This document shows positions 1 through 64,000 of a stretch of 64,000 nucleotides of DNA, in pieces. Both the position numbers and the translations under genes were made by a program. Location: positions 62,001-126,000 of the forward strand of contig NZ_AUDO01000001.1 in NCBI RefSeq assembly GCF_000425505.1, read 5' to 3'. Position 1 is the stretch's first letter. Every line of letters starts with the position of its first letter. Below the pieces are notes generated by a model that had not been told where the DNA came from, made no database searches, and saw nothing but the letters and a program-made list of their open reading frames with translations. This stretch comes from Flavobacterium frigidarium DSM 17623. GTDB lineage: Bacteria; Bacteroidota; Bacteroidia; Flavobacteriales; Flavobacteriaceae.

Positions 1-1380
1 TTCTACTGCACGTAAAGCTACGACTTTTTCATAAGTACGCTCATCACCCATAACTCCTACACTATTTACTGGAAGTAAAATAGCGCCGGCTTGCCATACT
101 TTATCATATAATCCCCAAGATTTTAAACCATCGATAAAAACAGCATCTACATCTTGTAAGATTTGTACTTTTTCTAATGTAATATCTCCTAAGATACGAA
201 TAGATAATCCAGGTCCTGGAAAAGGATGTCTTCCTAATAATTCTGGATCGATTCCTAATGAAGCTCCTACTCTACGTACTTCGTCTTTAAAAAGCATGCG
301 AAGAGGCTCTACAATTTTTAATTTCATATAATCAGGTAATCCCCCAACGTTGTGGTGCGATTTTATTGTAGCAGAAGGCCCTTTTACAGAAACCGACTCA
401 ATAACATCTGGATAAATTGTTCCCTGGGCTAACCAAGTAACATCTTCGATTAACTGTGATTCAGCATCAAAAACTTCGATAAAAGCATTTCCTATCGCTT
501 TTCTTTTTAATTCAGGATCAGTAACTCCCGCTAGAGCAGCATAAAAACGTTCAGAAGCATCTACTCCTTTTACATTTAAGCCCATTCCTTCATACTGATC
601 TAGTACACTTTGAAATTCATTTTTACGAAGCAAACCATTGTTTACAAAAATACAGTAAAGGTTTTTTCCAATAGCTTGATGTAATAAAACAGCCGCTACG
701 GTTGAGTCAACACCTCCTGATAATCCTAGAACAACTTTATCGTTTCCTACTTTCTCCTTTAATTCGGCAACCATCTCTTCTACAAAAGCGTTTGGAGTAA
801 AAGTTTGAGGAACCTCAGCAATTTTCACTAAGAAATTCTCTAACATTTTTGAACCATCCGTTGAGTGAAATACTTCTGGGTGATACTGAATAGCATAGGT
901 AGTTTCACCTTCAATTTTGTAAGCAGCAAATTCTACATCGTGAGTACTTGCTAATTTTACAGCATTTGTAGGTAATGCTTTTATACTGTCACTATGACTC
1001 ATCCATACTTGACTGTTTACAGCGACATCTTCAAAGAATATTTCGTTTTCTTTAATAAATGAAAGATTAGCTCTACCATACTCTCTTGTGTTTGATGCAG
1101 CTACTTCTCCTCCGCTAAAATGCGCCAAATATTGTGCTCCGTAACATACGGCTAGCAAAGGCAATTTGCCTCTAATTTGCGACAAATCAGGATGAGGAGC
1201 ATCTTCTCCGCGAACAGAGAATGGGCTTCCACCAAGAATTACGGCTTTGTAACTAGATAAATCACTCGGTATGTGATTATAAGGGAAAATTTCGCAGAAT
1301 ATATTTAATTCGCGAACTCTACGCGCAATAAGCTGAGTGTATTGCGATCCGAAGTCTAAAATAAGTACGTTGTGTTGCAT
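1..1380 (-). CDS. guaA: GMP synthase (glutamine-hydrolysing), 3' end cut by the window edge
   Basis: Converts XMP to GMP with ATP and glutamine in purine synthesis; cytoplasmic. My translation of the minus strand from the ATG at 1378-1380 begins [17 protein letters not shown] and stays open to base 1. The class I amidotransferase domain shows the nucleophile motif AVCYGAQ and the later [10 protein letters not shown]. The ATP-pyrophosphatase domain shows the P-loop LSGGVDST, followed by the GuaA signature [10 protein letters not shown]. About 460 residues are present and roughly the last 50 (dimerisation end) lie outside the window. Upstream, 1381-1627 holds no gene; a TATTTTTG element ends only about 4 bases before the ATG, so a very short leader is possible. 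Identification is secure. Confidence 0.97.
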
Positions 1381-1627
1381 GCGCAAAAATACTTTTTATA
1401 TTTTAAACTGAAAAGTTGAATTTTGAAAATTTTGGATTTTTTTTCAGCTACTAAAATAATAGCAATTTTAAGAGGTAAGCCCTTTCGAAAATAGTACTAA
1501 AATAATAAATTTTTAAAAGCACTAAACGTATAACTGAAGACGGAATCATTCTGGTTATCACTATCAAGTTTTAAAACTGTAGCTTTACCACTTATAAAAG
1601 AATCCCTTTCGAATAAAAATCTAAATC

Positions 1628-2161
1628 ATGACTTTAAGATTAAAAAGCAGCATCGTTATAATAGTCCTAATAACTGCAATCAGCTCTTGCAGTGTAGTAG
1701 ATAAATTGTTAACCTTCACTATTTCCAATACAGCAACTATCAAAATAGAAAGTGGTTTGCCTGTAGGAGGTGTATTTGAGATCGTCACTCCTGACATCAC
1801 TACTAATTCTAGTAAAGAATTCGAGAACAATAATACTAAAGCAAATTTAGTAAAAGATGTCAAGCTTAACTCTTTGAACTTGACAATCACAGAACCTAGT
1901 GGTAAAAGTTTCAGCTTTTTAAAATCTGTGCGTTTGTATATCTCAACTGATTCAAGTGATGAAATAGAATTAGCTTATTTAGAGGATATCAATACCACTG
2001 CTAATACTATCTCTTTAATTCCAAATACAGCTAAACTTGATAAATATGTAAAGGCCTCAAGTTATAAAATTAGAACAAAAGCTGTTTTAAAAGAAACAGT
2101 AACTAAGGATATCACAATAGATGCAAACATGAAGTTTAAAGTCACTGCAGATCCTTTTTAA
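1628..2161 (+). CDS. putative lipoprotein of unknown function
   Basis: A 177-residue protein with a basic start, a hydrophobic stretch and a lipobox ending in ISSC (Cys about residue 21), so it should be lipid-anchored. The mature part is rich in Ser, Thr, Asn and Ile with alternating hydrophobic residues, suggesting a beta-sandwich; no catalytic motif is visible. I do not recognise the family. The gene ends 6 bases before the end of the convergent minus-strand gene, with no clear hairpin between them. The ATG is the first good start and directly precedes the signal peptide. Confidence 0.7.
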   Translation: MTLRLKSSIVIIVLITAISSCSVVDKLLTFTISNTATIKIESGLPVGGVFEIVTPDITTNSSKEFENNNTKANLVKDVKLNSLNLTITEPSGKSFSFLKSVRLYISTDSSDEIELAYLEDINTTANTISLIPNTAKLDKYVKASSYKIRTKAVLKETVTKDITIDANMKFKVTADPF

Positions 2162-2167
2162 TAAAAA

Positions 2168-2833
2168 TTATTCTTTTACTAATAAAATAGTTGCTTTAAA
2201 TCCGGTCCCTAAATTCCATTGACTAGCATTAATCAAAACACCTTTGTCGTCATACACCTTAAATTCAGCGGTGTTAGGACCAGAAGTTCCTTGATTTAAA
2301 GCTTCGAAATCTATTTTATTAAATCCTTTAACTAGTGTGATTTCAAAACCTTTAAAACTACTGTCTAGGTTAACTTGATATTGAATTACTTTATCGTTTA
2401 GATAGACTCTAATTTGGTCCCCATCGACATAAGCTGCATCTCTATACATGACCTTTGCTGTAATTGATGCTGTTTTAAAATCTCCTAAATTTTGATTTCT
2501 TCTATAAATCGTTGCTTCAGGATTGTCTTCTTTTTTATTAAATTTTTCTACTATTTCGTCACCTGGATTTACAAAATCATCTTTTTTAACCATTGACATT
2601 TCCTTAGGCGCTCCTATGGTGTACTGCCTAGCTGCGGGCATCAGCGGGTCTGGCTTTTTAAAAATATTTGGAGCAGTGATTACCGCTGGATCATTATTTT
2701 TAATTTCTGCTTTTTTAGGGGTGTAACTATTATCCACTGGCGGAATCGCTTTAAACTTATTACTAAATTCATTTTGAGCATAACCTCCAGTAGCAAATCC
2801 TACTATTAATAAGAGAAAAAATATTTTTTTCAT
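2168..2833 (-). CDS. exported protein of unknown function
   Basis: A 221-residue protein with a classic signal peptide (MKKIFFLLLIVGFATGGYAQ, cleavage after AYAQ-type site). Residues about 30-110 are Pro, Lys and Asn rich and probably extended. Residues about 115-221 look like a compact beta domain, with phrases such as DQIRVYLNDK and GFNKIDFEALN typical of an Ig-like or carbohydrate-binding fold. No enzyme motif is seen. It is convergent with the upstream lipoprotein gene and stands alone. Function is unknown; a surface or periplasmic binding role is only a guess. Confidence 0.7.
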   Translation of the reverse strand: MKKIFFLLLIVGFATGGYAQNEFSNKFKAIPPVDNSYTPKKAEIKNNDPAVITAPNIFKKPDPLMPAARQYTIGAPKEMSMVKKDDFVNPGDEIVEKFNKKEDNPEATIYRRNQNLGDFKTASITAKVMYRDAAYVDGDQIRVYLNDKVIQYQVNLDSSFKGFEITLVKGFNKIDFEALNQGTSGPNTAEFKVYDDKGVLINASQWNLGTGFKATILLVKE

Positions 2834-3094
2834 AATGTCGTTGTTGACTCGTCTGATAATTTTTTAAAAATAAAAAAACCAAAATTAAATACTGTCCTAC
2901 CACTATATAATTTAACGTACTATTATAACTATCCTTTTTAACATTTATTACATCCAATAAAATAAAAAAGTATCATAACCTACAATTAAACATCTGATGA
3001 TAAAGACATCTGTTTTGTTATTTTTGCTAAATTGCAAAAAATATACCAAAAGTAATTTGGTAGCCGTAAATAGCTTATCATAAAACTATATTAT

Positions 3095-3478
3095 ATGAAA
3101 AGAGAAAATATTTTGAGTGGTTCAGCATGGGAGGAGAAAATGGGATATTGTCGCGCTGTCAAAATTGGTAATATTATAGAGGTATCTGGAACTGTTGCTA
3201 TTGTCGACAATAACACTGTAAAAGCAGATGACGCTTATGCTCAAACTCTAAATATTCTTGAACGTGTTTCGACTGTTTTACAAGATCTTAATGCAAGCAT
3301 GGATGATGTAATTAGGACACGCATCTTTACCACAAATATCGATTGTTTTGAAGCTGTCGCAAAAGCACATGCTACTTTTTTCAAGGATATTAAACCGACT
3401 ACCGGATTTTATGAAGTTAGTAAACTGGTAGCCCCTGAGTATTTAGTCGAAATTGAATTCACTGCAGTGCTCGCATAA
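3095..3478 (+). CDS. RidA/YjgF-family protein lacking the usual catalytic arginine
   Basis: A 127-residue protein of the Rid (YER057c/UK114) family, the normal length for one chorismate-mutase-like domain that forms trimers. Seen: IEVSGTVA near the N-terminus, DVIRTRIFTTNI in the middle, and the C-terminal strand LVAPEYLVEIEFTAV. In archetypal RidA an arginine about 12 residues before the final VEIE strand binds the imine carboxylate. At the matching place this protein has TTGFYEVSK, with Gly where Arg is expected. That places it among Rid subfamilies without proven enamine/imine deaminase activity. The CLC transporter gene follows 53 bases downstream and may be co-transcribed. Confidence 0.85.
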   Translation: MKRENILSGSAWEEKMGYCRAVKIGNIIEVSGTVAIVDNNTVKADDAYAQTLNILERVSTVLQDLNASMDDVIRTRIFTTNIDCFEAVAKAHATFFKDIKPTTGFYEVSKLVAPEYLVEIEFTAVLA

Positions 3479-3531
3479 TTTTTACAAATACGAGTTTTAA
3501 CTTATTACGGTGAGCTCGTGCAAAATATAAA

Positions 3532-4788
3532 ATGAATTTATCTACAATAAAAACAGTTATCGTTCTCCTATTTAAGTGGGTTCTTATTTGTGCTTTAATC
3601 GGTTTTTTTTCAGGGTCAGCATCTGCTTTTCTACTTGTTGCATTAGAATGGGCTGCTGCAACAAGGGAGAATACTGTTTGGATTATTTGGCTGTTGCCAA
3701 TAGCCGGGTTGTTAATTGGGCTGAGTTACCATTATTATGGAGTAATAGCCGTTAGAGGGAATAACTTATTACTGGAAGAATATGAAAAACCGGTAGCCAA
3801 AATTCCGCTTCGCATGGCTCCATTAGTTCTGTTTGGGACTATTGGCACGCATTTATTTGGAGGTTCAGCTGGACGCGAAGGTACAGCAGTGCAAATGGGA
3901 GGTGCAATTGCCGACCAGTTTACCTCCTTTTTTAAACTAGACAAACCCGATAGAAAAACGATTATCATATTAGGAATTAGTGCTGGTTTTGCTTCTGTAT
4001 TTGGCACACCTTTAGCCGGAGCAATCTTTGCTCTTGAAGTAGTCTATTTTAGCAAAATTAGTTTAAAAAGCACCGCTCTTTCTTTTGTAGTAGCTTATTT
4101 CGCCTATTATACGGTAGAACTTTGGCAAGTACACCATACTCAATATGCTATTCCGTTTGTTCCTGATTTTTCACTCACAACACTAGGCTGGATTATTCCT
4201 GCAAGCTTATTATTTGGTTTGGCTGCTATGTTATTTTCGAGAAGTACCCATTTTTGGGGCAAGCTGTTTGCAACTTATTTTACTTATGCTCCATTACGTC
4301 CATTTGTGGGCGGCATAATAATTGCAACGGTAGTATTTTTAATGGGAACAACAAAATTCATTGGTTTAGGCGTACCTACTATTGTTGAATCCTTTTCAAC
4401 TCCTAGCGGGTACTATGATTTTCTTTGGAAAATTTTGTTAACGGGATTTACTTTAGGAGCTGGTTTTAAAGGAGGTGAAGTGACTCCCTTATTTTTTATC
4501 GGAGCGACATTAGGAAGTGCATTATCCTTGATTATTCCTTTACCTATTGCTTTTTTAGCTGGCTTAGGATTTGTAGCTGTATTTTCAGGAGCCACACACA
4601 CTCCTATAGCTTGTACGGTAATGGGGTTAGAACTCTTTGGAACTGAAGGCGGAATTTACATCGCTATTGCTTGCTTTATTGCCTATCTAGCTTCTGGCTC
4701 AGTGGGAATATATCATGCACAAATCGTTAAAGGAGCTAAATACCATTTATACCAAAAACTAAAACGAACAAAAAGAGCATCACTTTAA
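3532..4788 (+). CDS. CLC-family anion channel/transporter, possibly of the fluoride (CLC-F) type
   Basis: A 418-residue polytopic membrane protein. The CLC gating-glutamate motif GREGT occurs at about residues 114-118, the inner repeat motif GGEVTPLFF near 320, and the late helix THTPIACTVMGLELFG near 360. There is no CBS domain. The classic GSGIP selectivity motif is absent: the aligned stretch is RGNNLLLEE (residues 75-83). Loss of canonical anion-site residues is known for the CLC-F fluoride/proton antiporters, so fluoride export is a fair inference, but ordinary chloride transport is not excluded. I found no fluoride riboswitch core in the 53-base gap upstream; that gap has only a 5-bp arm pair ACGAG/CTCGT. 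Confidence 0.85.
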   Translation: MNLSTIKTVIVLLFKWVLICALIGFFSGSASAFLLVALEWAAATRENTVWIIWLLPIAGLLIGLSYHYYGVIAVRGNNLLLEEYEKPVAKIPLRMAPLVLFGTIGTHLFGGSAGREGTAVQMGGAIADQFTSFFKLDKPDRKTIIILGISAGFASVFGTPLAGAIFALEVVYFSKISLKSTALSFVVAYFAYYTVELWQVHHTQYAIPFVPDFSLTTLGWIIPASLLFGLAAMLFSRSTHFWGKLFATYFTYAPLRPFVGGIIIATVVFLMGTTKFIGLGVPTIVESFSTPSGYYDFLWKILLTGFTLGAGFKGGEVTPLFFIGATLGSALSLIIPLPIAFLAGLGFVAVFSGATHTPIACTVMGLELFGTEGGIYIAIACFIAYLASGSVGIYHAQIVKGAKYHLYQKLKRTKRASL

Positions 4789-4857
4789 ACACTCTTTAAT
4801 CTGATTATTTAAAAATGATTTCAAACTTTACATTAAAAAAATGTAATTTCGCATACT

Positions 4858-5865
4858 ATGAAAAAACAAGATATTGAAGCTATAGCGTTGTTATTAGCAA
4901 CACCAAAAAAAATTGCAATTATACCGCATAGAAGTCCTGATGGAGATGCTATGGGATCAACACTGGCCTTGTACCATTTTTTATCTAAATTTAACCATGA
5001 CGCAGTAGTTATCGCGCCTAACGAATTTCCTGATTTTTTAGCTTGGCTTCCTGGCTCTGAAACAGTGAAAATTTTCGAAAAAGATAAAGATAACTGCACA
5101 AGCATATTAAATGAAGCAGATATCGTATTTACTTTAGACTTTAATGCTTTTCATCGTGTGGGTCATGAAATGGAAAAAGCTTTGGCATCCTTGGATACTA
5201 CGTTCATTATGATTGATCATCACCAAAAGCCAGATGATTATGCTGCTTACATGTACAGTGATACCGCTTTTGGTTCTACATGCGAAATGATTTATAATTT
5301 CATCGAATTTCTAGGAAAGAAAGAATTTCTAGACAAAACGATTGGTACCTGCATTTATACCGGAATTTTAACTGATTCAGGTTCGTTTCGCTTTCCTGGC
5401 ACAAATGGAAATACACACCGCATTGTTGCACACTTAATAGATTTGGGTGTAGAAAACACTAAAATACCAAACCTACTTTTCGAAAATAGTTCATATCAAC
5501 GCTTGCAACTTTTAGGGAGAGCACTTCAAAATATGAAAGTTTTTAATCAGTATCAAACTTCTTATACTACACTTACGCAAGAGGAATTAGACACTTTTGA
5601 ATATGTAAAAGGGGATACTGAAGGAATTGTAAATTATGGTTTGAGTATAAAGGGAATCGTATTTACTGCGATTTTTATCGAAAACAAAGACGAAAAAATC
5701 ATCAAAATATCTTTTAGATCTCAGGGTGATTTTGATGCTAACCAGTTTGCAAGAGACCATTTTAATGGAGGCGGACATAAAAATGCAGCTGGTGGAAGAT
5801 CAGAGGTTTCAATGGAAGAAACCATTCAAAAATTCGAAAAATTAGTTGCTAACTTAACGATATAA
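4858..5865 (+). CDS. DHH/DHHA1 phosphoesterase (NrnA-like nanoRNase/pAp phosphatase)
   Basis: A 335-residue cytoplasmic protein with the full DHH-family motif set: HRSPDGDAMGS (metal-binding), TLDFNAFHR, the signature IDHHQKP, and GILTDSGSFRF. The C-terminal DHHA1 substrate domain ends with FNGGGHKNAAGG. The known role of this family is degradation of 2-5 nt oligoribonucleotides and dephosphorylation of 3',5'-pAp; c-di-AMP/pApA hydrolysis is also seen in relatives. It lacks the extra domains of GdpP. It is the first gene of an apparent operon: gldI starts 3 bases after its stop. The assignment to nanoRNase rather than another DHH activity is by family only. Confidence 0.9.
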   Translation: MKKQDIEAIALLLATPKKIAIIPHRSPDGDAMGSTLALYHFLSKFNHDAVVIAPNEFPDFLAWLPGSETVKIFEKDKDNCTSILNEADIVFTLDFNAFHRVGHEMEKALASLDTTFIMIDHHQKPDDYAAYMYSDTAFGSTCEMIYNFIEFLGKKEFLDKTIGTCIYTGILTDSGSFRFPGTNGNTHRIVAHLIDLGVENTKIPNLLFENSSYQRLQLLGRALQNMKVFNQYQTSYTTLTQEELDTFEYVKGDTEGIVNYGLSIKGIVFTAIFIENKDEKIIKISFRSQGDFDANQFARDHFNGGGHKNAAGGRSEVSMEETIQKFEKLVANLTI

Positions 5866-5868
5866 ACA

Positions 5869-6531
5869 ATGAAATTAAGGCACTCAATCGCATTATTAAC
5901 TTTTGCTATGGTAGCAGTAACAAGTTGTAAGCAACAGCAAGAAGCAAGAAGACCCTTATCTCAAAGTTCAGGATCGTTCATGAAAAAATCTGTAGAGCGT
6001 AATAAAAAATTGGTCGCTACAGAAGAAGATGTTATTAAAGGAATCATCAAGAATAATGCTTCAAAAAAATATACAGCTTCTGCAAAAGGATATTGGTACA
6101 CTTACGAGATAGCAAATACAAACGACACTTTGAGACCTAAAAGAGGTGATGTAGCCTTATTCAATTATGAGGTAAAAGACCTAAAAGGAAACATTATTTA
6201 CAATGAACTCGAGCTTAGACCTCAAGTATATTATGTTGATAAACAAGAAATCATGATGGGATTGAGAGACGCTATTAAATTGATGCGTAAAGGAGAGAAG
6301 ATAAGTTTTCTATTTCCTTCACACATTGCTTATGGGTATCATGGTGATAATAAAAAGATAGGTCCAAACGTACCATTGCAAGTTACCGTTACTTTAAATA
6401 ATTTTATGCCTGAGGCAGTTTACGACAAGGGAACTACAGCAGCTGCACCAATAGCGACTCAACAAAAAGCAGAAAAAGCACTACCTCTCAAACCAGTAGC
6501 TGCAAAACCAGAAAGAGACACCATAAATTAA
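5869..6531 (+). CDS. gldI: gliding-motility-associated FKBP-type peptidyl-prolyl isomerase lipoprotein GldI
   Basis: A 220-residue lipoprotein (lipobox VTSC, Cys about 20) with one FKBP-type domain at about residues 85-185. Typical FKBP phrases are visible: a central LMRKGEKISFLFPSHIAYGY, and a closing strand VPLQVTVTLNNF. GldI in F. johnsoniae is a periplasm-facing lipoprotein needed for gliding, thought to fold other Gld/Spr proteins of the type IX secretion system. The N-terminal part (EARRPLSQSSGSFMKKS) fits what I remember of GldI, but I could not align it. The C-terminal 30 residues are Ala/Lys/Pro rich and probably disordered. It follows nrnA by 3 bases and precedes two more PPIase genes. 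Confidence 0.85.
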   Translation: MKLRHSIALLTFAMVAVTSCKQQQEARRPLSQSSGSFMKKSVERNKKLVATEEDVIKGIIKNNASKKYTASAKGYWYTYEIANTNDTLRPKRGDVALFNYEVKDLKGNIIYNELELRPQVYYVDKQEIMMGLRDAIKLMRKGEKISFLFPSHIAYGYHGDNKKIGPNVPLQVTVTLNNFMPEAVYDKGTTAAAPIATQQKAEKALPLKPVAAKPERDTIN

Positions 6532-6546
6532 GTTAATACTATTGAT

Positions 6547-7671
6547 ATGAAAAAGAAGATTCTATTTGTACTACTAGCAGTAATTGCTTTATCATCATGT
6601 AAGGAAGACAACAACAACCTTCCTGATGGATTGTACGCCAAATTAGAAACTAGTAAAGGTGAAATTATTGTAGCTTTAGATTACAAAAAAGCGCCAATAA
6701 CAGTGGCTAATTTTGTGACTCTGGCGGAAGGTAAGAACGATTTCGTCACAAATAACAACCTTAAGGGAAAACCATTTTTTGATGGTTTAAAATTTCATCG
6801 TGTTATTAATGATTTCATGATCCAAACTGGAGATCCACTAGGAACAGGTTCTGGAGATGGAGGTTATAAATTCAAGGATGAATTCTCTGACTTACGTTTT
6901 GAAAAAGGAGGTGTTCTTGCAATGGCTAATAATGGACCAGCAACAAACAGCAGTCAATTTTTTATTACACATGTAGCAACACCTTGGTTAGATGGCAAAC
7001 ACACTATTTTTGGACACGTAGTCGAAAATGGTATGGAGGTTGTCAATAAAATTCAGCAAAACGACTACTTGAACAAAGTAACGATTATCAGAAATGGTGA
7101 AGCAGCAAAAAAATTCGACGCTGTTAAAACATTTTTTAACTATTTCTCAGTAGAGTCTGAAAATCAAAAAAAGATTTTAGCACAAGAAGCTCAGGAAAAG
7201 AAAGTCTATGACGAAAAATACAAAGATGTTCGTGAAGACAAAGTAAAATACTTTAATGCTTTAAAGAGTAAAGTAACAAGAACTTCAACAGGTTTAAAAT
7301 ATGTGATTACTAAAAAAACTGCAAACAAAAAACCTGCAAATGGAACACAAGTATTTATTCACTATGCTGGTTTTTTAGAAGACGGACAATTATTTGATAG
7401 TAGCATCGAAAATGTAGCCGCTACTTTTGGGAAATTTGATCAAAATAGAGCGGATCAAAACGGCTATCAACCAATACCTTTTCAAGCTGGTCGCAAAGAA
7501 GGAATGATACCTGGTTTTATCGAAGGTTTAGAAAAATTATCATATGGTGAAAAAGCAATTCTGTTTATTCCGTCGCACTTAGCGTATGGAGCTGGAGGAG
7601 CTGGTGACGTGATTCCACCAAATGCAAACATCATTTTCGAAATAGAATTAATGGATGCCAATCCACAATAA
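6547..7671 (+). CDS. lipoprotein PPIase with cyclophilin domain followed by FKBP domain
   Basis: A 374-residue chimera of two unrelated PPIase folds. A lipobox (LSSC, Cys about 19) anchors it. Residues about 30-195 are cyclophilin: FFDGLKFHRVINDFMIQTGD, GVLAMANNGPATNSSQFFIT, WLDGKHTIFGHV. A charged coiled linker (about 200-240) leads to an FKBP domain (about 245-374): VFIHYAGFLEDGQLFDSS, GMIPGFIEGL, PSHLAYG, IPPNANIIFEIELM. The core residues of both catalytic sites look retained. It lies 15 bases after gldI and is a paralogue of the next gene; together they look like a set of envelope folding catalysts. Probably exported and facing the periplasm. Confidence 0.9.
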   Translation: MKKKILFVLLAVIALSSCKEDNNNLPDGLYAKLETSKGEIIVALDYKKAPITVANFVTLAEGKNDFVTNNNLKGKPFFDGLKFHRVINDFMIQTGDPLGTGSGDGGYKFKDEFSDLRFEKGGVLAMANNGPATNSSQFFITHVATPWLDGKHTIFGHVVENGMEVVNKIQQNDYLNKVTIIRNGEAAKKFDAVKTFFNYFSVESENQKKILAQEAQEKKVYDEKYKDVREDKVKYFNALKSKVTRTSTGLKYVITKKTANKKPANGTQVFIHYAGFLEDGQLFDSSIENVAATFGKFDQNRADQNGYQPIPFQAGRKEGMIPGFIEGLEKLSYGEKAILFIPSHLAYGAGGAGDVIPPNANIIFEIELMDANPQ

Positions 7672-7706
7672 CGTCACAATTAAGTTTTATCAATATACCT
7701 ACAGCA

Positions 7707-8900
7707 ATGAATTTTAAAATTTTAGGACTTGTACTATTTGGTGTTATCAATTTACAAGCGCAAACAATAAAAAAAACTTCTACAGCACTTGCTGAGAGTA
7801 AAAAAGTAGAAATACCTTTCTCATTGAAAGAAAATGATGGACTTTATGCTACTATCTCAACTAATAAAGGAGATATCATCGTCTCTTTAGACTACGTAAA
7901 CGCTCCAGTAACAACTGCTAATTTTGTTTCTTTGGCAGAAGGTAAAAACAAATCCATTACTGATAAAGCCCTTATAAAGAAACCGTTTTATAATGGCTTG
8001 AAATTTCATAGAGTTATCAAAGATTTTATGATTCAAACTGGTGATCCACTAGGTACAGGTAGCGGTGGTTCAGGATATAGTTTTAAAGATGAATTTGGAG
8101 ACGCAAAGTTTGATAAAGCAGGAGTGCTTGCAATGGCAAACTCTGGACCTGCAACTAATTCTAGCCAAATATTCATCACTCATAAAGAAACGCCTTGGCT
8201 TAATGGCAAACACACTATTTTTGGTCAAGTTGTCAGCGGCATGGACGTTGTTAATGCAATCGCACAAGAAGATGTTATCAATAAAGTAACAATCACTCGC
8301 ACAGGGAAAGCAGCAAAGAAATTTAAAGCCGATAAGGTTTTTGCTAACTACTTTAACAACAAAGCCGAAGACGCTAGAAAACAAGCAATCATCGACGAAG
8401 AGAAAAAACAAGCGCTTATCAAAATTGAAGAGGAAAAAGCAGCAGCCCGCAAATTAATGATAGTAGAGAAAGCAGCATACTTCAAATCAATGAAGTCTAC
8501 TGCAACAACGACAACCTCTGGTTTTGCATATAAAATTATTAAAAAAGGAACAGATGTAAAACCTATTGCAGGATCAACATTTTATTTTCACTACGCAGGA
8601 TATTTTGAAGATGGTAATCTATTTGACAGCAGCTATGAAGATGTTAGCAAAGACTATGGGAAATTTGACGAGCGAAGAGCTGCCGCTAACGGATACAGAC
8701 CCTTACCTTTTCAAGCAGGCCGAAAAGACGGTATGATTCCTGGATTTATGGAGGCATTAAACTTAATGAGCTACGGCGATAAAATGGTTGCCTTTATACC
8801 AGCTAATCTTGCTTATGGAGCAAAGGGAGCTGGTGATGTGATACCTGCCAACACTGATCTAATTTTTGAATTAGAGATGTTTGAAAAACAAGATAATTAA
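7707..8900 (+). CDS. exported PPIase with cyclophilin domain followed by FKBP domain (paralogue of the preceding gene)
   Basis: A 397-residue protein with the same cyclophilin-linker-FKBP order as its upstream neighbour, clearly a tandem duplicate (shared YNGLKFHRVI, VLAMANSGPATNSSQ, GRKDGMIPGFMEAL, NLAYGAKGAGDVIP). It differs in its export signal: MNFKILGLVLFGVINLQAQ is a signal-peptidase I type sequence with no lipobox Cys, so this copy should be soluble in the periplasm whereas the neighbour is membrane-anchored. The linker (about residues 215-260) is Lys/Glu rich and likely helical. It is the last gene before a strong terminator. Confidence 0.9.
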   Translation: MNFKILGLVLFGVINLQAQTIKKTSTALAESKKVEIPFSLKENDGLYATISTNKGDIIVSLDYVNAPVTTANFVSLAEGKNKSITDKALIKKPFYNGLKFHRVIKDFMIQTGDPLGTGSGGSGYSFKDEFGDAKFDKAGVLAMANSGPATNSSQIFITHKETPWLNGKHTIFGQVVSGMDVVNAIAQEDVINKVTITRTGKAAKKFKADKVFANYFNNKAEDARKQAIIDEEKKQALIKIEEEKAAARKLMIVEKAAYFKSMKSTATTTTSGFAYKIIKKGTDVKPIAGSTFYFHYAGYFEDGNLFDSSYEDVSKDYGKFDERRAAANGYRPLPFQAGRKDGMIPGFMEALNLMSYGDKMVAFIPANLAYGAKGAGDVIPANTDLIFELEMFEKQDN

Positions 8901-8916
8901 GCACTACAAAACAATT

Positions 8917-8952
8917 AAAAACCCGATAAGTACTTTACTTATCGGGTTTTTT
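8917..8952. terminator. intrinsic terminator after the PPIase operon, usable from both strands
   Basis: A perfect hairpin with arms AACCCGATAAGTA / TACTTATCGGGTT around a CTT loop, flanked by A on the left and T on the right. It lies between convergent genes and can end both. Confidence 0.9.
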
Positions 8953-8986
8953 AATTTTATGATAATCTGTAACTAAGTAGCTTAAA

Positions 8987-9427
8987 TTATTTTTTACCAA
9001 ATTTCCAGTCAAATTCATCTTTTTCATTGATGATAGCGCCTATTTCAAACTTAACAACCTCATCAAATTCAGTTTGCAAGATGATCCAGTTGTCTTCATT
9101 AAAGTAATTCTCAAAAGTATCAAATTCTTCTTGAGTAAACTTTGCAATTCCTTTGCGAGACAAATCTTTTTTTACTTCTTTTATTTTTCTTCCAATAATC
9201 TTATTTTCGAATAACTCTAAATCAGCGCTAGAAGCAACTAGATATCCTAATTTAAGATCTTCTTCATGGTAAAACGTTAAACGAATTTTAAGTGCGTTGT
9301 AAGAGAAAATAACATTATCATCTTCATCTTTGTAATTTCTGTCAGGCTTACCATAAATAGTAATTACATCATTTTGTTTCATTCCGAAAATGAGTTTATC
9401 AATTCCGCTTTTTAAATTTATTTTCAT
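8987..9427 (-). CDS. small protein of unknown function
   Basis: About 146 residues from the chosen ATG at 9427 (MKINLKSGIDKLIFGMKQND). An upstream in-frame ATG at 9463 would add 12 residues (MLLLHKNNKIKK) that look like leader, so I prefer the inner start. The opening phrase FGMKQNDVITIYGKPD resembles the start of BamE/SmpA-like or stress-lipoprotein folds, where a GMxxxxV-xxxxGxPD helix-turn is common. The rest is acidic and has no signal peptide. No known family is recognised. It lies between two terminators and is probably monocistronic. Confidence 0.65.
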   Translation of the reverse strand: MKINLKSGIDKLIFGMKQNDVITIYGKPDRNYKDEDDNVIFSYNALKIRLTFYHEEDLKLGYLVASSADLELFENKIIGRKIKEVKKDLSRKGIAKFTQEEFDTFENYFNEDNWIILQTEFDEVVKFEIGAIINEKDEFDWKFGKK

Positions 9428-9580
9428 CTTTTTTATTTTATTATTCTTATGAAGCAATAGCAATCGTTTACCATATTACTATTGTGTAACCGCCAATTAC
9501 TGCCGCTGCAAAGTTCGCAAAGTTTTTAATAATCACGCTATTTATAGAACTATAAATTATTAAATACTTGTTTCAAAGTA

Positions 9581-10213
9581 CTAATTTATAATTGCGATAG
9601 CTGCTTGTAAATTTTGTTTTACGGTTTCAAACCATTCGTTTCTTAAAATACTCAATACAATTGTATCCCTACGAGTAGGATTATCATAAGTAGGCATGTG
9701 ACTACGCATTACCCCTTCTACCACACAGCCAATACTTTTCATTGCAGCTATGCTCCTCGCGTTGTTACTATCAGCTCTAAATTCAACGCGTTCTATATTT
9801 AATTCTTCGAATGCAAATTGTAATAACAAAAATTTACAGTGTTTGTTTAAACCCGTTCCTCTAAATTCTTTTCCGTACCAAGTATAGCCCAATTGCAATG
9901 TTTTATGACTGAAATTAATATCATAAAAACGCGTACATCCAGCATATGAATTTGTCCTCTTATCGAAAACTATGAATGGGAACTGCGTTTTATCTTCCCT
10001 AGATTTTATAGCTGATGTAATGTAATTAATCATGTTTTCTTCGCCATTTGCTCTAACTAGAGAATAGTGCCAAGTATCCGGTTGATTGATTGCAAAATTA
10101 AGTAAATGATCAATATCTGAATGTTGTAGCGGACGCAACAGCACAGCATCATTTTCTAAATGAATATTATGTGAGAAATCAAATTCCATATCAACTATTT
10201 TATATTCGTTCAA
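9581..10213 (-). CDS. GNAT-family N-acetyltransferase, RimJ/RimL-like
   Basis: About 210 residues; a second possible start at M9 (10189, MEFDFSHNIHLEND) is plausible. The acetyl-CoA pyrophosphate loop is the RGTGLNKH stretch after YTWYGKEF, followed by ERVEFRADSNNARSIAAMKS, the RimJ/RimL signature in which the Asn-Asn-x-x-Ser helix follows the central strand. The N-terminal strand VLLRPLQHSDIDHLL is also typical. The substrate (protein N-terminus or small amine) cannot be read from sequence. It has its own region upstream, separated from the next gene by a long terminator hairpin. Confidence 0.85.
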   Translation of the reverse strand: MNEYKIVDMEFDFSHNIHLENDAVLLRPLQHSDIDHLLNFAINQPDTWHYSLVRANGEENMINYITSAIKSREDKTQFPFIVFDKRTNSYAGCTRFYDINFSHKTLQLGYTWYGKEFRGTGLNKHCKFLLLQFAFEELNIERVEFRADSNNARSIAAMKSIGCVVEGVMRSHMPTYDNPTRRDTIVLSILRNEWFETVKQNLQAAIAIIN

Positions 10214-10241
10214 ATGTGACTTTGCTGTTTTCCTTTAAAGT

Positions 10242-10282
10242 AAAAGAGACAATAAAAATACGTATTTCTATTGTCTCTTTTA
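10242..10282. terminator. long bidirectional terminator hairpin
   Basis: Two 21-base arms, AAAAGAGACAATA... and its near-perfect complement ending TATTGTCTCTTTT, pair with one mismatch across the central ACG/CGT. It follows the 10308-10667 gene on the minus strand and insulates the acetyltransferase gene. Confidence 0.85.
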
Positions 10283-10307
10283 TGTAATTATACATTTCAG
10301 AAAATGA

Positions 10308-10667
10308 TTATTCGCTCATTTCGTCATAACGCTCAGGCACTTGAGGATCGTAAAGCGGACATTTGAATTCCTCCATCACACTTACCAACTTATCCATCGT
10401 TGTACCTTGTGTACCGTAGCAGTCAATCTTTATGCTCTGCGGAGTAGTACGCACTTGAAAAGCACCTACTCCATCATTGTTCTTCCAACTTTTATCATCT
10501 ACTTTTTCCCATTTTGAGAATACTGATGCTATTCTATTCAAAATCACTTGAACAGGAAGTTCCTCAAGACCTTCGATGACTACTTGTTCCTCAGAAATAT
10601 ATTCATAAATCTCGTGGTGATTCAAGTATACTTCTTCTAAATATTTCCAAAATACTAATTCGTACAT
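10308..10667 (-). CDS. small acidic protein of unknown function downstream of purM
   Basis: A 119-residue soluble protein starting MYELVFWKYLEEVY, with no signal peptide and no transmembrane segment. It contains the phrases QAVSV-like VILNRIASVFSKWEKVDD and FQVRTTPQSIKIDCYG; a mixed alpha/beta fold is likely. I do not recognise a named domain. It begins 69 bases after the purM stop on the same strand and ends at a strong terminator, so purM and this gene are probably one transcript. Confidence 0.7.
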   Translation of the reverse strand: MYELVFWKYLEEVYLNHHEIYEYISEEQVVIEGLEELPVQVILNRIASVFSKWEKVDDKSWKNNDGVGAFQVRTTPQSIKIDCYGTQGTTMDKLVSVMEEFKCPLYDPQVPERYDEMSE

Positions 10668-10736
10668 TTTATTAAATTGAAAGATTGAAAAATTGAAAGA
10701 TTAAAAATCTCTCATTTACTACATGTAGCCCGCTTG

Positions 10737-11915
10737 CTAATATTCAAAAGTCCCGTATTCACTATTGATTGTTAACTTTTTATCATTGGCAGCTTCGACT
10801 CTACCTACGATTTGTGCATCAACGTTGAATGATTTAGAAATTGCAATAATATCCTGCGCCACAGTTTCAGGAACATAAACTTCCATACGGTGCCCGCAAT
10901 TGAATACTTGGTACATTTCTTTCCAATCTGTTTTTGATTGCTCTTGTATCAATTTAAAAAGTGGCGGTACCGGAAATAAATTATCCTTTATAATGTGTAG
11001 GTTTTTTACAAAATGTAAAATCTTAGTTTGCGCTCCTCCACTACAATGCACCATTCCGTGGATATCATCAGATGAGTATTTATCTAAAATTTTCTTGATA
11101 ATAGGTGCGTAGGTTCTCGTAGGAGAAAGCACTAACTGCCCTGCATCAATAGGGGAATTTTCGACAGCATCCGTCAGTTTTACTTGACCTGAATAAATCA
11201 GATCCTCAGGAACTGCAGCATCAAAACTTTCAGGATATTTAGTAGCTAAATATTTTTCGAAAACATCGTGACGAGCAGATGTAAGTCCGTTACTTCCCAT
11301 TCCGCCATTGTAACTTTTCTCATAAGTTGCTTGACCAAAAGAAGCCATACCTACAATAACATCACCAGCTCTAATTTTGGCATTATCAATTACTTTTGAA
11401 CGTTTCATGCGCGCCGTTACAGTAGAATCTACAATAATAGTGCGTACAATATCACCAACGTCAGCTGTTTCACCGCCTGTAGAATGAATGGTTACGCCAA
11501 AAGAATCGAGCTCTTTTATTAGTTCCTCTGTTCCATTGATAATTGCTGATAAAACTTCGCCCGGAATCAAATTTTTATTTCTTCCAATCGTTGATGAAAG
11601 TAAAATATTATCTGTTGCTCCTACACATAATAAATCGTCGATATTCATGATTAAGGCATCTTGAGCAATCCCTTTCCAAACAGAGATATCTCCCGTTTCT
11701 TTCCAGTACATATAAGCAAGAGACGATTTTGTTCCTGCGCCATCAGCATGCATGATCAAGCAATAGTCCTCGTCCTGAGTTAAATAATCTGGAACAATTT
11801 TACAAAATGCTTGTGGGAATAAACCTTTATCAATGTTTTTAATGGCGTTATGCACATCTTCCTTTGATGCCGAAACACCGCGTTGTGCATATCTTTTTGA
11901 AGTATCTGAACTCAT
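10737..11915 (-). CDS. purM: phosphoribosylformylglycinamidine cyclo-ligase (AIR synthetase)
   Basis: Makes aminoimidazole ribotide from FGAM with ATP, the fifth step of purine synthesis. From the ATG at 11915 (MSSDTSKRYAQRGVSASKED) the protein has 392 residues, longer than the roughly 345 of E. coli PurM, as expected for the Bacteroidota form. PurM-like motifs seen: the N-terminal YAQRGVS, the metal/ATP segment HADGAGTKSSLA, MNIDDLLCVGA, HSTGGETADVGD, and C-terminal MVHCSGGAQTKI. A start 49 codons upstream is possible but adds a hydrophobic stretch with no family match, so it was rejected. Guanine/adenine synthesis also involves guaA in this window. Confidence 0.92.
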   Translation of the reverse strand: MSSDTSKRYAQRGVSASKEDVHNAIKNIDKGLFPQAFCKIVPDYLTQDEDYCLIMHADGAGTKSSLAYMYWKETGDISVWKGIAQDALIMNIDDLLCVGATDNILLSSTIGRNKNLIPGEVLSAIINGTEELIKELDSFGVTIHSTGGETADVGDIVRTIIVDSTVTARMKRSKVIDNAKIRAGDVIVGMASFGQATYEKSYNGGMGSNGLTSARHDVFEKYLATKYPESFDAAVPEDLIYSGQVKLTDAVENSPIDAGQLVLSPTRTYAPIIKKILDKYSSDDIHGMVHCSGGAQTKILHFVKNLHIIKDNLFPVPPLFKLIQEQSKTDWKEMYQVFNCGHRMEVYVPETVAQDIIAISKSFNVDAQIVGRVEAANDKKLTINSEYGTFEY

Positions 11916-12040
11916 GTAGTGTAGTTGTGTAAGTTGCAAATTAGCAACTGGGTTGTTTGGGCAAATATAAATATTTTTTTCGGGTTTTATGTATAGTAAA
12001 AGAGTAAGAATTAGAAGTTGTGTAGCGATATTAAAGCACA

Positions 12041-12073
12041 TAAAAACCAAAACAGCCATCAATAACGATGGCT
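12041..12073 (-). terminator. intrinsic terminator of the curli operon
   Basis: On the minus strand the hairpin AGCCATC-GTTATT-GATGGCT is followed by GTTTTGGTTTTTA. It lies 26 bases after the stop of the last curli-operon gene. Confidence 0.8.
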
Positions 12074-12098
12074 GCTTTCTTACTACTAAATATATAAA

Positions 12099-13592
12099 CT
12101 ATTCCCAATCTGGCATACTTGCATTGGCAAACAGAATGGTTCTTAAAGCACCAGAGCTATCAGAAGATGGTGTGTAGCGAATAATATTTTTAACAGACAA
12201 GCCATCATTTGATGTATTTGTGAATATCAGTTCGGCCTCATTAGGAGAATAGCGCGCATCTAAGTCGAGAGTTCCTGAAGGCTTACCACTCACAATCTCT
12301 ACTACAACCTTAGAACTTAAAATATATTGAAAAACTCGTGTGTCTAATTGTCGGTAATTCGCTCCTTGAAATCCTGACACATCCTTAGTATAAATAATAT
12401 TTTTTCCATCTACTGTAAAATTAAGTCCACCAGCTGCACCGGGATCACCGCTTGCGATTTGATTGACCACTGCCCCACTTGTATTGATTACATACAACTC
12501 TACGTTGTAACCAGTTGCGTCATTTGTTTTCAATGCAATTTTAGTTCCATCTTTACTCCAGTCACACTCCGAAATAAACTTACCATTTGATGTTTCGTAG
12601 ATCATAGTAAGGCCACTCCCATCTTTGTTAATACGATACAATTTATCAAAATAGGGATATATAATTTGGCTACCTGAAGCATTCCACGAAAAGTTAAGAA
12701 AGTCGGAGTTAAATCCAGCTATTGGTACTGCAGATGTAACTTTAAATATATCAGTCCCATCGGCATTCATCGTATAAATATGATTTTGAGCGCCACTAGA
12801 ACGAATAAATGCTACTTTGCCAGCTTCATTACTTTTTCTTGGTCTCCAACTATTAGTACCTGAATTAGTAATTTGCACTTCTGCACCTAGTTCATTACCT
12901 GAAAAAATAACGTTATTGTCATTAATTTTTCGAACAAATAAAAATCTTGAGTTTACAAATGAACCCGTTGTAAAAGAACCAATCGCACTCAAAACTGGCT
13001 CATTGATGCCATCATACGCCGCTACTTGCCAGATATACTTTGTACTATATGTTAATTCTTTGATGGTGAAACTTGTCTCAGCAATATCCTTATAAGTAAC
13101 TACATCACTACTATTCTCTTTTCTAAGAGTGATAGTATACGTTAATGCATCTTTTTCAGGATCTGTAGCGGTCCAACTTAACGCAAGTTCTAATGCCTGG
13201 TTTACCGCATTGTCTGTAGGTGAGACCAAGACAGGTGTTGATGGTGTTTTATTATTTGAAGTTGATAATTTTAATTCGAATACAACTGTTGTTGCCTGAC
13301 CTTCATTTATTGTTGCAGCTTCAAACTTGGATACATAGCCATCTTTCTGAGCTTCAAAGGAGTAATCACCTACTTTTACGTTAGGAATTGAGAACTTTCC
13401 TTCTTCGTCAGTAAATACAATGCTGGAATTAGGGCTAGAGAAGACCTTCACATTTGCTAAAGGCTTAAAATCAATCGCACTAACTACCTTACCTTCAATA
13501 CTACCGTAGGTTTCTCCTGCAAATTTCTCTTCACTACACGAGCAAAGTACCAACAACAAAATACAGCAAATTTTTATATATAGATTTTTCAT
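12099..13592 (-). CDS. lipoprotein with carboxypeptidase-like, fibronectin III-like and beta-propeller regions; last gene of the curli operon
   Basis: A 497-residue lipoprotein (lipobox LCSC, Cys about 19). Residues about 30-110 form a carboxypeptidase-regulatory-like domain (GSIEGKVVSAIDFKPLANVK, VGDYSFEAQKDGY). Residues about 116-212 look like a fibronectin III domain (TPSTPVLVSPTDN, YTITLRKENSSD, KYIWQVAAYDG). The rest carries PD40/TolB-type blades (IYTMNADGTDIFKVT, SWNASGSQIIYP, LYRINKDGSGLTMIYE, DWSKDGTKIAL). Such modules bind proteins or glycans outside the cell. It starts 70 bases after csgG on the same strand, which suggests an accessory surface role in fibre anchoring; that role is inference. 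Confidence 0.8.
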   Translation of the reverse strand: MKNLYIKICCILLLVLCSCSEEKFAGETYGSIEGKVVSAIDFKPLANVKVFSSPNSSIVFTDEEGKFSIPNVKVGDYSFEAQKDGYVSKFEAATINEGQATTVVFELKLSTSNNKTPSTPVLVSPTDNAVNQALELALSWTATDPEKDALTYTITLRKENSSDVVTYKDIAETSFTIKELTYSTKYIWQVAAYDGINEPVLSAIGSFTTGSFVNSRFLFVRKINDNNVIFSGNELGAEVQITNSGTNSWRPRKSNEAGKVAFIRSSGAQNHIYTMNADGTDIFKVTSAVPIAGFNSDFLNFSWNASGSQIIYPYFDKLYRINKDGSGLTMIYETSNGKFISECDWSKDGTKIALKTNDATGYNVELYVINTSGAVVNQIASGDPGAAGGLNFTVDGKNIIYTKDVSGFQGANYRQLDTRVFQYILSSKVVVEIVSGKPSGTLDLDARYSPNEAELIFTNTSNDGLSVKNIIRYTPSSDSSGALRTILFANASMPDWE

Positions 13593-13662
13593 TATAATAC
13601 ATTTTAGATTGGTTGCGATAACTAGCTGATATTATCTAGAAGCGGTTTTGATGAATTAATAT

Positions 13663-15021
13663 TTATTTTCTATTTGGGAAATAATAAGTCAGGCCTAAAC
13701 CAAAGCGGTAGTAGTAATCGTCCCGCACTCCGCGATCTAAATAATCGATATTATCGCTAAAATTTACATTTTGTTCGCCATAAACTTTGATGCCTATATT
13801 ATCAGATACCATATATTCTAAACCAGCTCCAAACTGAACTTTTAGATGTGTATTCTCAACGTTTTTATTGAATCCAAATCCACCCCCTACAAAAACAAAT
13901 GGACTAAATCGATCTTTTGGGAGTAACATCCACTCCGCATTTAAATCAAGAGTGACGTAGCCTGCATTAAGATATCCTTTATTTGCTAGTTTCAAAACAT
14001 TAGCAGAAGCACTCAAACTTAAAGAAGGCGTAATTAAATATTTCAAGGCACCACGAGCCATGGGTTGCAAAGAAGCGCTAGGATAATCACCATCCATAAG
14101 AGTAGCTCCTCCCGATAATTCCATTGCAAAACGTGTTCTTCTATCTTTTAATTCTCTAGCGTAAATTGCTGTATTATTTGCTTCTTTATTTTCTTGATCG
14201 TAATCAGCTATCATAGCATTAAGGGCTTCTTTGGAAGCATTAGCTTGCCATATATCTTTTTTAATCCCTTCAATTATCAATGTAGCAACAGCTTTTTCAA
14301 TTGCTTCTGTAACGGCCATTTGTACAGGTTCATTTGTTGTATATCCCGTCTCAACTTCTAATAATCTTTTAAAATTTACATACTTAAATAAACTTTGATC
14401 AATTGCTTGGGATAATATTGTTTTTGAAATGTAAACTGATTTAAGTATTTGACCATTTGCTGTAGAAACTAGTCGAAGATAAATAGTAATACGGTCTTGT
14501 CTGTATTTTACCGAACCACCAGTTCCAAAATATCTAGCACCAAAACCACCTGTAATAATATTTGAATCATAGGAGATTATACCACCTTCTAATAAAACAC
14601 CTGCATATAACAATGGCGTTATTTGTGGAGCTGTGGGCTTATCTCCCTGCGTATACTCCTCTCTAGTTGAACGTATTAAGTTACGCTCTTGCAACAAGTT
14701 TCCAATATTTTCTCTTTCGATAGGGATGAACCAGTTTGAATCTTCTAAGGCCTTGATTAATACAGAAGTTGCACCCTGTGTGACAGCAGTGCTAAAATTG
14801 CTTCCATTCTCTGAAGCTTTGTACTGCCCAGTTTGATCTCTAAATTTATAAACCCCTACAACCACTGGCTTTACAGGTTTAGGCAATCCAGTGAGAACGG
14901 TTGTTGCTGGAGTGGGCTCCCCAATAACTGCCCTCTCTATACCGGTAGGCTGATTATAATAGGCACCACAATTTATCAGTAAAAATGCTGTAGGAATTAA
15001 TAAGTAGGATCTTAATTTCAT
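13663..15021 (-). CDS. csgG: CsgG, curli secretion channel lipoprotein with an added C-terminal beta-barrel domain
   Basis: CsgG forms the nonameric outer-membrane pore for curlin secretion. Lipobox LINC (Cys about 18) fits. Residues about 45-270 match CsgG: VVVGVYKFRDQTGQYK, GATSVLIKALEDSNWF, ERENIGNLLQERNLIRST, ITGGFGARYFG, VYISKTILSQ. E. coli CsgG has 277 residues; here 452, the extra about 170 being an OmpA-like eight-strand barrel (FAMELSGGATLMDGD, LSLSASANVLKLANKGYL, VFVGGGFGFNKN, final aromatic strand FGLGLTYYFPNRK). Two outer-membrane modules in one chain is unusual relative to Proteobacteria. csgF lies 4 bases upstream. Confidence 0.92.
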   Translation of the reverse strand: MKLRSYLLIPTAFLLINCGAYYNQPTGIERAVIGEPTPATTVLTGLPKPVKPVVVGVYKFRDQTGQYKASENGSNFSTAVTQGATSVLIKALEDSNWFIPIERENIGNLLQERNLIRSTREEYTQGDKPTAPQITPLLYAGVLLEGGIISYDSNIITGGFGARYFGTGGSVKYRQDRITIYLRLVSTANGQILKSVYISKTILSQAIDQSLFKYVNFKRLLEVETGYTTNEPVQMAVTEAIEKAVATLIIEGIKKDIWQANASKEALNAMIADYDQENKEANNTAIYARELKDRRTRFAMELSGGATLMDGDYPSASLQPMARGALKYLITPSLSLSASANVLKLANKGYLNAGYVTLDLNAEWMLLPKDRFSPFVFVGGGFGFNKNVENTHLKVQFGAGLEYMVSDNIGIKVYGEQNVNFSDNIDYLDRGVRDDYYYRFGLGLTYYFPNRK

Positions 15022-15025
15022 AATA

Positions 15026-15424
15026 TCAGTTTGGTATGATTACTTGGGTTTGTTCTCCAGTTTTGGTATCTAATATATCAACTGTCAATCCGCCAGAGGA
15101 TGGATAAATTTCGACAGCTAGACTACCAAAAGTATAACTCCCAGCAGATAATGCATCTGTTCCAAATTGTTGTGTAAATAATGATCTTGATATTTGACCT
15201 AATAGTTGTGAATTTAGTTGATCTCTAAATTGTTCTAATTCTGTCTTTTCTACTGTTGTCACTTCTTTGGCTGTAAATTTATTTTGTGATTCAGCAGAAC
15301 TCGCAAGCCACTGATAGTTGAAAGTATCTCCACCAAAAGCTGGATTTTTAGGCTTATAAACTAAGTCTTGAGCACTTGATACATAGGTAAGAAATAGTGA
15401 TGCTAAAAGTAGAAGTGATTTCAT
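15026..15424 (-). CDS. csgF: CsgF, curli assembly factor
   Basis: A 132-residue exported protein: signal peptide MKSLLLLASLFLTYVSSAQ, then the diagnostic CsgF N-terminus LVYKPKNPAFGGDTFNYQWL, which in E. coli inserts into the CsgG pore and then couples the nucleator to the cell. The C-terminal part (SYTFGSLAVEIYPSSGGL, LDTKTGEQTQVIIPN) is also family-typical. It lies 4 bases before csgG and 15 bases after csgE, inside the operon. Confidence 0.95.
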   Translation of the reverse strand: MKSLLLLASLFLTYVSSAQDLVYKPKNPAFGGDTFNYQWLASSAESQNKFTAKEVTTVEKTELEQFRDQLNSQLLGQISRSLFTQQFGTDALSAGSYTFGSLAVEIYPSSGGLTVDILDTKTGEQTQVIIPN

Positions 15425-15439
15425 AGTTTCTAATTTAAA

Positions 15440-15769
15440 TTAGTACTGCGTAAAAGATTTTAATTGATTTTCGAGCTGCCTTAAATATTGATAGGTTTGA
15501 TATACAGATGACTGAACCATAGATTCAATATACTCTTGATCAGGTCTCGCAAGAAACTCATAAACTACATTGTTATCTATGCTAATCATAATTTTAGTAT
15601 TTCTACCAAAGCTTAATTCCTCTATAATAGTTACTATCTTAGCACTATTAATATTGTATTCATTGTATTTATAGTAATATAAATCATAAAATTCTTTCCC
15701 AATTTTAGTTTTAGTCTCGTCAACAATAACTCCTTTAAAAGAGAAACCATCAGCAGGTTTAATTGCTAC
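15440..15769 (-). pseudogene. csgE: CsgE domain, out of frame with its upstream part because of a one-base shift at an A10 run
   Basis: My translation of the minus strand from 15769 gives 109 residues, VAIKPADGFSFKGVIVDE... to ...LKSFTQY and stop at 15440-15442. It matches CsgE, the periplasmic adaptor that caps CsgG: compare GVIVDETKTKIGKEFYDLYY and ISIDNNVVYEFLARP with E. coli [20 protein letters not shown] and ITVNQDVIFQTFLFP. This reading frame has no ATG, GTG or TTG before the domain and hits a stop (TAA) near 15826, so it cannot be started alone. Adding one A to the ten-A run at 15770-15779 joins it to the upstream gene as a 241-residue protein. It may be a true pseudogene, a phase-variable gene, a slippage-expressed gene or an assembly error. 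Confidence 0.8.
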
Positions 15770-16164
15770 TTTTTTTTTTCTTGATTTAACACAAAACGAT
15801 CTTTTCCTATTAGCGTTTTATTTTCATCATAGAACAGCAAAAGGATCGTAATTTCGTCTTCGTTCGAAGAGTTCAATTGAGTCTCCGATAAAATCTTGGT
15901 TTGATTTGGATCTAAGGTGACAATTCCTTCTTGTGAATTGTCAGATATATTATTGCTTTTAAAATTTTTCTTTATAACAGTTAATTTATAAGAAAAACTT
16001 TGAACAATAGCACTCAAATTTTCTGACACACCTTTCACTTTAATCATTCCATTAGCTTGTTCAATTTCAATTTTGGCTTTCACTACAGTATTAGACAATT
16101 GTGCATAATGTGCTATGGAGTTTAAGATTAAAATCAAAGTTAGAAATGGTTTCGCTTTTATCAT
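15766..16164 (-). CDS. CsgH/CsgC-like curli chaperone domain, N-terminal part of a frameshifted CsgH-CsgE fusion
   Basis: A 132-residue exported product with signal peptide ending AHYAQ. The mature domain is a predicted beta-sandwich resembling CsgC/CsgH, the periplasmic inhibitors of premature curlin aggregation: VKAKIEIEQANGMIKVKG, then SQEGIVTLDPNQTKILSETQ, then DEITILLLFYDENKTLI. It ends EKKK-stop because a ten-adenine run shifts the frame; the CsgE domain follows directly in the next frame. It starts 1 base after the csgB stop. If no frame recovery occurs the cell makes only the chaperone part and lacks CsgE. The CsgH match is by pattern and moderate in certainty. Confidence 0.75.
   Translation of the reverse strand: MIKAKPFLTLILILNSIAHYAQLSNTVVKAKIEIEQANGMIKVKGVSENLSAIVQSFSYKLTVIKKNFKSNNISDNSQEGIVTLDPNQTKILSETQLNSSNEDEITILLLFYDENKTLIGKDRFVLNQEKKK
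15770..15779 (-). repeat. A10 homopolymer at the csgH-like/csgE junction
   Basis: On the coding strand ten A residues follow CAAG and precede GTAGCA. Ten A give Glu-Lys-Lys-Lys-stop; eleven would read through into CsgE. Runs of this length are known sites for replication slippage and RNA-polymerase slippage. Confidence 0.9.
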
Positions 16165-16165
16165 C

Positions 16166-16696
16166 TTACTTATAATTTATAATTACAACTGCTGCATCGT
16201 TTCCTTTTTGCACCACCTTCATATTTTGAGACAATGAATTAGAGCCAAAATTCCTTATAGTTTGATTATTCCCATCTTGGATTATTTGAGTATTAATACT
16301 GTAATTACTAGCATTTGAGTAATCTTGAATCTTATTATTATTTCCCCTTTGAACAATATCCTTTGTGATATCGTCTCCATAGGCAGTTAAGTAATATTTA
16401 TTATTATCACCGTTTTGATTTACATTTATTGTTGCTTTATTACTACTTGCAGCAATAGTTGTGACATTGTAATTCCCTATTTGTTCAATGTTGACAGAGG
16501 AATTTTGAGTTGCCAAATTAGTAGAAGTGCTAAGCTGTTTTTTTTCTATTGGAAAAAATAATCCTAAGGCATTTTCTTTTTGATCAAACAATGAAGAACT
16601 GTAATTTTTAAAAATAGAATTTGACTCTTTCTCTTGAGCAAATAATGGACTAGAAAGGAATAAAAGCAACATAAAATTTAATAGTATCTTTTTCAT
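16166..16696 (-). CDS. csgB: CsgB-like minor curlin (fibre nucleator)
   Basis: A 176-residue exported protein (signal MKKILLNFMLLLFLSSPLFAQ). After a non-repetitive N-terminal segment of about 45 residues, the curlin-type repeats appear: VNIEQIGNYN, INVNQNGDNN, DIVQRGNNN, QIIQDGNNQ, KVVQKGNDA, each with the Gln-x-Gly-Asn pattern. The shorter length, fewer repeats and extra N-terminal region, compared with the 284-residue neighbour, argue for the nucleator rather than the main subunit. It follows csgA after a terminator-like hairpin and touches the next gene. Which of the two is nucleator is inferred by analogy. Confidence 0.85.
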   Translation of the reverse strand: MKKILLNFMLLLFLSSPLFAQEKESNSIFKNYSSSLFDQKENALGLFFPIEKKQLSTSTNLATQNSSVNIEQIGNYNVTTIAASSNKATINVNQNGDNNKYYLTAYGDDITKDIVQRGNNNKIQDYSNASNYSINTQIIQDGNNQTIRNFGSNSLSQNMKVVQKGNDAAVVIINYK

Positions 16697-16713
16697 CTTA
16701 TGAGTTTTTAAAT

Positions 16714-16751
16714 TAAAAAAATGAGATAACCTTTATGGTTATCTCATTTTA
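16714..16751 (-). terminator. hairpin with U-run between csgA and csgB, probable partial terminator
   Basis: On the minus strand ATGAGATAACC pairs with GGTTATCTCAT around a short loop and is followed by a run of T. It sits inside the operon, so it may lower expression of csgB-csgG relative to csgA. Confidence 0.8.
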
Positions 16752-16767
16752 AAATAGTTACAAGATA

Positions 16768-17622
16768 TTACATTCCGTTATTTTGTGATACAGTGATAGA
16801 GTTACCATTACCGTTAGAGTAAGCTACACTTTCATGTCCCATACCATTTTGAGTGATCATTGCATTATTATTGTTACCAATTTGCAATGTGTTGTCTAAT
16901 AATCTAGTACCATCTTGAATTAAAGTAGCAGTATTGTTTCTTCCATATTGATAGTGGTTAGATACGTTTCCTGCTGCCATACCTGTTCCTGCTGGAGAAG
17001 TTTGTGTCTGGAAAGAATGATTTTCTACCCCACCTTGACTAGCATAAGCAGTGTTAGCATCTCCATTTTGAGTTTGAGTTGCATCATTATTGAAATTTGG
17101 TGACACAGGAACCGGAACCGCGTTAACAGCTGCTATCTGAGCAGATGAGAACACTGCTGTACCTGTAGGTCTTTCGTTTCCGTTAGTACCTTGGTCAATT
17201 GTAGCTACGTTTCTATTCCCTGTTTGTACTTGAATTCCCAAATCAGATCCACGTGTTGCTGCTGGTGCTCCATTAATTTGATCTTGCCAAATTGTTCCTT
17301 TGTTGTTGTTACCAGTTTGAGTTTGGAAAGCTTCGTTGTCCTTGTTGCTTTGTGAAATAAAAGCGGTATTTCGGTTACCATCTTGCAATACCTCTGCAGA
17401 GTTTCGTCTTGCGTCCCATGATCCTGGATTAATACCTTGTGAAACTTCAGAAGTGTTGCTGTTTCCAATTTGATCGACGTCTGACATGTTGTTGTGACCG
17501 TGTTGCATAACAGTAGAAACATCTGCGTTTCCTACTTGATTCACATTAGACATGTTGTTTTGAGCGAAAGAAACTGCTCCTACACATAGCATCGCGGAGA
17601 TGCTTAAAATTACTTTTTTCAT
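16768..17622 (-). CDS. csgA: CsgA-like major curlin subunit
   Basis: A 284-residue exported protein: signal MKKVILSISAMLCVGAVSFAQ, then about ten curlin repeats such as VNQVGNADVSTVMQHGHNN, VDQIGNSNTSEVSQ, VLQDGNRNTAFISQ, TQTGNNNKGTIWQ, VQTGNRNVATIDQ, TQNGDANTAYASQ, TLIQDGTRLLDN, ITQNGMG. Gln, Gly and Asn at fixed places stack into the amyloid beta-solenoid. It is longer than E. coli CsgA (151 residues), with Pro/Ala-rich inserts between repeats near residues 65-75, 115-125 and 150-180. First gene of the curli operon, with a long leader upstream. Confidence 0.92.
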   Translation of the reverse strand: MKKVILSISAMLCVGAVSFAQNNMSNVNQVGNADVSTVMQHGHNNMSDVDQIGNSNTSEVSQGINPGSWDARRNSAEVLQDGNRNTAFISQSNKDNEAFQTQTGNNNKGTIWQDQINGAPAATRGSDLGIQVQTGNRNVATIDQGTNGNERPTGTAVFSSAQIAAVNAVPVPVSPNFNNDATQTQNGDANTAYASQGGVENHSFQTQTSPAGTGMAAGNVSNHYQYGRNNTATLIQDGTRLLDNTLQIGNNNNAMITQNGMGHESVAYSNGNGNSITVSQNNGM

Positions 17623-18103
17623 AATACATATATTTAATTGGTTATTAATACAAGTTATTATGTAGGTTCAAAAAAGTCTTGGGGAAAACTTTTCATCTTA
17701 TGTAGGTTTGAAAACGATTTGGGAATCTTTTCAATTGTAATAAAACTGTTTTGTTTAACTATTAATAGTCAGCTTTTCGTTTGTTTTACATTTCAAAGAT
17801 AGAAAAGATATTTAAGTAGCATCCCCGTATAAATACCTGTTTTCCAGTAATATAAACATTTTTCGATGAAGTGTGCCTTTTTAACGACCAACTACGACAC
17901 TAGAAAAGTTATGCTATCAGAAAAAAATTATTAAAACTAATCAGTTGTTAAAACATAACGAAAATAACAAAGATTCCTATTATAAATAAACTATTAAATA
18001 CTAAATAGACATTTTATCATTATAATTTATAAATATTTAGTGTTTTTCTTCATTCCTATTTATTTGAAAACTATTGGTAAACATTCAGTAGCATGGCTAT
18101 AGA
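17623..18103 (-). promoter_or_regulatory. csgA upstream region with promoter element and duplicated leader motif
   Basis: No gene is seen here. A TATCTTTG element (17801 to 17794, minus strand) fits the Bacteroidota -7 consensus; no TTTG occurs 19 bases further up. This would give a leader of about 165 bases. Within it, a block beginning TTATGTAGGTT and running through a G-rich centre to CTTTT occurs twice, at about 17658-17695 and 17698-17733 (period 40). It could be a regulator site or RNA element. Confidence 0.55.
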
Positions 18104-18134
18104 CTAAAAAAAAGCCGCTCCATAAAGGAGCGGC
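18104..18134 (-). terminator. glnA terminator
   Basis: Perfect 8-bp hairpin GCCGCTCC/GGAGCGGC with a 5-base loop; on the minus strand it is followed by seven or more T. It lies 25 bases after the glutamine synthetase stop. Confidence 0.92.
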
Positions 18135-18159
18135 ACTACAAATAAAACTATTATTAATA

Positions 18160-20349
18160 CTATTTAGTAAATAGTAACTCTCTATACTTTGTTAATGTCC
18201 ATAGTTCATTGTCAACTAGTAATTCTAATTTATCACAGTGTTCTCTAATAACTTCAAAATACGGTTTAACATTATCGCAATAAGCTTCAGCCATTTCTTG
18301 AGCGTCTGTTAATACATTTGCTTTCTTTCTTTCATTAGTCATTTCCATTACTTTAGAATTAATTCCTTCAATATGTTTTGAAATTGACTTGATAATATTG
18401 ATTTGCTCTTTAGCGATTGTTTCAAAATCATCACCAAAGATATCTTTCAATCCTTTTACATTTTCGATTAATGTATTTTGGTAACGAATTGCTGTTGGGA
18501 TTACGTGATTAGTCGAAATATCACCTAAAACGCGTCCTTCAATTTGAATTTTCTTAGTGTACTCTTCTAATTCAATTTCGTAACGTGCTTCTACTTCCAC
18601 ATGATTCATAATTCCCATATCAGAGAATAAGTCTAATGCTTGTTTAGAGGCTCTAGCTTTTAATGCTTGTGGCGTAGTTTTAAAGTTACTCAACCCTCTC
18701 TTTGCAGCTTCTTGCTCCCAAGCTTCACTGTATCCATCACCTTCAAAAAGAATTTTCTTAGAATGTTTGATGTACTCTCTTAATACATTAAAGATAGCAT
18801 CGTCTTTCTTCATGTCTTTAGTTTCGATCAAACTATCAACCTCTTTCTTGAATTCTTTCAACTGTTTTGCAACAATTGTATTTAAAGTAGTCATTGCATT
18901 AGAACAGTTTGCAGTAGAACCCACCGCTCTAAACTCAAATTTATTTCCAGTAAAGGCAAATGGTGATGTTCTATTTCTATCCGTATTGTCAAGAATTACT
19001 TCTGGAATTTTACCTACAACGTTTAATTTTAAGTCAGTTTTTTCTTCAGGAGATAATTTCCCTGTAGTTACGCCTTCTAATTCTTCTAATACTTTAGTTA
19101 ATTGCGCTCCAATAAATACAGATATAATTGCAGGTGGTGCCTCATTAGCTCCTAATCTATGATCATTACTTGCTGTAGCAATTGCTGCTCTCAATAAAGC
19201 TTCGTGATCATTTACCGCTTTAATTGTATTGATGAAGAAAGTTAAAAACTGTAAATTCGTCATTGGCGTTTTACTTGGGCTCAATAAGTTTACTCCAGTA
19301 TCTGTTGCAAGTGACCAGTTATTATGTTTTCCTGAACCGTTAACACCCTTGAATGGTTTTTCATGAAGCAATACTTTTAAGTCATGACGTTCAGCCACTT
19401 TTTGCATTACATCCATTAATAAACAGTTGTGATCTACCGCTAAGTTAGTCTCTTCAAAAATTGGTGCAAACTCAAATTGGTTTGGAGCAACTTCATTGTG
19501 GCGTGTTTTAACTGGTATTCCTAGTAACATACATTCTTGCTCTAAATCTCTCATGTACGTTAACGCACGTGTAGGAATCGAACCGAAGTAGTGGTCATCT
19601 AATTGTTGTCCTTTTGCAGAGGTGTGACCAAGTAAAGTTCTTCCTGTCATCATTAAGTCAGGACGTGACTCTGCTAATGATCTATCGATTAAGAAATATT
19701 CTTGCTCCCATCCTAGGGTAGCAGTAACTTTCTTCACGTTTTTATCAAAATATCTACAAACATCTGTAGCAGCATCATCAATTGCTGATAAAGCTCTTAA
19801 TAATGGTATTTTATTATCTAATGCTTCTCCAGTATAAGAAATAAAAACTGTAGGGATACATAAAGTTGTACCATAAATGAACGCAGGTGATGTAGGATCC
19901 CATGCTGTGTAACCCCTAGCTTCAAATGTGTTTCTAATTCCTCCATTAGGAAAACTAGATGCATCTGGCTCTTGTTGCACTAATTGAGCTCCACCAAATT
20001 TTTCAACTGGATCGCTCCCATCGTAAGATGTTTCAAAAAAAGCATCATGTTTTTCGGCTGTAGCTCCGGTTAATGGTTGAAACCAGTGTGTATAATGAGT
20101 AACACCTTTTGAAAGGGCCCACTCTTTCATACCCATCGCTATATAATCAGCTAATTTTCTGTCAATTTTAGTTCCATGCTGAACAGCACCTTGAACTCCC
20201 TTAAGAGCATCTGAAGTCAAATATTGCTTCATTGCTTTTTCATTAAAAACATTGGCCCCGAAAATAGCAGATTTTCTACCGTTTTCTTCAAATTGTACTG
20301 GTTTTCTAGTTGAAGCTTCTCTTAAAGCTTGGAAACGTATTGTCGACAT
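18160..20349 (-). CDS. glnA: type III glutamine synthetase (GlnN family)
   Basis: Makes glutamine from glutamate, ammonia and ATP. From the ATG at 20349 (MSTIRFQALREAS) the protein has 729 residues, the usual size for the type III enzyme of Bacteroidota and cyanobacteria (type I is about 470). Catalytic-core motifs: ATLGWEQEYFLID, RHNEVAPNQFEFAP, NGSGKHNNWSLATD, and TGNKFEFRAVGS. The helical C-terminal third (QEMAEAYCDNVKPYF) is specific to GSIII. An in-frame start 19 codons upstream has no family support. A TATATTTG -7 element lies at 20393-20386. The E. coli symbol is used by function; glnN is the usual name for this type. Confidence 0.96.
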   Translation of the reverse strand: MSTIRFQALREASTRKPVQFEENGRKSAIFGANVFNEKAMKQYLTSDALKGVQGAVQHGTKIDRKLADYIAMGMKEWALSKGVTHYTHWFQPLTGATAEKHDAFFETSYDGSDPVEKFGGAQLVQQEPDASSFPNGGIRNTFEARGYTAWDPTSPAFIYGTTLCIPTVFISYTGEALDNKIPLLRALSAIDDAATDVCRYFDKNVKKVTATLGWEQEYFLIDRSLAESRPDLMMTGRTLLGHTSAKGQQLDDHYFGSIPTRALTYMRDLEQECMLLGIPVKTRHNEVAPNQFEFAPIFEETNLAVDHNCLLMDVMQKVAERHDLKVLLHEKPFKGVNGSGKHNNWSLATDTGVNLLSPSKTPMTNLQFLTFFINTIKAVNDHEALLRAAIATASNDHRLGANEAPPAIISVFIGAQLTKVLEELEGVTTGKLSPEEKTDLKLNVVGKIPEVILDNTDRNRTSPFAFTGNKFEFRAVGSTANCSNAMTTLNTIVAKQLKEFKKEVDSLIETKDMKKDDAIFNVLREYIKHSKKILFEGDGYSEAWEQEAAKRGLSNFKTTPQALKARASKQALDLFSDMGIMNHVEVEARYEIELEEYTKKIQIEGRVLGDISTNHVIPTAIRYQNTLIENVKGLKDIFGDDFETIAKEQINIIKSISKHIEGINSKVMEMTNERKKANVLTDAQEMAEAYCDNVKPYFEVIREHCDKLELLVDNELWTLTKYRELLFTK

Positions 20350-20385
20350 AATTTGTTTTTTGATTAAACCCCCGTTAATAGAGCG

Positions 20386-20393
20386 CAAATATA
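20386..20393 (-). promoter_or_regulatory. -7 promoter element of glnA
   Basis: TATATTTG on the minus strand, 37 bases before the ATG, matches TAnnTTTG. No clear -33 TTTG partner is seen at 19 bases. Confidence 0.55.
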
Positions 20394-20637
20394 AAATAAT
20401 TATCACTTTACTAAAAACTTACCTCCTGTTTTTATGGGTATATCTCCTAAATTTATGATATTGACAAAAACATTGGGGAAAATTGGCAAAGTGGTGTGTT
20501 TTAATGACAATTATTACAATTATCGTATTTAGCCTAAAATCAGCACTCCCATCTTAATCACCAAGTTTCCTGTTTTTATTTTCTAACTTTGAAATCAAAA
20601 GGTATCTTTGTAACTGTAAAATTTAAAATTGTTCCCT

Positions 20638-21597
20638 ATGATAGTTTGGAGTTGTTTCATCGTTGCTATTTTATTGTTTTTGGCGTTAGATTTAGGAGTC
20701 TTTAATAAAACGCCGCATGTGATAAGTACAAAGGAAGCTAGTAAATGGACCGCAATTTGGGTTAGCATTTCATTTGTGTTTTCTGGAGTTATTTATTGGC
20801 TGTATGACAATGCCTATATTGCCAACCCTGACGGTTTAAAACCTACAGTGGCCGCCATGAAATTTATTACAGGTTACTTGATCGAATTGTCATTAAGTGT
20901 CGATAATATCTTTGTTATCGCAATAATATTTGCAGCCTTTAAAATCCCTAAAAAATACCAACACCGAGTTTTGTTCTGGGGAATATTAGGAGCTATCGTT
21001 TTTAGAGGTCTCATGATATACTTCGGCGTGATGTTAATTAACAAATTCGCTTGGACGACTTATATATTTGGTCTCTTCCTGCTTTATACCGCTATTAATA
21101 TGCTGTTTTCAAAAGATGAAGATCAATTTGACCCAAAAAAGTCATTCGCTTTTAGAATGATTAAAAAAGTCATCCCAATAACTAACACAATAGAAGGCGA
21201 ACATTTCTTTGTAAAAAGGAAGCACATAAATGCTGCAACCCCGCTATTTGTAGCGCTACTAGTAATCGAAGTAATGGATGTGATATTTGCGTTAGACAGT
21301 GTACCTGCGATATTAGCAATAACTAGTGATCCATTTTTAGTGTTTAGTTCAAACATATTTGCAATTTTAGGATTGCGTTCAATGTACTTTTTCCTAGCAA
21401 ACATGTTAGAAAAATTCAGTTACTTAGAATATAGCTTAATCGCTATCCTAAGTTTTGTAGGTCTTAAAATGCTACTTCATGATTTTATTGAGATTCCCGA
21501 GTGGGCTTCACTAGGGTTTATCGCCCTTTCACTTGTAGTAGGAATTATCATTTCACTAGTTAAGAACAAACCATCAACAATCGATGAATCTGAATAA
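20638..21597 (+). CDS. TerC-family integral membrane protein (Alx/TerC type, probable metal exporter)
   Basis: A 319-residue protein with about nine membrane segments. The two acidic TerC signatures are present: ELSLSVDNIFVIAIIF and VIEVMDVIFALDSVPAI, in which membrane Asp/Glu residues likely bind a metal ion. Family members Alx, YceF and YkoY are linked to manganese export and metal loading of secreted enzymes, and TerC to tellurite resistance. I start at the ATG at 20638; a TTG three codons upstream is less likely. Upstream TATCTTTG at 20603-20610 is a probable -7 element. I see no yybP-ykoY type riboswitch in the 250 bases upstream, though I could not fold it. Confidence 0.9.
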   Translation: MIVWSCFIVAILLFLALDLGVFNKTPHVISTKEASKWTAIWVSISFVFSGVIYWLYDNAYIANPDGLKPTVAAMKFITGYLIELSLSVDNIFVIAIIFAAFKIPKKYQHRVLFWGILGAIVFRGLMIYFGVMLINKFAWTTYIFGLFLLYTAINMLFSKDEDQFDPKKSFAFRMIKKVIPITNTIEGEHFFVKRKHINAATPLFVALLVIEVMDVIFALDSVPAILAITSDPFLVFSSNIFAILGLRSMYFFLANMLEKFSYLEYSLIAILSFVGLKMLLHDFIEIPEWASLGFIALSLVVGIIISLVKNKPSTIDESE

Positions 21598-21602
21598 GAC
21601 AT

Positions 21603-21642
21603 AAAAAAGGGAGTACTTTTAATTAAGACTCCCTTTTTTTTT
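21603..21642. terminator. terminator after the terC-like gene
   Basis: GGGAGT/ACTCCC stem flanked by A6 and T9, in the gap between convergent genes. Confidence 0.85.
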
Positions 21643-21655
21643 ATCGAATACTAAA

Positions 21656-22153
21656 CTACAAAGTGATCGTCTTAATTTGACTATCTTTTATATTCAAAGC
21701 ATTAATTACATCTTGGTAATTTTTCCTATTGATAGATTTAGCAAAACTATCAGGAACTACTACTACTCTCAATATTTGGTTTAACCTGAAGGCGGTAGGT
21801 ACTGTTTGCAAATTCTTTCCAACTAAGTAAATGCTAACATCTCGGTTAGTGTAGTCGTATTCATAACCAAAATCTAACGAACCATCATTGAAATAATAGT
21901 ACTCTGGTAACAATTCATAAACATCAGTACTTTGCGTGCTTCTTGTCAATCTATACACTAGAACTTCATCACTATTATACAATTCACTATCAAAGAAAAT
22001 TTGTTTAGTATAATTATTTGAAGCTGTAAATGATGTAGGCACATCATACACTTCATTTCTAGGAGTATTGTCTACATAAATTTCGTCAGACACTGTACAA
22101 CTTTGTAGCGTTAAAGCAGATACTACTGCTAATAAAGTAAATATCTTTTTCAT
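21656..22153 (-). CDS. putative lipoprotein of unknown function
   Basis: About 165 residues from the ATG at 22153 (MKKIFTLLAVVSALTLQSC), which directly gives a lipobox LQSC (Cys 19). An upstream ATG would add 17 residues in front of the signal and was rejected. The mature part contains Tyr-rich strands (LPEYYYFNDGSLDFGYEYDY) and ends in an Ile/Lys-rich tail. No known domain recognised. It is divergent from the DUF1543 gene. Confidence 0.72.
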   Translation of the reverse strand: MKKIFTLLAVVSALTLQSCTVSDEIYVDNTPRNEVYDVPTSFTASNNYTKQIFFDSELYNSDEVLVYRLTRSTQSTDVYELLPEYYYFNDGSLDFGYEYDYTNRDVSIYLVGKNLQTVPTAFRLNQILRVVVVPDSFAKSINRKNYQDVINALNIKDSQIKTITL

Positions 22154-22238
22154 AATGTTATTTTTTAAAGGTTGCTTTTTGATACTATTCATTAACTGTG
22201 CCAAAACATTATTCGAGAAAACATTGTAGCTTTATATC

Positions 22239-22820
22239 ATGGAAAAAGAAGTAAACCTATATATGCTTTTACTAGGCTGCACGCCGGAGGGCAGGCTAAC
22301 AGAACAGCACGATGTTTTTTTTGGAATTGCTCCAAATCTCAAAGATTTAGTTCGCGATATCAAATCGTTTTGGCCTGAAGCCAAAGGTAAAATTCATATT
22401 GATGCTTGGCGCCAAATTACAAAAGTAGACAATCACATTATTCGAATAATTAATAGAGAGGAACAAAGGTACTATGACGATGAGAAGCTCTTTTTCTTGA
22501 ATTTAGGTGGTTATAGATTAAATGAATTTGAAGAATACCATTATAGGACTCTTGCTATCGCAAAAAATACTAGCCTAGCAATTAAGCAAGCTAAAAAATC
22601 AACTTTTTACAAACATTGCAACATTGCTGGAGCTCCATCTCATATTGATGAACAATATGGCGTAGACGTAGATGATATTCACAATATTGATGACCTGTTG
22701 TCTCCTATTATAAAGCAACAATATAAAATAGTAATTAGTCCGTGCGTCTTACCAACTCCTGAAGATGAAATACACTTAGGATATTTAACACTTAATAAAT
22801 TAAGCCAGTCTTCCATTTAA
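22239..22820 (+). CDS. DUF1543 domain-containing protein
   Basis: A 193-residue soluble protein. The family pattern is visible twice: LYMLLLGCTPEGRLTEQHDVFF with FWPEAKGKIHIDAWR in the first half, and LFFLNLGGYRLNEFEEYHYRTL with later YKIVISP in the second half, indicating an internal repeat. DUF1543 proteins have no established role; a nucleotide- or small-ligand-binding fold has been suggested only loosely. It stands alone between a lipoprotein gene and a DJ-1/PfpI gene. The start fits a short 5' leader with no Shine-Dalgarno. Confidence 0.82.
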   Translation: MEKEVNLYMLLLGCTPEGRLTEQHDVFFGIAPNLKDLVRDIKSFWPEAKGKIHIDAWRQITKVDNHIIRIINREEQRYYDDEKLFFLNLGGYRLNEFEEYHYRTLAIAKNTSLAIKQAKKSTFYKHCNIAGAPSHIDEQYGVDVDDIHNIDDLLSPIIKQQYKIVISPCVLPTPEDEIHLGYLTLNKLSQSSI

Positions 22821-22946
22821 AATATCAATGCACTGAAATTCCTTTAACACAATTTAAACCTTTTTTAATAGGTTGTTGTGATTTACTCCTACTAATGATT
22901 TGTAATTTTATATCAAACAAAATATTAACAAACAAACTAAAACATT

Positions 22947-23492
22947 ATGGAAAAGAAAATAGCAATTTTAGCAACACACGGTTTTGAAGAAGTAGAATTA
23001 AGTTCACCAAAAGAATATTTAGAAAAACAAGGATGGCAAGCAGATATTGTTAGTCCAGAAAGCGGAAGCATCAAGTCATGGGCTTCGACAGATTGGGGTA
23101 AAGATTATACAGTAGACCAAGAGTTAAAAAACGTAAAAGCATCAGATTATGACGCTTTAGTTTTACCTGGTGGTGTTTTAAACCCTGATAAATTAAGAAC
23201 AGACGAAAATGCTTTATCATTTATTAAGGATTTCTTTGAAGCAGGGAAACCTGTAGCTGCAATTTGTCACGGACCACAAATTTTAATTAGTGCTGATTTA
23301 GTAAAAGGTAGAAAAATGACCTCTTACCCTTCGGTAAAAGTTGATTTAGTCAACGCAGGAGCTGATTGGCATGATCAAGAAGTGGTTGTAGATAAGGGAT
23401 TAGTTACAAGTAGAAATCCTGATGATTTACCAGCATTCAATAAGAAAATGGTAGAAGAAATTAAAGAAGGAAAACACCAACCACAGGTATAA
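22947..23492 (+). CDS. DJ-1/PfpI-family protein (type 1 glutamine amidotransferase-like)
   Basis: A 181-residue cytoplasmic protein. The conserved glutamate is in HGFEEVELSSP, and the nucleophilic elbow cysteine in AAICHGPQILISA with His next to it, as in PfpI/YhbO. The final region TSRNPDDLPAFNKKMVEEI is also typical. Members act as proteases, glyoxalases or protein/DNA deglycases under stress; which one applies cannot be told. It is monocistronic, ended by a strong terminator. Confidence 0.92.
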   Translation: MEKKIAILATHGFEEVELSSPKEYLEKQGWQADIVSPESGSIKSWASTDWGKDYTVDQELKNVKASDYDALVLPGGVLNPDKLRTDENALSFIKDFFEAGKPVAAICHGPQILISADLVKGRKMTSYPSVKVDLVNAGADWHDQEVVVDKGLVTSRNPDDLPAFNKKMVEEIKEGKHQPQV

Positions 23493-23508
23493 TCCTTATG
23501 ATATAGAA

Positions 23509-23544
23509 CAAAAAAATGCGGAAACTATTTTCCGCATTTTTTTT
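23509..23544. terminator. terminator after the DJ-1/PfpI gene
   Basis: Hairpin AAATGCGGAAA/TTTTCCGCATTT with a 3-base loop, followed by T8. Confidence 0.92.
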
Positions 23545-23559
23545 GTTTTAAGATTCTCT

Positions 23560-23749
23560 AGATCCCGATAAAATCGGGATAAGCGATTCACACAAATTTT
23601 GCTTTGCACACAGTGGTTCATTAGATCCCGATAAAAATCGGGATAAGCGATTCACACTATTTTTGCTTTGCACACAGTGGTTTGTTAGATCCCGATAAAA
23701 ATCGGGATAAGCGATTCACACAATTTTTGCCTTGCAAAAATTGGTTCTC
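23560..23749. repeat. three tandem copies of a 63-64 bp repeat with an internal palindrome
   Basis: Copies start at 23560, 23623 and 23687. Each begins AGATCCCGATAAAA(A)TCGGGAT, a hairpin-forming palindrome, then AAGCGATTCACAC and a TTTTGCTTTGCA stretch. The third copy diverges near its end. The array fills the gap between the DJ-1/PfpI terminator and the stop of the mutase gene, and could act as its terminator on the minus strand. Confidence 0.9.
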
Positions 23750-23752
23750 TGC

Positions 23753-26700
23753 TTACATATTTCTTCTATATTGACCCCCTACTTCAAATAAAGCGGCTGT
23801 GATTTGTCCTAGTGTACACACTTTTGTCGCTTCCATTAAATGATCGAATAAATTTTCATTTTTGATGGCTGCATCTTGAATTTTATCTAACTGAATTTGA
23901 ACTTGCGTCGCATTAGCTATATGCAAGTTTTCTAAAGTTTGAATCTGGAATTGCTTCTCTTCTTCTGTCGCTCGAATTACCTCAGCTGGAATAACTGTTG
24001 GCGATCCTTTCGAACTTAAAAATGTATTTACACCGATAATTGGAAATTCACCAGTATGTTTCAAGGTTTCATAGTACAAACTCTCTTCTTGAATTTTAGA
24101 ACGTTGGTACATTGTTTCCATGGCACCTAAAACTCCTCCACGCTCGGTGATTCTATCAAATTCTTGTAAAACAGCTGCCTCTACTAGATCTGTTAGTTCT
24201 TCGATAATAAACGAACCTTGAATTGGGTTTTCGTTTTTAGCTAAACCTAATTCTTTATTAATAATTAACTGAATTGCCATCGCACGACGTACAGATTCCT
24301 CTGTCGGTGTTGTAATCGCTTCATCATACGCATTGGTATGCAATGAATTACAGTTATCATAGATTGCGTAAAGGGCTTGCAAAGTAGTACGAATATCATT
24401 AAAATCAATCTCTTGAGCATGTAAAGAACGTCCTGAGGTTTGAATATGATATTTCAGCATCTGTGCTCTTTCGTTTGCTCCGTATTTATTCTTCATGGCT
24501 TTTGCCCAAATTTTACGTGCTACACGACCAATAACTGCATACTCTGGATCTACACCATTTGAAAAGAAAAATGATAAATTAGGTCCAAAATCATTGATGC
24601 TCATTCCGCGACTTAAGTAGTACTCTACATAAGTAAATCCGTTTGAAAGTGTGAATGCCAATTGCGTAATTGGGTTGGCACCCGCCTCAGCAATATGATA
24701 TCCTGAAATTGAAACCGAATAGAAATTTCGAACATTATTAGTAATAAAATATTCTTGAACGTCACCCATTAAACGCAACGCAAATTCTGTAGAGAAAATA
24801 CAAGTGTTTTGCGCTTGATCTTCTTTTAAAATATCAGCTTGAACCGTTCCACGTACTTGTGAAAGCGTTCTCACTTTTATTTCGTTATAAACTTCCAGAG
24901 GCAATACTTGATCTCCAGTAACTCCTAAAAGAAATAATCCTAAACCATCATTCCCTTCCGGTAAAGCACCATTATAAACAGGACGAGCGACACCCTTTTC
25001 TTTGTAAATCGCCTTAATTTTAGAATCAACTTCTTTCTCTAAATCATTTGCTTTAATGTATAATTCACATTGTTGATCGATAGCCGCATTCATAAAGAAA
25101 CCAAGCAACATAGGCGCTGGTCCGTTAATTGTCATACTTACTGATGTTAATGCATGCACTAAATCAAAACCTGAATACAATTTTTTAGCATCGTCAAGAC
25201 AACAAATAGAAACCCCAGCATTACCAATTTTTCCGTAAATATCTGGACGTAAATGTGGATCATTACCGTACAACGTCACACTATCAAAAGCTGTTGATAA
25301 ACGCTTAGCAGGCAATCCTGCACTTACATAATGAAAACGCTTGTTAGTTCTTTCAGGTCCACCTTCTCCAGCAAACATACGCGATGGATCTTCGCCCTCT
25401 CTTTTAAATGGGTATAAACCTGACGTAAAAGGAAACTCTCCTGGAACATTTTCTTGCAAACACCATCTTAGAATATCTCCCCAAGCTTCATACTTTGGTA
25501 AAGAGATTTTCGGAATTTGAGAGTGTGATAACGACTCTGAATGTGTTTTTATTTCGATAACCTTATCTCTCACTTTGAAGGAATAGATTGGGTTTTTATA
25601 TTTATTAACTTTCTCGTCCCAAGTCAAGATTACTTCCCAATTGTAAGGATCTAAGTCCATTTTTACTTTATCGAATTGATTTAGTAAAAGATTTAAAAAC
25701 ACCTTATCTTCATCTTGCTCTTTAGCTGAATATACCGTGGTATCATCAAGTCCGGTTTTTGTAATAGCGGGCATTTTTCCTGAAACCGATTCAATTGTCT
25801 TGAAAATACCGTATAACTTTTGAGCTACTTTTTGCTGACTCAAAGCGGTTTCATCATACTTACGATTACTCTCTGCAATTTCAGATAAATAACGTGTTCT
25901 ATGTGGTGGAATAACGAAGATTTTCTCACTCATTTCACGCGTTACCTCAAAAGTTGATTTCAGCTCAGAATCTGTTTTCTCTACAATTTTGTCCATGATA
26001 GACTTGTAAAGCGTATTCATTCCCGGATCATTGAACTGTGAAGCAATTGTTCCAAAAACTGGCATTTCATCAGGATTTACATCCCAAAGATTGTGATTGC
26101 GTTGGTATTGTTTTTTAACATCGCGAATCGCATCTAATGCACCGCGTTTGTCAAATTTATTAAGTGCTACTAAATCAGCAAAATCAAGCATGTCGATTTT
26201 TTCTAATTGTGTTGCTGCACCAAATTCTGGCGTCATAACATATAAAGAAACATCAGAGTGGTCCATGATTTCCGTATCTGACTGCCCGATTCCAGAAGTC
26301 TCCAAAATGATAATATCATATTTCGCCGCTTTGATCACCTGGATCGCATCGGCAACATATTTAGATAAAGCCAAATTAGATTGACGTGTAGCCAATGATC
26401 TCATGTAAACACGAGGATTGTTAATTGCGTTCATACGGATTCTATCTCCTAATAAGGCACCACCCGTTTTACGTTTTGAAGGATCTACAGATATTAAACC
26501 AATCGTTTTCTCAGGAAAATCAATTAAAAAACGGCGTACCAGCTCATCAACAAGTGATGATTTTCCTGCTCCACCTGTTCCTGTAATTCCTAAAACAGGG
26601 GTTTTACAGTTTTCGTTTATTTTAATAATCGCATCTAAAGCTGGCTTAGCTACCTCAGGAAAATTCTCTGCTGCCGAAATTACTCTTGCAATTGCAGTTG

Positions 26701-27187
26701 GATTTTTTGAAGCTAATTGCGCTACTTCATCCGTTAATTTGTCCCCTGTAGGATAATCAGACTGTTGTACTAAGTCATTAATCATTCCTTGCAATCCCAT
26801 AGATCGACCATCATCAGGCGCATAAATTCTAGTGATTCCATATTCATGTAATTCTGCTATTTCAGAAGGCAAAATTACTCCTCCTCCACCACCAAAAATT
26901 TTAATATGTCCTGCTCCTTTTTCTTTAAGCAAGTCATACATATACTTAAAATATTCATTATGACCTCCTTGGTACGATGTCATTGCAATAGCATTAGCAT
27001 CTTCTTGAATAGCTGTATTTACTACTTCTTCAACGCTACGATCATGTCCAAGATGAATTACTTCTACTCCAGTAGATTGGATAATTCTTCTCATTATATT
27101 TATGGCAGCATCGTGCCCATCAAATAATGAAGCTGCTGTTACAATTCTTACTTTATTCTTAGGAATATACGGTGTTTGTGGATTCAT
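23753..27187 (-). CDS. icmF: fused isobutyryl-CoA mutase IcmF (B12-binding, MeaB-like G-protein and mutase domains in one chain)
   Basis: A 1144-residue adenosylcobalamin enzyme. Residues 1-145 are the B12-binding domain with DGHD at 23-26 (His 25 the lower cobalt ligand) and a Gly-rich [11 protein letters not shown]. Residues about 195-420 are a MeaB/ArgK-type GTPase chaperone: Walker A GTGGAGKS at 203-210, later [16 protein letters not shown] and [12 protein letters not shown]. Residues about 560-1140 are the mutase barrel: [52 protein letters not shown]. This order is that of IcmF rather than separate methylmalonyl-CoA mutase. The reaction is carbon-skeleton rearrangement of a short branched acyl-CoA; the exact substrate is not certain. 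Confidence 0.92.
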
Positions 27188-27461
27188 TTTGAGAATATGA
27201 TAATTTTAAGTGTGCAATTTACAAAAATTTTTAATGACAGATGAAAGTTATGCCACTATGTTGATAAAAAAGCAAAATAAATTCATTAATAGCATTTTTG
27301 ATTGCTACTGTAATAATTTGCGAATAATAAAATTTTAAAAGCGCAGAGGCTTAAAATCAGTACGGAAGATTGATAAATATAACATAAAGTTAGTAGCAAC
27401 AGTAAAAAACATGCTACTAGACATGATATAAATGCTATTTTTGAAATAAATAAATCAAATC

Positions 27462-28169
27462 ATGAAAAAATATCTATTAGTACTCGCTGTGTTCTCATTA
27501 TCAAGTTGTGCCGAATTGCAACAAATTGCAACACAATATCCCACAATAGGCGCTGCCAACAATATCAATATAGCAAGTGGTTTGAAAGAAGCCCTTAATA
27601 ACGGTATTACAAAACAAGTTACTAAATTAACAGCCACAGATGGATTTTACACTAATGCTGCAGTCAAAATTTTACTACCTGAGGAATTACGCAAAGTAGA
27701 TTCAGGACTTAGAGCTATTGGGTTGAGCTCTCTTGCTGATGAGGGTTTAAAAGTCTTGAATAGAGCAGCCGAAGACGCTGTAAAAGAGGCGACTCCGATT
27801 TTTGTGAGTGCGGTACAAAACATGTCATTTAATGATGCGAAATCGATTTTACTAGGGAACAATACAGCGGCTACTTCATATTTACAAACAAGTACTTCTA
27901 CCGCTTTGTACGCCAAATTTAATCCAGTGATTAAAAACTCTTTTAGCAAAGTAGGTGCCGATAAAGTTTGGACAAATATCATCAATAAGTACAACAGCAT
28001 TCCGCTGGTGAATAAAGTTAATCCTGATCTTAATGATTATGTTACTAATCAAGCGATGAATGGCGTTTTTAAAATGATAGCTGTCGAAGAGCAAAACATT
28101 CGTACTAATATTAGTGCTAGAACATCTCCATTATTACAATCAGTCTTTGCTATGCAGGACAAAAAATAA
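27462..28169 (+). CDS. DUF4197 domain-containing lipoprotein
   Basis: A 235-residue lipoprotein (lipobox LSSC, Cys about 16). The long all-helical body shows the family phrases GLKEALNNGITKQVTKL, YTNAAVKILLPEELRKVD, AAEDAVKEATPIFVSAVQNM and NQAMNGVFKMIAVEEQNIR. DUF4197 function is unknown. It starts after a 274-base gap from the divergent mutase gene and ends 29 bases before purU, so the two plus-strand genes may be co-transcribed. Confidence 0.85.
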   Translation: MKKYLLVLAVFSLSSCAELQQIATQYPTIGAANNINIASGLKEALNNGITKQVTKLTATDGFYTNAAVKILLPEELRKVDSGLRAIGLSSLADEGLKVLNRAAEDAVKEATPIFVSAVQNMSFNDAKSILLGNNTAATSYLQTSTSTALYAKFNPVIKNSFSKVGADKVWTNIINKYNSIPLVNKVNPDLNDYVTNQAMNGVFKMIAVEEQNIRTNISARTSPLLQSVFAMQDKK

Positions 28170-28198
28170 ACCGCATACAATTATTAAAAATCAAAACC

Positions 28199-29053
28199 AT
28201 GCAAAAAATCACACTACTTATTCAATGTAAGGATCAAAAGGGAATTATCGCTGCAGTTACTAACTTTATAGTTAGCGTGGAGGGCAATATTACCTATATT
28301 GACCAACACGTTGACCGGGAACAAAGCGTGTTTTTTATGCGTCTAGAAACCGAACTAAACAATCCAGCATTTTCACTTGAACAAATAAAAAATCAGTTTA
28401 AAGATACTATTGCAGCGAACTTCAATATGCAGTGGGATTTTTATAATAATGATATCAAGCCGAAGATGGCTTTATTTGTTTCGAAATATACACATTGTCT
28501 CTATGACATTTTAGGTCGTTATAGCGCAGGAGAGTTGTTTGTTGAAATTCCGTTAATCATTAGTAATCACATGGATTTAAAACCCATCGCTGACCAATTC
28601 GCAATTCCGTTTTACCATGTTCCTTTCACAAAAGATAACAAGGAAGAAGGTGAAAAAGCTCAGATTGCATTATTGAAAAAATACGATATCACTCTTGTAG
28701 TTTTGGCGCGATACATGCAAATTATTACACCATCATTAATCGCACTGTACAAAAATAAGATCATCAATATTCATCATTCATTTTTACCCGCTTTTCCTGG
28801 TGCAAAACCATACCATTCAGCATTTAAAAGAGGCGTTAAAATTATAGGAGCAACAAGTCATTATGTGACAGAAGAACTAGATGAAGGTCCTATTATAGAA
28901 CAAGATATTACACGAGTTTCTCACATTAATTCGATTGAGGATTTTATAATGAAAGGCCGTGACTTAGAACGAGTAGTATTGGCACGAGCAATTAAATTAC
29001 ATTCTGAAAGAAGGGTGATGACCTACAGTAATAAAACAATTATTTTCACTTAA
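28199..29053 (+). CDS. purU: formyltetrahydrofolate deformylase
   Basis: Hydrolyses 10-formyl-THF to formate and THF, balancing one-carbon pools and feeding formate to purine synthesis. The 284-residue length is standard. An ACT domain covers residues 1-80 (LLIQCKDQKGIIAAVTNFI). The formyltransferase fold follows, with MALFVSKYTHCLYDIL, the catalytic segment NIHHSFLPAFPGAKPYHSA (Asn and His) and TEELDEGPIIEQ (Asp). The C-terminal ERVVLARAIKLHSERRV is also typical. Certain at family level. Confidence 0.95.
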   Translation: MQKITLLIQCKDQKGIIAAVTNFIVSVEGNITYIDQHVDREQSVFFMRLETELNNPAFSLEQIKNQFKDTIAANFNMQWDFYNNDIKPKMALFVSKYTHCLYDILGRYSAGELFVEIPLIISNHMDLKPIADQFAIPFYHVPFTKDNKEEGEKAQIALLKKYDITLVVLARYMQIITPSLIALYKNKIINIHHSFLPAFPGAKPYHSAFKRGVKIIGATSHYVTEELDEGPIIEQDITRVSHINSIEDFIMKGRDLERVVLARAIKLHSERRVMTYSNKTIIFT

Positions 29054-29104
29054 TATAATCGTAAAATGCGGCCACTAATGAGGACATAAAAGCTGTTAAA
29101 AAAA

Positions 29105-29174
29105 CTTAACTTAATTTCAACAAAGTAATAACAAAACCTTAACAGCAATATGCCTGCTTATGGTCGAACTTTGC
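29105..29174 (+). promoter_or_regulatory. four 11-bp-spaced operator half-sites followed by a -7 element
   Basis: Units CTTAACTTAAT (29105), TTCAACAAAGT (29116), AATAACAAAAC (29127) and CTTAACAGCAA (29138) keep the core xTxAAC in the same place every 11 bases, the spacing expected for OmpR/PhoB-type response regulators. GAACTTTGC (29166-29174) matches the -7 consensus TAnnTTTGY apart from its first base. No coding gene follows on this strand. Confidence 0.5.
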
Positions 29175-29180
29175 AGGAGT

Positions 29181-29257
29181 AATAAACTGGTTATTTATTA
29201 TTTGGTTTTGGTTAGTTAAATGAATGCCGATATCTTAGGATGTCGGCATTTTTTTAT
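29181..29257 (+). ncRNA. candidate small RNA of about 75 nt
   Basis: The stretch from the predicted start near 29181 to the terminator holds no convincing gene. It runs through a U-rich segment (TGGTTATTTATTATTTGG) and ends in the hairpin ATGCCGA/TCGGCAT plus T7. A promoter-like element, operator repeats and terminator around a gene-less 75 bases suggest a regulated small RNA; this is inference. Confidence 0.4.
29223..29254. terminator. bidirectional terminator
   Basis: ATGCCGA/TCGGCAT stem with a 12-base loop then T7. It ends plus-strand transcripts and also abuts the stop of the minus-strand hydrolase gene. Confidence 0.85.
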
Positions 29258-30039
29258 TTAGCAGTATTCATAAAATTGAGAACTGCATTATTAAATGCTA
29301 TAGGCTGTTCTACATTAACCACATGACCCGCATTTTTAATTACAAATAACTTTGATGACTTATAGTGACTTGCCACAACCTTACGTACTGAAGGCAAAAA
29401 CATATAATCTTCTTCACCCATAACATATAATGTTGGAATATTTAACTCTACTTGACGGAACCATTTTAAAACAGGATTGATTTCGGCAGTTAGTTTAAAC
29501 CACTTTATAAATTCTTTTTGATATAGTTTTTTTGCTTCATTTATAAAAAGTAAACGAGATTGTTTGTGATTCTTTTTTGGCATGATCACAAAAGCAAAAA
29601 ACTGATATAAAACTAAGTATGGTAAAACGTATTTAAAAGCGTTACCCAATTTCATTAATATTTGGGAACGGAAATTCATTTTTAGAATTGCTCCGCCTAA
29701 TATCATACTCTGTACTCTATGAGGATGCATTTCGGCTAACTGCCTAATTAAAATCGTTCCTAATGAAATACCAACAAAATGCGATTTTTCAATAGCCAAA
29801 TGATCCAAAACTTCAAGAATATCATTAGCCAAAGCCGAAAAAGTATATTTGGGTTTAAACGCTTTTCTAATCGTTGATTTTGAGTTTCCATGACCTCTCA
29901 AATCTAACAATAACACATTGTATTGTTTTTGAAAGTCTCTGATTTGCTTGAACCAAATTGACGAACTACCACCTGCTCCATGAACGAAGGTTACCCACTG
30001 GGTACTGCTCTTATTTTCGTAAATAGTATAATTGATCAA
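29254..30039 (-). CDS. alpha/beta hydrolase
   Basis: A 261-residue alpha/beta-hydrolase fold protein. Oxyanion motif HGAGGSSSIW, then LLLDLRGHGNS, nucleophile elbow GISLG (Ser), the acid-containing YVMGEEDYMF and the final histidine NAGHVVNVEQP, so the triad is complete. A small helical cap lies around residues 120-190. No signal peptide; likely cytoplasmic. Substrate unknown: esterases, lactonases and C-C hydrolases share this pattern. It is a single gene on the minus strand. Confidence 0.88.
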   Translation of the reverse strand: MINYTIYENKSSTQWVTFVHGAGGSSSIWFKQIRDFQKQYNVLLLDLRGHGNSKSTIRKAFKPKYTFSALANDILEVLDHLAIEKSHFVGISLGTILIRQLAEMHPHRVQSMILGGAILKMNFRSQILMKLGNAFKYVLPYLVLYQFFAFVIMPKKNHKQSRLLFINEAKKLYQKEFIKWFKLTAEINPVLKWFRQVELNIPTLYVMGEEDYMFLPSVRKVVASHYKSSKLFVIKNAGHVVNVEQPIAFNNAVLNFMNTAK

Positions 30040-30107
30040 GTTATTTTTTTTTTACAAAAGTAATGTAATATTTCTTAATTTCAATCAACTGTTAGCGAGC
30101 CTTAAAA

Positions 30108-30137
30108 ATGAAAAAAGGACACTCATATGGTGTCCTT
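30108..30137 (-). terminator. terminator of the imelysin/di-heme oxidoreductase operon
   Basis: AAGGACAC/GTGTCCTT stem; on the minus strand followed by T6. It lies 26 bases after the stop of the oxidoreductase gene. Confidence 0.85.
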
Positions 30138-30162
30138 CTCTATTGCCTAAAATATATTAAAA

Positions 30163-31563
30163 TTAGAGCGAATTAATAAAGTCTAAAAGTTTATTCCTAT
30201 CAGCAGATGTGAGCTGTTTGAAACTGTTTTTAGACTTTTCTGCTTCCCCACCGTGCCATAAAATAGCTTCGGTTACATTTCTAGCTCGTCCATCGTGTAA
30301 TAAGTTTGTATGACCGTTCACAGTAAAAATTAAACCAATTCCCCATAGAGGTTGGGTTCTCCATTCATTTCCTGAAGCTTGATAATCTGGTGCATTATCC
30401 GCGAGACCTGCTCCCATATCATGAAGTAGTAAATCAGTATAAGGACGAATTGTTTGAGTCCTCAATGCAGTGATTGCATGTGTCTTTCCTGTCATTATTT
30501 TAGGAATATGACAACTTGTACAGTTAATTGTTTCGAATATTTTTTTTCCTTCTAGAACATTTTGATCTGTATAATTACGTCTCGCTGGAACAGCAAGTGT
30601 GCTTGAATACAAAGCTACACGATCTAAATTAGCATCTGTAATTTCGGGAGACCCTCCATTTGGTATCGAGTTACAGTCAACGCCAGGTGGGCAATTTTCA
30701 TTTGGAAACAAACTAGAAGTTATTCCTATATCTCCTGAAAAAGCTGCAGCAACCTGCTGGCGTACATTGGGCTGATTGGCTTTCCATCCAAATCGACCCA
30801 ACTTTTTAGTATTCGAAGCAAAATCATGAACATAATTTGGTCGCCCTGAAATTCCGTCATTATTTGCGTCATTTGCATCGGCGAAAGCCAAAATAGTACT
30901 TTCATCAATAGCTTCTAACAAACCCAAACCAATCATTTGATTGGCTACACGAGGAGAAACTTTAACATCAGCTGCTAGTGATCCGTAACCTAAGGAATTG
31001 AACTGATAGATTGGTTTGCGGAGTACTATAATAGTTCCATCTGCTAACGTTTCATTTATATCCTGATAAACAATATTGAACCTGCCTTTTAGAGTTTGTC
31101 CTAATATCGCATTGTCTTGCATTTGTCCACCATAAACTGGATCAGCAAAAGCACTACCGTTTGCAGCAGTTCCAGTTGTACTCAATCTCAGTAATAATCC
31201 GTGCGCAGTCTCACCATCAAACAGTGGTGCTCTACCTCTACCGTCTTTAAAATGGCAGCTAGAACAAGATACAGCATTAAAAAAAGGACCAAGACCATCT
31301 CTGGCAGTCGTTGAAGCTGGAGCTGTTACCCAACTCTGTCTGAAAAAAGAATTCCCTATACCGAAATCACCTTGCTCATCGAATGTTAGATTTGGTGCTG
31401 AGAAACCAAAAGCTTCTTCGGTGGCATTAAAAAAAGTGGTCTCACCTCCCGAAAATTGCTCCCCTTCTTCAGCGACTAAATCCATGTACTTTTCATCAGT
31501 ATCACTGCAACTACACAATTGCATTCCCACGACGAGTAACAAAATTTTTATACTATTCTTCAT
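30163..31563 (-). CDS. di-heme oxidoreductase (DHOR family) lipoprotein
   Basis: A 466-residue lipoprotein (Cys 19 in LCSC). Two c-type heme sites: CSSCH at 100-104 and CTSCH at 348-352. The DHOR C-terminal signature LLHDGRARNVTEAILWHGGEA is present near 420-440. The family (once called putative thiol oxidoreductase) is distantly related to MauG-like di-heme peroxidases and is often found next to imelysins. It follows the imelysin gene by 61 bases on the same strand, and the pair diverges from the DUF4856/imelysin/HTTM/TonB-receptor set. A role in iron oxidation or reduction at the cell surface is inferred from these neighbours. Confidence 0.92.
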   Translation of the reverse strand: MKNSIKILLLVVGMQLCSCSDTDEKYMDLVAEEGEQFSGGETTFFNATEEAFGFSAPNLTFDEQGDFGIGNSFFRQSWVTAPASTTARDGLGPFFNAVSCSSCHFKDGRGRAPLFDGETAHGLLLRLSTTGTAANGSAFADPVYGGQMQDNAILGQTLKGRFNIVYQDINETLADGTIIVLRKPIYQFNSLGYGSLAADVKVSPRVANQMIGLGLLEAIDESTILAFADANDANNDGISGRPNYVHDFASNTKKLGRFGWKANQPNVRQQVAAAFSGDIGITSSLFPNENCPPGVDCNSIPNGGSPEITDANLDRVALYSSTLAVPARRNYTDQNVLEGKKIFETINCTSCHIPKIMTGKTHAITALRTQTIRPYTDLLLHDMGAGLADNAPDYQASGNEWRTQPLWGIGLIFTVNGHTNLLHDGRARNVTEAILWHGGEAEKSKNSFKQLTSADRNKLLDFINSL

Positions 31564-31576
31564 TTTTATAAACAGA

Positions 31577-31605
31577 AAAAAGTGTCCTTAAAAAAGAACA
31601 CTTTA
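31577..31605 (-). terminator. weak hairpin between imelysin and di-heme oxidoreductase genes
   Basis: AAAGTGT/ACACTTT arms around a 12-base A-rich loop; on the minus strand it is followed by T5. It may partly attenuate the downstream gene. Confidence 0.5.
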
Positions 31606-31624
31606 GTTAAACTTGTTATTTATA

Positions 31625-32803
31625 TTATCCGTTAACTACAATTCCAATTTTTGCAGCACCCGCTAATAAATTTGCTCCTAAATTTTTAAGAGAAACTACA
31701 GCTTTGTTCACTTTTGCCCCTTCTACAGAATCAATTCCTCCAGAAATAGCCAAATCAAACGGAGTTATGATTGCAGCAACATTAGCTAATGACGTAGTAA
31801 CAGCAACCTCAGTATCGTTATAAACTATTGTATTAGCTTGTTTAACCAAATCTCCAAGTGAAGCGCCATCAATATTAACATATTTACCTTGGTAAACATT
31901 AATAACACCTTGTAAGTTTAAAGCAATATCTCTATGCGTGTTATCACTAAAACAAGAATGTTCATCCTCTTGATCAGCATTTCCTAAAGCAACGTACATG
32001 CGCTCAACAGGTAATTCAGCAGATACTAAAGTTGTGATCCCCAAATACATATTCTGGATTGCTTTATCTTCAGGCAATGCTAAAAATACTGTTCTATACG
32101 TTCCGCCTACTTTCCATTGATTTACCATGTAATCTAGATGATCTGTAAGCAAGTCAGCACATACTTTTAAATAAGCTGCTCGTCGTAATTGAAAATTAGC
32201 AGTTCCGTTCAAACCTACCACGTAATCTGTATAAGGTCTTAAACCCGCTTTTTTCTCCGATGGAGCAGTCAAATCTTGACCCCAAAGTAAAAATTCAATA
32301 GCATGGTATCCTACACTGATATTTTTTTCGCCACCATTTTCGTTTTGAGCTTCTAAGAAAGCTTTGTCAATAATAGGAAATGTAATAGGATCATTAATAA
32401 TTCCTGATGTGCTAGCTCCTTCAACATAATCAATATAGTTCTCGTCAAGAGGCCAAGCATTCATCAAACTTTCTGGTCCATTTTCATCATCAATAGGTCC
32501 GTTTGCAAACCTAAAAGCTTCGGTTGTACCGTAACTTTCTCTTGATTGTTTCCATTTATCCTTGGCTGCATCAAAGTTTGCTTGTGTAGGTGCATCAGTA
32601 AAAGTATTAATTGCGGTCTCAAGTACAACTGCATCATCATAAGCTGCTTTATAATTTGCATAAGCGATATCAGCATAATTTGCTATTACTTCTTTTTTAG
32701 TAACATTTGCAACTTGATTCGCGTTGTCATCAGAGTTGTTGCATGAAAACGCTAATGTTCCCATTAATAAAATCATTGATGTTCTTAAAAGCACTTTCTT
32801 CAT
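31625..32803 (-). CDS. imelysin-family (M75) lipoprotein, iron-regulated IrpA/EfeO-like
   Basis: A 392-residue lipoprotein (Cys 21, AFSC). The imelysin GxHxxE motif is intact as GYHAIE at residues 165-170, inside NISVGYHAIEFLLWGQDL. Other family phrases: YANYKAAYDDAVVLETAIN, KDKWKQSRESYGTTEAFRF, and the late LVSAELPVERMYVALGNADQEDEHSCFSDNTHRDI. Imelysins are helical metal-binding proteins tied to iron uptake (IrpA, EfeO); peptidase activity is not established. Promoter with iron-box-like sites lies directly upstream (32814-32888), facing the divergent DUF4856 operon. Confidence 0.92.
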   Translation of the reverse strand: MKKVLLRTSMILLMGTLAFSCNNSDDNANQVANVTKKEVIANYADIAYANYKAAYDDAVVLETAINTFTDAPTQANFDAAKDKWKQSRESYGTTEAFRFANGPIDDENGPESLMNAWPLDENYIDYVEGASTSGIINDPITFPIIDKAFLEAQNENGGEKNISVGYHAIEFLLWGQDLTAPSEKKAGLRPYTDYVVGLNGTANFQLRRAAYLKVCADLLTDHLDYMVNQWKVGGTYRTVFLALPEDKAIQNMYLGITTLVSAELPVERMYVALGNADQEDEHSCFSDNTHRDIALNLQGVINVYQGKYVNIDGASLGDLVKQANTIVYNDTEVAVTTSLANVAAIITPFDLAISGGIDSVEGAKVNKAVVSLKNLGANLLAGAAKIGIVVNG

Positions 32804-32813
32804 TTTATATTTA

Positions 32814-32888
32814 TTTAGAATGATTAAATTTAAGGCAAAAGTATATGCTTAGTTTTTAAAAACAAATTTTATTTAGAATAAATTTAAA
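32814..32888 (-). promoter_or_regulatory. iron-box-like promoter of the imelysin operon
   Basis: Read on the minus strand: TTTAAA-TTTAT-TCTAAA (32888-32872), then TTTG (32866-32863), exactly 19 bases, then TACTTTTG (32843-32836). A second TCTAAATAA starts at 32819, just before the ATG. The core TCTAAATAAAATTTG matches three other promoters in the window at the same spacing. Confidence 0.8.
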
Positions 32889-33045
32889 TAAAATTTTAGA
32901 TAATTTTTAGATTTACTTAAATATACCGTTTTAACATTTTAGCTTTCAATACATTAGCTATTAAAGCATTACCGTCTAATACTGTTCAGCAAGCCGTATT
33001 TATTTGTAATTAAATTATATAGTAACTTAAAATATTAAGATATTA
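32889..33045. other. AT-rich gap between the divergent iron-locus promoters
   Basis: No gene is seen. It contains another imperfect half-site pair, TTTAGA-TTTAC-TTAAAT at 32906-32922, related to the boxes in the flanking promoters; otherwise nothing recognisable. Confidence 0.5.
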
Positions 33046-33098
33046 TTTAGAAATAATCTAAACAAAATTTGCTTAATAAATATTGAGTCTTATCTTTG
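33046..33098 (+). promoter_or_regulatory. iron-box-like promoter of the DUF4856/imelysin/HTTM/TonB operon
   Basis: A perfect palindrome TTTAGA-AATAA-TCTAAA (33046-33062), then TTTG (33068-33071), 19 bases, then TATCTTTG (33091-33098). This is a full-consensus Bacteroidota promoter with the operator touching the -33 element. Confidence 0.85.
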
Positions 33099-33132
33099 CG
33101 CAAATTATTTTTATTTAATCTTAATAACCAAC

Positions 33133-34356
33133 ATGAAATATTCTAAACTAATTTTCACATCAGCTATTATTGCTTCATTAGTATCAACATCATGCTCGAA
33201 TGACAATGATGATCAAGCAACAAATTACAGCATTCCTACAAACTATAATTTTGAAAGAAACAATGCTTCGACTGTTGAATTTTCAGGACAAACGAATCGT
33301 TTACTAATGTTAGAAGAAATGGGGAACGTAATCAAAGTAGCCGCTACAAATGGTACCGTTGCCGATCTTACGTTGTTAAGCAACATGTATTCAAATACAA
33401 ACAATCCTTTTACAAATTCTACCTTAAATATTTCTGGAAAACAGTTGAAAGATAAAACTGCTGCTTCAAAAGATTATTTCGAATTAAATCTAGGTGGTGG
33501 AAGTATCACTGAAAAAACTACTGTTCAAGCCTTTTTTGAAAATCAATTAATACTAGCAAACCAAGCAAGTTTAGCTGGTAATGCTTCTGCTGGCGTTGCA
33601 GGAGTATATCTTGATGGTTCAAGTGCAAGATTGTTTGCAGCTAACGGTTTAGAGCCACAACAAGTTCTTTTAAAAGGAATGATGGGTGCTGGATTTTTAG
33701 ACCAAGTAGTCAATAATTACTTAAGCAAAAATAAATTAGACGAAGGAAGTAATAGAACTAATAACTCGAATAAAATTGTAGAAACCAGCAAATCATACAC
33801 TACTATGGAACATGCTTGGGATGAGGCATACGGTTACATCTACGGTGGTGATGACTTGACAGCTTCGCCGGCAGTTGTAAAATACTGGAGTAGTTACATC
33901 AATCAGGTCGATGCTGATGCTGATTTCAATACACTTAAAAATGATATAGACTTAGCTTTTCGTACTGGTAGAGCCGCTATAGTTGCAAATGATTATGCAA
34001 CTCGTGATGCTCAAATTGATATCATTAAATCTAAATTAGCATTAGTTCCAGCTGTTAGAGCAGTTTACTACTTACAAGAAGGAAAAGCAAAGTTAGTTAC
34101 AGATAATGGAGCAAAAGCGTTTCACGCATTGTCTGAAGCTTACGGATTTATTATTTCATTACGTTACACAAACAAGCCTGGAACTGATAGTCCTTACTTT
34201 TCAAAATCAGAGATAGATACCATGTTAGCTACAATGGTTAGTGGACAAAATGGTCTATGGGACATTGACACATTAGGAACAAAACTAGATGCACTTTCTT
34301 TACAAATAGCTACCAAATTTAACTTTACAGTAGCTCAAGCTACAACAGTAAATTAA
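33133..34356 (+). CDS. DUF4856 domain-containing lipoprotein
   Basis: A 407-residue lipoprotein (Cys 21, STSC). Family phrases: NYNFERNNASTVEFSGQTNRL, EHAWDEAYGYIYGGDD, AFRTGRAAIVANDYATRD and FHALSEAYGFIISLRYT. The body is predicted helical, and the acid/His-containing EHAWDEAYGY segment recalls imelysin-type metal sites, though GxHxxE is absent. DUF4856 function is unknown, but the gene is flanked by imelysins and a TonB receptor under an iron-box-like promoter, so a role in surface metal capture is inferred. First gene of the plus-strand operon. Confidence 0.88.
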   Translation: MKYSKLIFTSAIIASLVSTSCSNDNDDQATNYSIPTNYNFERNNASTVEFSGQTNRLLMLEEMGNVIKVAATNGTVADLTLLSNMYSNTNNPFTNSTLNISGKQLKDKTAASKDYFELNLGGGSITEKTTVQAFFENQLILANQASLAGNASAGVAGVYLDGSSARLFAANGLEPQQVLLKGMMGAGFLDQVVNNYLSKNKLDEGSNRTNNSNKIVETSKSYTTMEHAWDEAYGYIYGGDDLTASPAVVKYWSSYINQVDADADFNTLKNDIDLAFRTGRAAIVANDYATRDAQIDIIKSKLALVPAVRAVYYLQEGKAKLVTDNGAKAFHALSEAYGFIISLRYTNKPGTDSPYFSKSEIDTMLATMVSGQNGLWDIDTLGTKLDALSLQIATKFNFTVAQATTVN

Positions 34357-34399
34357 TTTAGAATAAATACAGATAAGTACAATTGGTTTTGTATTTTTG
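34357..34399 (+). promoter_or_regulatory. possible internal promoter before the second imelysin
   Basis: TATTTTTG at 34392-34399 matches the -7 element. Upstream TTTAGA-ATAAA-TACAGA (34357-34373) is a half-conserved box, and there is no TTTG at the -33 place, so this is weaker than the other iron-locus promoters. Confidence 0.4.
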
Positions 34400-34416
34400 C
34401 AAAAAAAGAAGATAAA

Positions 34417-35541
34417 ATGAAAAAGAAATTATTAATATTTTTTGGTGTAATCGCCACTGTAGTAGCTTGTTCATCAAGTGATGATAGCGGAAGCGAATCA
34501 ACTGGCGGAAGCAATTTTGACAGAACAGCTCTTTTGACAAACTGGGCAGATAACATTATTATTCCAAGCTTTACAAACTACCAGTCAAAAATTCAAGCTT
34601 TGAATGCTAGTATCACTGTTTTTAATACAACTACTACCGAAGCAAATCTTGTAAATGTGAGAACTTCGTGGTTAGAGGCATATAAAGCGTATCAATATGT
34701 AGCTATCTATAATTTTGGTAAATCAGAGGAAATTAATCTTAAAGAAAGTGCTAATACTTATCCTTCGAATACAGTTGGAATACAAAGTAATATCACTGCT
34801 GGTAACTACAATTTAAGTTTGATTTCGCAATTTGACAAGCAAGGTTTTCCTGCTTTAGATTATATGATTAATGGTTTAGGAACCACAGATGCAGCAATCG
34901 TTACTTTTTACACAACTAATACAAATGCTGCAAAATACAAAAGGTATTTAACTGACCTTACTGCACGTTTGCAAACTAGCGCTGACGCAGTGGTTACTGA
35001 TTGGAATTCATCATACAGAGCAACATATATTGCTAACAACGGCGTATCAGTTACTTCATCAGTAAATATCACAACAAACAATTTTGTTAAAAACTTGGAA
35101 AAAGATGTTCGCTCAGGTAAAATAGGAATTCCTGCTGGAGTTTTCTCAGGCGGAACCTTATTCCCTGATAAAGTTGAAGCTTTTTACAAAAACGATGTTT
35201 CTAGAGATTTATTGAATACAGCTGTACAAGCATCTAAAGATTTCTTTAACGGAAAAAAATTCAATGGTACTTCTACTGGTGCTGGATTCCAGTCTTATTT
35301 AGATTATGTAAATGCTACCCGTTCTGGTCAAAAATTAAGTACGATCATAAATACTCAATATGATGCAATTTTGACTTCAAATGCAACATTGAGTACTAGT
35401 TTTTCTAAGCAGATTACTACTGATAATACTAAGATGATTACTGCATATGATGTGTTACAGCAAAATGTTATCTACACAAAATTAGATATGATGCAAGCTC
35501 TAGATATTACAATTGACTACGTTGATGGTGATGGAGATTAA
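34417..35541 (+). CDS. imelysin-family lipoprotein with a variant metal motif
   Basis: A 374-residue lipoprotein (Cys 18, VVAC) followed by a Ser/Asp/Gly spacer. Imelysin features: NWADNIIIPSFTNYQSKIQAL, VRTSWLEAYKAYQYVAIY, and late FLEKDVRSG-like FVKNLEKDVRSGKIGIPAG. Where family members have GxHxxE this protein has FDKQGFPALDYMI, so the canonical His and Glu are missing. It resembles a second imelysin clade seen beside DUF4856 genes. It lies 60 bases after the DUF4856 gene and 47 before the HTTM gene. Metal binding is uncertain because of the changed motif. Confidence 0.88.
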   Translation: MKKKLLIFFGVIATVVACSSSDDSGSESTGGSNFDRTALLTNWADNIIIPSFTNYQSKIQALNASITVFNTTTTEANLVNVRTSWLEAYKAYQYVAIYNFGKSEEINLKESANTYPSNTVGIQSNITAGNYNLSLISQFDKQGFPALDYMINGLGTTDAAIVTFYTTNTNAAKYKRYLTDLTARLQTSADAVVTDWNSSYRATYIANNGVSVTSSVNITTNNFVKNLEKDVRSGKIGIPAGVFSGGTLFPDKVEAFYKNDVSRDLLNTAVQASKDFFNGKKFNGTSTGAGFQSYLDYVNATRSGQKLSTIINTQYDAILTSNATLSTSFSKQITTDNTKMITAYDVLQQNVIYTKLDMMQALDITIDYVDGDGD

Positions 35542-35588
35542 TTAAATCTGACTATCAAAACAGATTTACAAATAGCATCTTACTCTCA

Positions 35589-36947
35589 ATGATACAAAAT
35601 TATTTAAAACAACATAGTTCAGCCGCGACGCTAGCCTTTTATAGGCTAGCGTTTGGTTTAATGATGCTATTGAGTTTGATCCGTTTTGCCAGTTATGGCT
35701 GGATTAAAAAGTTTTATATCACCCCTGAATTCCACTTTACTTACTATGGTTTTGAATGGGTCAAACCTATTGGCAACTATACCTATCTCTTGTTTGTCAT
35801 TGCTGGACTTGCGGCTTTTTTTGTCGCTATAGGGTACAAATACAAATGGGCCATCCTAACTTTTTTTTTGAGTTTTACTTACATTGAGTTAATGGATAAA
35901 ACGACCTATTTAAACCATTACTATTTTATTACACTTATCAGTTTTACTTTTTTATTCCTACCTGCAAATTGCTATTATTCAGTTGATGCATATAAAGATG
36001 AAAAATTAAGATTCGAAAAAATTCCGTCCTGGAATATTGATATTCTCAAGTTACTGCTTGCGCTGGTTTATTTTTATGCAGGCTTAGCCAAAATAAATTC
36101 TGATTGGCTTATAGAGGCAATGCCTCTCAAAATTTGGTTGCCTAATAATTCAAACCTACCTTTAATAGGTAGCTTTTTAAATGAGAATTGGGTTCATTAT
36201 GCATTTAGCTGGACAGGAATGATTTATGATCTTGCAATTGTATTTTTACTACTTTATAAAAGAACGAGACTATTTGGTTTTATTTTAGTTGTGGTGTTCC
36301 ACATTTTAACTAAAATATTATTCCCTATAGGAGTTTTTCCTTATGTAATGATTATCAGTTCATTAATCTTTTTTGATACCAGCTTTCATAAAAAAGTATT
36401 AAATCTCATTTCAAGAATAGCTTCAAGAAGCATCACTATTTTCGAAAACGGAAAGGAAAAACAAGTCAATCCTACGATGTTATATAAAGCTAAAATTAAT
36501 TTTATTAGTGTTTTTGTATTGTTTCAGTTGCTATTCCCGTTTAGGTACGTTTGTTACCCTAACGAACTCTTTTGGACCGAGGAAGGTTTTCGCTTTTCAT
36601 GGCGTGTTATGCTTATGGAAAAGGCAGGATATACCACTTTTACAGTTATAGATGCTATCACCAAAAAAGAAATTAGAGTAAATAATAGCCATTTCTTGAC
36701 GAAATTTCAAGAAAAACAAATGGCATTTCAGCCCGATTTCATTTTAGAGTATGCCCATTACTTACACAATTACTACCTCAATCAAGGCATTAATGCACCC
36801 GAAGTTTATGTAGAAAGCTACGTAGCTTTAAACGGAAGATTAAGCCAAAAATATATAGATTCAAAAATAAATTTAGCTAACGAAAATGAAAGTTTCAAAC
36901 ACAAAACCTGGATACTCCCTTTTAATGACACTATTAAAGGATTTTAA
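35589..36947 (+). CDS. HTTM (vitamin-K-dependent gamma-carboxylase-like) membrane protein
   Basis: A 452-residue protein with about eight membrane segments in the first 300 residues and a soluble C-terminal part. HTTM-type features: LAFYRLAFGLMMLLSLIRFA at the start, the conserved LVYFYAGLAKINSDWL segment, and MLYKAKINFISVFVLFQLLFP before the last segment. The family is named from gamma-glutamyl carboxylase, but bacterial members' chemistry is unknown. It sits between an imelysin and a TonB receptor; its stop overlaps the receptor's start by about 23 bases, so translation is coupled. It is the only inner-membrane candidate in the locus. Confidence 0.88.
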   Translation: MIQNYLKQHSSAATLAFYRLAFGLMMLLSLIRFASYGWIKKFYITPEFHFTYYGFEWVKPIGNYTYLLFVIAGLAAFFVAIGYKYKWAILTFFLSFTYIELMDKTTYLNHYYFITLISFTFLFLPANCYYSVDAYKDEKLRFEKIPSWNIDILKLLLALVYFYAGLAKINSDWLIEAMPLKIWLPNNSNLPLIGSFLNENWVHYAFSWTGMIYDLAIVFLLLYKRTRLFGFILVVVFHILTKILFPIGVFPYVMIISSLIFFDTSFHKKVLNLISRIASRSITIFENGKEKQVNPTMLYKAKINFISVFVLFQLLFPFRYVCYPNELFWTEEGFRFSWRVMLMEKAGYTTFTVIDAITKKEIRVNNSHFLTKFQEKQMAFQPDFILEYAHYLHNYYLNQGINAPEVYVESYVALNGRLSQKYIDSKINLANENESFKHKTWILPFNDTIKGF

Positions 36948-39351
36948 ACTCGCTCTTTTCTTGCTGTTGCCATTACTAAGCTTTGCTCAAAATAAAATTT
37001 CGGGAACGGTTACAGATGGAAACGGAAAAAAATTAGCTGGTGTTGAAGTATACAACAAGTCTACCAATACCAAAATTTTTACCGACACAGCTGGAGTATT
37101 CGAAATAAACGAAAAAACATCAGCAAGTTTTGATTTTGTTTTTTTTAAAGAAGGTTACAGTATTGTAGAGCAAAGCGGTATCTCAACGGGCAGCGCTATC
37201 AAAATCGTTTTGAATAAAATTAATAATCTAACAGAGGTAATTATTAAGAAGCAAAACCAAAAACTATCTGCGATATATAAGTTAAAAGACATTGAAGAAA
37301 CAGCAATATACGCAGGTAAAAAAACAGAGGTTGTCAACATAAGTAAATTAACGGCTAATAAAGCAACGAATAATGCCCGCCAAGTATTTGCTCAGGTTGT
37401 GGGTTTGACCATTAACGAAAGTTCAGATGGTGGTTTGCAATTAAGCATTGGTGGTCGCGGATTAGACCCTAACCGAACAGCTAACTTCAATACTCGCCAG
37501 AATGGTTATGACATTAGTGCTGACGTTCTAGGCTATCCTGAAAGTTACTATGCTACACCTACTGAAGCATTAGAAGAAATCCAGATTATACGTGGTGCTG
37601 CGTCATTGCAATATGGTACACAGTTTGGAGGTTTGATTAATTTTAAGATAAAAACACCTACTACAAAGCCTTTTGAATTTATCACCCGAAATACTTTAGG
37701 CTCTTATGGCTTGTATACTAATTTCACTTCATTAAGCGGTACAAACGGTAAATTTAGTTACTACACTTTCTTCAATTATAAAAAAGGAGATGGATATAGG
37801 CCCAATTCAGATTTTGAGAGTAAAAATTATTTTGCAAACTTAAATTACAAATTTAACGAAAAAACATCTTTACATTTTGATTATACCTATTATAACTACC
37901 TAGCACAGCAAGCTGGAGGTTTAACAGATGCTATGTTTGAAGAGAATCCTAGACAAAGTAATCGCACTAGAAACTGGTTTGCAGTTGACTGGAATTTATT
38001 TGCATTGCGTTTAAAGCATAAATTTAATGAGGACAATACCTTCTCATTGCAATTGTTTGGATTAGACGCAAGTAGAAAAGCACTAGGATTTAGAGACAAT
38101 CGAATCACCACACCAGATCCTATGGGAGAGCGTGACTTAATCCTTGGAGATTTTGTGAACTGGGGTGCCGAAGCCCGTTATCTAAAACAATATTATATTG
38201 GTAAACAAAAAAGTGCTTTTTTAATTGGAGCAAAATATTATCAATCTAATAATACTCAACAACAGGGTCCTGGAAGCTCAGGTAGCGATGCTAATTTTAA
38301 TATCGCAATCGACGAATTTCCATTCTATAAAAACCAGTCTGATTTTACATTTCCAAATTTGAATTTAGCTCTTTTTGGTGAGAACATCTTTAAGCTTAGC
38401 AATACTTTTACTATTACGCCTGGCTTCAGAATAGAGAAAATCAAAACACAAGCTGATGGAAGTTATAGAGTGATTAATCGTGACTTAGCTAACAATGTTA
38501 TTTTTGACGAAACTCAAACTGAGAACAATATAAAAGATCGAAATCTACTACTACTTGGAGTTGGATTAAGCTATAAACCTAAAAACGGAATTGAATTTTA
38601 CGGAAATGTATCTCAAAATTATCGTTCAGTAACTTTTAGTGATATTCGTACAGTAAATCCAAGTCAACAAATTGATGAAAATATTACTGACGAAAAAGGA
38701 TACACTTCTGATATTGGTGTAAGAGGTCATATTAATAACAAACTAACATTTGACACAAGCATTTTCGGACTCTATTACAATGATAAAATTGGTGATTACG
38801 ACAGTACGAACTCTTCTAATCAAATAGTAAAAATTAGAGCCAATACAGGTACTGCACTAACCTATGGTTTTGAAACCTTACTAGACTGGAATATTGCTAA
38901 AACATACTTTGAGTACAATGAAAATTTCAGTTGGAATGTATTTACAAATTCTGCCATAACAGGTTCAAGTTATTTAAAATCTGATATCCCTACTATTAAA
39001 AAGGGATACAAAGTAGAATTTGTTCCGTTATATAATCTCAAAACAGGAACAAGTGTTGGATATAAAAACTTCCTTTCAAGTGTTCAGTTTACCTATATCT
39101 CATCGCAATTGTCAAGCGCAAGTAGCAACAGTTCAAATAATGTTTCAACTGGAATTTCAGGAACAATCCCTTCTTATTACGTAGCAGATATTTCTTGCTC
39201 TTACAAATGGAAAAACTGGAAATTAGAAACCGGTGTAACCAATTTTACAAACAACAGTTATTTTACTCGTAGAGCTACTGGCTATCCAGGACCTGGAATT
39301 ATACCATCAGACAAAAGAACATTTTACACCACTTTGGAATTTTTATTCTAA
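36925..39351 (+). CDS. TonB-dependent outer-membrane receptor of the imelysin/HTTM locus
   Basis: About 808 residues from the ATG at 36925, which directly opens a signal peptide (MTLLKDFKLALFLLLPLL, ending SFAQ). An ATG 13 codons upstream is possible but puts hydrophilic residues before it. Residues about 22-105 are a carboxypeptidase-like domain (ISGTVTDGNGKKLAGVEVYN). The plug follows (ARQVFAQVVGLTINESSDGG, IQIIRGAASLQYGTQFGGLINF), then a 22-strand-type barrel closing with TFYTTLEFLF. It overlaps the HTTM gene. Ligand unknown; an iron complex is likely from the context. Confidence 0.92.
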   Translation: MTLLKDFKLALFLLLPLLSFAQNKISGTVTDGNGKKLAGVEVYNKSTNTKIFTDTAGVFEINEKTSASFDFVFFKEGYSIVEQSGISTGSAIKIVLNKINNLTEVIIKKQNQKLSAIYKLKDIEETAIYAGKKTEVVNISKLTANKATNNARQVFAQVVGLTINESSDGGLQLSIGGRGLDPNRTANFNTRQNGYDISADVLGYPESYYATPTEALEEIQIIRGAASLQYGTQFGGLINFKIKTPTTKPFEFITRNTLGSYGLYTNFTSLSGTNGKFSYYTFFNYKKGDGYRPNSDFESKNYFANLNYKFNEKTSLHFDYTYYNYLAQQAGGLTDAMFEENPRQSNRTRNWFAVDWNLFALRLKHKFNEDNTFSLQLFGLDASRKALGFRDNRITTPDPMGERDLILGDFVNWGAEARYLKQYYIGKQKSAFLIGAKYYQSNNTQQQGPGSSGSDANFNIAIDEFPFYKNQSDFTFPNLNLALFGENIFKLSNTFTITPGFRIEKIKTQADGSYRVINRDLANNVIFDETQTENNIKDRNLLLLGVGLSYKPKNGIEFYGNVSQNYRSVTFSDIRTVNPSQQIDENITDEKGYTSDIGVRGHINNKLTFDTSIFGLYYNDKIGDYDSTNSSNQIVKIRANTGTALTYGFETLLDWNIAKTYFEYNENFSWNVFTNSAITGSSYLKSDIPTIKKGYKVEFVPLYNLKTGTSVGYKNFLSSVQFTYISSQLSSASSNSSNNVSTGISGTIPSYYVADISCSYKWKNWKLETGVTNFTNNSYFTRRATGYPGPGIIPSDKRTFYTTLEFLF

Positions 39352-39372
39352 AGTAAAAATAACACAATTTTC

Positions 39373-39417
39373 AAACCCCTTTAAAACTAAGCACTCTTAG
39401 TTTTAAAGGGGTTTTTC
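39373..39417. terminator. strong terminator of the iron-locus operon
   Basis: A perfect 19-bp stem beginning AAACCCCTTTAAAACTAAG with a CACT loop, followed by T5. It follows the TonB receptor stop by about 21 bases. Confidence 0.93.
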
Positions 39418-39420
39418 TTT

Positions 39421-39655
39421 GCATAATACAGAAGTCTTTACTGCCGCAGTCGGGCGTCGAATGTTTGAAAAACACATAAAAAGAAAAGCTGTTTGATCCC
39501 CCGCGGCGGAGTGTTCTTTTATTTTAGTGGTCTAAAACCAGTTCGACCGACGAGAACGTACTGACTTGATTTTTTTGTTTCTTTTTTTATCAAGAAAAAA
39601 AGAAAAACGCTTTATAGATAACTAAACGTTATACGAATTAAAAAAACACGAAGAA
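39421..39655. repeat. intergenic stretch with GC-rich patches, repeat-like
   Basis: No gene is seen. Patches such as CGCAGTCGGGCGTCG and CCCCCGCGGCGGAG stand out against the AT-rich background, followed by a T-rich run and an A-rich run (TTTCTTTTTTTATCAAG, AAGAAAAAAAGAAA) that can pair. It resembles dispersed intergenic elements of Flavobacterium, by memory only. Confidence 0.45.
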
Positions 39656-40462
39656 TTATTTCCCTAAATTCGAATGTAACATTTTGAAATAAACAAAAGC
39701 TTTTAACAATCTGCTACCATACCAAGAAAACATCTCCCCATCAACAAGCACAGTTTGTGTATTTTCAGTGTAATTACTTATCTCATATCCATCCTCTTTT
39801 TTAAAAGGATAAGGTTCCGAAGATAGAAATATATAATCTGGATCCCCTTCAGCAACGATATCTTCAATCGCTACTTCGGGATAGCGTCCCTTCGTGCTGT
39901 AAATATTTTCAAAATGATTTAGCTTTAATAATTCATTTATAAAATTATTAGAACCGGCTACCATATATGGCTTTTTCCATATAAAATAAGCTACCCTCTT
40001 AACTGGAATATCATTAATAAATTTTTTGAAATCACTTAAAGCAAAGGTTAATTTGTCGTTCCATTTTCTAGCTTCTGTTCTTGCATTAAAAAGCTGACCA
40101 AAATCCTTTATCATTTGGAAATTATCTTCTACAGTAACAATATCAGTAACCCATACTGGACAAATTTCGCGCAAGCGCTCCACCATTTCTAGTGTGTTCT
40201 CCTCTTTATTACAAATAATAATGTCGGGCTGTAGCTCTTTTATTTTTCGATAATTAACTTTTTTAGTACCACCAACACTTTTTATAGTTGACTTAAAATG
40301 ATAAGGATGCACACAAAATTTGGTAATCCCCACAATCTTTGCCTCCAGACCTAAATCATAAAGTAACTCTGTTTGCGAAGGCACAAGAGAGATGATTCGT
40401 TGAGGCGAGGCTTCAAAAATATGTTCCGTACCTATTTGATCTTTTAAAGAAAGTGTTTTCAA
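39656..40462 (-). CDS. BtuF-like substrate-binding protein without a signal peptide
   Basis: A 268-residue protein of the helical-backbone metal/cobalamin-receptor fold: QRIISLVPSQTELLYDLGL, GITKFCVHPYHFK, IKELQPDIIICNKEEN, WVTDIVTVEDNFQMIKDFG, MVAGSNNFINELL, YPEVAIEDIVAEGDPDYIFLSSEP. This matches the BtuF/FepB-type binding domain, but the first residues (MKTLSLKDQIGTEHIFEA) are hydrophilic, so it is not obviously exported. No permease or ATPase gene is adjacent. Cobalamin would fit with the B12-dependent mutase elsewhere in the window, but this link is only a guess. Confidence 0.82.
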   Translation of the reverse strand: MKTLSLKDQIGTEHIFEASPQRIISLVPSQTELLYDLGLEAKIVGITKFCVHPYHFKSTIKSVGGTKKVNYRKIKELQPDIIICNKEENTLEMVERLREICPVWVTDIVTVEDNFQMIKDFGQLFNARTEARKWNDKLTFALSDFKKFINDIPVKRVAYFIWKKPYMVAGSNNFINELLKLNHFENIYSTKGRYPEVAIEDIVAEGDPDYIFLSSEPYPFKKEDGYEISNYTENTQTVLVDGEMFSWYGSRLLKAFVYFKMLHSNLGK

Positions 40463-40926
40463 GTTTTTTTATTTAAAGTAAGAAAATTAGTTTCAAGTTA
40501 GAGAATTAGTTTCAAGTTTTCCTTGTTTAAAGTTTAAGGTTAAACTGTGCAGTGGTAGATAATTAGTTTCAAGTTTTCCTTGTTTAAAGTTTAAAGTTAG
40601 ACTGTGCAGTGCTTGCAAAATGTCTAGAATCCGAATTTGTGTTTAAATATGTTGTGGTTGAAAAAATAATATTTTACTTATATATATCGCTTGAGATAAT
40701 CAAAGTCAATTTTAAACAATTTTTTAACCAAGTAAAGCCAACCTTAAACCTTAAACTCTAAACCTGAAACATTTTACGCACAATATGCATCAACCTTAAA
40801 CCTGAAACTTTAAACCTGAAACTTTAAACCCGAAACAATTTAAGCACAATCAGCATCAACTTTAAACCTGAAACAATTTAAGCACAATCAGCATCAACCT
40901 TAAACTTTAAACAAATCACAGACTAT
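40463..40926. repeat. low-complexity repeat region built from TTTAAAC-type words
   Basis: No gene is seen. The right side repeats CTTTAAACCTGAAAC and AATTTAAGCACAATCAGCATCAA several times. The left side repeats ATTAGTTTCAAGTTTTCC, TTGTTTAAAGTTTAA and GACTGTGCAGTG-like words in the opposite sense. The two sides are roughly inverse complements, so the stretch could fold as a large imperfect hairpin. Confidence 0.7.
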
Positions 40927-41751
40927 CTAAGTCAACTTTAAACTAACAATTCCGCTCATTTCCTTTTGCATTTTCAAAGCCTCTGCTCTTGCTTTTTCGG
41001 CAAAATCTGTATCTTTTGATGCATAGATAATGGCTCTAGAAGAATTAATTAGCAAACCGATATTATCGTTCATTCCGTATTTACATACTTCAGCTAAACT
41101 ACCACCTTGCGCACCTACACCTGGAACTAGTAAAAAACTATCTGGAACGATTTTGCGGACTTCCGTAAAATACTCCGCCTTTGTTGCTCCTACAACATAC
41201 ATCAGGTTTTTACTATTTTTCCACGATTTAGATGTTTCTAATACTTGCTTATAAAGTTCTTTTCCGTTTACCTCTAATGTTTGAAAATCAAAAGCCCCTT
41301 CGTTAGAAGTTAGTGCCAGCATGATTGTATGTTTATTTTCGAAAGCCAAAAATGGTTCTACAGAATCTTTCCCCATATAAGGTGCTACTGTTATACTGTC
41401 AAAATTTAAATCTTCAAAAAAAGCTTTAGCATACATCGACGACGTATTTCCTATATCACCACGTTTAGCATCGGCAATTGTAAAAATATCAGGGTAGTTG
41501 TCGTTGATGTAATTAATTGTTTTTTGGAGTGCCATCCAACCCTTAATTCCGTAGGCTTCAAAAAAGGCGATATTGGGTTTGTATGCCACACATAAATCGT
41601 GGGTCGCATCAATAATCACTTTATTAAACTCAAAAATGGGATCTTCAAGTTGCAATAAATGCGGTGGGATTTTATCTAAATCAACGTCTAAACCAACGGC
41701 TAGAAATGATTTTTTAAGTTTGATTTGGCTGATTAGTTGGTCTGTAGTCAT
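40927..41751 (-). CDS. pyrF: orotidine 5'-phosphate decarboxylase (type 2)
   Basis: Last step of UMP synthesis. A 274-residue enzyme with the catalytic Asp-Ala-Lys-x-x-Asp motif as [13 protein letters not shown], the N-terminal [12 protein letters not shown], substrate loop [12 protein letters not shown] and phosphate-binding [11 protein letters not shown]. The length and these motifs fit the type 2 PyrF of Bacteroidota and mycobacteria rather than the shorter E. coli type. It stands near prfA on the same strand but is separated by a repeat and terminator. Confidence 0.95.
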
Positions 41752-41825
41752 GTTGTCTATTTAAAAGCGAATTTTACAAAATGTATCGCAAATTTCGCTA
41801 CGTTCTTTTATATACAATTGTTTTT

Positions 41826-41892
41826 TAGCCCCGATTGAACCGATATCCTCGTAGTGCAACGAAGAGATAAAGGAGAAAGCGGGAAATAGCTC
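41826..41892. repeat. REP-like intergenic element, copy 1
   Basis: Begins TAGCCCCGAT and ends AGCGGGAAATAGCTCC, so TAGCCCCG.. and ..CGGG pair across the unit. A related unit occurs at 45003-45101 (TAGCCCTGAT ... AGCGGGAATACAGC). Confidence 0.6.
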
Positions 41893-41920
41893 CAAAAAAA
41901 AGCCTCAATAAATGAGGCTT
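41893..41920 (-). terminator. prfA terminator
   Basis: AAGCCTCA/TGAGGCTT with loop ATAAA; on the minus strand followed by T8. Confidence 0.9.
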
Positions 41921-41925
41921 AATAT

Positions 41926-43002
41926 TTAGAAAACTTCACTAGCTTCCTTTAGTTTTTCCATATTGTTTACAAGAGCAAGCTCCTCGACAATTTTCTGGAT
42001 ATCTCCATTCATGATATTCCCTAGATCATATAAAGTCAAACCTACACGGTGATCCGTCACACGACCTTGAGCGTAATTGTAAGTACGAATCTTAGCCGAA
42101 CGGTCACCTGAACTCACTTGAGAGGTACGCGTGCTGGCATCTTCGGCCTGTTTCTTAGCTAATTCTTGTTCGTATAAACGAGAACGCAATACAATAAATG
42201 CCTTATCTTTATTCTTGTGTTGTGATTTTTGATCCTGACATTGCGCCACTAATCCCGTAGGAACGTGCGTTAAACGTACTGCTGATTTGGTTGTATTTAC
42301 TGATTGCCCACCAGGTCCTGACGAACAAAAGAAATCTACACGTACATCGTTCATATCAATTTGCACGTCAAATTCCTCAGCCTCTGGCAAAACCATCACG
42401 GTCGCTGCAGAAGTATGCACACGTCCTTGTGTTTCTGTTTGCGGTACGCGTTGCACACGGTGAACACCCGCCTCAAACTTTAAAGTACCATAAACATCCT
42501 CACCAGTAACCTCAAAGATCACCTCTTTAAATCCACCAGATGTACCTTCATTCATGTCAACCACAGAAGTTCTCCAACCTCTATTTTCACAATATTTAGT
42601 GTACATACGGAAAAGATCTCCTGCAAATATACTCGCTTCATCCCCACCCGTTCCGGCACGAATTTCCACCATGACATTCTTAGCATCTTCTGGATCTTTA
42701 GGAATCAACATGAATTTGATTTCTTCCTCTAATTCTGGTAATCTATCCTTTGCTTCCTCTAGTTGCATCTTGGCCATTTCGGTCATATCAGCATCACTAT
42801 TATCAGCTATAATTTCATTTGCTTCTTCAATATTTGCCATTAAAAGAACATATTCATCTCTTTTCTCAGCCAATGCTTTCAAGTCTTTGTACTCTTTATT
42901 CAACTGCACATAACGCTTTTGATCAGAGATAACATCCGGCTGAATAATCAAATCCGAAATCTCATCGAAACGTTGTTTTACTATTTGAAGTCTATCTAAC
43001 AT
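41926..43002 (-). CDS. prfA: peptide chain release factor 1
   Basis: Terminates translation at UAA and UAG. A 358-residue class I release factor. Domain 3 carries the catalytic GGQ in [20 protein letters not shown]. The codon-recognition PxT motif is PQT in [16 protein letters not shown], which separates RF1 from RF2 (SPF). The N-terminal helical domain and the C-terminal [15 protein letters not shown] are standard, so all domains are complete. A terminator follows directly. Confidence 0.97.
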
Positions 43003-43280
43003 AATCTTAGTCCTTTATTTGGAGTGCAAAATTACGAAATTTTTGTTTAAAATTTCACCATTACATCTCCTACTTTTCATAGCTTAAAATCCAACTAAAA
43101 ATTGCCTATTTAAAAACTCAAATTCTTTAGGGCGTGCCTGCCAAAAAAAGGCAGTCAGGCTATTCGCTACAATCTTTTTATGATTCCGCTATCGCTGCAT
43201 AATAAAAAGGATTTTCACTACTATCCTTCACGCGGTATTGCGGTGTTACAAAATAAAAGATTCGTTTACTAATAAAAATC

Positions 43281-44106
43281 AGCTCAATATTGTCACGCTT
43301 AAAGCGTCTCACGTAAGAAGCTAACACAGCTAGAATCCTTGCGATGGTAGAAGCTTTTTGGTTTATTTTATTAATCATTTTGCCCTACAGTATTTTTTGA
43401 ACTTGAATTTTAAAAAAGCTCGGATGATTCTTAGTGTAACGCTAATTTGAAGTCTTTGTCGAGTTACTCTGCTAAGACTCTTTCAGAGTGACAAAATTGG
43501 AGTGCATTGTCTAGTATTGGTGTACTTTGCTATGTTGAGTTACTTTGCTGAGACTCTTTCAGAGTGACAAGATTGGTAATTCATAAATTGTGAGAAGTAA
43601 TTCCTGTTACTCATTGACATTTCTTAAAAAACACTAGAAATCGTTATCTTGAAAAAATTCGACGATTATACTTTGTAAAGTATTAAGTATAAAACAATGC
43701 TAAAACTATTTCTCTCAAAAAGCTCCTCAATATTGTCACGCTGAAAGCGTCTCACCTAAGAAGCTAACACAGCTAGAATCCCGATGAAGTAAGAAGCTTT
43801 ATGGTTTATTATGTTAAATTCCTTACATACCAACTTACTTGAATTTGAAAAAAATCGGATGAACATGGGTTTAATTTCCGGCTGAAGTCTTTGTAGAATT
43901 TGCTTTGTCGGGCTACTTTGCTAAGACTCTTTCAGAGTGGCAAGATTGGAGTGCATTGTCGAGTATTTGTGCACTTTGCTCTGTCGAGTTACTTGACTAA
44001 GACTCTTTCAGAGTGACAAGATTGACTAGTAGTATTACGTCCATTTACTTAATGATCTTTTCTTTGTCGAGTTACTTTGCTAAAACTCTTTCAGAGTGAC
44101 AATATT
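43281..44106. repeat. about 445-bp tandem duplication carrying short repeats in both orientations
   Basis: The gap 43003-44449 has no credible gene. The block at about 43281-43580 recurs at about 43727-44030: shared words include TATTGTCACGCT, GTAAGAAGCTAACACAGCTA, ACTTGAATTT, GAAGTCTTTGT and GAGTGCATTGTC. A 20-base element GACTCTTTCAGAGTGACAA occurs five times (near 43474, 43550, 43923, 43999, 44082). Its near reverse complement TGTCACGCTGAAAGCGTCTC occurs twice (43291, 43734). Outside this block, 44107-44449 shows nothing recognisable. Confidence 0.8.
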
Positions 44107-44449
44107 GTTCGAGTGAGTAATCAATCATCATTGCATCGGAAATTCGATTGAGTGACCATTTAAATTCAAAAAGTTTTCAAATTTGATAAAACTAGTGTAT
44201 TAACCATTTTTTCTATTTGATTCTTGGGTTGCTAAATCAAAGCTTATCAGCATTTTTGTGTTTCAGCGACTTAAATATTTTGATTTAGGTTTTCAATATT
44301 CTGCCTATAATTAGTAACATTAAGATGCTTTTACTCTTTTATCAGCTATTGCAATTAAATTTGTTACTATCAATTATATTCTTAAATTGAGACTTTAAAA
44401 AAATATTGAGAACAGTTATAAAATCTGTTCATTAAAGCGGCATCACATT

Positions 44450-44956
44450 ATGGAAAAATATTTACGTCAATTGATTTCGATTGAGTTTGAAGATAAAAAA
44501 GACATTTTTACCGGTTTTTTAATTGACTGGACGGAAGACTGGATACTTTTAAAAAATAATCCGGTGGACTTTATTATTGATGGTTTTACTATTTTAAAAA
44601 ACAAAAATATTAAAGCAATTATTCAAGATAAAGATCATGAGTTCACAGAAAAAGTCATCAAATTAAAAGGCCTTAAAACTAGCGCTGAAGAAATTATTCC
44701 TTTGACTAATTTAGAGTCAATCATTAATTTTCTGGCGAATAAATACCAAATCTTTCAAGTTGCCAAAAAATCAGACAAGGCGGTTTATCTAGGAAAATTA
44801 ATGGAATTCACAGATAAAGAGTTGGTGATGGATTTTTTAAGTCCGGAGGGTGAATTTGAAGGTGTAATGAGTTTTAAGCATAGTAAAGTAAGAGTAATCG
44901 AATTTGATACTGATTATATCAATTCCCTAAAATTACTTGTTGACGAGAACGACTAA
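44450..44956 (+). CDS. small soluble protein of unknown function with an internal repeat
   Basis: A 168-residue protein with no export signal. Two halves look alike: residues about 8-55 (LISIEFEDKKDIFTGFLIDW... VDFIIDGFTILKNKNIKAI) and about 108-160 (AVYLGKLMEFTDKELVMDFL... EGVMSFKHSKVRVIEF). Each has the strand-turn-strand pattern of Sm/SH3-like small beta-barrels, where a bent strand of the GxLxxx-D kind is usual. RNA or protein binding would be a guess. It stands alone between a repeat region and a REP-like unit. Confidence 0.65.
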   Translation: MEKYLRQLISIEFEDKKDIFTGFLIDWTEDWILLKNNPVDFIIDGFTILKNKNIKAIIQDKDHEFTEKVIKLKGLKTSAEEIIPLTNLESIINFLANKYQIFQVAKKSDKAVYLGKLMEFTDKELVMDFLSPEGEFEGVMSFKHSKVRVIEFDTDYINSLKLLVDEND

Positions 44957-45002
44957 CTAACAGTTCTCTTTATATTTAATTATAAAATAAAAACAGACTC
45001 CC

Positions 45003-45101
45003 CTAGCCCTGATGGCTGTGGCATCGCCCGGAGTGGTAAACAAGGTATTTTTGCCGTAGTTTACTTAGCGGGAATACAGCGTACAGCAGGACAGATGGTC
45101 T
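45003..45101. repeat. REP-like intergenic element, copy 2
   Basis: Begins CTAGCCCTGATGG and ends AGCGGGAATACAGCGTACAG, related to the unit at 41826-41892. An inner arm pair GTAAAC/GTTTAC at 45036-45041 and 45059-45064 makes a hairpin. It fills the gap before the FNT transporter gene. Confidence 0.6.
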
Positions 45102-45184
45102 TTTACATTCACAGTAGTTCTGCTACTAATAAATAGGATACAAAACTTATTTTTAGATGAGAGAATGGTAACAAAAAAGTCTTT

Positions 45185-46036
45185 ATGAAATCTGAAGAAA
45201 AAGAGCAAGAAAAATATCAAGAGGAGTTAGAAGAAACTTCAAAGGAGGTCGACGGTGTCAATGAATACCGAGATATTATAAGTCGCGTAATCCATGAGGG
45301 AGAAGAGATTTTTAAAATAAAAAATAGAGCGATTACACTTAGTGCAATTATTGCCGGTCTCGAGATTGGTTTTAGTTATATGCTGCTTTGTGCGTTACAT
45401 CATTTATTACAAGGCAAGGTAGAAGAAAGTACTATTTTTAAACTTTTTAGTTTTGTTTATCCGGTAGGTTTCATATTAGTTATTCTTGGGAAGTCGGCTT
45501 TGTTTACAGAGCAAACATCGGTTTTGACACTTCCCGTATTAAATGGGCAGCGCAAGATTAGTGAACTACTTCGTATTTGGGGACTAGTTATCCTAGGAAA
45601 TGTTGTTGGAGGGATGTTGTTTGCGATTTTCATTAGTGTACTTGCTCCTCATCTTAATTTATTCACCCAGGAAACGATGGTTACTATAGGCAGTCACGTC
45701 TTGGATCATGAAGGCTGGGTGCTGTTTTTAAGCGCAATTGCTGCGGGCTGGCTCATGGGTTTGCTAAATTGGCTTTTAAATAGTGCCAAAAATTCGCTAA
45801 CACGTATTTTTCTAATCTTTATGATTACGGCAGTAATTGGTTTTGGTGGTTTCCACCACAGTATTGTGGGAAACATTGAAGTTTTTGGGGCTTATTTATT
45901 TTCACCATCAATTGGCTTTTTAGACTATCTATGGTTTTTGATTTTAGCATTATTAGGAAACAGTATTGGCGGTGCCGTTGTGGTTGGATTATTCAAATAC
46001 CGAATTTTTGAATCTAATTACAGTAAGGAACACTAA
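45185..46036 (+). CDS. formate/nitrite transporter family protein, YfdC-like
   Basis: A 283-residue membrane protein with a charged N-terminal tail of about 45 residues (Glu/Lys rich) and six membrane segments. FNT-type features: RAITLSAIIAGLEIGFSYML, LGKSALFTEQTSVLTLPVLNG in the first broken helix, and GFGGFHHSIVGNIEVFGAYL in the second. The long acidic N-terminus is typical of the YfdC branch, whose substrate is not settled. It is a single gene, ended by a terminator. No nitrite- or formate-enzyme gene is nearby. Confidence 0.88.
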   Translation: MKSEEKEQEKYQEELEETSKEVDGVNEYRDIISRVIHEGEEIFKIKNRAITLSAIIAGLEIGFSYMLLCALHHLLQGKVEESTIFKLFSFVYPVGFILVILGKSALFTEQTSVLTLPVLNGQRKISELLRIWGLVILGNVVGGMLFAIFISVLAPHLNLFTQETMVTIGSHVLDHEGWVLFLSAIAAGWLMGLLNWLLNSAKNSLTRIFLIFMITAVIGFGGFHHSIVGNIEVFGAYLFSPSIGFLDYLWFLILALLGNSIGGAVVVGLFKYRIFESNYSKEH

Positions 46037-46070
46037 AAACACTACCGTTTTAAGAAACAAGTTTTTACAT

Positions 46071-46112
46071 AAAGGCAATGAGTGAAATTTTTCTACTCAT
46101 TGCCTTTTTTTT
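46071..46112. terminator. terminator after the FNT transporter
   Basis: AAAGGCAATGAGT/ACTCATTGCCTTT stem with an 11-base loop, followed by T8. Confidence 0.92.
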
Positions 46113-46316
46113 AATGCAACTATTCATTAATTCTGCTTTTATAAATGCTTGCAAAGTGGAATTACTATTACGATTTCGGTTTTTTAACAGGATTTGAGCC
46201 GTAATTCTCAATGAAAATCACAAAAAACGAATTAGACAATAATATTGTTATTTTATTATTGGTAAAGCATTATATTTAAAAAAATATTATCATTTTACCA
46301 ATTTAACACCACCGCT

Positions 46317-47717
46317 ATGATTACATTTATTGTTGCCCTTATTCTTTTACTTTTGGGTTATCTGACTTATGGAAAGTTTGTAGACAAAACTTTCAAATCT
46401 GACGCTAATAAAATAACCCCTGCGCATACTCATGCCGATGGTGTTGATTTTGTTCCCATGAATAGTAGTAAAAATGCTTTTATCCAAATTTTAAATATTG
46501 CAGGAGTAGGTCCTATTTTTGGTCCTATTCTAGGAGCACTGTACGGTCCTTCTGCTTTTTTATGGATTGTTTTTGGTTCTATCTTTGCTGGTGGCGTTCA
46601 CGATTACCTAACCGGAATGATTTCGCTACGTTATGGCGGCGCTCATTTACCAGCATTAGCCTCTCGATTTCTAGGAAAATCTTTTAGTCATGTAGTAAAC
46701 TTCTTTACCCTATTACTATTGTTGTTAGTTGGAACTGTATTTGTTTCTGCACCAGCAAAAATGATTAATGAATTAATAGGTAACGACAGCAGTGTGCTAA
46801 CTATCATCGTATTTTGCATTTTCATATATTATATCATTGCCACCGTTTTACCTATTGATAAAGTGATTGGTAAAATATATCCCGTACTTGGATTTTTACT
46901 TATTGTAAGTGCTGTTGGAATTTGTGTAGGGATGTTTATATATGGTAATCCAATTCCTGAACTAACATTAGAGAATTTACATCCAAAAGGCTTACCCTAT
47001 TATCCAGTGATTTTCTTAACGATTTCATGCGGTGCCCTATCGGGATTTCACGCTACACAATCTCCTATTATTTCGCGTACTATCGATAACGAAAAAGACG
47101 GAAGAAAAATATTTTACGGAATGATGATTCTTGAAGCAGTGATTGCCATGATCTGGGCAGCAGCAGCGATGAGTTTAATGAACGGAGAGGATTTGAGCAT
47201 TTTACTTGCAAATGGAGGTCCTGCAGCTGTAGTAAATAAAATAGCTATTGTATTTCTAGGAACTGTAGGGGGAACAATTGCTGTTCTTGGTGTAATTGTG
47301 CTGCCTATTACCTCGGGTGACACCTCATTTAGAGCGGCTAGAATGATTATTGCTGATTACCTTAAAATCGATCAAAAAGCTTTGAAGAATCGTTTTATGG
47401 TTGCAGTTCCATTATTTGTGATTTCGTATATCTTAACAAATATGGACTTTCAATTGCTATGGAGATATTTTTCATGGGCAAATCAAGTAACTGCGGCTAT
47501 TGCTTTATGGATAGGAGCTGTGTATTTATATCAAAAACGAACACATTACATGATTGCCTTAGCACCGGCTTTCTTTATTACTTCTGTAATATTCTCTTAT
47601 TTATTTTATGACCCAACAATTGGTTTTGGTATGGCAGTGGCCACATCAAACTGGATTGGTATCATTTTAACTGCTCTAGTAACAACTATGTTTTTTGTTG
47701 CCATGAAAAAGCGTTAG
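46317..47717 (+). CDS. CstA-family carbon starvation transporter
   Basis: A 466-residue protein with about twelve membrane segments. CstA family phrases: NIAGVGPIFGPILGALYGPSAFLWI, FAGGVHDYLTGMISLRYGG, LSGFHATQSPIISRTIDNEKDGR, and VLGVIVLPITSGDTSFRAARMI. CstA and BtsT take up pyruvate or peptides under carbon limitation. E. coli CstA is about 700 residues; this is the shorter form found in many other bacteria. It is monocistronic. Confidence 0.92.
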   Translation: MITFIVALILLLLGYLTYGKFVDKTFKSDANKITPAHTHADGVDFVPMNSSKNAFIQILNIAGVGPIFGPILGALYGPSAFLWIVFGSIFAGGVHDYLTGMISLRYGGAHLPALASRFLGKSFSHVVNFFTLLLLLLVGTVFVSAPAKMINELIGNDSSVLTIIVFCIFIYYIIATVLPIDKVIGKIYPVLGFLLIVSAVGICVGMFIYGNPIPELTLENLHPKGLPYYPVIFLTISCGALSGFHATQSPIISRTIDNEKDGRKIFYGMMILEAVIAMIWAAAAMSLMNGEDLSILLANGGPAAVVNKIAIVFLGTVGGTIAVLGVIVLPITSGDTSFRAARMIIADYLKIDQKALKNRFMVAVPLFVISYILTNMDFQLLWRYFSWANQVTAAIALWIGAVYLYQKRTHYMIALAPAFFITSVIFSYLFYDPTIGFGMAVATSNWIGIILTALVTTMFFVAMKKR

Positions 47718-47756
47718 GAAATTATAGAATAATCAAATACCATTTATTTTTTCAGC

Positions 47757-47792
47757 AAAGCCATAGTTTTTATAAACCGTGGCTTTTTTTTT
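47757..47792 (+). terminator. terminator after the cstA-like gene
   Basis: AGCCA..GTTT/AAAC..TGGCT stem with a central bulge, followed by a long T run. Confidence 0.8.
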
Positions 47793-47980
47793 TCGTCAAA
47801 ATAAATCGACTCAACGAGTATTAAATGTATTTGTAAATCTTTTGGACTTATACCTTAGCAGTTTGGGAATGCTTGTCCTAATCGAAGAATGTAGAGTACT
47901 TTTTTAGCAAACATTATTATTGAAAAAATTAAAATTTTTCATTGGGGTTTCCGAATTTTAAGAAATGTAAAAAAAATATT

Positions 47981-48034
47981 TTGTTTAATTAAATGTTAAA
48001 AAGATTAAACAAATGCTTTTAATGTTTATATTTG
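47981..48034 (+). promoter_or_regulatory. inverted repeat and -7 element upstream of the fasciclin gene
   Basis: TTTGTTTAAT (47981-47990) and ATTAAACAAA (48004-48013) are perfect 10-bp inverted repeats with a 13-base spacer, just upstream of TATATTTG (48027-48034), which fits the -7 consensus. A dimeric regulator site is likely; a -33 TTTG at the usual place is lacking. Confidence 0.6.
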
Positions 48035-48062
48035 AATTAATTAACTTTTCTAACATAAAATA

Positions 48063-48650
48063 ATGATTATGAAACTAGTAACAAAAATTAGCGCACTAGC
48101 ACTATTAGGAATAGTAGCAATTTCTTGCGGAGAAAAAAAAGGAGCAGAATCTAACGAGATGGGTGACTCAACTGAAGTAGCAATGGACACTGTTGTCGTG
48201 GATACACCAAATATTGTTGGTGTAGCATCTTCAAATGAAGATTTTTCAACTCTGGTAGCTGCAGTTAAAGCAGCTGAATTAGTCGAAACTTTGAGTAGCG
48301 AAGGACCTTTCACAGTTTTTGCACCAAACAACGCAGCATTTGCAAAACTTCCAGAAGGAACGGTTGAAAATTTATTGAAACCAGAAAATGCAGAGAAATT
48401 AAAATCTGTATTAACTTATCATGTAGTTGCAGGAAAATTTGATTCGGCAGCCGTACTTGATGCTATAAAAGATAATAATGGAAAGTATAGTGTAACTACT
48501 GTACAAGGTGAAACTATTGTGTTGAGCTTAAATGATGGTAAAGTGATGTTGACAGATGCAAATGGAGGAACTTCAACAGTAATTCTTGCTGATGTAGCTG
48601 CTTCTAATGGAGTTATTCACGCCATTGACACTGTAGTTATGCCAAAATAA
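48063..48650 (+). CDS. fasciclin (FAS1) domain lipoprotein
   Basis: A 195-residue lipoprotein; the ATG two codons later (48069, MKLVTKISAL) is equally possible. The lipobox AISC (Cys about 22) is followed by an acidic linker. One FAS1 domain covers about residues 55-195: FSTLVAAVKAAELVETL, then the H1 motif FTVFAPNNAAFAKLP, the central YHVVAG, and the H2 motif NGVIHAIDTVVMP. FAS1 domains mediate adhesion or bind small ligands outside the cell. The gene has its own promoter with an inverted repeat and its own terminator. Confidence 0.92.
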   Translation: MIMKLVTKISALALLGIVAISCGEKKGAESNEMGDSTEVAMDTVVVDTPNIVGVASSNEDFSTLVAAVKAAELVETLSSEGPFTVFAPNNAAFAKLPEGTVENLLKPENAEKLKSVLTYHVVAGKFDSAAVLDAIKDNNGKYSVTTVQGETIVLSLNDGKVMLTDANGGTSTVILADVAASNGVIHAIDTVVMPK

Positions 48651-49037
48651 GGTTTTAATTCATCTTAATTTTAAAAACCGTTACAGTAGTGTAGCGGTTT
48701 TTTTTGTTTCTCTACTACTTGTCTACAAATATTTCTTTCTACTTAAGCTTGATCAAAGCTCCCTTTTATTACCACCCACAAACAGTCTAAAATCCATATA
48801 TAATTATTGATTAGGGAAATGTTCGAACCTATATCTAGTAGCTATTTTTAATTAAGTTTAAAAACTACTGTTTTAAACTTAATGAAGGGCTGCAAACCCA
48901 AAAACCAAATTAGATGGAAAGTTCATTATTCGAAAATAAATGTAATCCTCACAATTTTAACCGTTAAAACTCATGGCGATTTCCTTTTAATACCAAATTC
49001 TAAATCCCTAATTTGCACCCTCAAAAATAGTAATAAA
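48651..49037. other. gap between the fasciclin gene and topB
   Basis: Contains the terminator at 48673-48705. The rest has no recognisable element; an in-frame extension of topB back to 48882 exists but has no family match. Confidence 0.6.
48673..48705 (+). terminator. terminator after the fasciclin gene
   Basis: AAAACCGTTACA/TGTAGCGGTTTT stem with one mismatch and a GTAG loop, followed by T8. Confidence 0.88.
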
Positions 49038-51344
49038 ATGAAGGTCTGTATTGCCGAGAAACCAAGTGTAGCACGAGAAATAGCATCCGTTTTAGGAGCT
49101 AATACTAAGCATGATGGCTATTATGAAGGCAATGGATACGCGGTGACCTACACCTTTGGACATTTGTGTACCTTGAAAGAACCAAACGACTACAAACCCT
49201 ACTGGAAAAGCTGGGATTTGAATAATTTACCCATGCTCCCTGAAAAATTTGAAACCAAGGTTGTTCAAAATTCAGGTATCCAAAAGCAATTCAAAATTAT
49301 AAAAGGATTATTTGATAAAGCTACTCTAGTAATTAATTGCGGGGATGCTGGACAAGAAGGTGAATTGATTCAGAGATGGGTAATGAATGAAGCAAAGTAC
49401 AAAGGTGAGGTGCAGCGATTATGGATTTCGTCTCTTACCACAGAAGCCATTAGAGAAGGATTTGACAACTTAAAACCCTCTGCAAATTACGATAATTTAT
49501 ATTATGCAGGTTTTTCTAGGGCTATAGGTGACTGGCTATTAGGCATGAATGCTACCCGTTTATACACTGTAAAACATGGTGGTTATAAGCAAGTTTTGTC
49601 AATTGGCAGAGTGCAAACACCTACGCTCGCTATGGTTGTGGATCGCTGGAAAGAAATAGAAAATTTTAAACCGCAACCGTATTGGGAATTACAAACATTA
49701 TATAGAGAAACACTTTTTAGTTATGAAGACGGCCGCTTTTTGAAAAAAGAAGATGGAGAAGTATTAGCCAATAAAGTTAAAGAAAGTCATTTCGAAATTG
49801 TCTCTATCGAAAAAAAGCAGGGAAATGAATATGCCCCTAAACTATTTGACCTTACTGGATTGCAGGTATATTGCAATACTAAGTTTGGTTTTTCTGCAGA
49901 TGAAACTTTGAAAATAGTACAAACCTTATACGAACAAAAAGTAGTTACTTACCCTAGAGTAGATACTACTTTTTTACCCAATGATATTTACCCTAAAGTA
50001 CCGGGAATTCTACAAAAGTTGACCAATTACAGCTCTCTAACAGAACCGCTTTTAGGAAAAAAAATAAAAAAATCAGCAAAGGTTTTCAATGATAAAAAAG
50101 TAACAGATCACCACGCTATTATTCCCACTGGCATTCAGTCTAACTTGCAATACAACCAGCAACAGGTGTACGATATCATTACCAAACGCTTTATTGCTGT
50201 ATTTTATGATGACTGTACTGTTGCAAATACTACCGTTATGGGACAGGCTGCAGAAGTATTGTTTAAAGCAACTGGAAAAATTATCATTAAAAAAGGCTGG
50301 AAAATTGTCTTTGAAAATCCAGATGCAAAAGAAAAGGAACCTGATTTACTACCTGAATTTGTAAAAGGGGAAAAGGGACCACACCAACCTTCATTTCTTG
50401 AAAAGGAAACTAAGGCACCCAATCAATTTACTGAGGCAACTTTACTGCGCGCGATGGAAACGGCGGGCAAGCAAGTTGACGATGAAGATTTGCGTGAGCT
50501 CATGAAGGAGAATGGTATAGGCCGTCCTTCTACTCGCGCTAATATTATTGAGACACTTTTTAAGCGTCAATATATTATTCGAAATAAAAAACAAGTACTA
50601 CCAACTCCTACCGGAATTCAATTGATCGATACGATTCAAAACGACTTAGTAAAATCGGCTGAGCTTACGGGCTCCTGGGAAAAACAATTGAAAGATATTG
50701 AAAAAGGTACTTTTAGCGCGGCTGCATTTATCAATAATATGAAAAAGATGGTTGATGCTCTTGTTTATGAAGTACGTAGCGAAACCAAGCATGCCAATAT
50801 TTCACACTCACAAAATAGCCAAAAGAAAGAGGAAAAAGCAGTCAAGAAAAAAACGCAAGGCATCACTGCTGAGATTTGTCCTCAATGTAAAAAAGGCACA
50901 ATTATTAAAGGAAAGTCGGCTTATGGCTGCGCCAATTATAAGGTAGGTTGTGATTTTAAATTGCCTTTTGAATTTGCTGATAAGAAAATATCTGAAAATC
51001 AATATTTGAGATTGCTTCAAAAAGGATCAACTGTAAACTTGAAAGATTTTAAAATCGATGGTCATTCGGTTGAAGGTCTGCTGCGCTTCGACGATGCTTT
51101 TAAAATAGTTCTTGAACCCAAGAAAACTGCGATAGTATCATCTAAAACTAGTCAAGACAATGCTCCATTGCATTGTCCTAAATGCAAAAAAGGCGCTATC
51201 ATCAAAGGAAACTCAGCATACGGTTGTAGCGGATATAAAGAAGGTTGCGATTTTAAAGTTTCATTTGATGTTGTGAGAGAAAAATTAAAAGATCAAAAAG
51301 CTACTAAAGAATTAGTACATCAGATTTTAAAAGATAGTTTTTAA
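49038..51344 (+). CDS. topB: DNA topoisomerase III
   Basis: A 768-residue type IA topoisomerase from the ATG at 49038 (MKVCIAEKPSVAREIASVLG). The Toprim acidic motif reads CGDAGQEGELIQRW, so the usual DxDREGE appears as DAGQEGE, a variant I recall in Bacteroidota TopB. The active tyrosine is in VVTYPRVDTTFLP, and the strand-binding motif in LMKENGIGRPSTRANIIETL. Two C-terminal four-cysteine zinc ribbons follow (CPQCKKGTIIKG...GCDF and CPKCKKGAIIKG...GCDF). It relaxes and decatenates single-stranded or recombining DNA. No mobile-element genes are beside it. Confidence 0.95.
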   Translation: MKVCIAEKPSVAREIASVLGANTKHDGYYEGNGYAVTYTFGHLCTLKEPNDYKPYWKSWDLNNLPMLPEKFETKVVQNSGIQKQFKIIKGLFDKATLVINCGDAGQEGELIQRWVMNEAKYKGEVQRLWISSLTTEAIREGFDNLKPSANYDNLYYAGFSRAIGDWLLGMNATRLYTVKHGGYKQVLSIGRVQTPTLAMVVDRWKEIENFKPQPYWELQTLYRETLFSYEDGRFLKKEDGEVLANKVKESHFEIVSIEKKQGNEYAPKLFDLTGLQVYCNTKFGFSADETLKIVQTLYEQKVVTYPRVDTTFLPNDIYPKVPGILQKLTNYSSLTEPLLGKKIKKSAKVFNDKKVTDHHAIIPTGIQSNLQYNQQQVYDIITKRFIAVFYDDCTVANTTVMGQAAEVLFKATGKIIIKKGWKIVFENPDAKEKEPDLLPEFVKGEKGPHQPSFLEKETKAPNQFTEATLLRAMETAGKQVDDEDLRELMKENGIGRPSTRANIIETLFKRQYIIRNKKQVLPTPTGIQLIDTIQNDLVKSAELTGSWEKQLKDIEKGTFSAAAFINNMKKMVDALVYEVRSETKHANISHSQNSQKKEEKAVKKKTQGITAEICPQCKKGTIIKGKSAYGCANYKVGCDFKLPFEFADKKISENQYLRLLQKGSTVNLKDFKIDGHSVEGLLRFDDAFKIVLEPKKTAIVSSKTSQDNAPLHCPKCKKGAIIKGNSAYGCSGYKEGCDFKVSFDVVREKLKDQKATKELVHQILKDSF

Positions 51345-51459
51345 GTTTTTCAATAAAATTGCATGGGATTCATTTAATAATCAGATTGCAGATACTTAAA
51401 CAAATTGAATTTATTTTAGCTAATTTTGTCACAGTCAAACCAAAATCAAATAAGCCATT

Positions 51460-51948
51460 ATGATTAAAAAAATTACTTTACTCTTACTTATTTTACCATT
51501 TATAGCCTGCAACAAATCAGGGAAAGACAGCAATAATGAAAAAGAAAAAATGAAAGCTGCTCGTTTTCTCATTGGAAACTGGGAAATGAGTACACAAGAC
51601 GGTCACTTGAAAGAATTATGGGATAAGCAGAATGACAGTGTTTACAATGGACAGTCCTATTTTATTAAAGCTAAAGACACTATCCATTCTGAAAAAATTC
51701 AATTAAAACAAAAAGGAGATATTTTAACTTATACTACAATTATCAAAGGGCAGAACAATGATAAACCTATATCGTTTATGCTGATAGATTATCAGGAAAA
51801 CAAAGTTGTATTTGAAAATAAAGCTAATGATTATCCCCAGAAAATTATCTATTCGCAAAATCAGAAAGGGAGTCTAGTAACCGAATTATCTGGTATCCAA
51901 TCTGGAAAAGCTAGTACAGAGAAATACGAAATGAAGAAAATTAAATAA
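51460..51948 (+). CDS. lipoprotein with a DUF6265-like (lipocalin-type) region
   Basis: A 162-residue lipoprotein (Cys about 17, FIAC). The mature domain starts RFLIGNWEMSTQDGHLKELW, then LKQKGDILTYTTIIKG, then VFENKANDYPQKIIYSQ. The GxW start, strand pattern and NDYPQKI phrase match small lipocalin-like proteins annotated as DUF6265; that name is from memory. Upstream TAATTTTG at 51421-51428 fits a -7 element. A terminator follows. It separates topB from the TonB receptor. Confidence 0.75.
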   Translation: MIKKITLLLLILPFIACNKSGKDSNNEKEKMKAARFLIGNWEMSTQDGHLKELWDKQNDSVYNGQSYFIKAKDTIHSEKIQLKQKGDILTYTTIIKGQNNDKPISFMLIDYQENKVVFENKANDYPQKIIYSQNQKGSLVTELSGIQSGKASTEKYEMKKIK

Positions 51949-51967
51949 CCTACAAATATATTAATCT

Positions 51968-51996
51968 AAAACCTTGCTGACCGCAAGGTTTTTTTT
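51968..51996 (+). terminator. terminator after the small lipoprotein
   Basis: AAACCTTGC/GCAAGGTTT stem with a TGACC loop, followed by T6. Confidence 0.92.
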
Positions 51997-52037
51997 ATGA
52001 CTATAAACCCCTAAAATAGAGATTCCTAAAAATTTTA

Positions 52038-52112
52038 TTTTTATTAAATCTAAATAAGTTTTGTTAAAGTTAAATTAAAATATACATTTGCATTATTCTT
52101 AACGATTCTAAA
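52038..52112 (+). promoter_or_regulatory. iron-box-like promoter of the TonB receptor/PepSY operon
   Basis: TTTTTA-TTAAA-TCTAAA (52038-52054), then TTTG (52060-52063), 19 bases, then TACATTTG (52083-52090). A second TCTAAATAA lies at 52107, in the leader. The core TCTAAATAAGTTTTG matches the promoters at 32.87, 33.06 and 57.03 kb. Confidence 0.82.
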
Positions 52113-52134
52113 TAATATTTAATTTTAATTTATC

Positions 52135-54510
52135 ATGTTCTATATTTATAAAAAGATACAAACTTATTTTCTTGCTATTTGTCTATGCCTCTTTTGTATA
52201 CAATTTGCAACAGCTCAAAAGCATGAAACAGCAATTAAGGGTACCATTTTTAGTAATAATCAAACGCCCGCTGAAGGAGTTACTATCACTCTAAAAGGGA
52301 AAAACAGAACAACAGTAACTAACAATGATGGTTATTATGAAATAAACGATTTAAGTCCAGAAACGTATACACTAATTGTTTCTCTAGTGGGTAGCCAGGA
52401 TCATCAGCAACAGGTAATTGTCGAAAAAAATAAAATTATAACAGTCGATATCACGTTATCTTTATCTAACACTGAATTAAATCAAGTTGTGATTTTGAGT
52501 AATAAAAGTGCTTTTAAAACCAATCGTGTTTCATCGTCGCTACGTTTAAATTCACCTATAAATGAAATTCCACAAAATATTCAGGTGATAACAGGTAAGT
52601 TGATCAATGACCAACAAATATTTAATATGCTTGAGGGTGTTACTCGTAATGTAAGTGGAGCGACACGTGTTGAACATTGGGACAACTATGCCAACATAAC
52701 TATGCGTGGAAGCCAAGTTGCAGCCTTTAGAAATGGTATGAATATAAGTTCAACGTGGGGACCACTTACCGAGGACATGAGTATGGTAGAAAGAATCGAG
52801 TTTGTAAAAGGCCCAGCAGGATTCATGCTTGCCAACGGAAATCCGAGTGGATTTTACAATGTTGTCACCAAAAAACCTAGCGGACGTAATAAAGGAGAAG
52901 CAAGTTTAACCTACGGAAGTTTTGATATGTTTCGAGCTACACTAGATCTCGATGGCAAATTGACAAAAGACGGTAAATTGTTGTATCGCTTTAATGCAAT
53001 GGCAGAAAAAAAGAAAAGCTATCGTGATTTTGACTTTAATGACAGGTACACAATCGCACCGGTATTGAAGTATTTATTTTCTGATAAAACTGCAGTTACG
53101 TTAGAGTACACACAACAATATTCGAAAGTAAATGCCATAGGAAGCAACTATTCTTTTTCGAAAGAAGGATATGCTGATTTATCCCGAAATTTCACTACTT
53201 CAGAAGCGAATTTAGATCCTACTGATATGACAGAGCGCAATATCTTAGCGATACTCGATCATAAAATAAACGACCGCTGGAAATTTACAGCACAAGGTTC
53301 GTATTTAAACTACCAACAAGAAGGCATGTCTTTATGGCCAACAGGTTTTGATCCTGAAAATACAGCAATCTTGAAAAGAGGTGCCTCGGTTTGGGATGTT
53401 TTAGGTAAAATTTATGTTGGACAAGCTTTTATAAATGGAGAAGTTCAAACAGGAGCAATCAGTCATAAAATTCTATCTGGTCTTGATTTAAGCGATAAAA
53501 CATTCTACCATGATTTCTCACAAACAGCGCCACTACCTGATTTAGACATCTATAATCCGGTGTATGGTAACCTTGCTGTTTCTCCTATTTTTGATCGAAG
53601 TCAGCGTCTTGAAGATCGTGGTGTTAAATATCAAAACAACTACAAAGCTTTGTATGTTCAAGACGAACTTGGCTTTTTTGAAAACACTTTACGATTAACA
53701 TTAGCAGGGAGATACACATTATTGAAGGCCGCTAATTATTATTCAGGAGCCACATCAAATAAGCGATTCACACCAAGAGTTGGATTGAGTTATTCAATAA
53801 ATAAAAACACAGCTGCTTATTTTGTAAGCGACCAATCTTTTAATGAAAATTATGGTACAGACTGGGAAGGAAAGTCTTTTAATCCTGAAACCGGTGGTAA
53901 CATAGAATTTGGTTTAAAACGAGATTGGCTTAATGGAAAATGGAATTCAGTTGTTTCTGTATATCAAATTACAAAGAACAATGTACTTACAAATGATGCA
54001 GAACATTCTACTGGGGCGATGCAATACAGCAGAGAAAGCGGGCAACAACGTACAAAAGGGCTTGAAGTTGATATAAGAGGTGAAGTTTTTAAAAACTTAG
54101 ATTTGATTGTGAATTATGCCTTTACTGAAGGTAAAACAACTAAAGATACCGATGCATCAGTTATAGGAACACAAGTTCCCGGAACAACAAAGCATATTCA
54201 CAATGCATGGTTAAATTATAAGGTTGATAGAGGAACTTTAAACGGTGTTGGTTTATCATTAGGATACCAGTACCAAGTGAAAAGAGCTCCTTGGTATATT
54301 TCAACGGGAGACACTCCAGGATTACCAGATTACTTTAGACTTGATGGAGGAATCTCCTACCAAAAAAATAAGGTTACTGTGAATGTAACCGTAAATAATA
54401 TATTAGATAAATATTTATACTCTGGAGGTTATTACGGTTATAGTGACATGTATTACTGGCAGACGGAAGCCGGAACAAATTTTCGTTTATCGGTAGGGTA
54501 CAAATTTTGA
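52135..54510 (+). CDS. TonB-dependent siderophore-type receptor
   Basis: A 791-residue outer-membrane receptor. Signal peptide ends FATAQ (about residue 28). A carboxypeptidase-like domain spans about 32-115 (IKGTIFSNNQTPAEGVTITL). The plug follows: NEIPQNIQVITGKLINDQ, LEGVTRNVSGATRVEHWDNYA, RIEFVKGPAGFMLANGNPSG, NVVTKKPSG. The barrel closes with FRLSVGYKF. These features are those of the FhuA/FpvA/FoxA class for ferric siderophores. It is followed by a PepSY reductase-type gene, a common pairing. Transcribed from an iron-box-like promoter. Confidence 0.93.
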   Translation: MFYIYKKIQTYFLAICLCLFCIQFATAQKHETAIKGTIFSNNQTPAEGVTITLKGKNRTTVTNNDGYYEINDLSPETYTLIVSLVGSQDHQQQVIVEKNKIITVDITLSLSNTELNQVVILSNKSAFKTNRVSSSLRLNSPINEIPQNIQVITGKLINDQQIFNMLEGVTRNVSGATRVEHWDNYANITMRGSQVAAFRNGMNISSTWGPLTEDMSMVERIEFVKGPAGFMLANGNPSGFYNVVTKKPSGRNKGEASLTYGSFDMFRATLDLDGKLTKDGKLLYRFNAMAEKKKSYRDFDFNDRYTIAPVLKYLFSDKTAVTLEYTQQYSKVNAIGSNYSFSKEGYADLSRNFTTSEANLDPTDMTERNILAILDHKINDRWKFTAQGSYLNYQQEGMSLWPTGFDPENTAILKRGASVWDVLGKIYVGQAFINGEVQTGAISHKILSGLDLSDKTFYHDFSQTAPLPDLDIYNPVYGNLAVSPIFDRSQRLEDRGVKYQNNYKALYVQDELGFFENTLRLTLAGRYTLLKAANYYSGATSNKRFTPRVGLSYSINKNTAAYFVSDQSFNENYGTDWEGKSFNPETGGNIEFGLKRDWLNGKWNSVVSVYQITKNNVLTNDAEHSTGAMQYSRESGQQRTKGLEVDIRGEVFKNLDLIVNYAFTEGKTTKDTDASVIGTQVPGTTKHIHNAWLNYKVDRGTLNGVGLSLGYQYQVKRAPWYISTGDTPGLPDYFRLDGGISYQKNKVTVNVTVNNILDKYLYSGGYYGYSDMYYWQTEAGTNFRLSVGYKF

Positions 54511-54538
54511 GTTAGTTGATTTTGTTTATTTGTTTCAC

Positions 54539-54574
54539 TAAACTCCTCATCTAGCATCTAGAGGGGGAGTTTTA
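54539..54574 (+). terminator. attenuator-like hairpin between the receptor and PepSY genes
   Basis: AAACTCC/GGAGTTT arms enclose a region that also contains CTAG twice. With TTTTATT after it, it can partly stop transcription before the PepSY gene. Confidence 0.55.
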
Positions 54575-54584
54575 TTCTTTTAAG

Positions 54585-55721
54585 ATGAAAAATAAAAATT
54601 TAAAAAAAATAGTAGGCATACTACATTTGTGGTTAGGATTACCATCAGGAATTATAGTATTTATTATCGCAACTACGGGCTGTGTATATGCTTTTCAGCA
54701 AGAAATTTCTAATTATACGGAGGACTACCGTTTTGTCAAGGAAGAAAACAATCTTTTTTTACCACCAAGTCAATTGCTGCCTATAGCTCAACGGGAATTA
54801 CCTACAAAAAACATTCATGCCTTGAAATACAATGGTAAAAATGAGGCCGTTGAAGCTATTTTCTATCACTATCAACCTACATATTATTATACCACATATC
54901 TTAATCCTTACACAGGAAACGTTCTAAAAACAGTAAACAATGAAACAGGTTTTTTTCATTTTATATTAGACGGACATTTCTATCTGTGGTTGCCTCAAGA
55001 TATAGGCCAAGTAGTTGTAGCAGTTGCTACATTAATTTTCTTACTGTTGATTATTTCAGGGTTTATTTTATGGTACCCTAAAAATAAAAGTGCCGCTAAA
55101 CAACGCTTCTCTTTCAACTGGAAAAAAGGGATGAAATGGAAACGGAAAAATTACGATATGCATAATGTCACTGGTTTTTACGTTTTAAGCATAGCCCTGA
55201 TCTTTGCAATAACTGGACTGGTGTGGGGATTTCAATGGTTTGCGTATTCTTATTACACCGTTCTTGGAGGAGAAAAATCGCTATTGTACATAGAACCTAT
55301 TTCTCAAAAAAAAGCAGATACTAAATTCGAGTTAGTTCCATTAGATGCGATTTGGTTAAAAATGCTAAAGGAATACCCTAAAGCAGAATCTATAGAAATT
55401 CATCCACCAGAGACAGATAGCGCCGCAATAGCAGCCAATGCTAATGACAATAAAAACACGTATCATACTGCTGATTATCGCTACTTTGACCAATATACTT
55501 TACAGGAGGTTGAAGTGAACCATCTTTGGGGTCGTACAAAAAATGATAAAATTGCAGACCGCCTTTTCAAAATGAATTACGATATACATACTGGAGGAAT
55601 CTTCGGCTTAGCCGGGAAGATTTTTGCATTCTTAATAAGTTTATTAATCGCTAGTCTACCTGTTACTGGAACATTGATTTGGTGGGGAAGGAAAAAGAAA
55701 AGCAGACGTCAATATCAATAG
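54585..55721 (+). CDS. PepSY-associated membrane protein (PiuB/FoxB-type, probable ferric-siderophore reductase)
   Basis: A 378-residue inner-membrane protein with four main helices and a large periplasmic loop. Family features: ILHLWLGLPSGIIVFIIATTGCVYAFQQEI at the start, the His-containing FHFILDGHFYLWLP, DMHNVTGFYVLSIALIFAITGLVW, and MNYDIHTGGIFGLAGKIFAFL. The paired histidines in the helices suit heme binding. PiuB/FoxB-class proteins reduce ferric siderophores in the periplasm or aid their import. It follows the TonB receptor by 74 bases, so the two likely work together. Start ATG at 54585. Confidence 0.9.
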   Translation: MKNKNLKKIVGILHLWLGLPSGIIVFIIATTGCVYAFQQEISNYTEDYRFVKEENNLFLPPSQLLPIAQRELPTKNIHALKYNGKNEAVEAIFYHYQPTYYYTTYLNPYTGNVLKTVNNETGFFHFILDGHFYLWLPQDIGQVVVAVATLIFLLLIISGFILWYPKNKSAAKQRFSFNWKKGMKWKRKNYDMHNVTGFYVLSIALIFAITGLVWGFQWFAYSYYTVLGGEKSLLYIEPISQKKADTKFELVPLDAIWLKMLKEYPKAESIEIHPPETDSAAIAANANDNKNTYHTADYRYFDQYTLQEVEVNHLWGRTKNDKIADRLFKMNYDIHTGGIFGLAGKIFAFLISLLIASLPVTGTLIWWGRKKKSRRQYQ

Positions 55722-55742
55722 AAGTAGTTTGATTTAAAAACA

Positions 55743-55775
55743 AAAAAGCCTTTACTTTAACAGTAAAGGCTTTAA
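55743..55775. terminator. terminator between the PepSY and ferritin genes
   Basis: AAAGCCTTTACT/AGTAAAGGCTTT stem with a TTAAC loop, flanked by A and T runs, between convergent genes. Confidence 0.92.
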
Positions 55776-55791
55776 TATATTATCATTTTAA

Positions 55792-56322
55792 TTATATTTC
55801 TGTAGCTCCTATTTTGGCAATTTGCTTGTCCAATTCAAATTTACCTGCAGCTGTATTTTCGTCAATTAATTCAAAGAATTCTAATGCTCTTCGTGCATTA
55901 ATTTCTTCTTCTCTTTGTTCTCTTACGTACCACATCATGAATTCCTCAGTTGCATAATCGTTTTCTAATCTACATTTTGCAATAATTTTATTTACAGCAT
56001 GTGTAACTGCGATTTCGTTTTGTAATGCGATTTCAAAAACTTCTTTAAAAGAAGAAAATTCTTGTTGTACTTCGTTTACTGTAGGAGTAATTGCTATCCC
56101 TCCCATATCAGTAATATATTTAAAAACTTTCAAGAAATGACTTCTTTCTTCTTCTGCTTGGTCGTACATGTAACCCGCAGTATTTTCAAAACCATTTCTA
56201 TCTAACCATGATGCCATTGCTAAATATTTAGCTGATGCATCACTTTCTATTTTTGATTGTAAGTTTAATAATTTTTCTATTCCTTCTTGAAGTGAAGTAT
56301 GTGTGCGTAGTAAATCTTTCAT
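55792..56322 (-). CDS. ferritin (FtnA type)
   Basis: A 176-residue iron-storage protein from the ATG at 56322 (MKDLLRTHTSLQEGIEKLLN). Four-helix ferritin: YLAMASWLDRNGFENTAGYMYDQ, ferroxidase ExxH as E59-R-S-H62, then FKEVFEIALQNEIAV (Glu near 93-97) and REQREEEIN (Gln 137, Glu 140). No heme-ligand Met pattern of bacterioferritin is evident. A start 9 codons upstream is possible but lies close to the -7 element at 56347-56354. It stores iron imported by the neighbouring receptors. Confidence 0.93.
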   Translation of the reverse strand: MKDLLRTHTSLQEGIEKLLNLQSKIESDASAKYLAMASWLDRNGFENTAGYMYDQAEEERSHFLKVFKYITDMGGIAITPTVNEVQQEFSSFKEVFEIALQNEIAVTHAVNKIIAKCRLENDYATEEFMMWYVREQREEEINARRALEFFELIDENTAAGKFELDKQIAKIGATEI

Positions 56323-56346
56323 AGCGCTTAATTTTTGATGATAAAT

Positions 56347-56418
56347 CAAAGATACGGCTATTGTTATCGTAAGAAGCTAAAGAATTCTTAATTAGCTAAC
56401 ATTTGAATTAAATCTAAA
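56347..56418 (-). promoter_or_regulatory. ferritin promoter with a nearby iron-box-like site
   Basis: On the minus strand TATCTTTG (56354-56347) is the -7 element. The box TTTGAA-TTAAA-TCTAAA (56402-56418, plus sense) lies farther upstream than in the four uptake promoters: its near edge is about 48 bases from the -7 start, suggesting a different mode of control. No -33 TTTG at 19 bases. Confidence 0.6.
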
Positions 56419-56440
56419 TAAATAAAAAACTGCTAAATAC

Positions 56441-56797
56441 TTAGTAAACAACCGTGTCGCTTAAGACCTCGAGTACCATTGAGTTTAATACAAGGGTGAA
56501 TTTAGTACCATTTAGCAAATCGCGAAGTTGCACGATTTCGCATATAGTAAGCTCTTTTGAAAAGTTTCTTTTAGTAGCTTCAATTAATTTGTAATCTCCT
56601 TCATCAGAGAGATTGTAAAGCATATCTAATACGTTTACACTATTCACCATTCTTTGAAAAATCAAAAAGTCTCTAATTTTATACGAAGTAATTATTCCGT
56701 CAAAATTAACGACAATAGTATTGGTCAGTTCACATTGGTAACTGTACCCTTTTTTATTTTCGAACAATAAATCATTACTTTGATTGATGCACTCCAT
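56441..56797 (-). CDS. small protein of unknown function upstream of ferritin
   Basis: About 118 residues from the ATG at 56797 (MECINQSNDLLFENKKGYSY). An ATG 8 codons upstream lies at the very end of a -7 element (TAAATTTG, 56826-56819) and would give no leader, so I chose the inner one. The pattern CxxxxxLLFENKKGYSYQC, a short FDGIITSYKIRDFLIFQR and a last helical LRDLLNG resemble DUF6686-type proteins; this is weak. Soluble, no export signal. Lies between ferritin and a TonB receptor, with TCTAAATAA boxes on both sides, so an iron-linked role is plausible. Confidence 0.7.
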   Translation of the reverse strand: MECINQSNDLLFENKKGYSYQCELTNTIVVNFDGIITSYKIRDFLIFQRMVNSVNVLDMLYNLSDEGDYKLIEATKRNFSKELTICEIVQLRDLLNGTKFTLVLNSMVLEVLSDTVVY

Positions 56798-57101
56798 GTT
56801 TTCAATATAAATATGCTGCAAATTTAAACACTTATTTGCTTACATACAAGCTTAATTGATATTTAGTCTAAATAAGTATGTTAAAGTTTTTTAAAATTAA
56901 AGGATGCTATATATCACGGAATATATGCCAGTAATATGCTTAAAACCGCTAATAGCATTTCAAATTATCCTTACCTAATTCCTATTAATAAGTTCATAAA
57001 TAGCTTGTTAAAAATATTATGTTTAATTATTCTAAATAAGCTTTGTACAATCCAAAAAAGCGCGTACTTTTGCGCAGTTATTTTAAATAAATCTAAATAA
57101 A
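56798..57101. other. intergenic region between the divergent small gene and TonB receptor
   Basis: These 304 bases hold a -7 element for the minus gene (56826-56819), a palindrome TATTTAGTCTAAATA at 56860-56874, and the full iron-box-like promoter for the receptor at 57020-57097. The middle (56880-57010) shows nothing recognisable. Confidence 0.7.
57020..57097 (+). promoter_or_regulatory. iron-box-like promoter of the second siderophore receptor
   Basis: TCTAAA (57031-57036), TTTG (57042-57045), 19 bases, TACTTTTG (57065-57072); core TCTAAATAAGCTTTG. A second TCTAAATAA at 57092 abuts the ATG. The left half of the palindrome is poorly kept. Confidence 0.82.
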
Positions 57102-59327
57102 ATGAAAGCTTTAATATTATCTACAGTTGCATTACTTAGCTTGTCAACAGTAAAAGCACAATCTTCTAAAACATCTTATAGCGATACCCCAACAGTAACT
57201 CAACAAATGAATTCGCCTTTTGACACCATCAAAAATAAAAAAGGAGAATCGTTGAAAGAAGTACTAGTAAGAGCTAATCAACAAAAAAGAACAATTAATG
57301 CTGTTCGCTCTGGTTTGAAGCCAATGGATATTCCTCAAAGCGTACAAGTTATTGGTAGTGAAGTGATCACACAACAACAAGCTATTCGTTTGAGTGACGT
57401 GATAAAAAATGCCAATGGTGTTTATGTAGGTTCAGCTAGAGGTGGTTCTCAAGAGACTTTTTGGTCTAGAGGATACGATATGTCATCAAACAATATGTTT
57501 AAAAATGGCTTCCGTTTTACTAATGGTTCGATTCCTGAGGTTTCTTCATTAGAGCGCGTTGAATTACTTAAAGGAAGTGCTGCTCTTTTATTTGGAAATG
57601 TTGCTCCAGGAGGAATTTTAAATATGGTTACTAAAAAACCAACATTTGAAAGTGGTGGAGAAATTAGTATGCAAATGGGAAGCTACGCTTTTTACAAACC
57701 ATCGATTGATATATATGGTCCTTTAAATGACAATATTGCGTATCGTTTTATTGGTTCTTATGAGAATTCAGAAAGTTTTAGAGATGTCGTTAAAAAAGAA
57801 CGTTACTATGTAAATCCCTCGTTACTATTTAAAGTAAATGCTAAAACAGATATTACACTACAAGGAGATTATCTTCATGATGATTGGACACCAGATTTTG
57901 GTACAGGGATTATAGGTGAAGAAACTGCAGATGTACCTAGAAACACCTATTTAGGTGCAACATGGTCGAATGGGCAAACAAAACAAAGTAGTGTTTCTGC
58001 TTTAATAAACCACGATTTTAACGCTAACTGGAAATTGAACTTTAACTCCTCTTTTCAAGATTATACGAGAACATCTAAGGGAACAGAAAGAGTGCAACCA
58101 GCTGCAAATGGTGATTGGAGCCGACCTTTAGGGCAAAATAAAAACCAAGAACAAATTATCTCTGAGCAGTTAAGTTTTATAGGAAATGTGACTACAGGAA
58201 GTATCAAACACCAAATCTTTACAGGTGTTGATTTTGAAAATGCTGATGTCACTGCTTATACTTTCAAGTTCACACCTGCTACTTACGGTAGCGGAAACAT
58301 ATTTGACTTTGACAACTTTGATCAAGGTGGTGCAATTCCAGATGCCGATGTAACTAAAATCGTAAAAACAGATACCAATCGTTTTGGAGTGTATGCTCAA
58401 GATTTAATCTCACTTACAGACAAGTTTAAAGTTTTAGCAGGATTACGCTGGTCTTGGCAAGAAGCAAAAGTGAACACACAAGACCTTACAACTACCCCAT
58501 CTACTAGTAAACAGGATGCAAATCGTGTTGATCAAGCGTTTACTCCAAAAGTAGGTTTAGTGTACCAACCAACAACTGAATTATCATTATTTGCTAGTTA
58601 TGCTAATTCATTCACTCCTAACTCAGGAACGACAGTGGATTTAAAAGTGATCAAGCCATCTGTTATCGACCAATACGAATTAGGTATTAAGAAAGATTTC
58701 TTGAGTGGACTAATTTCAACAAACGTTACTGTGTACCAAATCGAAAACAGTAATCTTGCACAAACTGCAGAATTTAAAGCAGACGGATCATTCAATAGTG
58801 ATTCAAGTATTAAAGTATTGAGTGGCGCAACAAAAAGTAAAGGAGTAGAAGTGGATATTACTGCTAAACCTGTGGAAGGACTAAGCATTATTGCTGGATA
58901 CAGCTACAACGACATGCGTTATACAAAAACTTCAGGTTTAAACGGAAGTTTTATTGAAGGAGACCGTTTGGCTAGAACGCCATCAAATACGGCTAATTTA
59001 AGTTTCTTTTACACATTGCCTTCAGGAGTTTTAAAAGGATTATCTTTAGGATCTAGTGCTAATTATATAGGAAATCGTGTAGGTGGATGGAACAATCAAG
59101 TAGTAATTGATTCAGCTACTGGTGCAACTTCTATCAACGACCGTGAAGTACCTATCGATGGTTACACGACTGTAGATGTTTCTGCTGGATACACATGGAG
59201 AAAGATCTCAATATTATGCAAATTATCTAACATTGCAAATACATTGAATTATACTGTTCACGAGAACTACAGTGCTAATCCTATCGCACCAAGACAAGTA
59301 ATGACTTCATTAAAATACCAATTTTAA
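57102..59327 (+). CDS. TonB-dependent siderophore receptor
   Basis: A 741-residue outer-membrane receptor (signal ends VKAQ, about residue 19). No carboxypeptidase-like domain; the chain goes after a Ser/Thr linker straight to the plug: DIPQSVQVIGSEVITQQQ, IKNANGVYVGSARGGSQETF, RVELLKGSAALLFGNVAPGGILNMVTKKP. The barrel is complete, with TPSNTANLSFFYTLP and a terminal MTSLKYQF. It is of the FhuA/FpvA class. It stands alone under the strongest-spaced iron-box-like promoter and ends at a terminator. Confidence 0.93.
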   Translation: MKALILSTVALLSLSTVKAQSSKTSYSDTPTVTQQMNSPFDTIKNKKGESLKEVLVRANQQKRTINAVRSGLKPMDIPQSVQVIGSEVITQQQAIRLSDVIKNANGVYVGSARGGSQETFWSRGYDMSSNNMFKNGFRFTNGSIPEVSSLERVELLKGSAALLFGNVAPGGILNMVTKKPTFESGGEISMQMGSYAFYKPSIDIYGPLNDNIAYRFIGSYENSESFRDVVKKERYYVNPSLLFKVNAKTDITLQGDYLHDDWTPDFGTGIIGEETADVPRNTYLGATWSNGQTKQSSVSALINHDFNANWKLNFNSSFQDYTRTSKGTERVQPAANGDWSRPLGQNKNQEQIISEQLSFIGNVTTGSIKHQIFTGVDFENADVTAYTFKFTPATYGSGNIFDFDNFDQGGAIPDADVTKIVKTDTNRFGVYAQDLISLTDKFKVLAGLRWSWQEAKVNTQDLTTTPSTSKQDANRVDQAFTPKVGLVYQPTTELSLFASYANSFTPNSGTTVDLKVIKPSVIDQYELGIKKDFLSGLISTNVTVYQIENSNLAQTAEFKADGSFNSDSSIKVLSGATKSKGVEVDITAKPVEGLSIIAGYSYNDMRYTKTSGLNGSFIEGDRLARTPSNTANLSFFYTLPSGVLKGLSLGSSANYIGNRVGGWNNQVVIDSATGATSINDREVPIDGYTTVDVSAGYTWRKISILCKLSNIANTLNYTVHENYSANPIAPRQVMTSLKYQF

Positions 59328-59376
59328 TTGAACGAATAGTTTAAAATAACCTGTCCAATTATAACGACTTATTACA

Positions 59377-59416
59377 AAAAAGTCCGTGAAGATGTTTACA
59401 TTTTCACGGACTTTTT
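59377..59416. terminator. terminator after the siderophore receptor
   Basis: AAAGTCCGTGAA/TTCACGGACTTT stem with an internal loop, T5 after. Confidence 0.9.
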
Positions 59417-59442
59417 CATTTCATTTTATTCGAAAGTAAAGC

Positions 59443-59823
59443 TTACTCAATACTCATAATGATTTCGTCACGATTCAATAATGCAGACAGATTATCGTAT
59501 TGCTTTGGGTCATACTTTTCAGTTCCACTTTGATACCATTTAGAAATGGTATTAATTTGAAATGTAGTATACCCTTCAACATCAATATCAAAACCAAACA
59601 TTCCTGCAATTAGAAAGTCTTCTAAAATTTTTTCAGTAACGATGCGTTTCGGAATTCCGTTACTAATACGACCGTTCCTATCTTCATAATCTATACGTCC
59701 TGATTTGAAACCAGCAATTGTTGCTTTACTCATTTTTCGCTTTAACGATAAAAAGGGATTCAAGCCCATAGCGTATCCTTCTAAATACTCTTTTCTATCA
59801 GTTGCATCATATGTTTTTTTCAT
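59443..59823 (-). CDS. small conserved-looking protein of unknown function
   Basis: About 126 residues from the ATG at 59823 (MKKTYDATDRKEYLEGYAMG). The 16 codons upstream of it are hydrophobic without a signal pattern, so the inner ATG is preferred. Phrases: ATIAGFKSGRIDYEDRNGRI, KILEDFLIAGMFGFDIDVEGYT. The protein appears soluble, probably alpha/beta. No family name recognised. It is convergent with the receptor gene. Confidence 0.65.
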   Translation of the reverse strand: MKKTYDATDRKEYLEGYAMGLNPFLSLKRKMSKATIAGFKSGRIDYEDRNGRISNGIPKRIVTEKILEDFLIAGMFGFDIDVEGYTTFQINTISKWYQSGTEKYDPKQYDNLSALLNRDEIIMSIE

Positions 59824-60015
59824 AAATACTTGGGTAATATTTAACAATAAGGCTACAAAAGTACATACCAAAGTCGTCTCACAACTCTTATATCGTTTAA
59901 AAGAATAAATACTCTTTAAAATGCACTAAAATGGATAATTACACCCTTTACTTTGTGCTATTTTTAAGCTAATAGCTTCATTTTACTATTGGTTAGCTTC
60001 ATTCTACAAATAAAA

Positions 60016-60047
60016 AAACCCCTTTTTACGCTTGTAAAAAGGGGTTT
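60016..60047 (-). terminator. valS terminator
   Basis: AAACCCCTTTTTAC/GTAAAAAGGGGTTT stem; on the minus strand followed by T-rich sequence. Confidence 0.9.
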
Positions 60048-60069
60048 CAAAAAATTTAGTTTTGACGAC

Positions 60070-62703
60070 TTATTTTAGTCCGGCAAGACTGTTTTCAATA
60101 GTTTCAATTTTAGCTAAGGCATCGGCTTCTTTTTGTCTTTCGTTTGCCAATACTTTCTCTGGCGCACCGTTTACAAATTTCTCGTTTGCTAATTTATTTT
60201 GAACTGATTTTAAGAATCCTTTTGTGTATTCTAATTCTGTTGTCAGTTTAGCAATTTCCTCTTCAACGTTAATATTTCCTGTGATTGGAATAAAGTACTC
60301 GTTTGAATTCACACGGTATGATAACGCACCATCAACTTTGTCAGTAACGTATTCTAATGCGGTGATGTTCCCTAATTTGGTAACAACCGAATCAAAATAT
60401 GTAGATACATTATCGTTGTTGATTGCTTTTAACTCGATAGCATCTTTAAACGGAATATTCTTATCCTTACGAATCGTTCTTACTCCAGAAATTACTTCCA
60501 TTGTGTTTTCAAAATTAGCAATTAGAGCCGCGTTAAACGGTTTCATCTCCGGCCAAGTTGAAACGATAAGTGCTTCTTCTTTTGTTCTTGGCGCTAATAT
60601 TTGCCAAATCTCTTCTGTCAAGAACGGCATAAATGGATGTAATAATTTCAAGTTGTTTTCAAGCATTTCTATGGCTTTCGCAAAAGTTACGCTGTCAATA
60701 GGCTGCTGGTATGCTGGCTTGATCATCTCTAAAAACCATGAACAGAAATCATCCCAAACTAATTTATAAATACCCATTAAAGCATCAGAAATTCTATATT
60801 TCTCAAAGTTGTCTTCAATATCAACTAAAGTTTGTTGCAACTTAGCCTCATACCATTCGATAGCAACCTTAGATGATTCTGGTTGCGGAATAGAATCAGA
60901 CACTTCCCATCCTTTGATTAATTTGAATGCATTCCAAATTTTATTAGTAAACCCTTTTCCTTGATTACACAACTCTTCATCAAACATAATGTCGTTTCCT
61001 GCAGAGGCGCTTAAAAGTAAACCTACACGTACACCATCTGCACCAAACTTCTCGATTAAGTCTAAAGGATCAGGTGAATTTCCTAATGACTTAGACATTT
61101 TACGTCTTTGTTTATCACGAACTAAACCAGTCAAATATACATTTGTAAAAGGTTTTTTATCGGTATATTCATAACCTGCAATAATCATTCTCGCTACCCA
61201 GAAAAACAAAATATCTGGACCCGTTACTAAATCATTTGTAGGGTAATAGTATTTAAAGTCTTCGCTTTCTGGATCCATTATTCCACCAAAAACCGACATT
61301 GGCCAAAGCCAAGAAGAAAACCAAGTATCTAAGGCATCCACATCTTGCGTCAAGTTTTGGCTTGTTAAATTCTCGTTTTTAGTCCTTTCTTTTGCTAGAA
61401 CTAAAGCTTCTTCCGCATTTTCAGCAACCACAAAATCCTCTTTACCATCTCCGTAGAAATAAGCCGGTATTTGCTGTCCCCACCATAATTGACGTGAAAT
61501 ATTCCAATCGCGTATATTATTTAACCAGTGTGCATAGGTATTATTGAAACGAGCTGGGTGTAGTTTAATATCTCCATCAACCAGTACAGATTGAATTGCT
61601 GGCTTCACTAAATCTTCCATTTTCAAGAACCATTGATCTGATAATCTTGGTTCGATCACCGCCTTAGTTCTTTCAGAAGTTCCAACTTTATTTAAATGTG
61701 TTTCAGTTTTTGCAAGAGCGCCAATTGTTCCTAACTCTTTGGCAACTTCTTCACGAACTATAAAACGGTCTTTTCCTTGGTAATGCAAACCAAAGCTATT
61801 CATTGTAGCATCTTCGTTAAAGATGTCAATAATTTCAAGATTGTGCTTCTCCCCTAACGTTTTGTCATTCATATCGTGAGCAGGAGTCACTTTCAGGCAC
61901 CCTGTTCCAAATTCGATATCAACATATTCATCTTCGATAATAGGAATAACTCTACCACAAATAGGGACAATTGCTTTCTTACCTTTTAAGTGGGTAAAAC
62001 GTTCGTCATTTGGGTTGATACAAATAGCACTGTCTCCAAAAATAGTTTCAGGTCGTGTCGTTGCAATTGTCAAGAAATCTTCCGATCCTTCAATTTTATA
62101 TTGGATAAAATATAATTTACCTTGTCTTTCTTCAAAAATTACTTCTTCATCAGACAAAGTTGTTTTTGCTTCAGGATCCCAGTTTACCATACGGTATCCA
62201 CGATAAATCATTCCTTTATTGTACAAATCAACAAAAGATTTAATTACAGATGCTGACATATCAGGATCCATAGTAAACTTGGTGCGCTCCCAGTCGCATG
62301 ATGCTCCTAGTTTTTTTAACTGCTCTAAGATGACCCCACCATATTTGTCAGTCCAGTCATAAGCATGCTTTAAAAACTCTTCACGTGTCAAATCAGCTTT
62401 GTTGATTCCTTCTGATTTTAACTTGGCAACCACCTTAGCCTCAGTAGCAATCGAAGCGTGATCTGTGCCAGGTACCCAACAAGCATTGAATCCTTTAAGA
62501 CGCGCGCGACGAATTAAAACATCTTGAATAGTATTGTTTAACATGTGCCCCATATGCAAGACTCCAGTCACGTTAGGTGGCGGAATTACAATGGTGTAAG
62601 GTGTTCTATGATCTGGCTCTGAGTGAAAATAATTGTTTTCCATCCAGTAGTCGTACCATTTATTTTCAATTGTTTTAGCGTCAAATTGTGCAGGGATTGT
62701 CAT
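60070..62703 (-). CDS. valS: valyl-tRNA synthetase
   Basis: Charges tRNA-Val. From the ATG at 62703 (MTIPAQFDAKTIENKWYDYW) the protein has 877 residues. Class I motifs: HIGH as HMGH in PNVTGVLHMGHMLNN, and KMSKS in RRKMSKSLGNSPDPLDL. The editing domain is present (TTRPETIFGDSAICIN; later GCLKVTPAHDMND). The anticodon-binding helical domain and the C-terminal coiled-coil arm (residues about 810-877, Lys/Glu rich) complete it. An ATG 8 codons upstream is possible; the inner one fits the usual protein start. Confidence 0.97.
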   Translation of the reverse strand: MTIPAQFDAKTIENKWYDYWMENNYFHSEPDHRTPYTIVIPPPNVTGVLHMGHMLNNTIQDVLIRRARLKGFNACWVPGTDHASIATEAKVVAKLKSEGINKADLTREEFLKHAYDWTDKYGGVILEQLKKLGASCDWERTKFTMDPDMSASVIKSFVDLYNKGMIYRGYRMVNWDPEAKTTLSDEEVIFEERQGKLYFIQYKIEGSEDFLTIATTRPETIFGDSAICINPNDERFTHLKGKKAIVPICGRVIPIIEDEYVDIEFGTGCLKVTPAHDMNDKTLGEKHNLEIIDIFNEDATMNSFGLHYQGKDRFIVREEVAKELGTIGALAKTETHLNKVGTSERTKAVIEPRLSDQWFLKMEDLVKPAIQSVLVDGDIKLHPARFNNTYAHWLNNIRDWNISRQLWWGQQIPAYFYGDGKEDFVVAENAEEALVLAKERTKNENLTSQNLTQDVDALDTWFSSWLWPMSVFGGIMDPESEDFKYYYPTNDLVTGPDILFFWVARMIIAGYEYTDKKPFTNVYLTGLVRDKQRRKMSKSLGNSPDPLDLIEKFGADGVRVGLLLSASAGNDIMFDEELCNQGKGFTNKIWNAFKLIKGWEVSDSIPQPESSKVAIEWYEAKLQQTLVDIEDNFEKYRISDALMGIYKLVWDDFCSWFLEMIKPAYQQPIDSVTFAKAIEMLENNLKLLHPFMPFLTEEIWQILAPRTKEEALIVSTWPEMKPFNAALIANFENTMEVISGVRTIRKDKNIPFKDAIELKAINNDNVSTYFDSVVTKLGNITALEYVTDKVDGALSYRVNSNEYFIPITGNINVEEEIAKLTTELEYTKGFLKSVQNKLANEKFVNGAPEKVLANERQKEADALAKIETIENSLAGLK

Positions 62704-62878
62704 TGTATCTTGGATTCGATTAATCATTAATTTGGCGACCTATTAGCAAGCTAATTCACTAACTAACAGTGAAATAAATGTTCTAAACAACATCTTATTT
62801 TACTTTGGTCTAATTATTGTAATTCTTAGTGGGAACAAAAGTAAATAATTAAGTACACTATAAAAAGGGAAATAAAAA

Positions 62879-62909
62879 TTTGTGCAGTAATTAAAACAAA
62901 CTATATTTA
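62879..62909 (+). promoter_or_regulatory. promoter of the DUF1573 gene
   Basis: TTTG (62879-62882), 19 bases, then TATATTTA (62902-62909), one base off the -7 consensus. No iron-box word is near. Confidence 0.7.
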
Positions 62910-62928
62910 CTATATAAACACAATAAAA

Positions 62929-63318
62929 ATGAAAAAAATAGCCACAGTAATAGCAGTAGCATTATTTAGCGGTATTGGATTTGCACAAAGCGGAGCCAAA
63001 ATAGAATTTAAAGAAAATAACAACACCCTTGATTACGGAACTGTTAAAAAAGGACAAGACAACGGAATACGCTATTTTATATTTACAAACACTGGAAATG
63101 CACCTTTACTGATTTCAGGAGTGCAATCGACATCGAGCTGTACTATCTTATCACAGCAAAATGATACTGTATTACCAGGAAAATCAGGAAAAATAGAAGT
63201 TAAATATAACATGGTGCCGGGACCTATTAGAAAAACGATTACAGTAGAATCTAACGCTGTAAATTATCCCGAGGGTAGAATTCCTTTAAAAATAAAAGGT
63301 GAAGTTGTTGCCAACTAG
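62929..63318 (+). CDS. DUF1573 domain exported protein
   Basis: A 129-residue protein with signal peptide ending GIGFAQ (about residue 20). The rest is one DUF1573 Ig-like domain: LDYGTVKKGQDNGIRYFIFTN, NAPLLISGVQSTSSCT, PGKSGKIEVKYNM, ITVESNAVNYPEGRIPLKIKG. These are common small periplasmic or surface proteins in Bacteroidota, of unknown role. The start is the only ATG before the signal peptide. Single gene. Confidence 0.92.
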   Translation: MKKIATVIAVALFSGIGFAQSGAKIEFKENNNTLDYGTVKKGQDNGIRYFIFTNTGNAPLLISGVQSTSSCTILSQQNDTVLPGKSGKIEVKYNMVPGPIRKTITVESNAVNYPEGRIPLKIKGEVVAN

Positions 63319-63339
63319 TACAAAATAGGAAATAAATTA

Positions 63340-63376
63340 CAAAGCTCTTTGAACTCAAATTCAAAGAGCTTTTTTT
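63340..63376. terminator. bidirectional terminator
   Basis: AAAGCTCTTTGAA/TTCAAAGAGCTTT stem with a 6-base loop, flanked by A and T runs, between convergent genes. Confidence 0.92.
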
Positions 63377-64000
63377 ATAATAAATCTTTTAGTTCTAAAG
63401 TGATTTTATACAATTGATTGTTCCTACTAACCTCCACTACAAGCCACTTTTCTTTGTGAGTTTTTATCAGCGAACTCAATTCTTTCAACGAATAGTGATT
63501 GATTTTTTTGCCATTTATACGTACTAGAATATCTCCCTTTATGAGTCCGCTATTTGCTGCGGGCGAGTTAGGTCGAAAACCGCTCACAACATAAATAGGT
63601 TTCAATGTAAATTTAATTCTGTAATTACTATCGTCACTTTTTATTGTTTTATACCTTGAAGTAGCCGACTCAAATTTTAGATTTACCGTCTCCTCTACCC
63701 ACTCCATTCCAATATGTTTAATTTCGATTCCGCTTTTATTGTAAAAAAAAGGCAGATTAAAATTACCACTTTTTTTAAGGTACATATTGTTATTACTATA
63801 ATCGAATACTACTTTAAAACGCTTAAAAATCTCTCCTCCAATAGATCCTTTTCGATCAGCAACTATCTTTACATGTTTAGTTGAAACGCTATCTGGAAAT
63901 GCTACAACAGGTTTGTTAAATTGGAAACCCGCAATTTCAAAACCCGTAATCCTTGCACGTTTACCTGTAATATCTCCACTAAATCCTTGCCCAAGATAAT
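63375..64000 (-). CDS. aspartyl-protease-like/PDZ protein, 5' end outside the window
   Basis: The frame stays open from the window edge at 64000 to the stop at 63375; an internal ATG at 63785 is not the true start, because the sequence upstream continues in frame with family content. The visible N-terminal part (GFEIAGFQFNKPVVAFPDS, GSIGGEIFKRFKVVFDYSNN) resembles the second half of a retropepsin-like aspartyl protease domain, which may be catalytic or degenerate; the catalytic Asp region is off the window. Residues at the end are a PDZ domain (VVSGFRPNSPAANSGLIKGD, ILVRINGKKINHY). Confidence 0.85.
   Translation of the reverse strand, partial: YLGQGFSGDITGKRARITGFEIAGFQFNKPVVAFPDSVSTKHVKIVADRKGSIGGEIFKRFKVVFDYSNNNMYLKKSGNFNLPFFYNKSGIEIKHIGMEWVEETVNLKFESATSRYKTIKSDDSNYRIKFTLKPIYVVSGFRPNSPAANSGLIKGDILVRINGKKINHYSLKELSSLIKTHKEKWLVVEVSRNNQLYKITLELKDLL

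What the first reader, a model, noticed from the sequence alone, without database searches (positions are those of the whole stretch)
32814..57097. Four promoters in two distant iron blocks share one rigid operator-promoter layout
Seen: TCTAAATAAAATTTG (32877, minus), TCTAAACAAAATTTG (33057), TCTAAATAAGTTTTG (52049) and TCTAAATAAGCTTTG (57031). In all four the TTTG is followed after exactly 19 bases by TACTTTTG, TATCTTTG, TACATTTG or TACTTTTG. The distance from TCTAAA to the -7 element is 34 bases every time. Known: TTTG/TAnnTTTG is the Bacteroidota housekeeping promoter. Inference: TCTAAA, with TTTAGA as the other half (perfect at 33046-33062), is the site of a metal-responsive repressor, perhaps DtxR- or Fur-type, fixed in place against the -33 element. 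Extra TCTAAATAA words lie 24-27 bases past the -7 start in three of the four leaders.
Basis: partly seen in the sequence, partly recalled or inferred. Interest (0 to 1): 0.85.

Follow-up and report, generated by a model that had tools for sequence, protein, structure and literature searches.

The report
Two-sided Fur clamp on promoters
Four promoters of predicted iron-uptake genes in this Flavobacterium-like genome each sit between two copies of the same DNA word, where the iron sensor Fur is predicted to bind on both sides and switch the genes off when iron is plentiful, and the same two-sided layout recurs in many Flavobacteriaceae.

Summary
The four sites are exactly as described, occur nowhere else in the 3.63-Mb genome, and are absent from shuffles and from the reversed-pattern control. 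TCTAAA is the strong half of a 23-bp inverted repeat (TTATTTANANTNANTCTAAATAA) ending 2 bp (in some relatives 3 bp) before the -33 TTTG. By name, 68 of the 80 hit titles shown are Flavobacteriaceae. The motif matches the published Riemerella anatipestifer Fur box, and genes of the same kinds as one window block are Fur-regulated there. DtxR is unlikely: five of six genus genomes with no DtxR match above cut-off keep the layout. Best reading: iron-loaded Fur occludes both flanks of the core promoter; binding and regulation here are untested. Fur control of iron uptake is ordinary, and two Fur boxes around a start site are known from staphylococcal isrR. My literature searches showed no fixed, lineage-wide, polar two-operator bracket on the -33/-7 promoter: a new variant of a known kind.

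The parts
32869..32891 (-). Promoter A, upstream Fur-type operator (TTATTTAAATTTATTCTAAATAA), ends 2 bp before -33
   Evidence: 0 mismatches to consensus; score 30.1 with a matrix trained on other genomes
32863..32866 (-). Promoter A, -33 element TTTG
32836..32843 (-). Promoter A, -7 element TACTTTTG
32811..32833 (-). Promoter A, downstream operator over the predicted start and leader (weakest of the eight)
   Evidence: 2 mismatches; score 13.0, 8.3 symmetric
31625..32803 (-). Gene under promoter A: imelysin (Peptidase_M75)
   Evidence: PF09375, E=1.9e-63
33043..33065 (+). Promoter B, upstream operator, near-perfect palindrome (TTATTTAGAAATAATCTAAACAA)
   Evidence: score 21.6
33068..33071 (+). 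Promoter B, -33 element TTTG
33091..33098 (+). Promoter B, -7 element TATCTTTG
33105..33127 (+).
   Evidence: 1 mismatch; score 22.8
33133..34356 (+). Gene under promoter B: DUF4856 protein, first of a DUF4856-imelysin-HTTM/VKGC-TonB receptor block
   Evidence: PF16148, E=1.9e-132; weak FEA1-related lipoprotein match E=2.3e-4, below cut-off
34417..39351 (+). Rest of the block: imelysin (34417-35541), HTTM/vitamin K-dependent gamma-carboxylase (35589-36947), TonB receptor (36886-39351)
   Evidence: Pfam; same gene kinds as R. anatipestifer RAYM_09779-09794, listed under Fur regulation (PMC5609570)
52035..52057 (+). Promoter C, upstream operator (TTATTTTTATTAAATCTAAATAA)
   Evidence: 0 mismatches; score 27.1
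52060..52063 (+). Promoter C, -33 element TTTG
52083..52090 (+). Promoter C, -7 element TACATTTG
52093..52115 (+). Promoter C, downstream operator (TTATTCTTAACGATTCTAAATAA)
   Evidence: 2 mismatches; score 11.7
52135..54510 (+). Gene under promoter C: TonB-dependent siderophore receptor; a PepSY_TM gene (54585-55721) follows
   Evidence: TIGR01783 258.9 bits, above its cut-off; PF03929 for 54585-55721
57017..57039 (+). Promoter D, upstream operator (TTATGTTTAATTATTCTAAATAA)
   Evidence: 1 mismatch; score 21.1
57042..57045 (+). Promoter D, -33 element TTTG
57065..57072 (+). Promoter D, -7 element TACTTTTG
57078..57100 (+). Promoter D, downstream operator, ends 1 bp before the ATG
   Evidence: 0 mismatches; score 27.3
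57102..59327 (+). Gene under promoter D: TonB-dependent siderophore receptor
   Evidence: TIGR01783 313 bits, above its cut-off

Best explanation
Each of the four promoters carries two copies of a 23-bp Fur-box-like inverted repeat, one ending 2 bp before the -33 element and one over the predicted transcription start and leader, and iron-loaded Fur would likely bind both and block RNA polymerase when iron is plentiful. Shown: the two operators, their place relative to the -33/-7 elements, their polarity (the strong half TCTAAATAA points downstream), their recurrence in relatives, the genes behind them, and one FUR-family gene in this genome. Inferred: that the protein is Fur, that TTTG and TAnnTTTG are the working promoter, that the start site lies just after the -7 element, and that both copies are occupied. 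Likely working: the upstream dimer covers the -33 element and the DNA above it; the downstream dimer covers the first ~25 transcribed bases. Iron starvation empties both and the genes come on together. Two full sites would give a tighter off state than one.
For: 1) The second operator is not chance. With a matrix trained only on upstream operators of 110 promoters from named genomes (right half fixed by the query), 131 of 141 leaders score 10 or more, against 2 of 2,820 mononucleotide-shuffled leaders. With the symmetrised matrix, 133 of 141 score 8 or more, against 3 of 21 control promoters, and each of those 3 is another promoter or operator of this kind. 2) The same matrix finds 11 sites in the 64-kb window, all inside the two iron blocks; ten synthetic windows give 0 or 1 each. 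3) Register. In a search asking only for promoter plus downstream TCTAAATAA, 22 of the 30 loci read (of 32 hits) had an upstream operator, 17 ending 2 bp and 5 ending 3 bp before TTTG, none elsewhere in the range scanned (-6 to +24). In the gap histogram of the 150 listed rows (list cut by the tool), 32 lie at 5 bp and 13 at 6 bp; of the 40 with TCTAAAYAA, 35 lie there. 4) Fur identity. The motif's 19-bp core scores 25.5 for the published R. anatipestifer consensus ATTTAGAATTATTCTAAAT, and 9 of the 11 boxes in that paper's Table 5 beat at least 99.9% of their shuffles; the E. coli-type box scores -22.9. That paper reports EMSA binding for four promoters including hmuR, and PMC10986502 reports metal-dependent EMSA on rhuB, whose box is ATTTAGAATTATCCTAAAT. 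5) R. anatipestifer RAYM_09779/09784/09789/09794 (TonB receptor, gamma-carboxylase, imelysin, hypothetical protein) stand in the table of the section on Fur regulation under iron restriction (column heads not seen); the window has the same gene kinds behind promoter B. 6) One FUR-family gene in this genome, FUR matches in 61 of 61 genus genomes. 7) Precedent that such a pair works: staphylococcal isrR (PMC9410917, passages).
Against: Nothing here shows binding, start sites or iron response in this organism. The downstream copies of A and C are weak (8.3 and 11.7). 8 of 141 leaders lack the second copy. 8 of 30 downstream-first loci lack the upstream copy, among them three that look like TonB receptors, so one copy can suffice. 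In isrR, mutating the downstream box alone had no effect. 33 of 61 genus genomes have no hit to the pattern, so it is common but not general. One of the four R. anatipestifer promoters shifted by Fur (sprT, RAYM_03924) has a listed box that does not fit this motif (score -15.8), and a second listed box (RAYM_03869) does not either. PMC7976709 states that the E. coli-type box is present in two Fur-regulated promoters of R. anatipestifer, which I could not check. The fur gene itself has no such site in the 3.4 kb read.
Confidence: 0.78

Rival explanations
1. The site belongs to the DtxR-family regulator (HTH + metal-binding + FeoA domains) encoded beside an apparent feoB; Fur is not involved.
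For: This genome has one such gene with all three domains, and 55 of 61 genus genomes have one above cut-off. The inverted repeat is of a size that DtxR-type proteins also use (recalled).
Against: Of the six genus genomes with no PF02742 match above cut-off, five (G014, G028, G035, G043, G050) carry TCTAAATAA-N2-TTTG promoters of this kind; they are drafts 83-93% complete (G028 7% contaminated; G014 has a weak match below cut-off), so all five being assembly gaps is unlikely but not excluded. The motif matches boxes in promoters shifted by purified Fur in R. anatipestifer. No site of 8 or more lies in the 3.2 kb around the DtxR gene.
Confidence: 0.07
2. Only the upstream operator is regulatory. 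The leader copy is kept because an A-rich stretch before the start codon helps translation in this phylum.
For: In D the copy ends 1 bp before ATG, and TAAATAA is A-rich. In isrR the downstream box alone gave no effect when mutated.
Against: The leader copies conserve the whole 23 bp including the T-rich far half (TTATTT 80-97% per position, A at -3 97%), which a translation signal does not need. The copy is not tied to the start codon: it ends right at the ATG in L085 but 36 bp before it in L153 (counted). Several loci have a leader copy only.
Confidence: 0.12
3. The upstream site is an activator site, or doubles as an A/T-rich UP element; iron starvation switches the genes on through activation rather than relief of repression.
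For: A site ending 2-3 bp above the -33 element is where an activator touching sigma or alpha would sit (general knowledge); the register is nearly fixed.
Against: A second copy over the start and leader is a repressor position. In R. anatipestifer iron-uptake genes rise in the fur mutant (rhuB, PMC10986502; B739_0103 and B739_0173, PMC7976709).
Confidence: 0.05
4. The leader repeat acts in RNA as a hairpin.
For: It is an inverted repeat in the transcript.
Against: Pairs next to the loop do not form: position +4 is C in 99%, while its partner position -4 is A or T in 95% of leader copies. The same sequence, with the same broken pairs, sits above the promoter where it is not transcribed. No RNA folding was run.
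Confidence: 0.02

Closest known systems
Riemerella anatipestifer Fur regulon (PMC5609570: passages and section 18; PMC7976709 and PMC10986502: passages)
   Same: Same inverted repeat (ATTTAGAATTATTCTAAAT), same order of bacteria, EMSA with purified Fur, and genes of the same kinds as the window block under Fur control. Listed box-to-ATG distances of 67 and 78 bp (RAYM_01847, hmuR) fit the upstream copies here (64-79 bp between 19-bp core and ATG, counted from the coordinates).
   Different: One box per gene is listed; in the parts read no fixed distance to the -33/-7 elements and no second copy is described. The abstract names the E. coli-type box GATAATGATAATCATTATC, while its section 18 and discussion give ATTTAGAATTATTCTAAAT.
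Staphylococcus aureus isrR promoter (PMC9410917, passages read)
   Same: Two Fur boxes, one in the promoter and one immediately downstream of the start site; both contribute to repression, the upstream one being epistatic.
   Different: A single small-RNA gene in Bacillota, so another promoter type (recalled); here the bracket is repeated over several gene families, mostly of Flavobacteriaceae, in one register.
EAEC sci1 promoter (PMC3145626, passages read)
   Same: Two Fur boxes at one promoter; Fur blocks RNA polymerase.
   Different: One box lies upstream of -35 and one overlaps -10, none in the leader; coupled to DNA methylation.
Bacteroidota housekeeping promoter (-33 and -7 elements; Chen et al. 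2007 as cited inside PMC5609570; motif letters recalled)
   Same: Both elements and the 19-bp spacing are present in all four.
   Different: The operators are extra: 18 of 21 control leaders had none, and the other 3 are related cases.

Membership tests
Fur-box operator (flavobacterial type) | 19-bp inverted repeat like ATTTAGAATTATTCTAAAT | tested here: met
   The eight window operators match 14-17 of 19 positions; motif scores 25.5 on the published consensus
Fur-box operator (flavobacterial type) | A FUR-family regulator in the genome | tested here: met
   One PF01475 gene, E=4.8e-27; best-matching solved chains are named Fur
Fur-box operator (flavobacterial type) | Sites in front of iron-acquisition genes | tested here: met
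   Imelysin, DUF4856 block, two siderophore-type TonB receptors; 113 of 137 promoters elsewhere precede TonB receptors, DUF4856, imelysins or binding proteins
Fur-box operator (flavobacterial type) | Metal-dependent binding of purified Fur to these sites | not testable with these tools
   Reported for R. anatipestifer promoters only (PMC5609570, PMC7976709, PMC10986502)
Fur-box operator (flavobacterial type) | Derepression without iron or without fur | not testable with these tools
   Published for related genes in R. anatipestifer
Fur-box operator (E. coli type) | Match to GATAATGATAATCATTATC | tested here: not met
   Motif scores -22.9 on that box
DtxR-family operator | Regulator present wherever the site is present | tested here: not met
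   5 of 6 genus genomes lacking PF02742 above cut-off have the layout; drafts, 83-93% complete
DtxR-family operator | Binding by the DtxR homologue | not testable with these tools
Bacteroidota housekeeping promoter | TTTG, 19 bp, TAnnTTTG | tested here: met
   4 of 4
Bacteroidota housekeeping promoter | Transcription starts a few bases after the -7 element | not testable with these tools
   No transcript data
Two-box Fur promoter (isrR type) | One box in the promoter and one just downstream of the start | tested here: met
   By sequence in 4 of 4 window promoters and 133 of 141 promoters in all; start site inferred

The most novel reading that the evidence does not exclude
Flavobacteriaceae use a standard part: a polar, two-operator Fur clamp built around the -33/-7 promoter, with the upstream copy locked 2-3 bp from -33 and the leader copy set 61 or 72-73 bp away, one helical turn apart, so that two Fur units on one face of the DNA act together and trap the polymerase site between them. 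The strong half of each copy may do double duty, as A/T-rich DNA feeding the promoter and as an A-rich translation leader.
Probability: 0.3. Interest if true: 0.68.

Novelty: new variant of a known kind. Interest (0 to 1): 0.5.

Why it matters
Iron control in Bacteroidota is poorly mapped compared with E. coli (general knowledge). A sequence rule this strict (operator, 2 bp, TTTG, 19 bp, TAnnTTTG, then a second operator) would let Fur targets be called from sequence alone in many Flavobacteriaceae, assigns a likely iron role to families without known function such as DUF4856 and a porin-like family, and gives a promoter that should be tightly iron-switched. It also bears on a conflict in print: R. 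anatipestifer papers quote both an E. coli-type box (an abstract, repeated in PMC7976709) and the ATTTAGA type (results of the same paper, PMC10986502); the comparative data side with the second.

Tried and rejected
Exact palindrome TTTAGA-N5-TCTAAA as the motif: 4 places in the genome and 4 in the reversed control, so uninformative alone. A strong left half at the upstream site (TTATTTAGA-N16-TTTG-N19-TAnnTTTG): only 2 hits in 61 genomes, both strong on both sides, so the polarity is real. Gap 6 as a large second class: of 13 rows, 6 are real operators before genes whose first residues look like DUF4856 or imelysin proteins (no Pfam run on them), 6 look by eye like tRNA promoters with a chance TCTAAA (no tRNA finder was run), and 1 has no ORF found. 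The 4 rows at gap 4 read in the same calls showed no leader copy by eye; a gap-4 promoter with one turned up among the controls (L105). Of the 6 hits without TCTAAAYAA, two precede binding-protein genes (L009, L019), one is a coding hit (L035) and three were not read.

Helical phasing: of 131 leader operators scoring 10 or more, spacing is 57-64 in 74 (peak 61), 66-69 in 12 and 70-74 in 45 (peak 72-73), none at 65. After removing near-identical proteins (47 left of 133) there are 32 at 57-63, 6 at 66-68 and 9 at 71-73. The 66-68 group is half a turn off, and the periodicity test is driven largely by the single sharp peak at 61, so phasing is only suggestive. Spacing also goes with gene family, which confounds it.

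Genome-wide list of 23-bp sites with up to 2 mismatches: 42 rows against 21 in the reversed control, so about half of the weak rows may be noise; only sites also supported by the matrix or position are used. Papers: searches listed no paper that I recognised as describing a two-operator layout in Bacteroidota; the library is open-access only, and beyond the listings I read passages of five papers and one section of one of them.


Full report
WHAT IS THERE. None of 100 dinucleotide shuffles of the window produces one. The whole 3.63-Mb genome has only these four, and the reversed pattern none. They precede an imelysin gene (31625-32803), a DUF4856 gene that opens a DUF4856-imelysin-HTTM/gamma-carboxylase-TonB receptor block (33133-39351), and two TonB receptors that pass the TonB-siderophore cut-off (52135-54510 and 57102-59327).

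THE OPERATOR. Reading 110 unique promoters of the same layout from named genomes shows that TCTAAA is part of a 23-bp inverted repeat, consensus TTATTTANANTNANTCTAAATAA, with a right half fixed by the query and a conserved left half (TTATTT 85-96% per position) that was not. It ends 2 bp before TTTG. The polarity is not a search artefact. Asking for the strong half on the left finds 2 promoters in 61 genus genomes, both strong on both sides, whereas 32 of the 38 hits of the right-hand search have TCTAAAYAA. In the leader copies, whose sequence no query fixed, the right half is the better one in 122 of 133, the left in 4, with 7 ties.

THE SECOND OPERATOR. All four window promoters have one: A 32811-32833, B 33105-33127 (missed because it reads TCTTAATAA), C 52093-52115, D 57078-57100. 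Centre-to-centre distances are 58, 62, 58 and 61 bp. A matrix built from upstream copies only scores 131 of 141 leaders at 10 or more, against 2 of 2,820 shuffles. Of 21 control promoters in the same loci, 3 score 8 or more, and all three are related promoters or run into the next operator. Scanned over the window, the symmetrised matrix gives 11 sites, all in the two iron blocks, against 0-1 in synthetic windows.

HOW RIGID. A search that did not ask for an upstream operator (promoter plus TCTAAATAA in the leader) gave 32 hits in 28 of 61 genomes, against 4 reversed hits. Of the 30 loci read, 22 have an upstream copy, 17 ending 2 bp and 5 ending 3 bp before TTTG, nowhere else in the range scanned. 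Eight lack it, three of them before what look like TonB receptors, so single-operator promoters exist. The gap histogram agrees: 32 rows at 5 bp and 13 at 6 bp among 150 listed, other gaps 0-8 each. Six of the 13 gap-6 rows are true members, before genes that look like DUF4856 or imelysin genes. So "exactly 5" holds in this window and "5, sometimes 6" in the genus.

WHERE IT OCCURS. In the genus 28 of 61 genomes match TCTAAA-N5-TTTG-N19-TAnnTTTG, 38 hits against 1 control hit. In a spread over the phylum 14 of 247 genomes have the stricter TCTAAATAARN form: 13 of 27 in the own family, 1 of 34 in the rest of the order and class, 0 of 186 elsewhere, with no control hits. Of the 80 titles shown, 68 are Flavobacteriaceae by my reading of the names; the other 12 are Cloacibacterium, Pedobacter, Spirosoma, Adhaeribacter and MAGs labelled Flavobacteriales, Sphingobacteriaceae, Sphingobacteriales, Bacteroidia, Bacteroidetes or (one) Chlorobiota. 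By clustering and one Pfam-scanned representative per cluster, the 137 promoters outside the window precede TonB receptors (77), DUF4856 or DUF4856-like genes (31), imelysins (3), periplasmic binding proteins (2), a porin-like family (16), MauG (2) and DUF6662 (1), with 4 without an ORF found and 1 coding hit.

WHICH REGULATOR. The genome has one FUR-family gene and one DtxR-family gene. Of 61 genus genomes all have a FUR match (one, G055, only a weak one, and it lacks the layout), while 6 have no DtxR match above cut-off, and 5 of these 6 carry TCTAAATAA promoters of this kind. The published Fur box of R. anatipestifer, ATTTAGAATTATTCTAAAT, is the 19-bp core of this repeat. It scores 25.5 with the matrix, and 9 of the 11 boxes of Table 5 in PMC5609570 beat at least 99.9% of their shuffles; two (RAYM_03869 and RAYM_03924, sprT) do not, although the sprT promoter was among the four that purified Fur shifted. 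The genes RAYM_09779-09794, of the same kinds as in the window block, stand in that paper's table on Fur regulation. The abstract of PMC5609570 and the discussion of PMC7976709 give the E. coli-type box instead, which the motif does not match (score -22.9); PMC7976709 says it is present in two promoters, which I could not check.

HOW IT LIKELY WORKS (inference). With iron, Fur would occupy both copies. The upstream one borders the -33 element, the downstream one covers the predicted start and first ~25 bases. In staphylococcal isrR, the one tested promoter of this design that I found, both boxes contribute and the upstream one dominates (PMC9410917, passages). Without iron both fall empty and the uptake genes rise together. 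Why keep two? A tighter off state is the simplest answer. A direct contact between the two bound units is possible: spacings gather at 61 and 72-73 bp, about one turn apart, but a smaller group at 66-69 bp and the link of spacing with gene family leave this open.

VERDICT. The biology is iron repression by Fur, a known kind. The fixed, polar, two-sided bracket around the Bacteroidota promoter is a variant that I did not find in print in the searches listed.

Noticed in passing
window 56399-56421 (ferritin-like gene 55792-56349, minus): A single Fur-type site lies about 77 bp before the ferritin ATG and 21 bp above the expected -33 position, unlike the repressor positions of the uptake genes; it could be an activating site. 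Its score is modest (12.0).
   Followed up: partly
window 56853-56875 and gene 56441-56821 (minus): A small gene with no Pfam family above cut-off has a Fur-type site (19.0) ending 2 bp before CTTG, with TAAATTTG as -7: nearly the same register, but the strong half faces the other way and no second site of 8 or more was found there.
   Followed up: partly
window 34354-34376: A further Fur-type site (15.3) just before the second imelysin gene (34417) inside the DUF4856 block, overlapping where a -33 element would be.
   Followed up: no
L044 (own genome C3:46719-46777): Another TonB receptor has two operators only 36 bp apart, the first overlapping the -7 element: a different double layout in the same genome.
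   Followed up: partly
L046, L006, L007, L059 (own genome C12, C7, C11, C6): Single Fur-type sites before a 118-aa protein without Pfam family, between an HTH_18 (AraC-type) gene and a glutamyl-tRNA reductase gene, at the start of an aminotransferase class-V (sufS-like) gene, and before a multihaem cytochrome gene.
   Followed up: partly
L087, L133, L136, L152 and 12 further loci: A ~390-aa apparently exported family whose representative has no Pfam match at 0.001 follows the layout in 16 loci, 12 of them at 72-73 bp spacing. At E up to 1, Porin_4 matches 5 of 11 members (best 2.2e-5) and Porin_O_P 2 of 11 (best 4.1e-7). The predicted fold (mean pLDDT 63) resembles porin barrels (best PDB match OmpU, E=2e-13). 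Possibly an iron-linked porin.
   Followed up: yes
PMC5609570, abstract versus section 18: The abstract gives an E. coli-type Fur box while section 18, Table 5 and the discussion give ATTTAGAATTATTCTAAAT; PMC7976709 repeats the abstract's form.
   Followed up: yes
L217, L220, L221 (G052, G015, G042): Large-genome members of the genus have promoters of apparent TonB receptors with the leader operator only.
   Followed up: no
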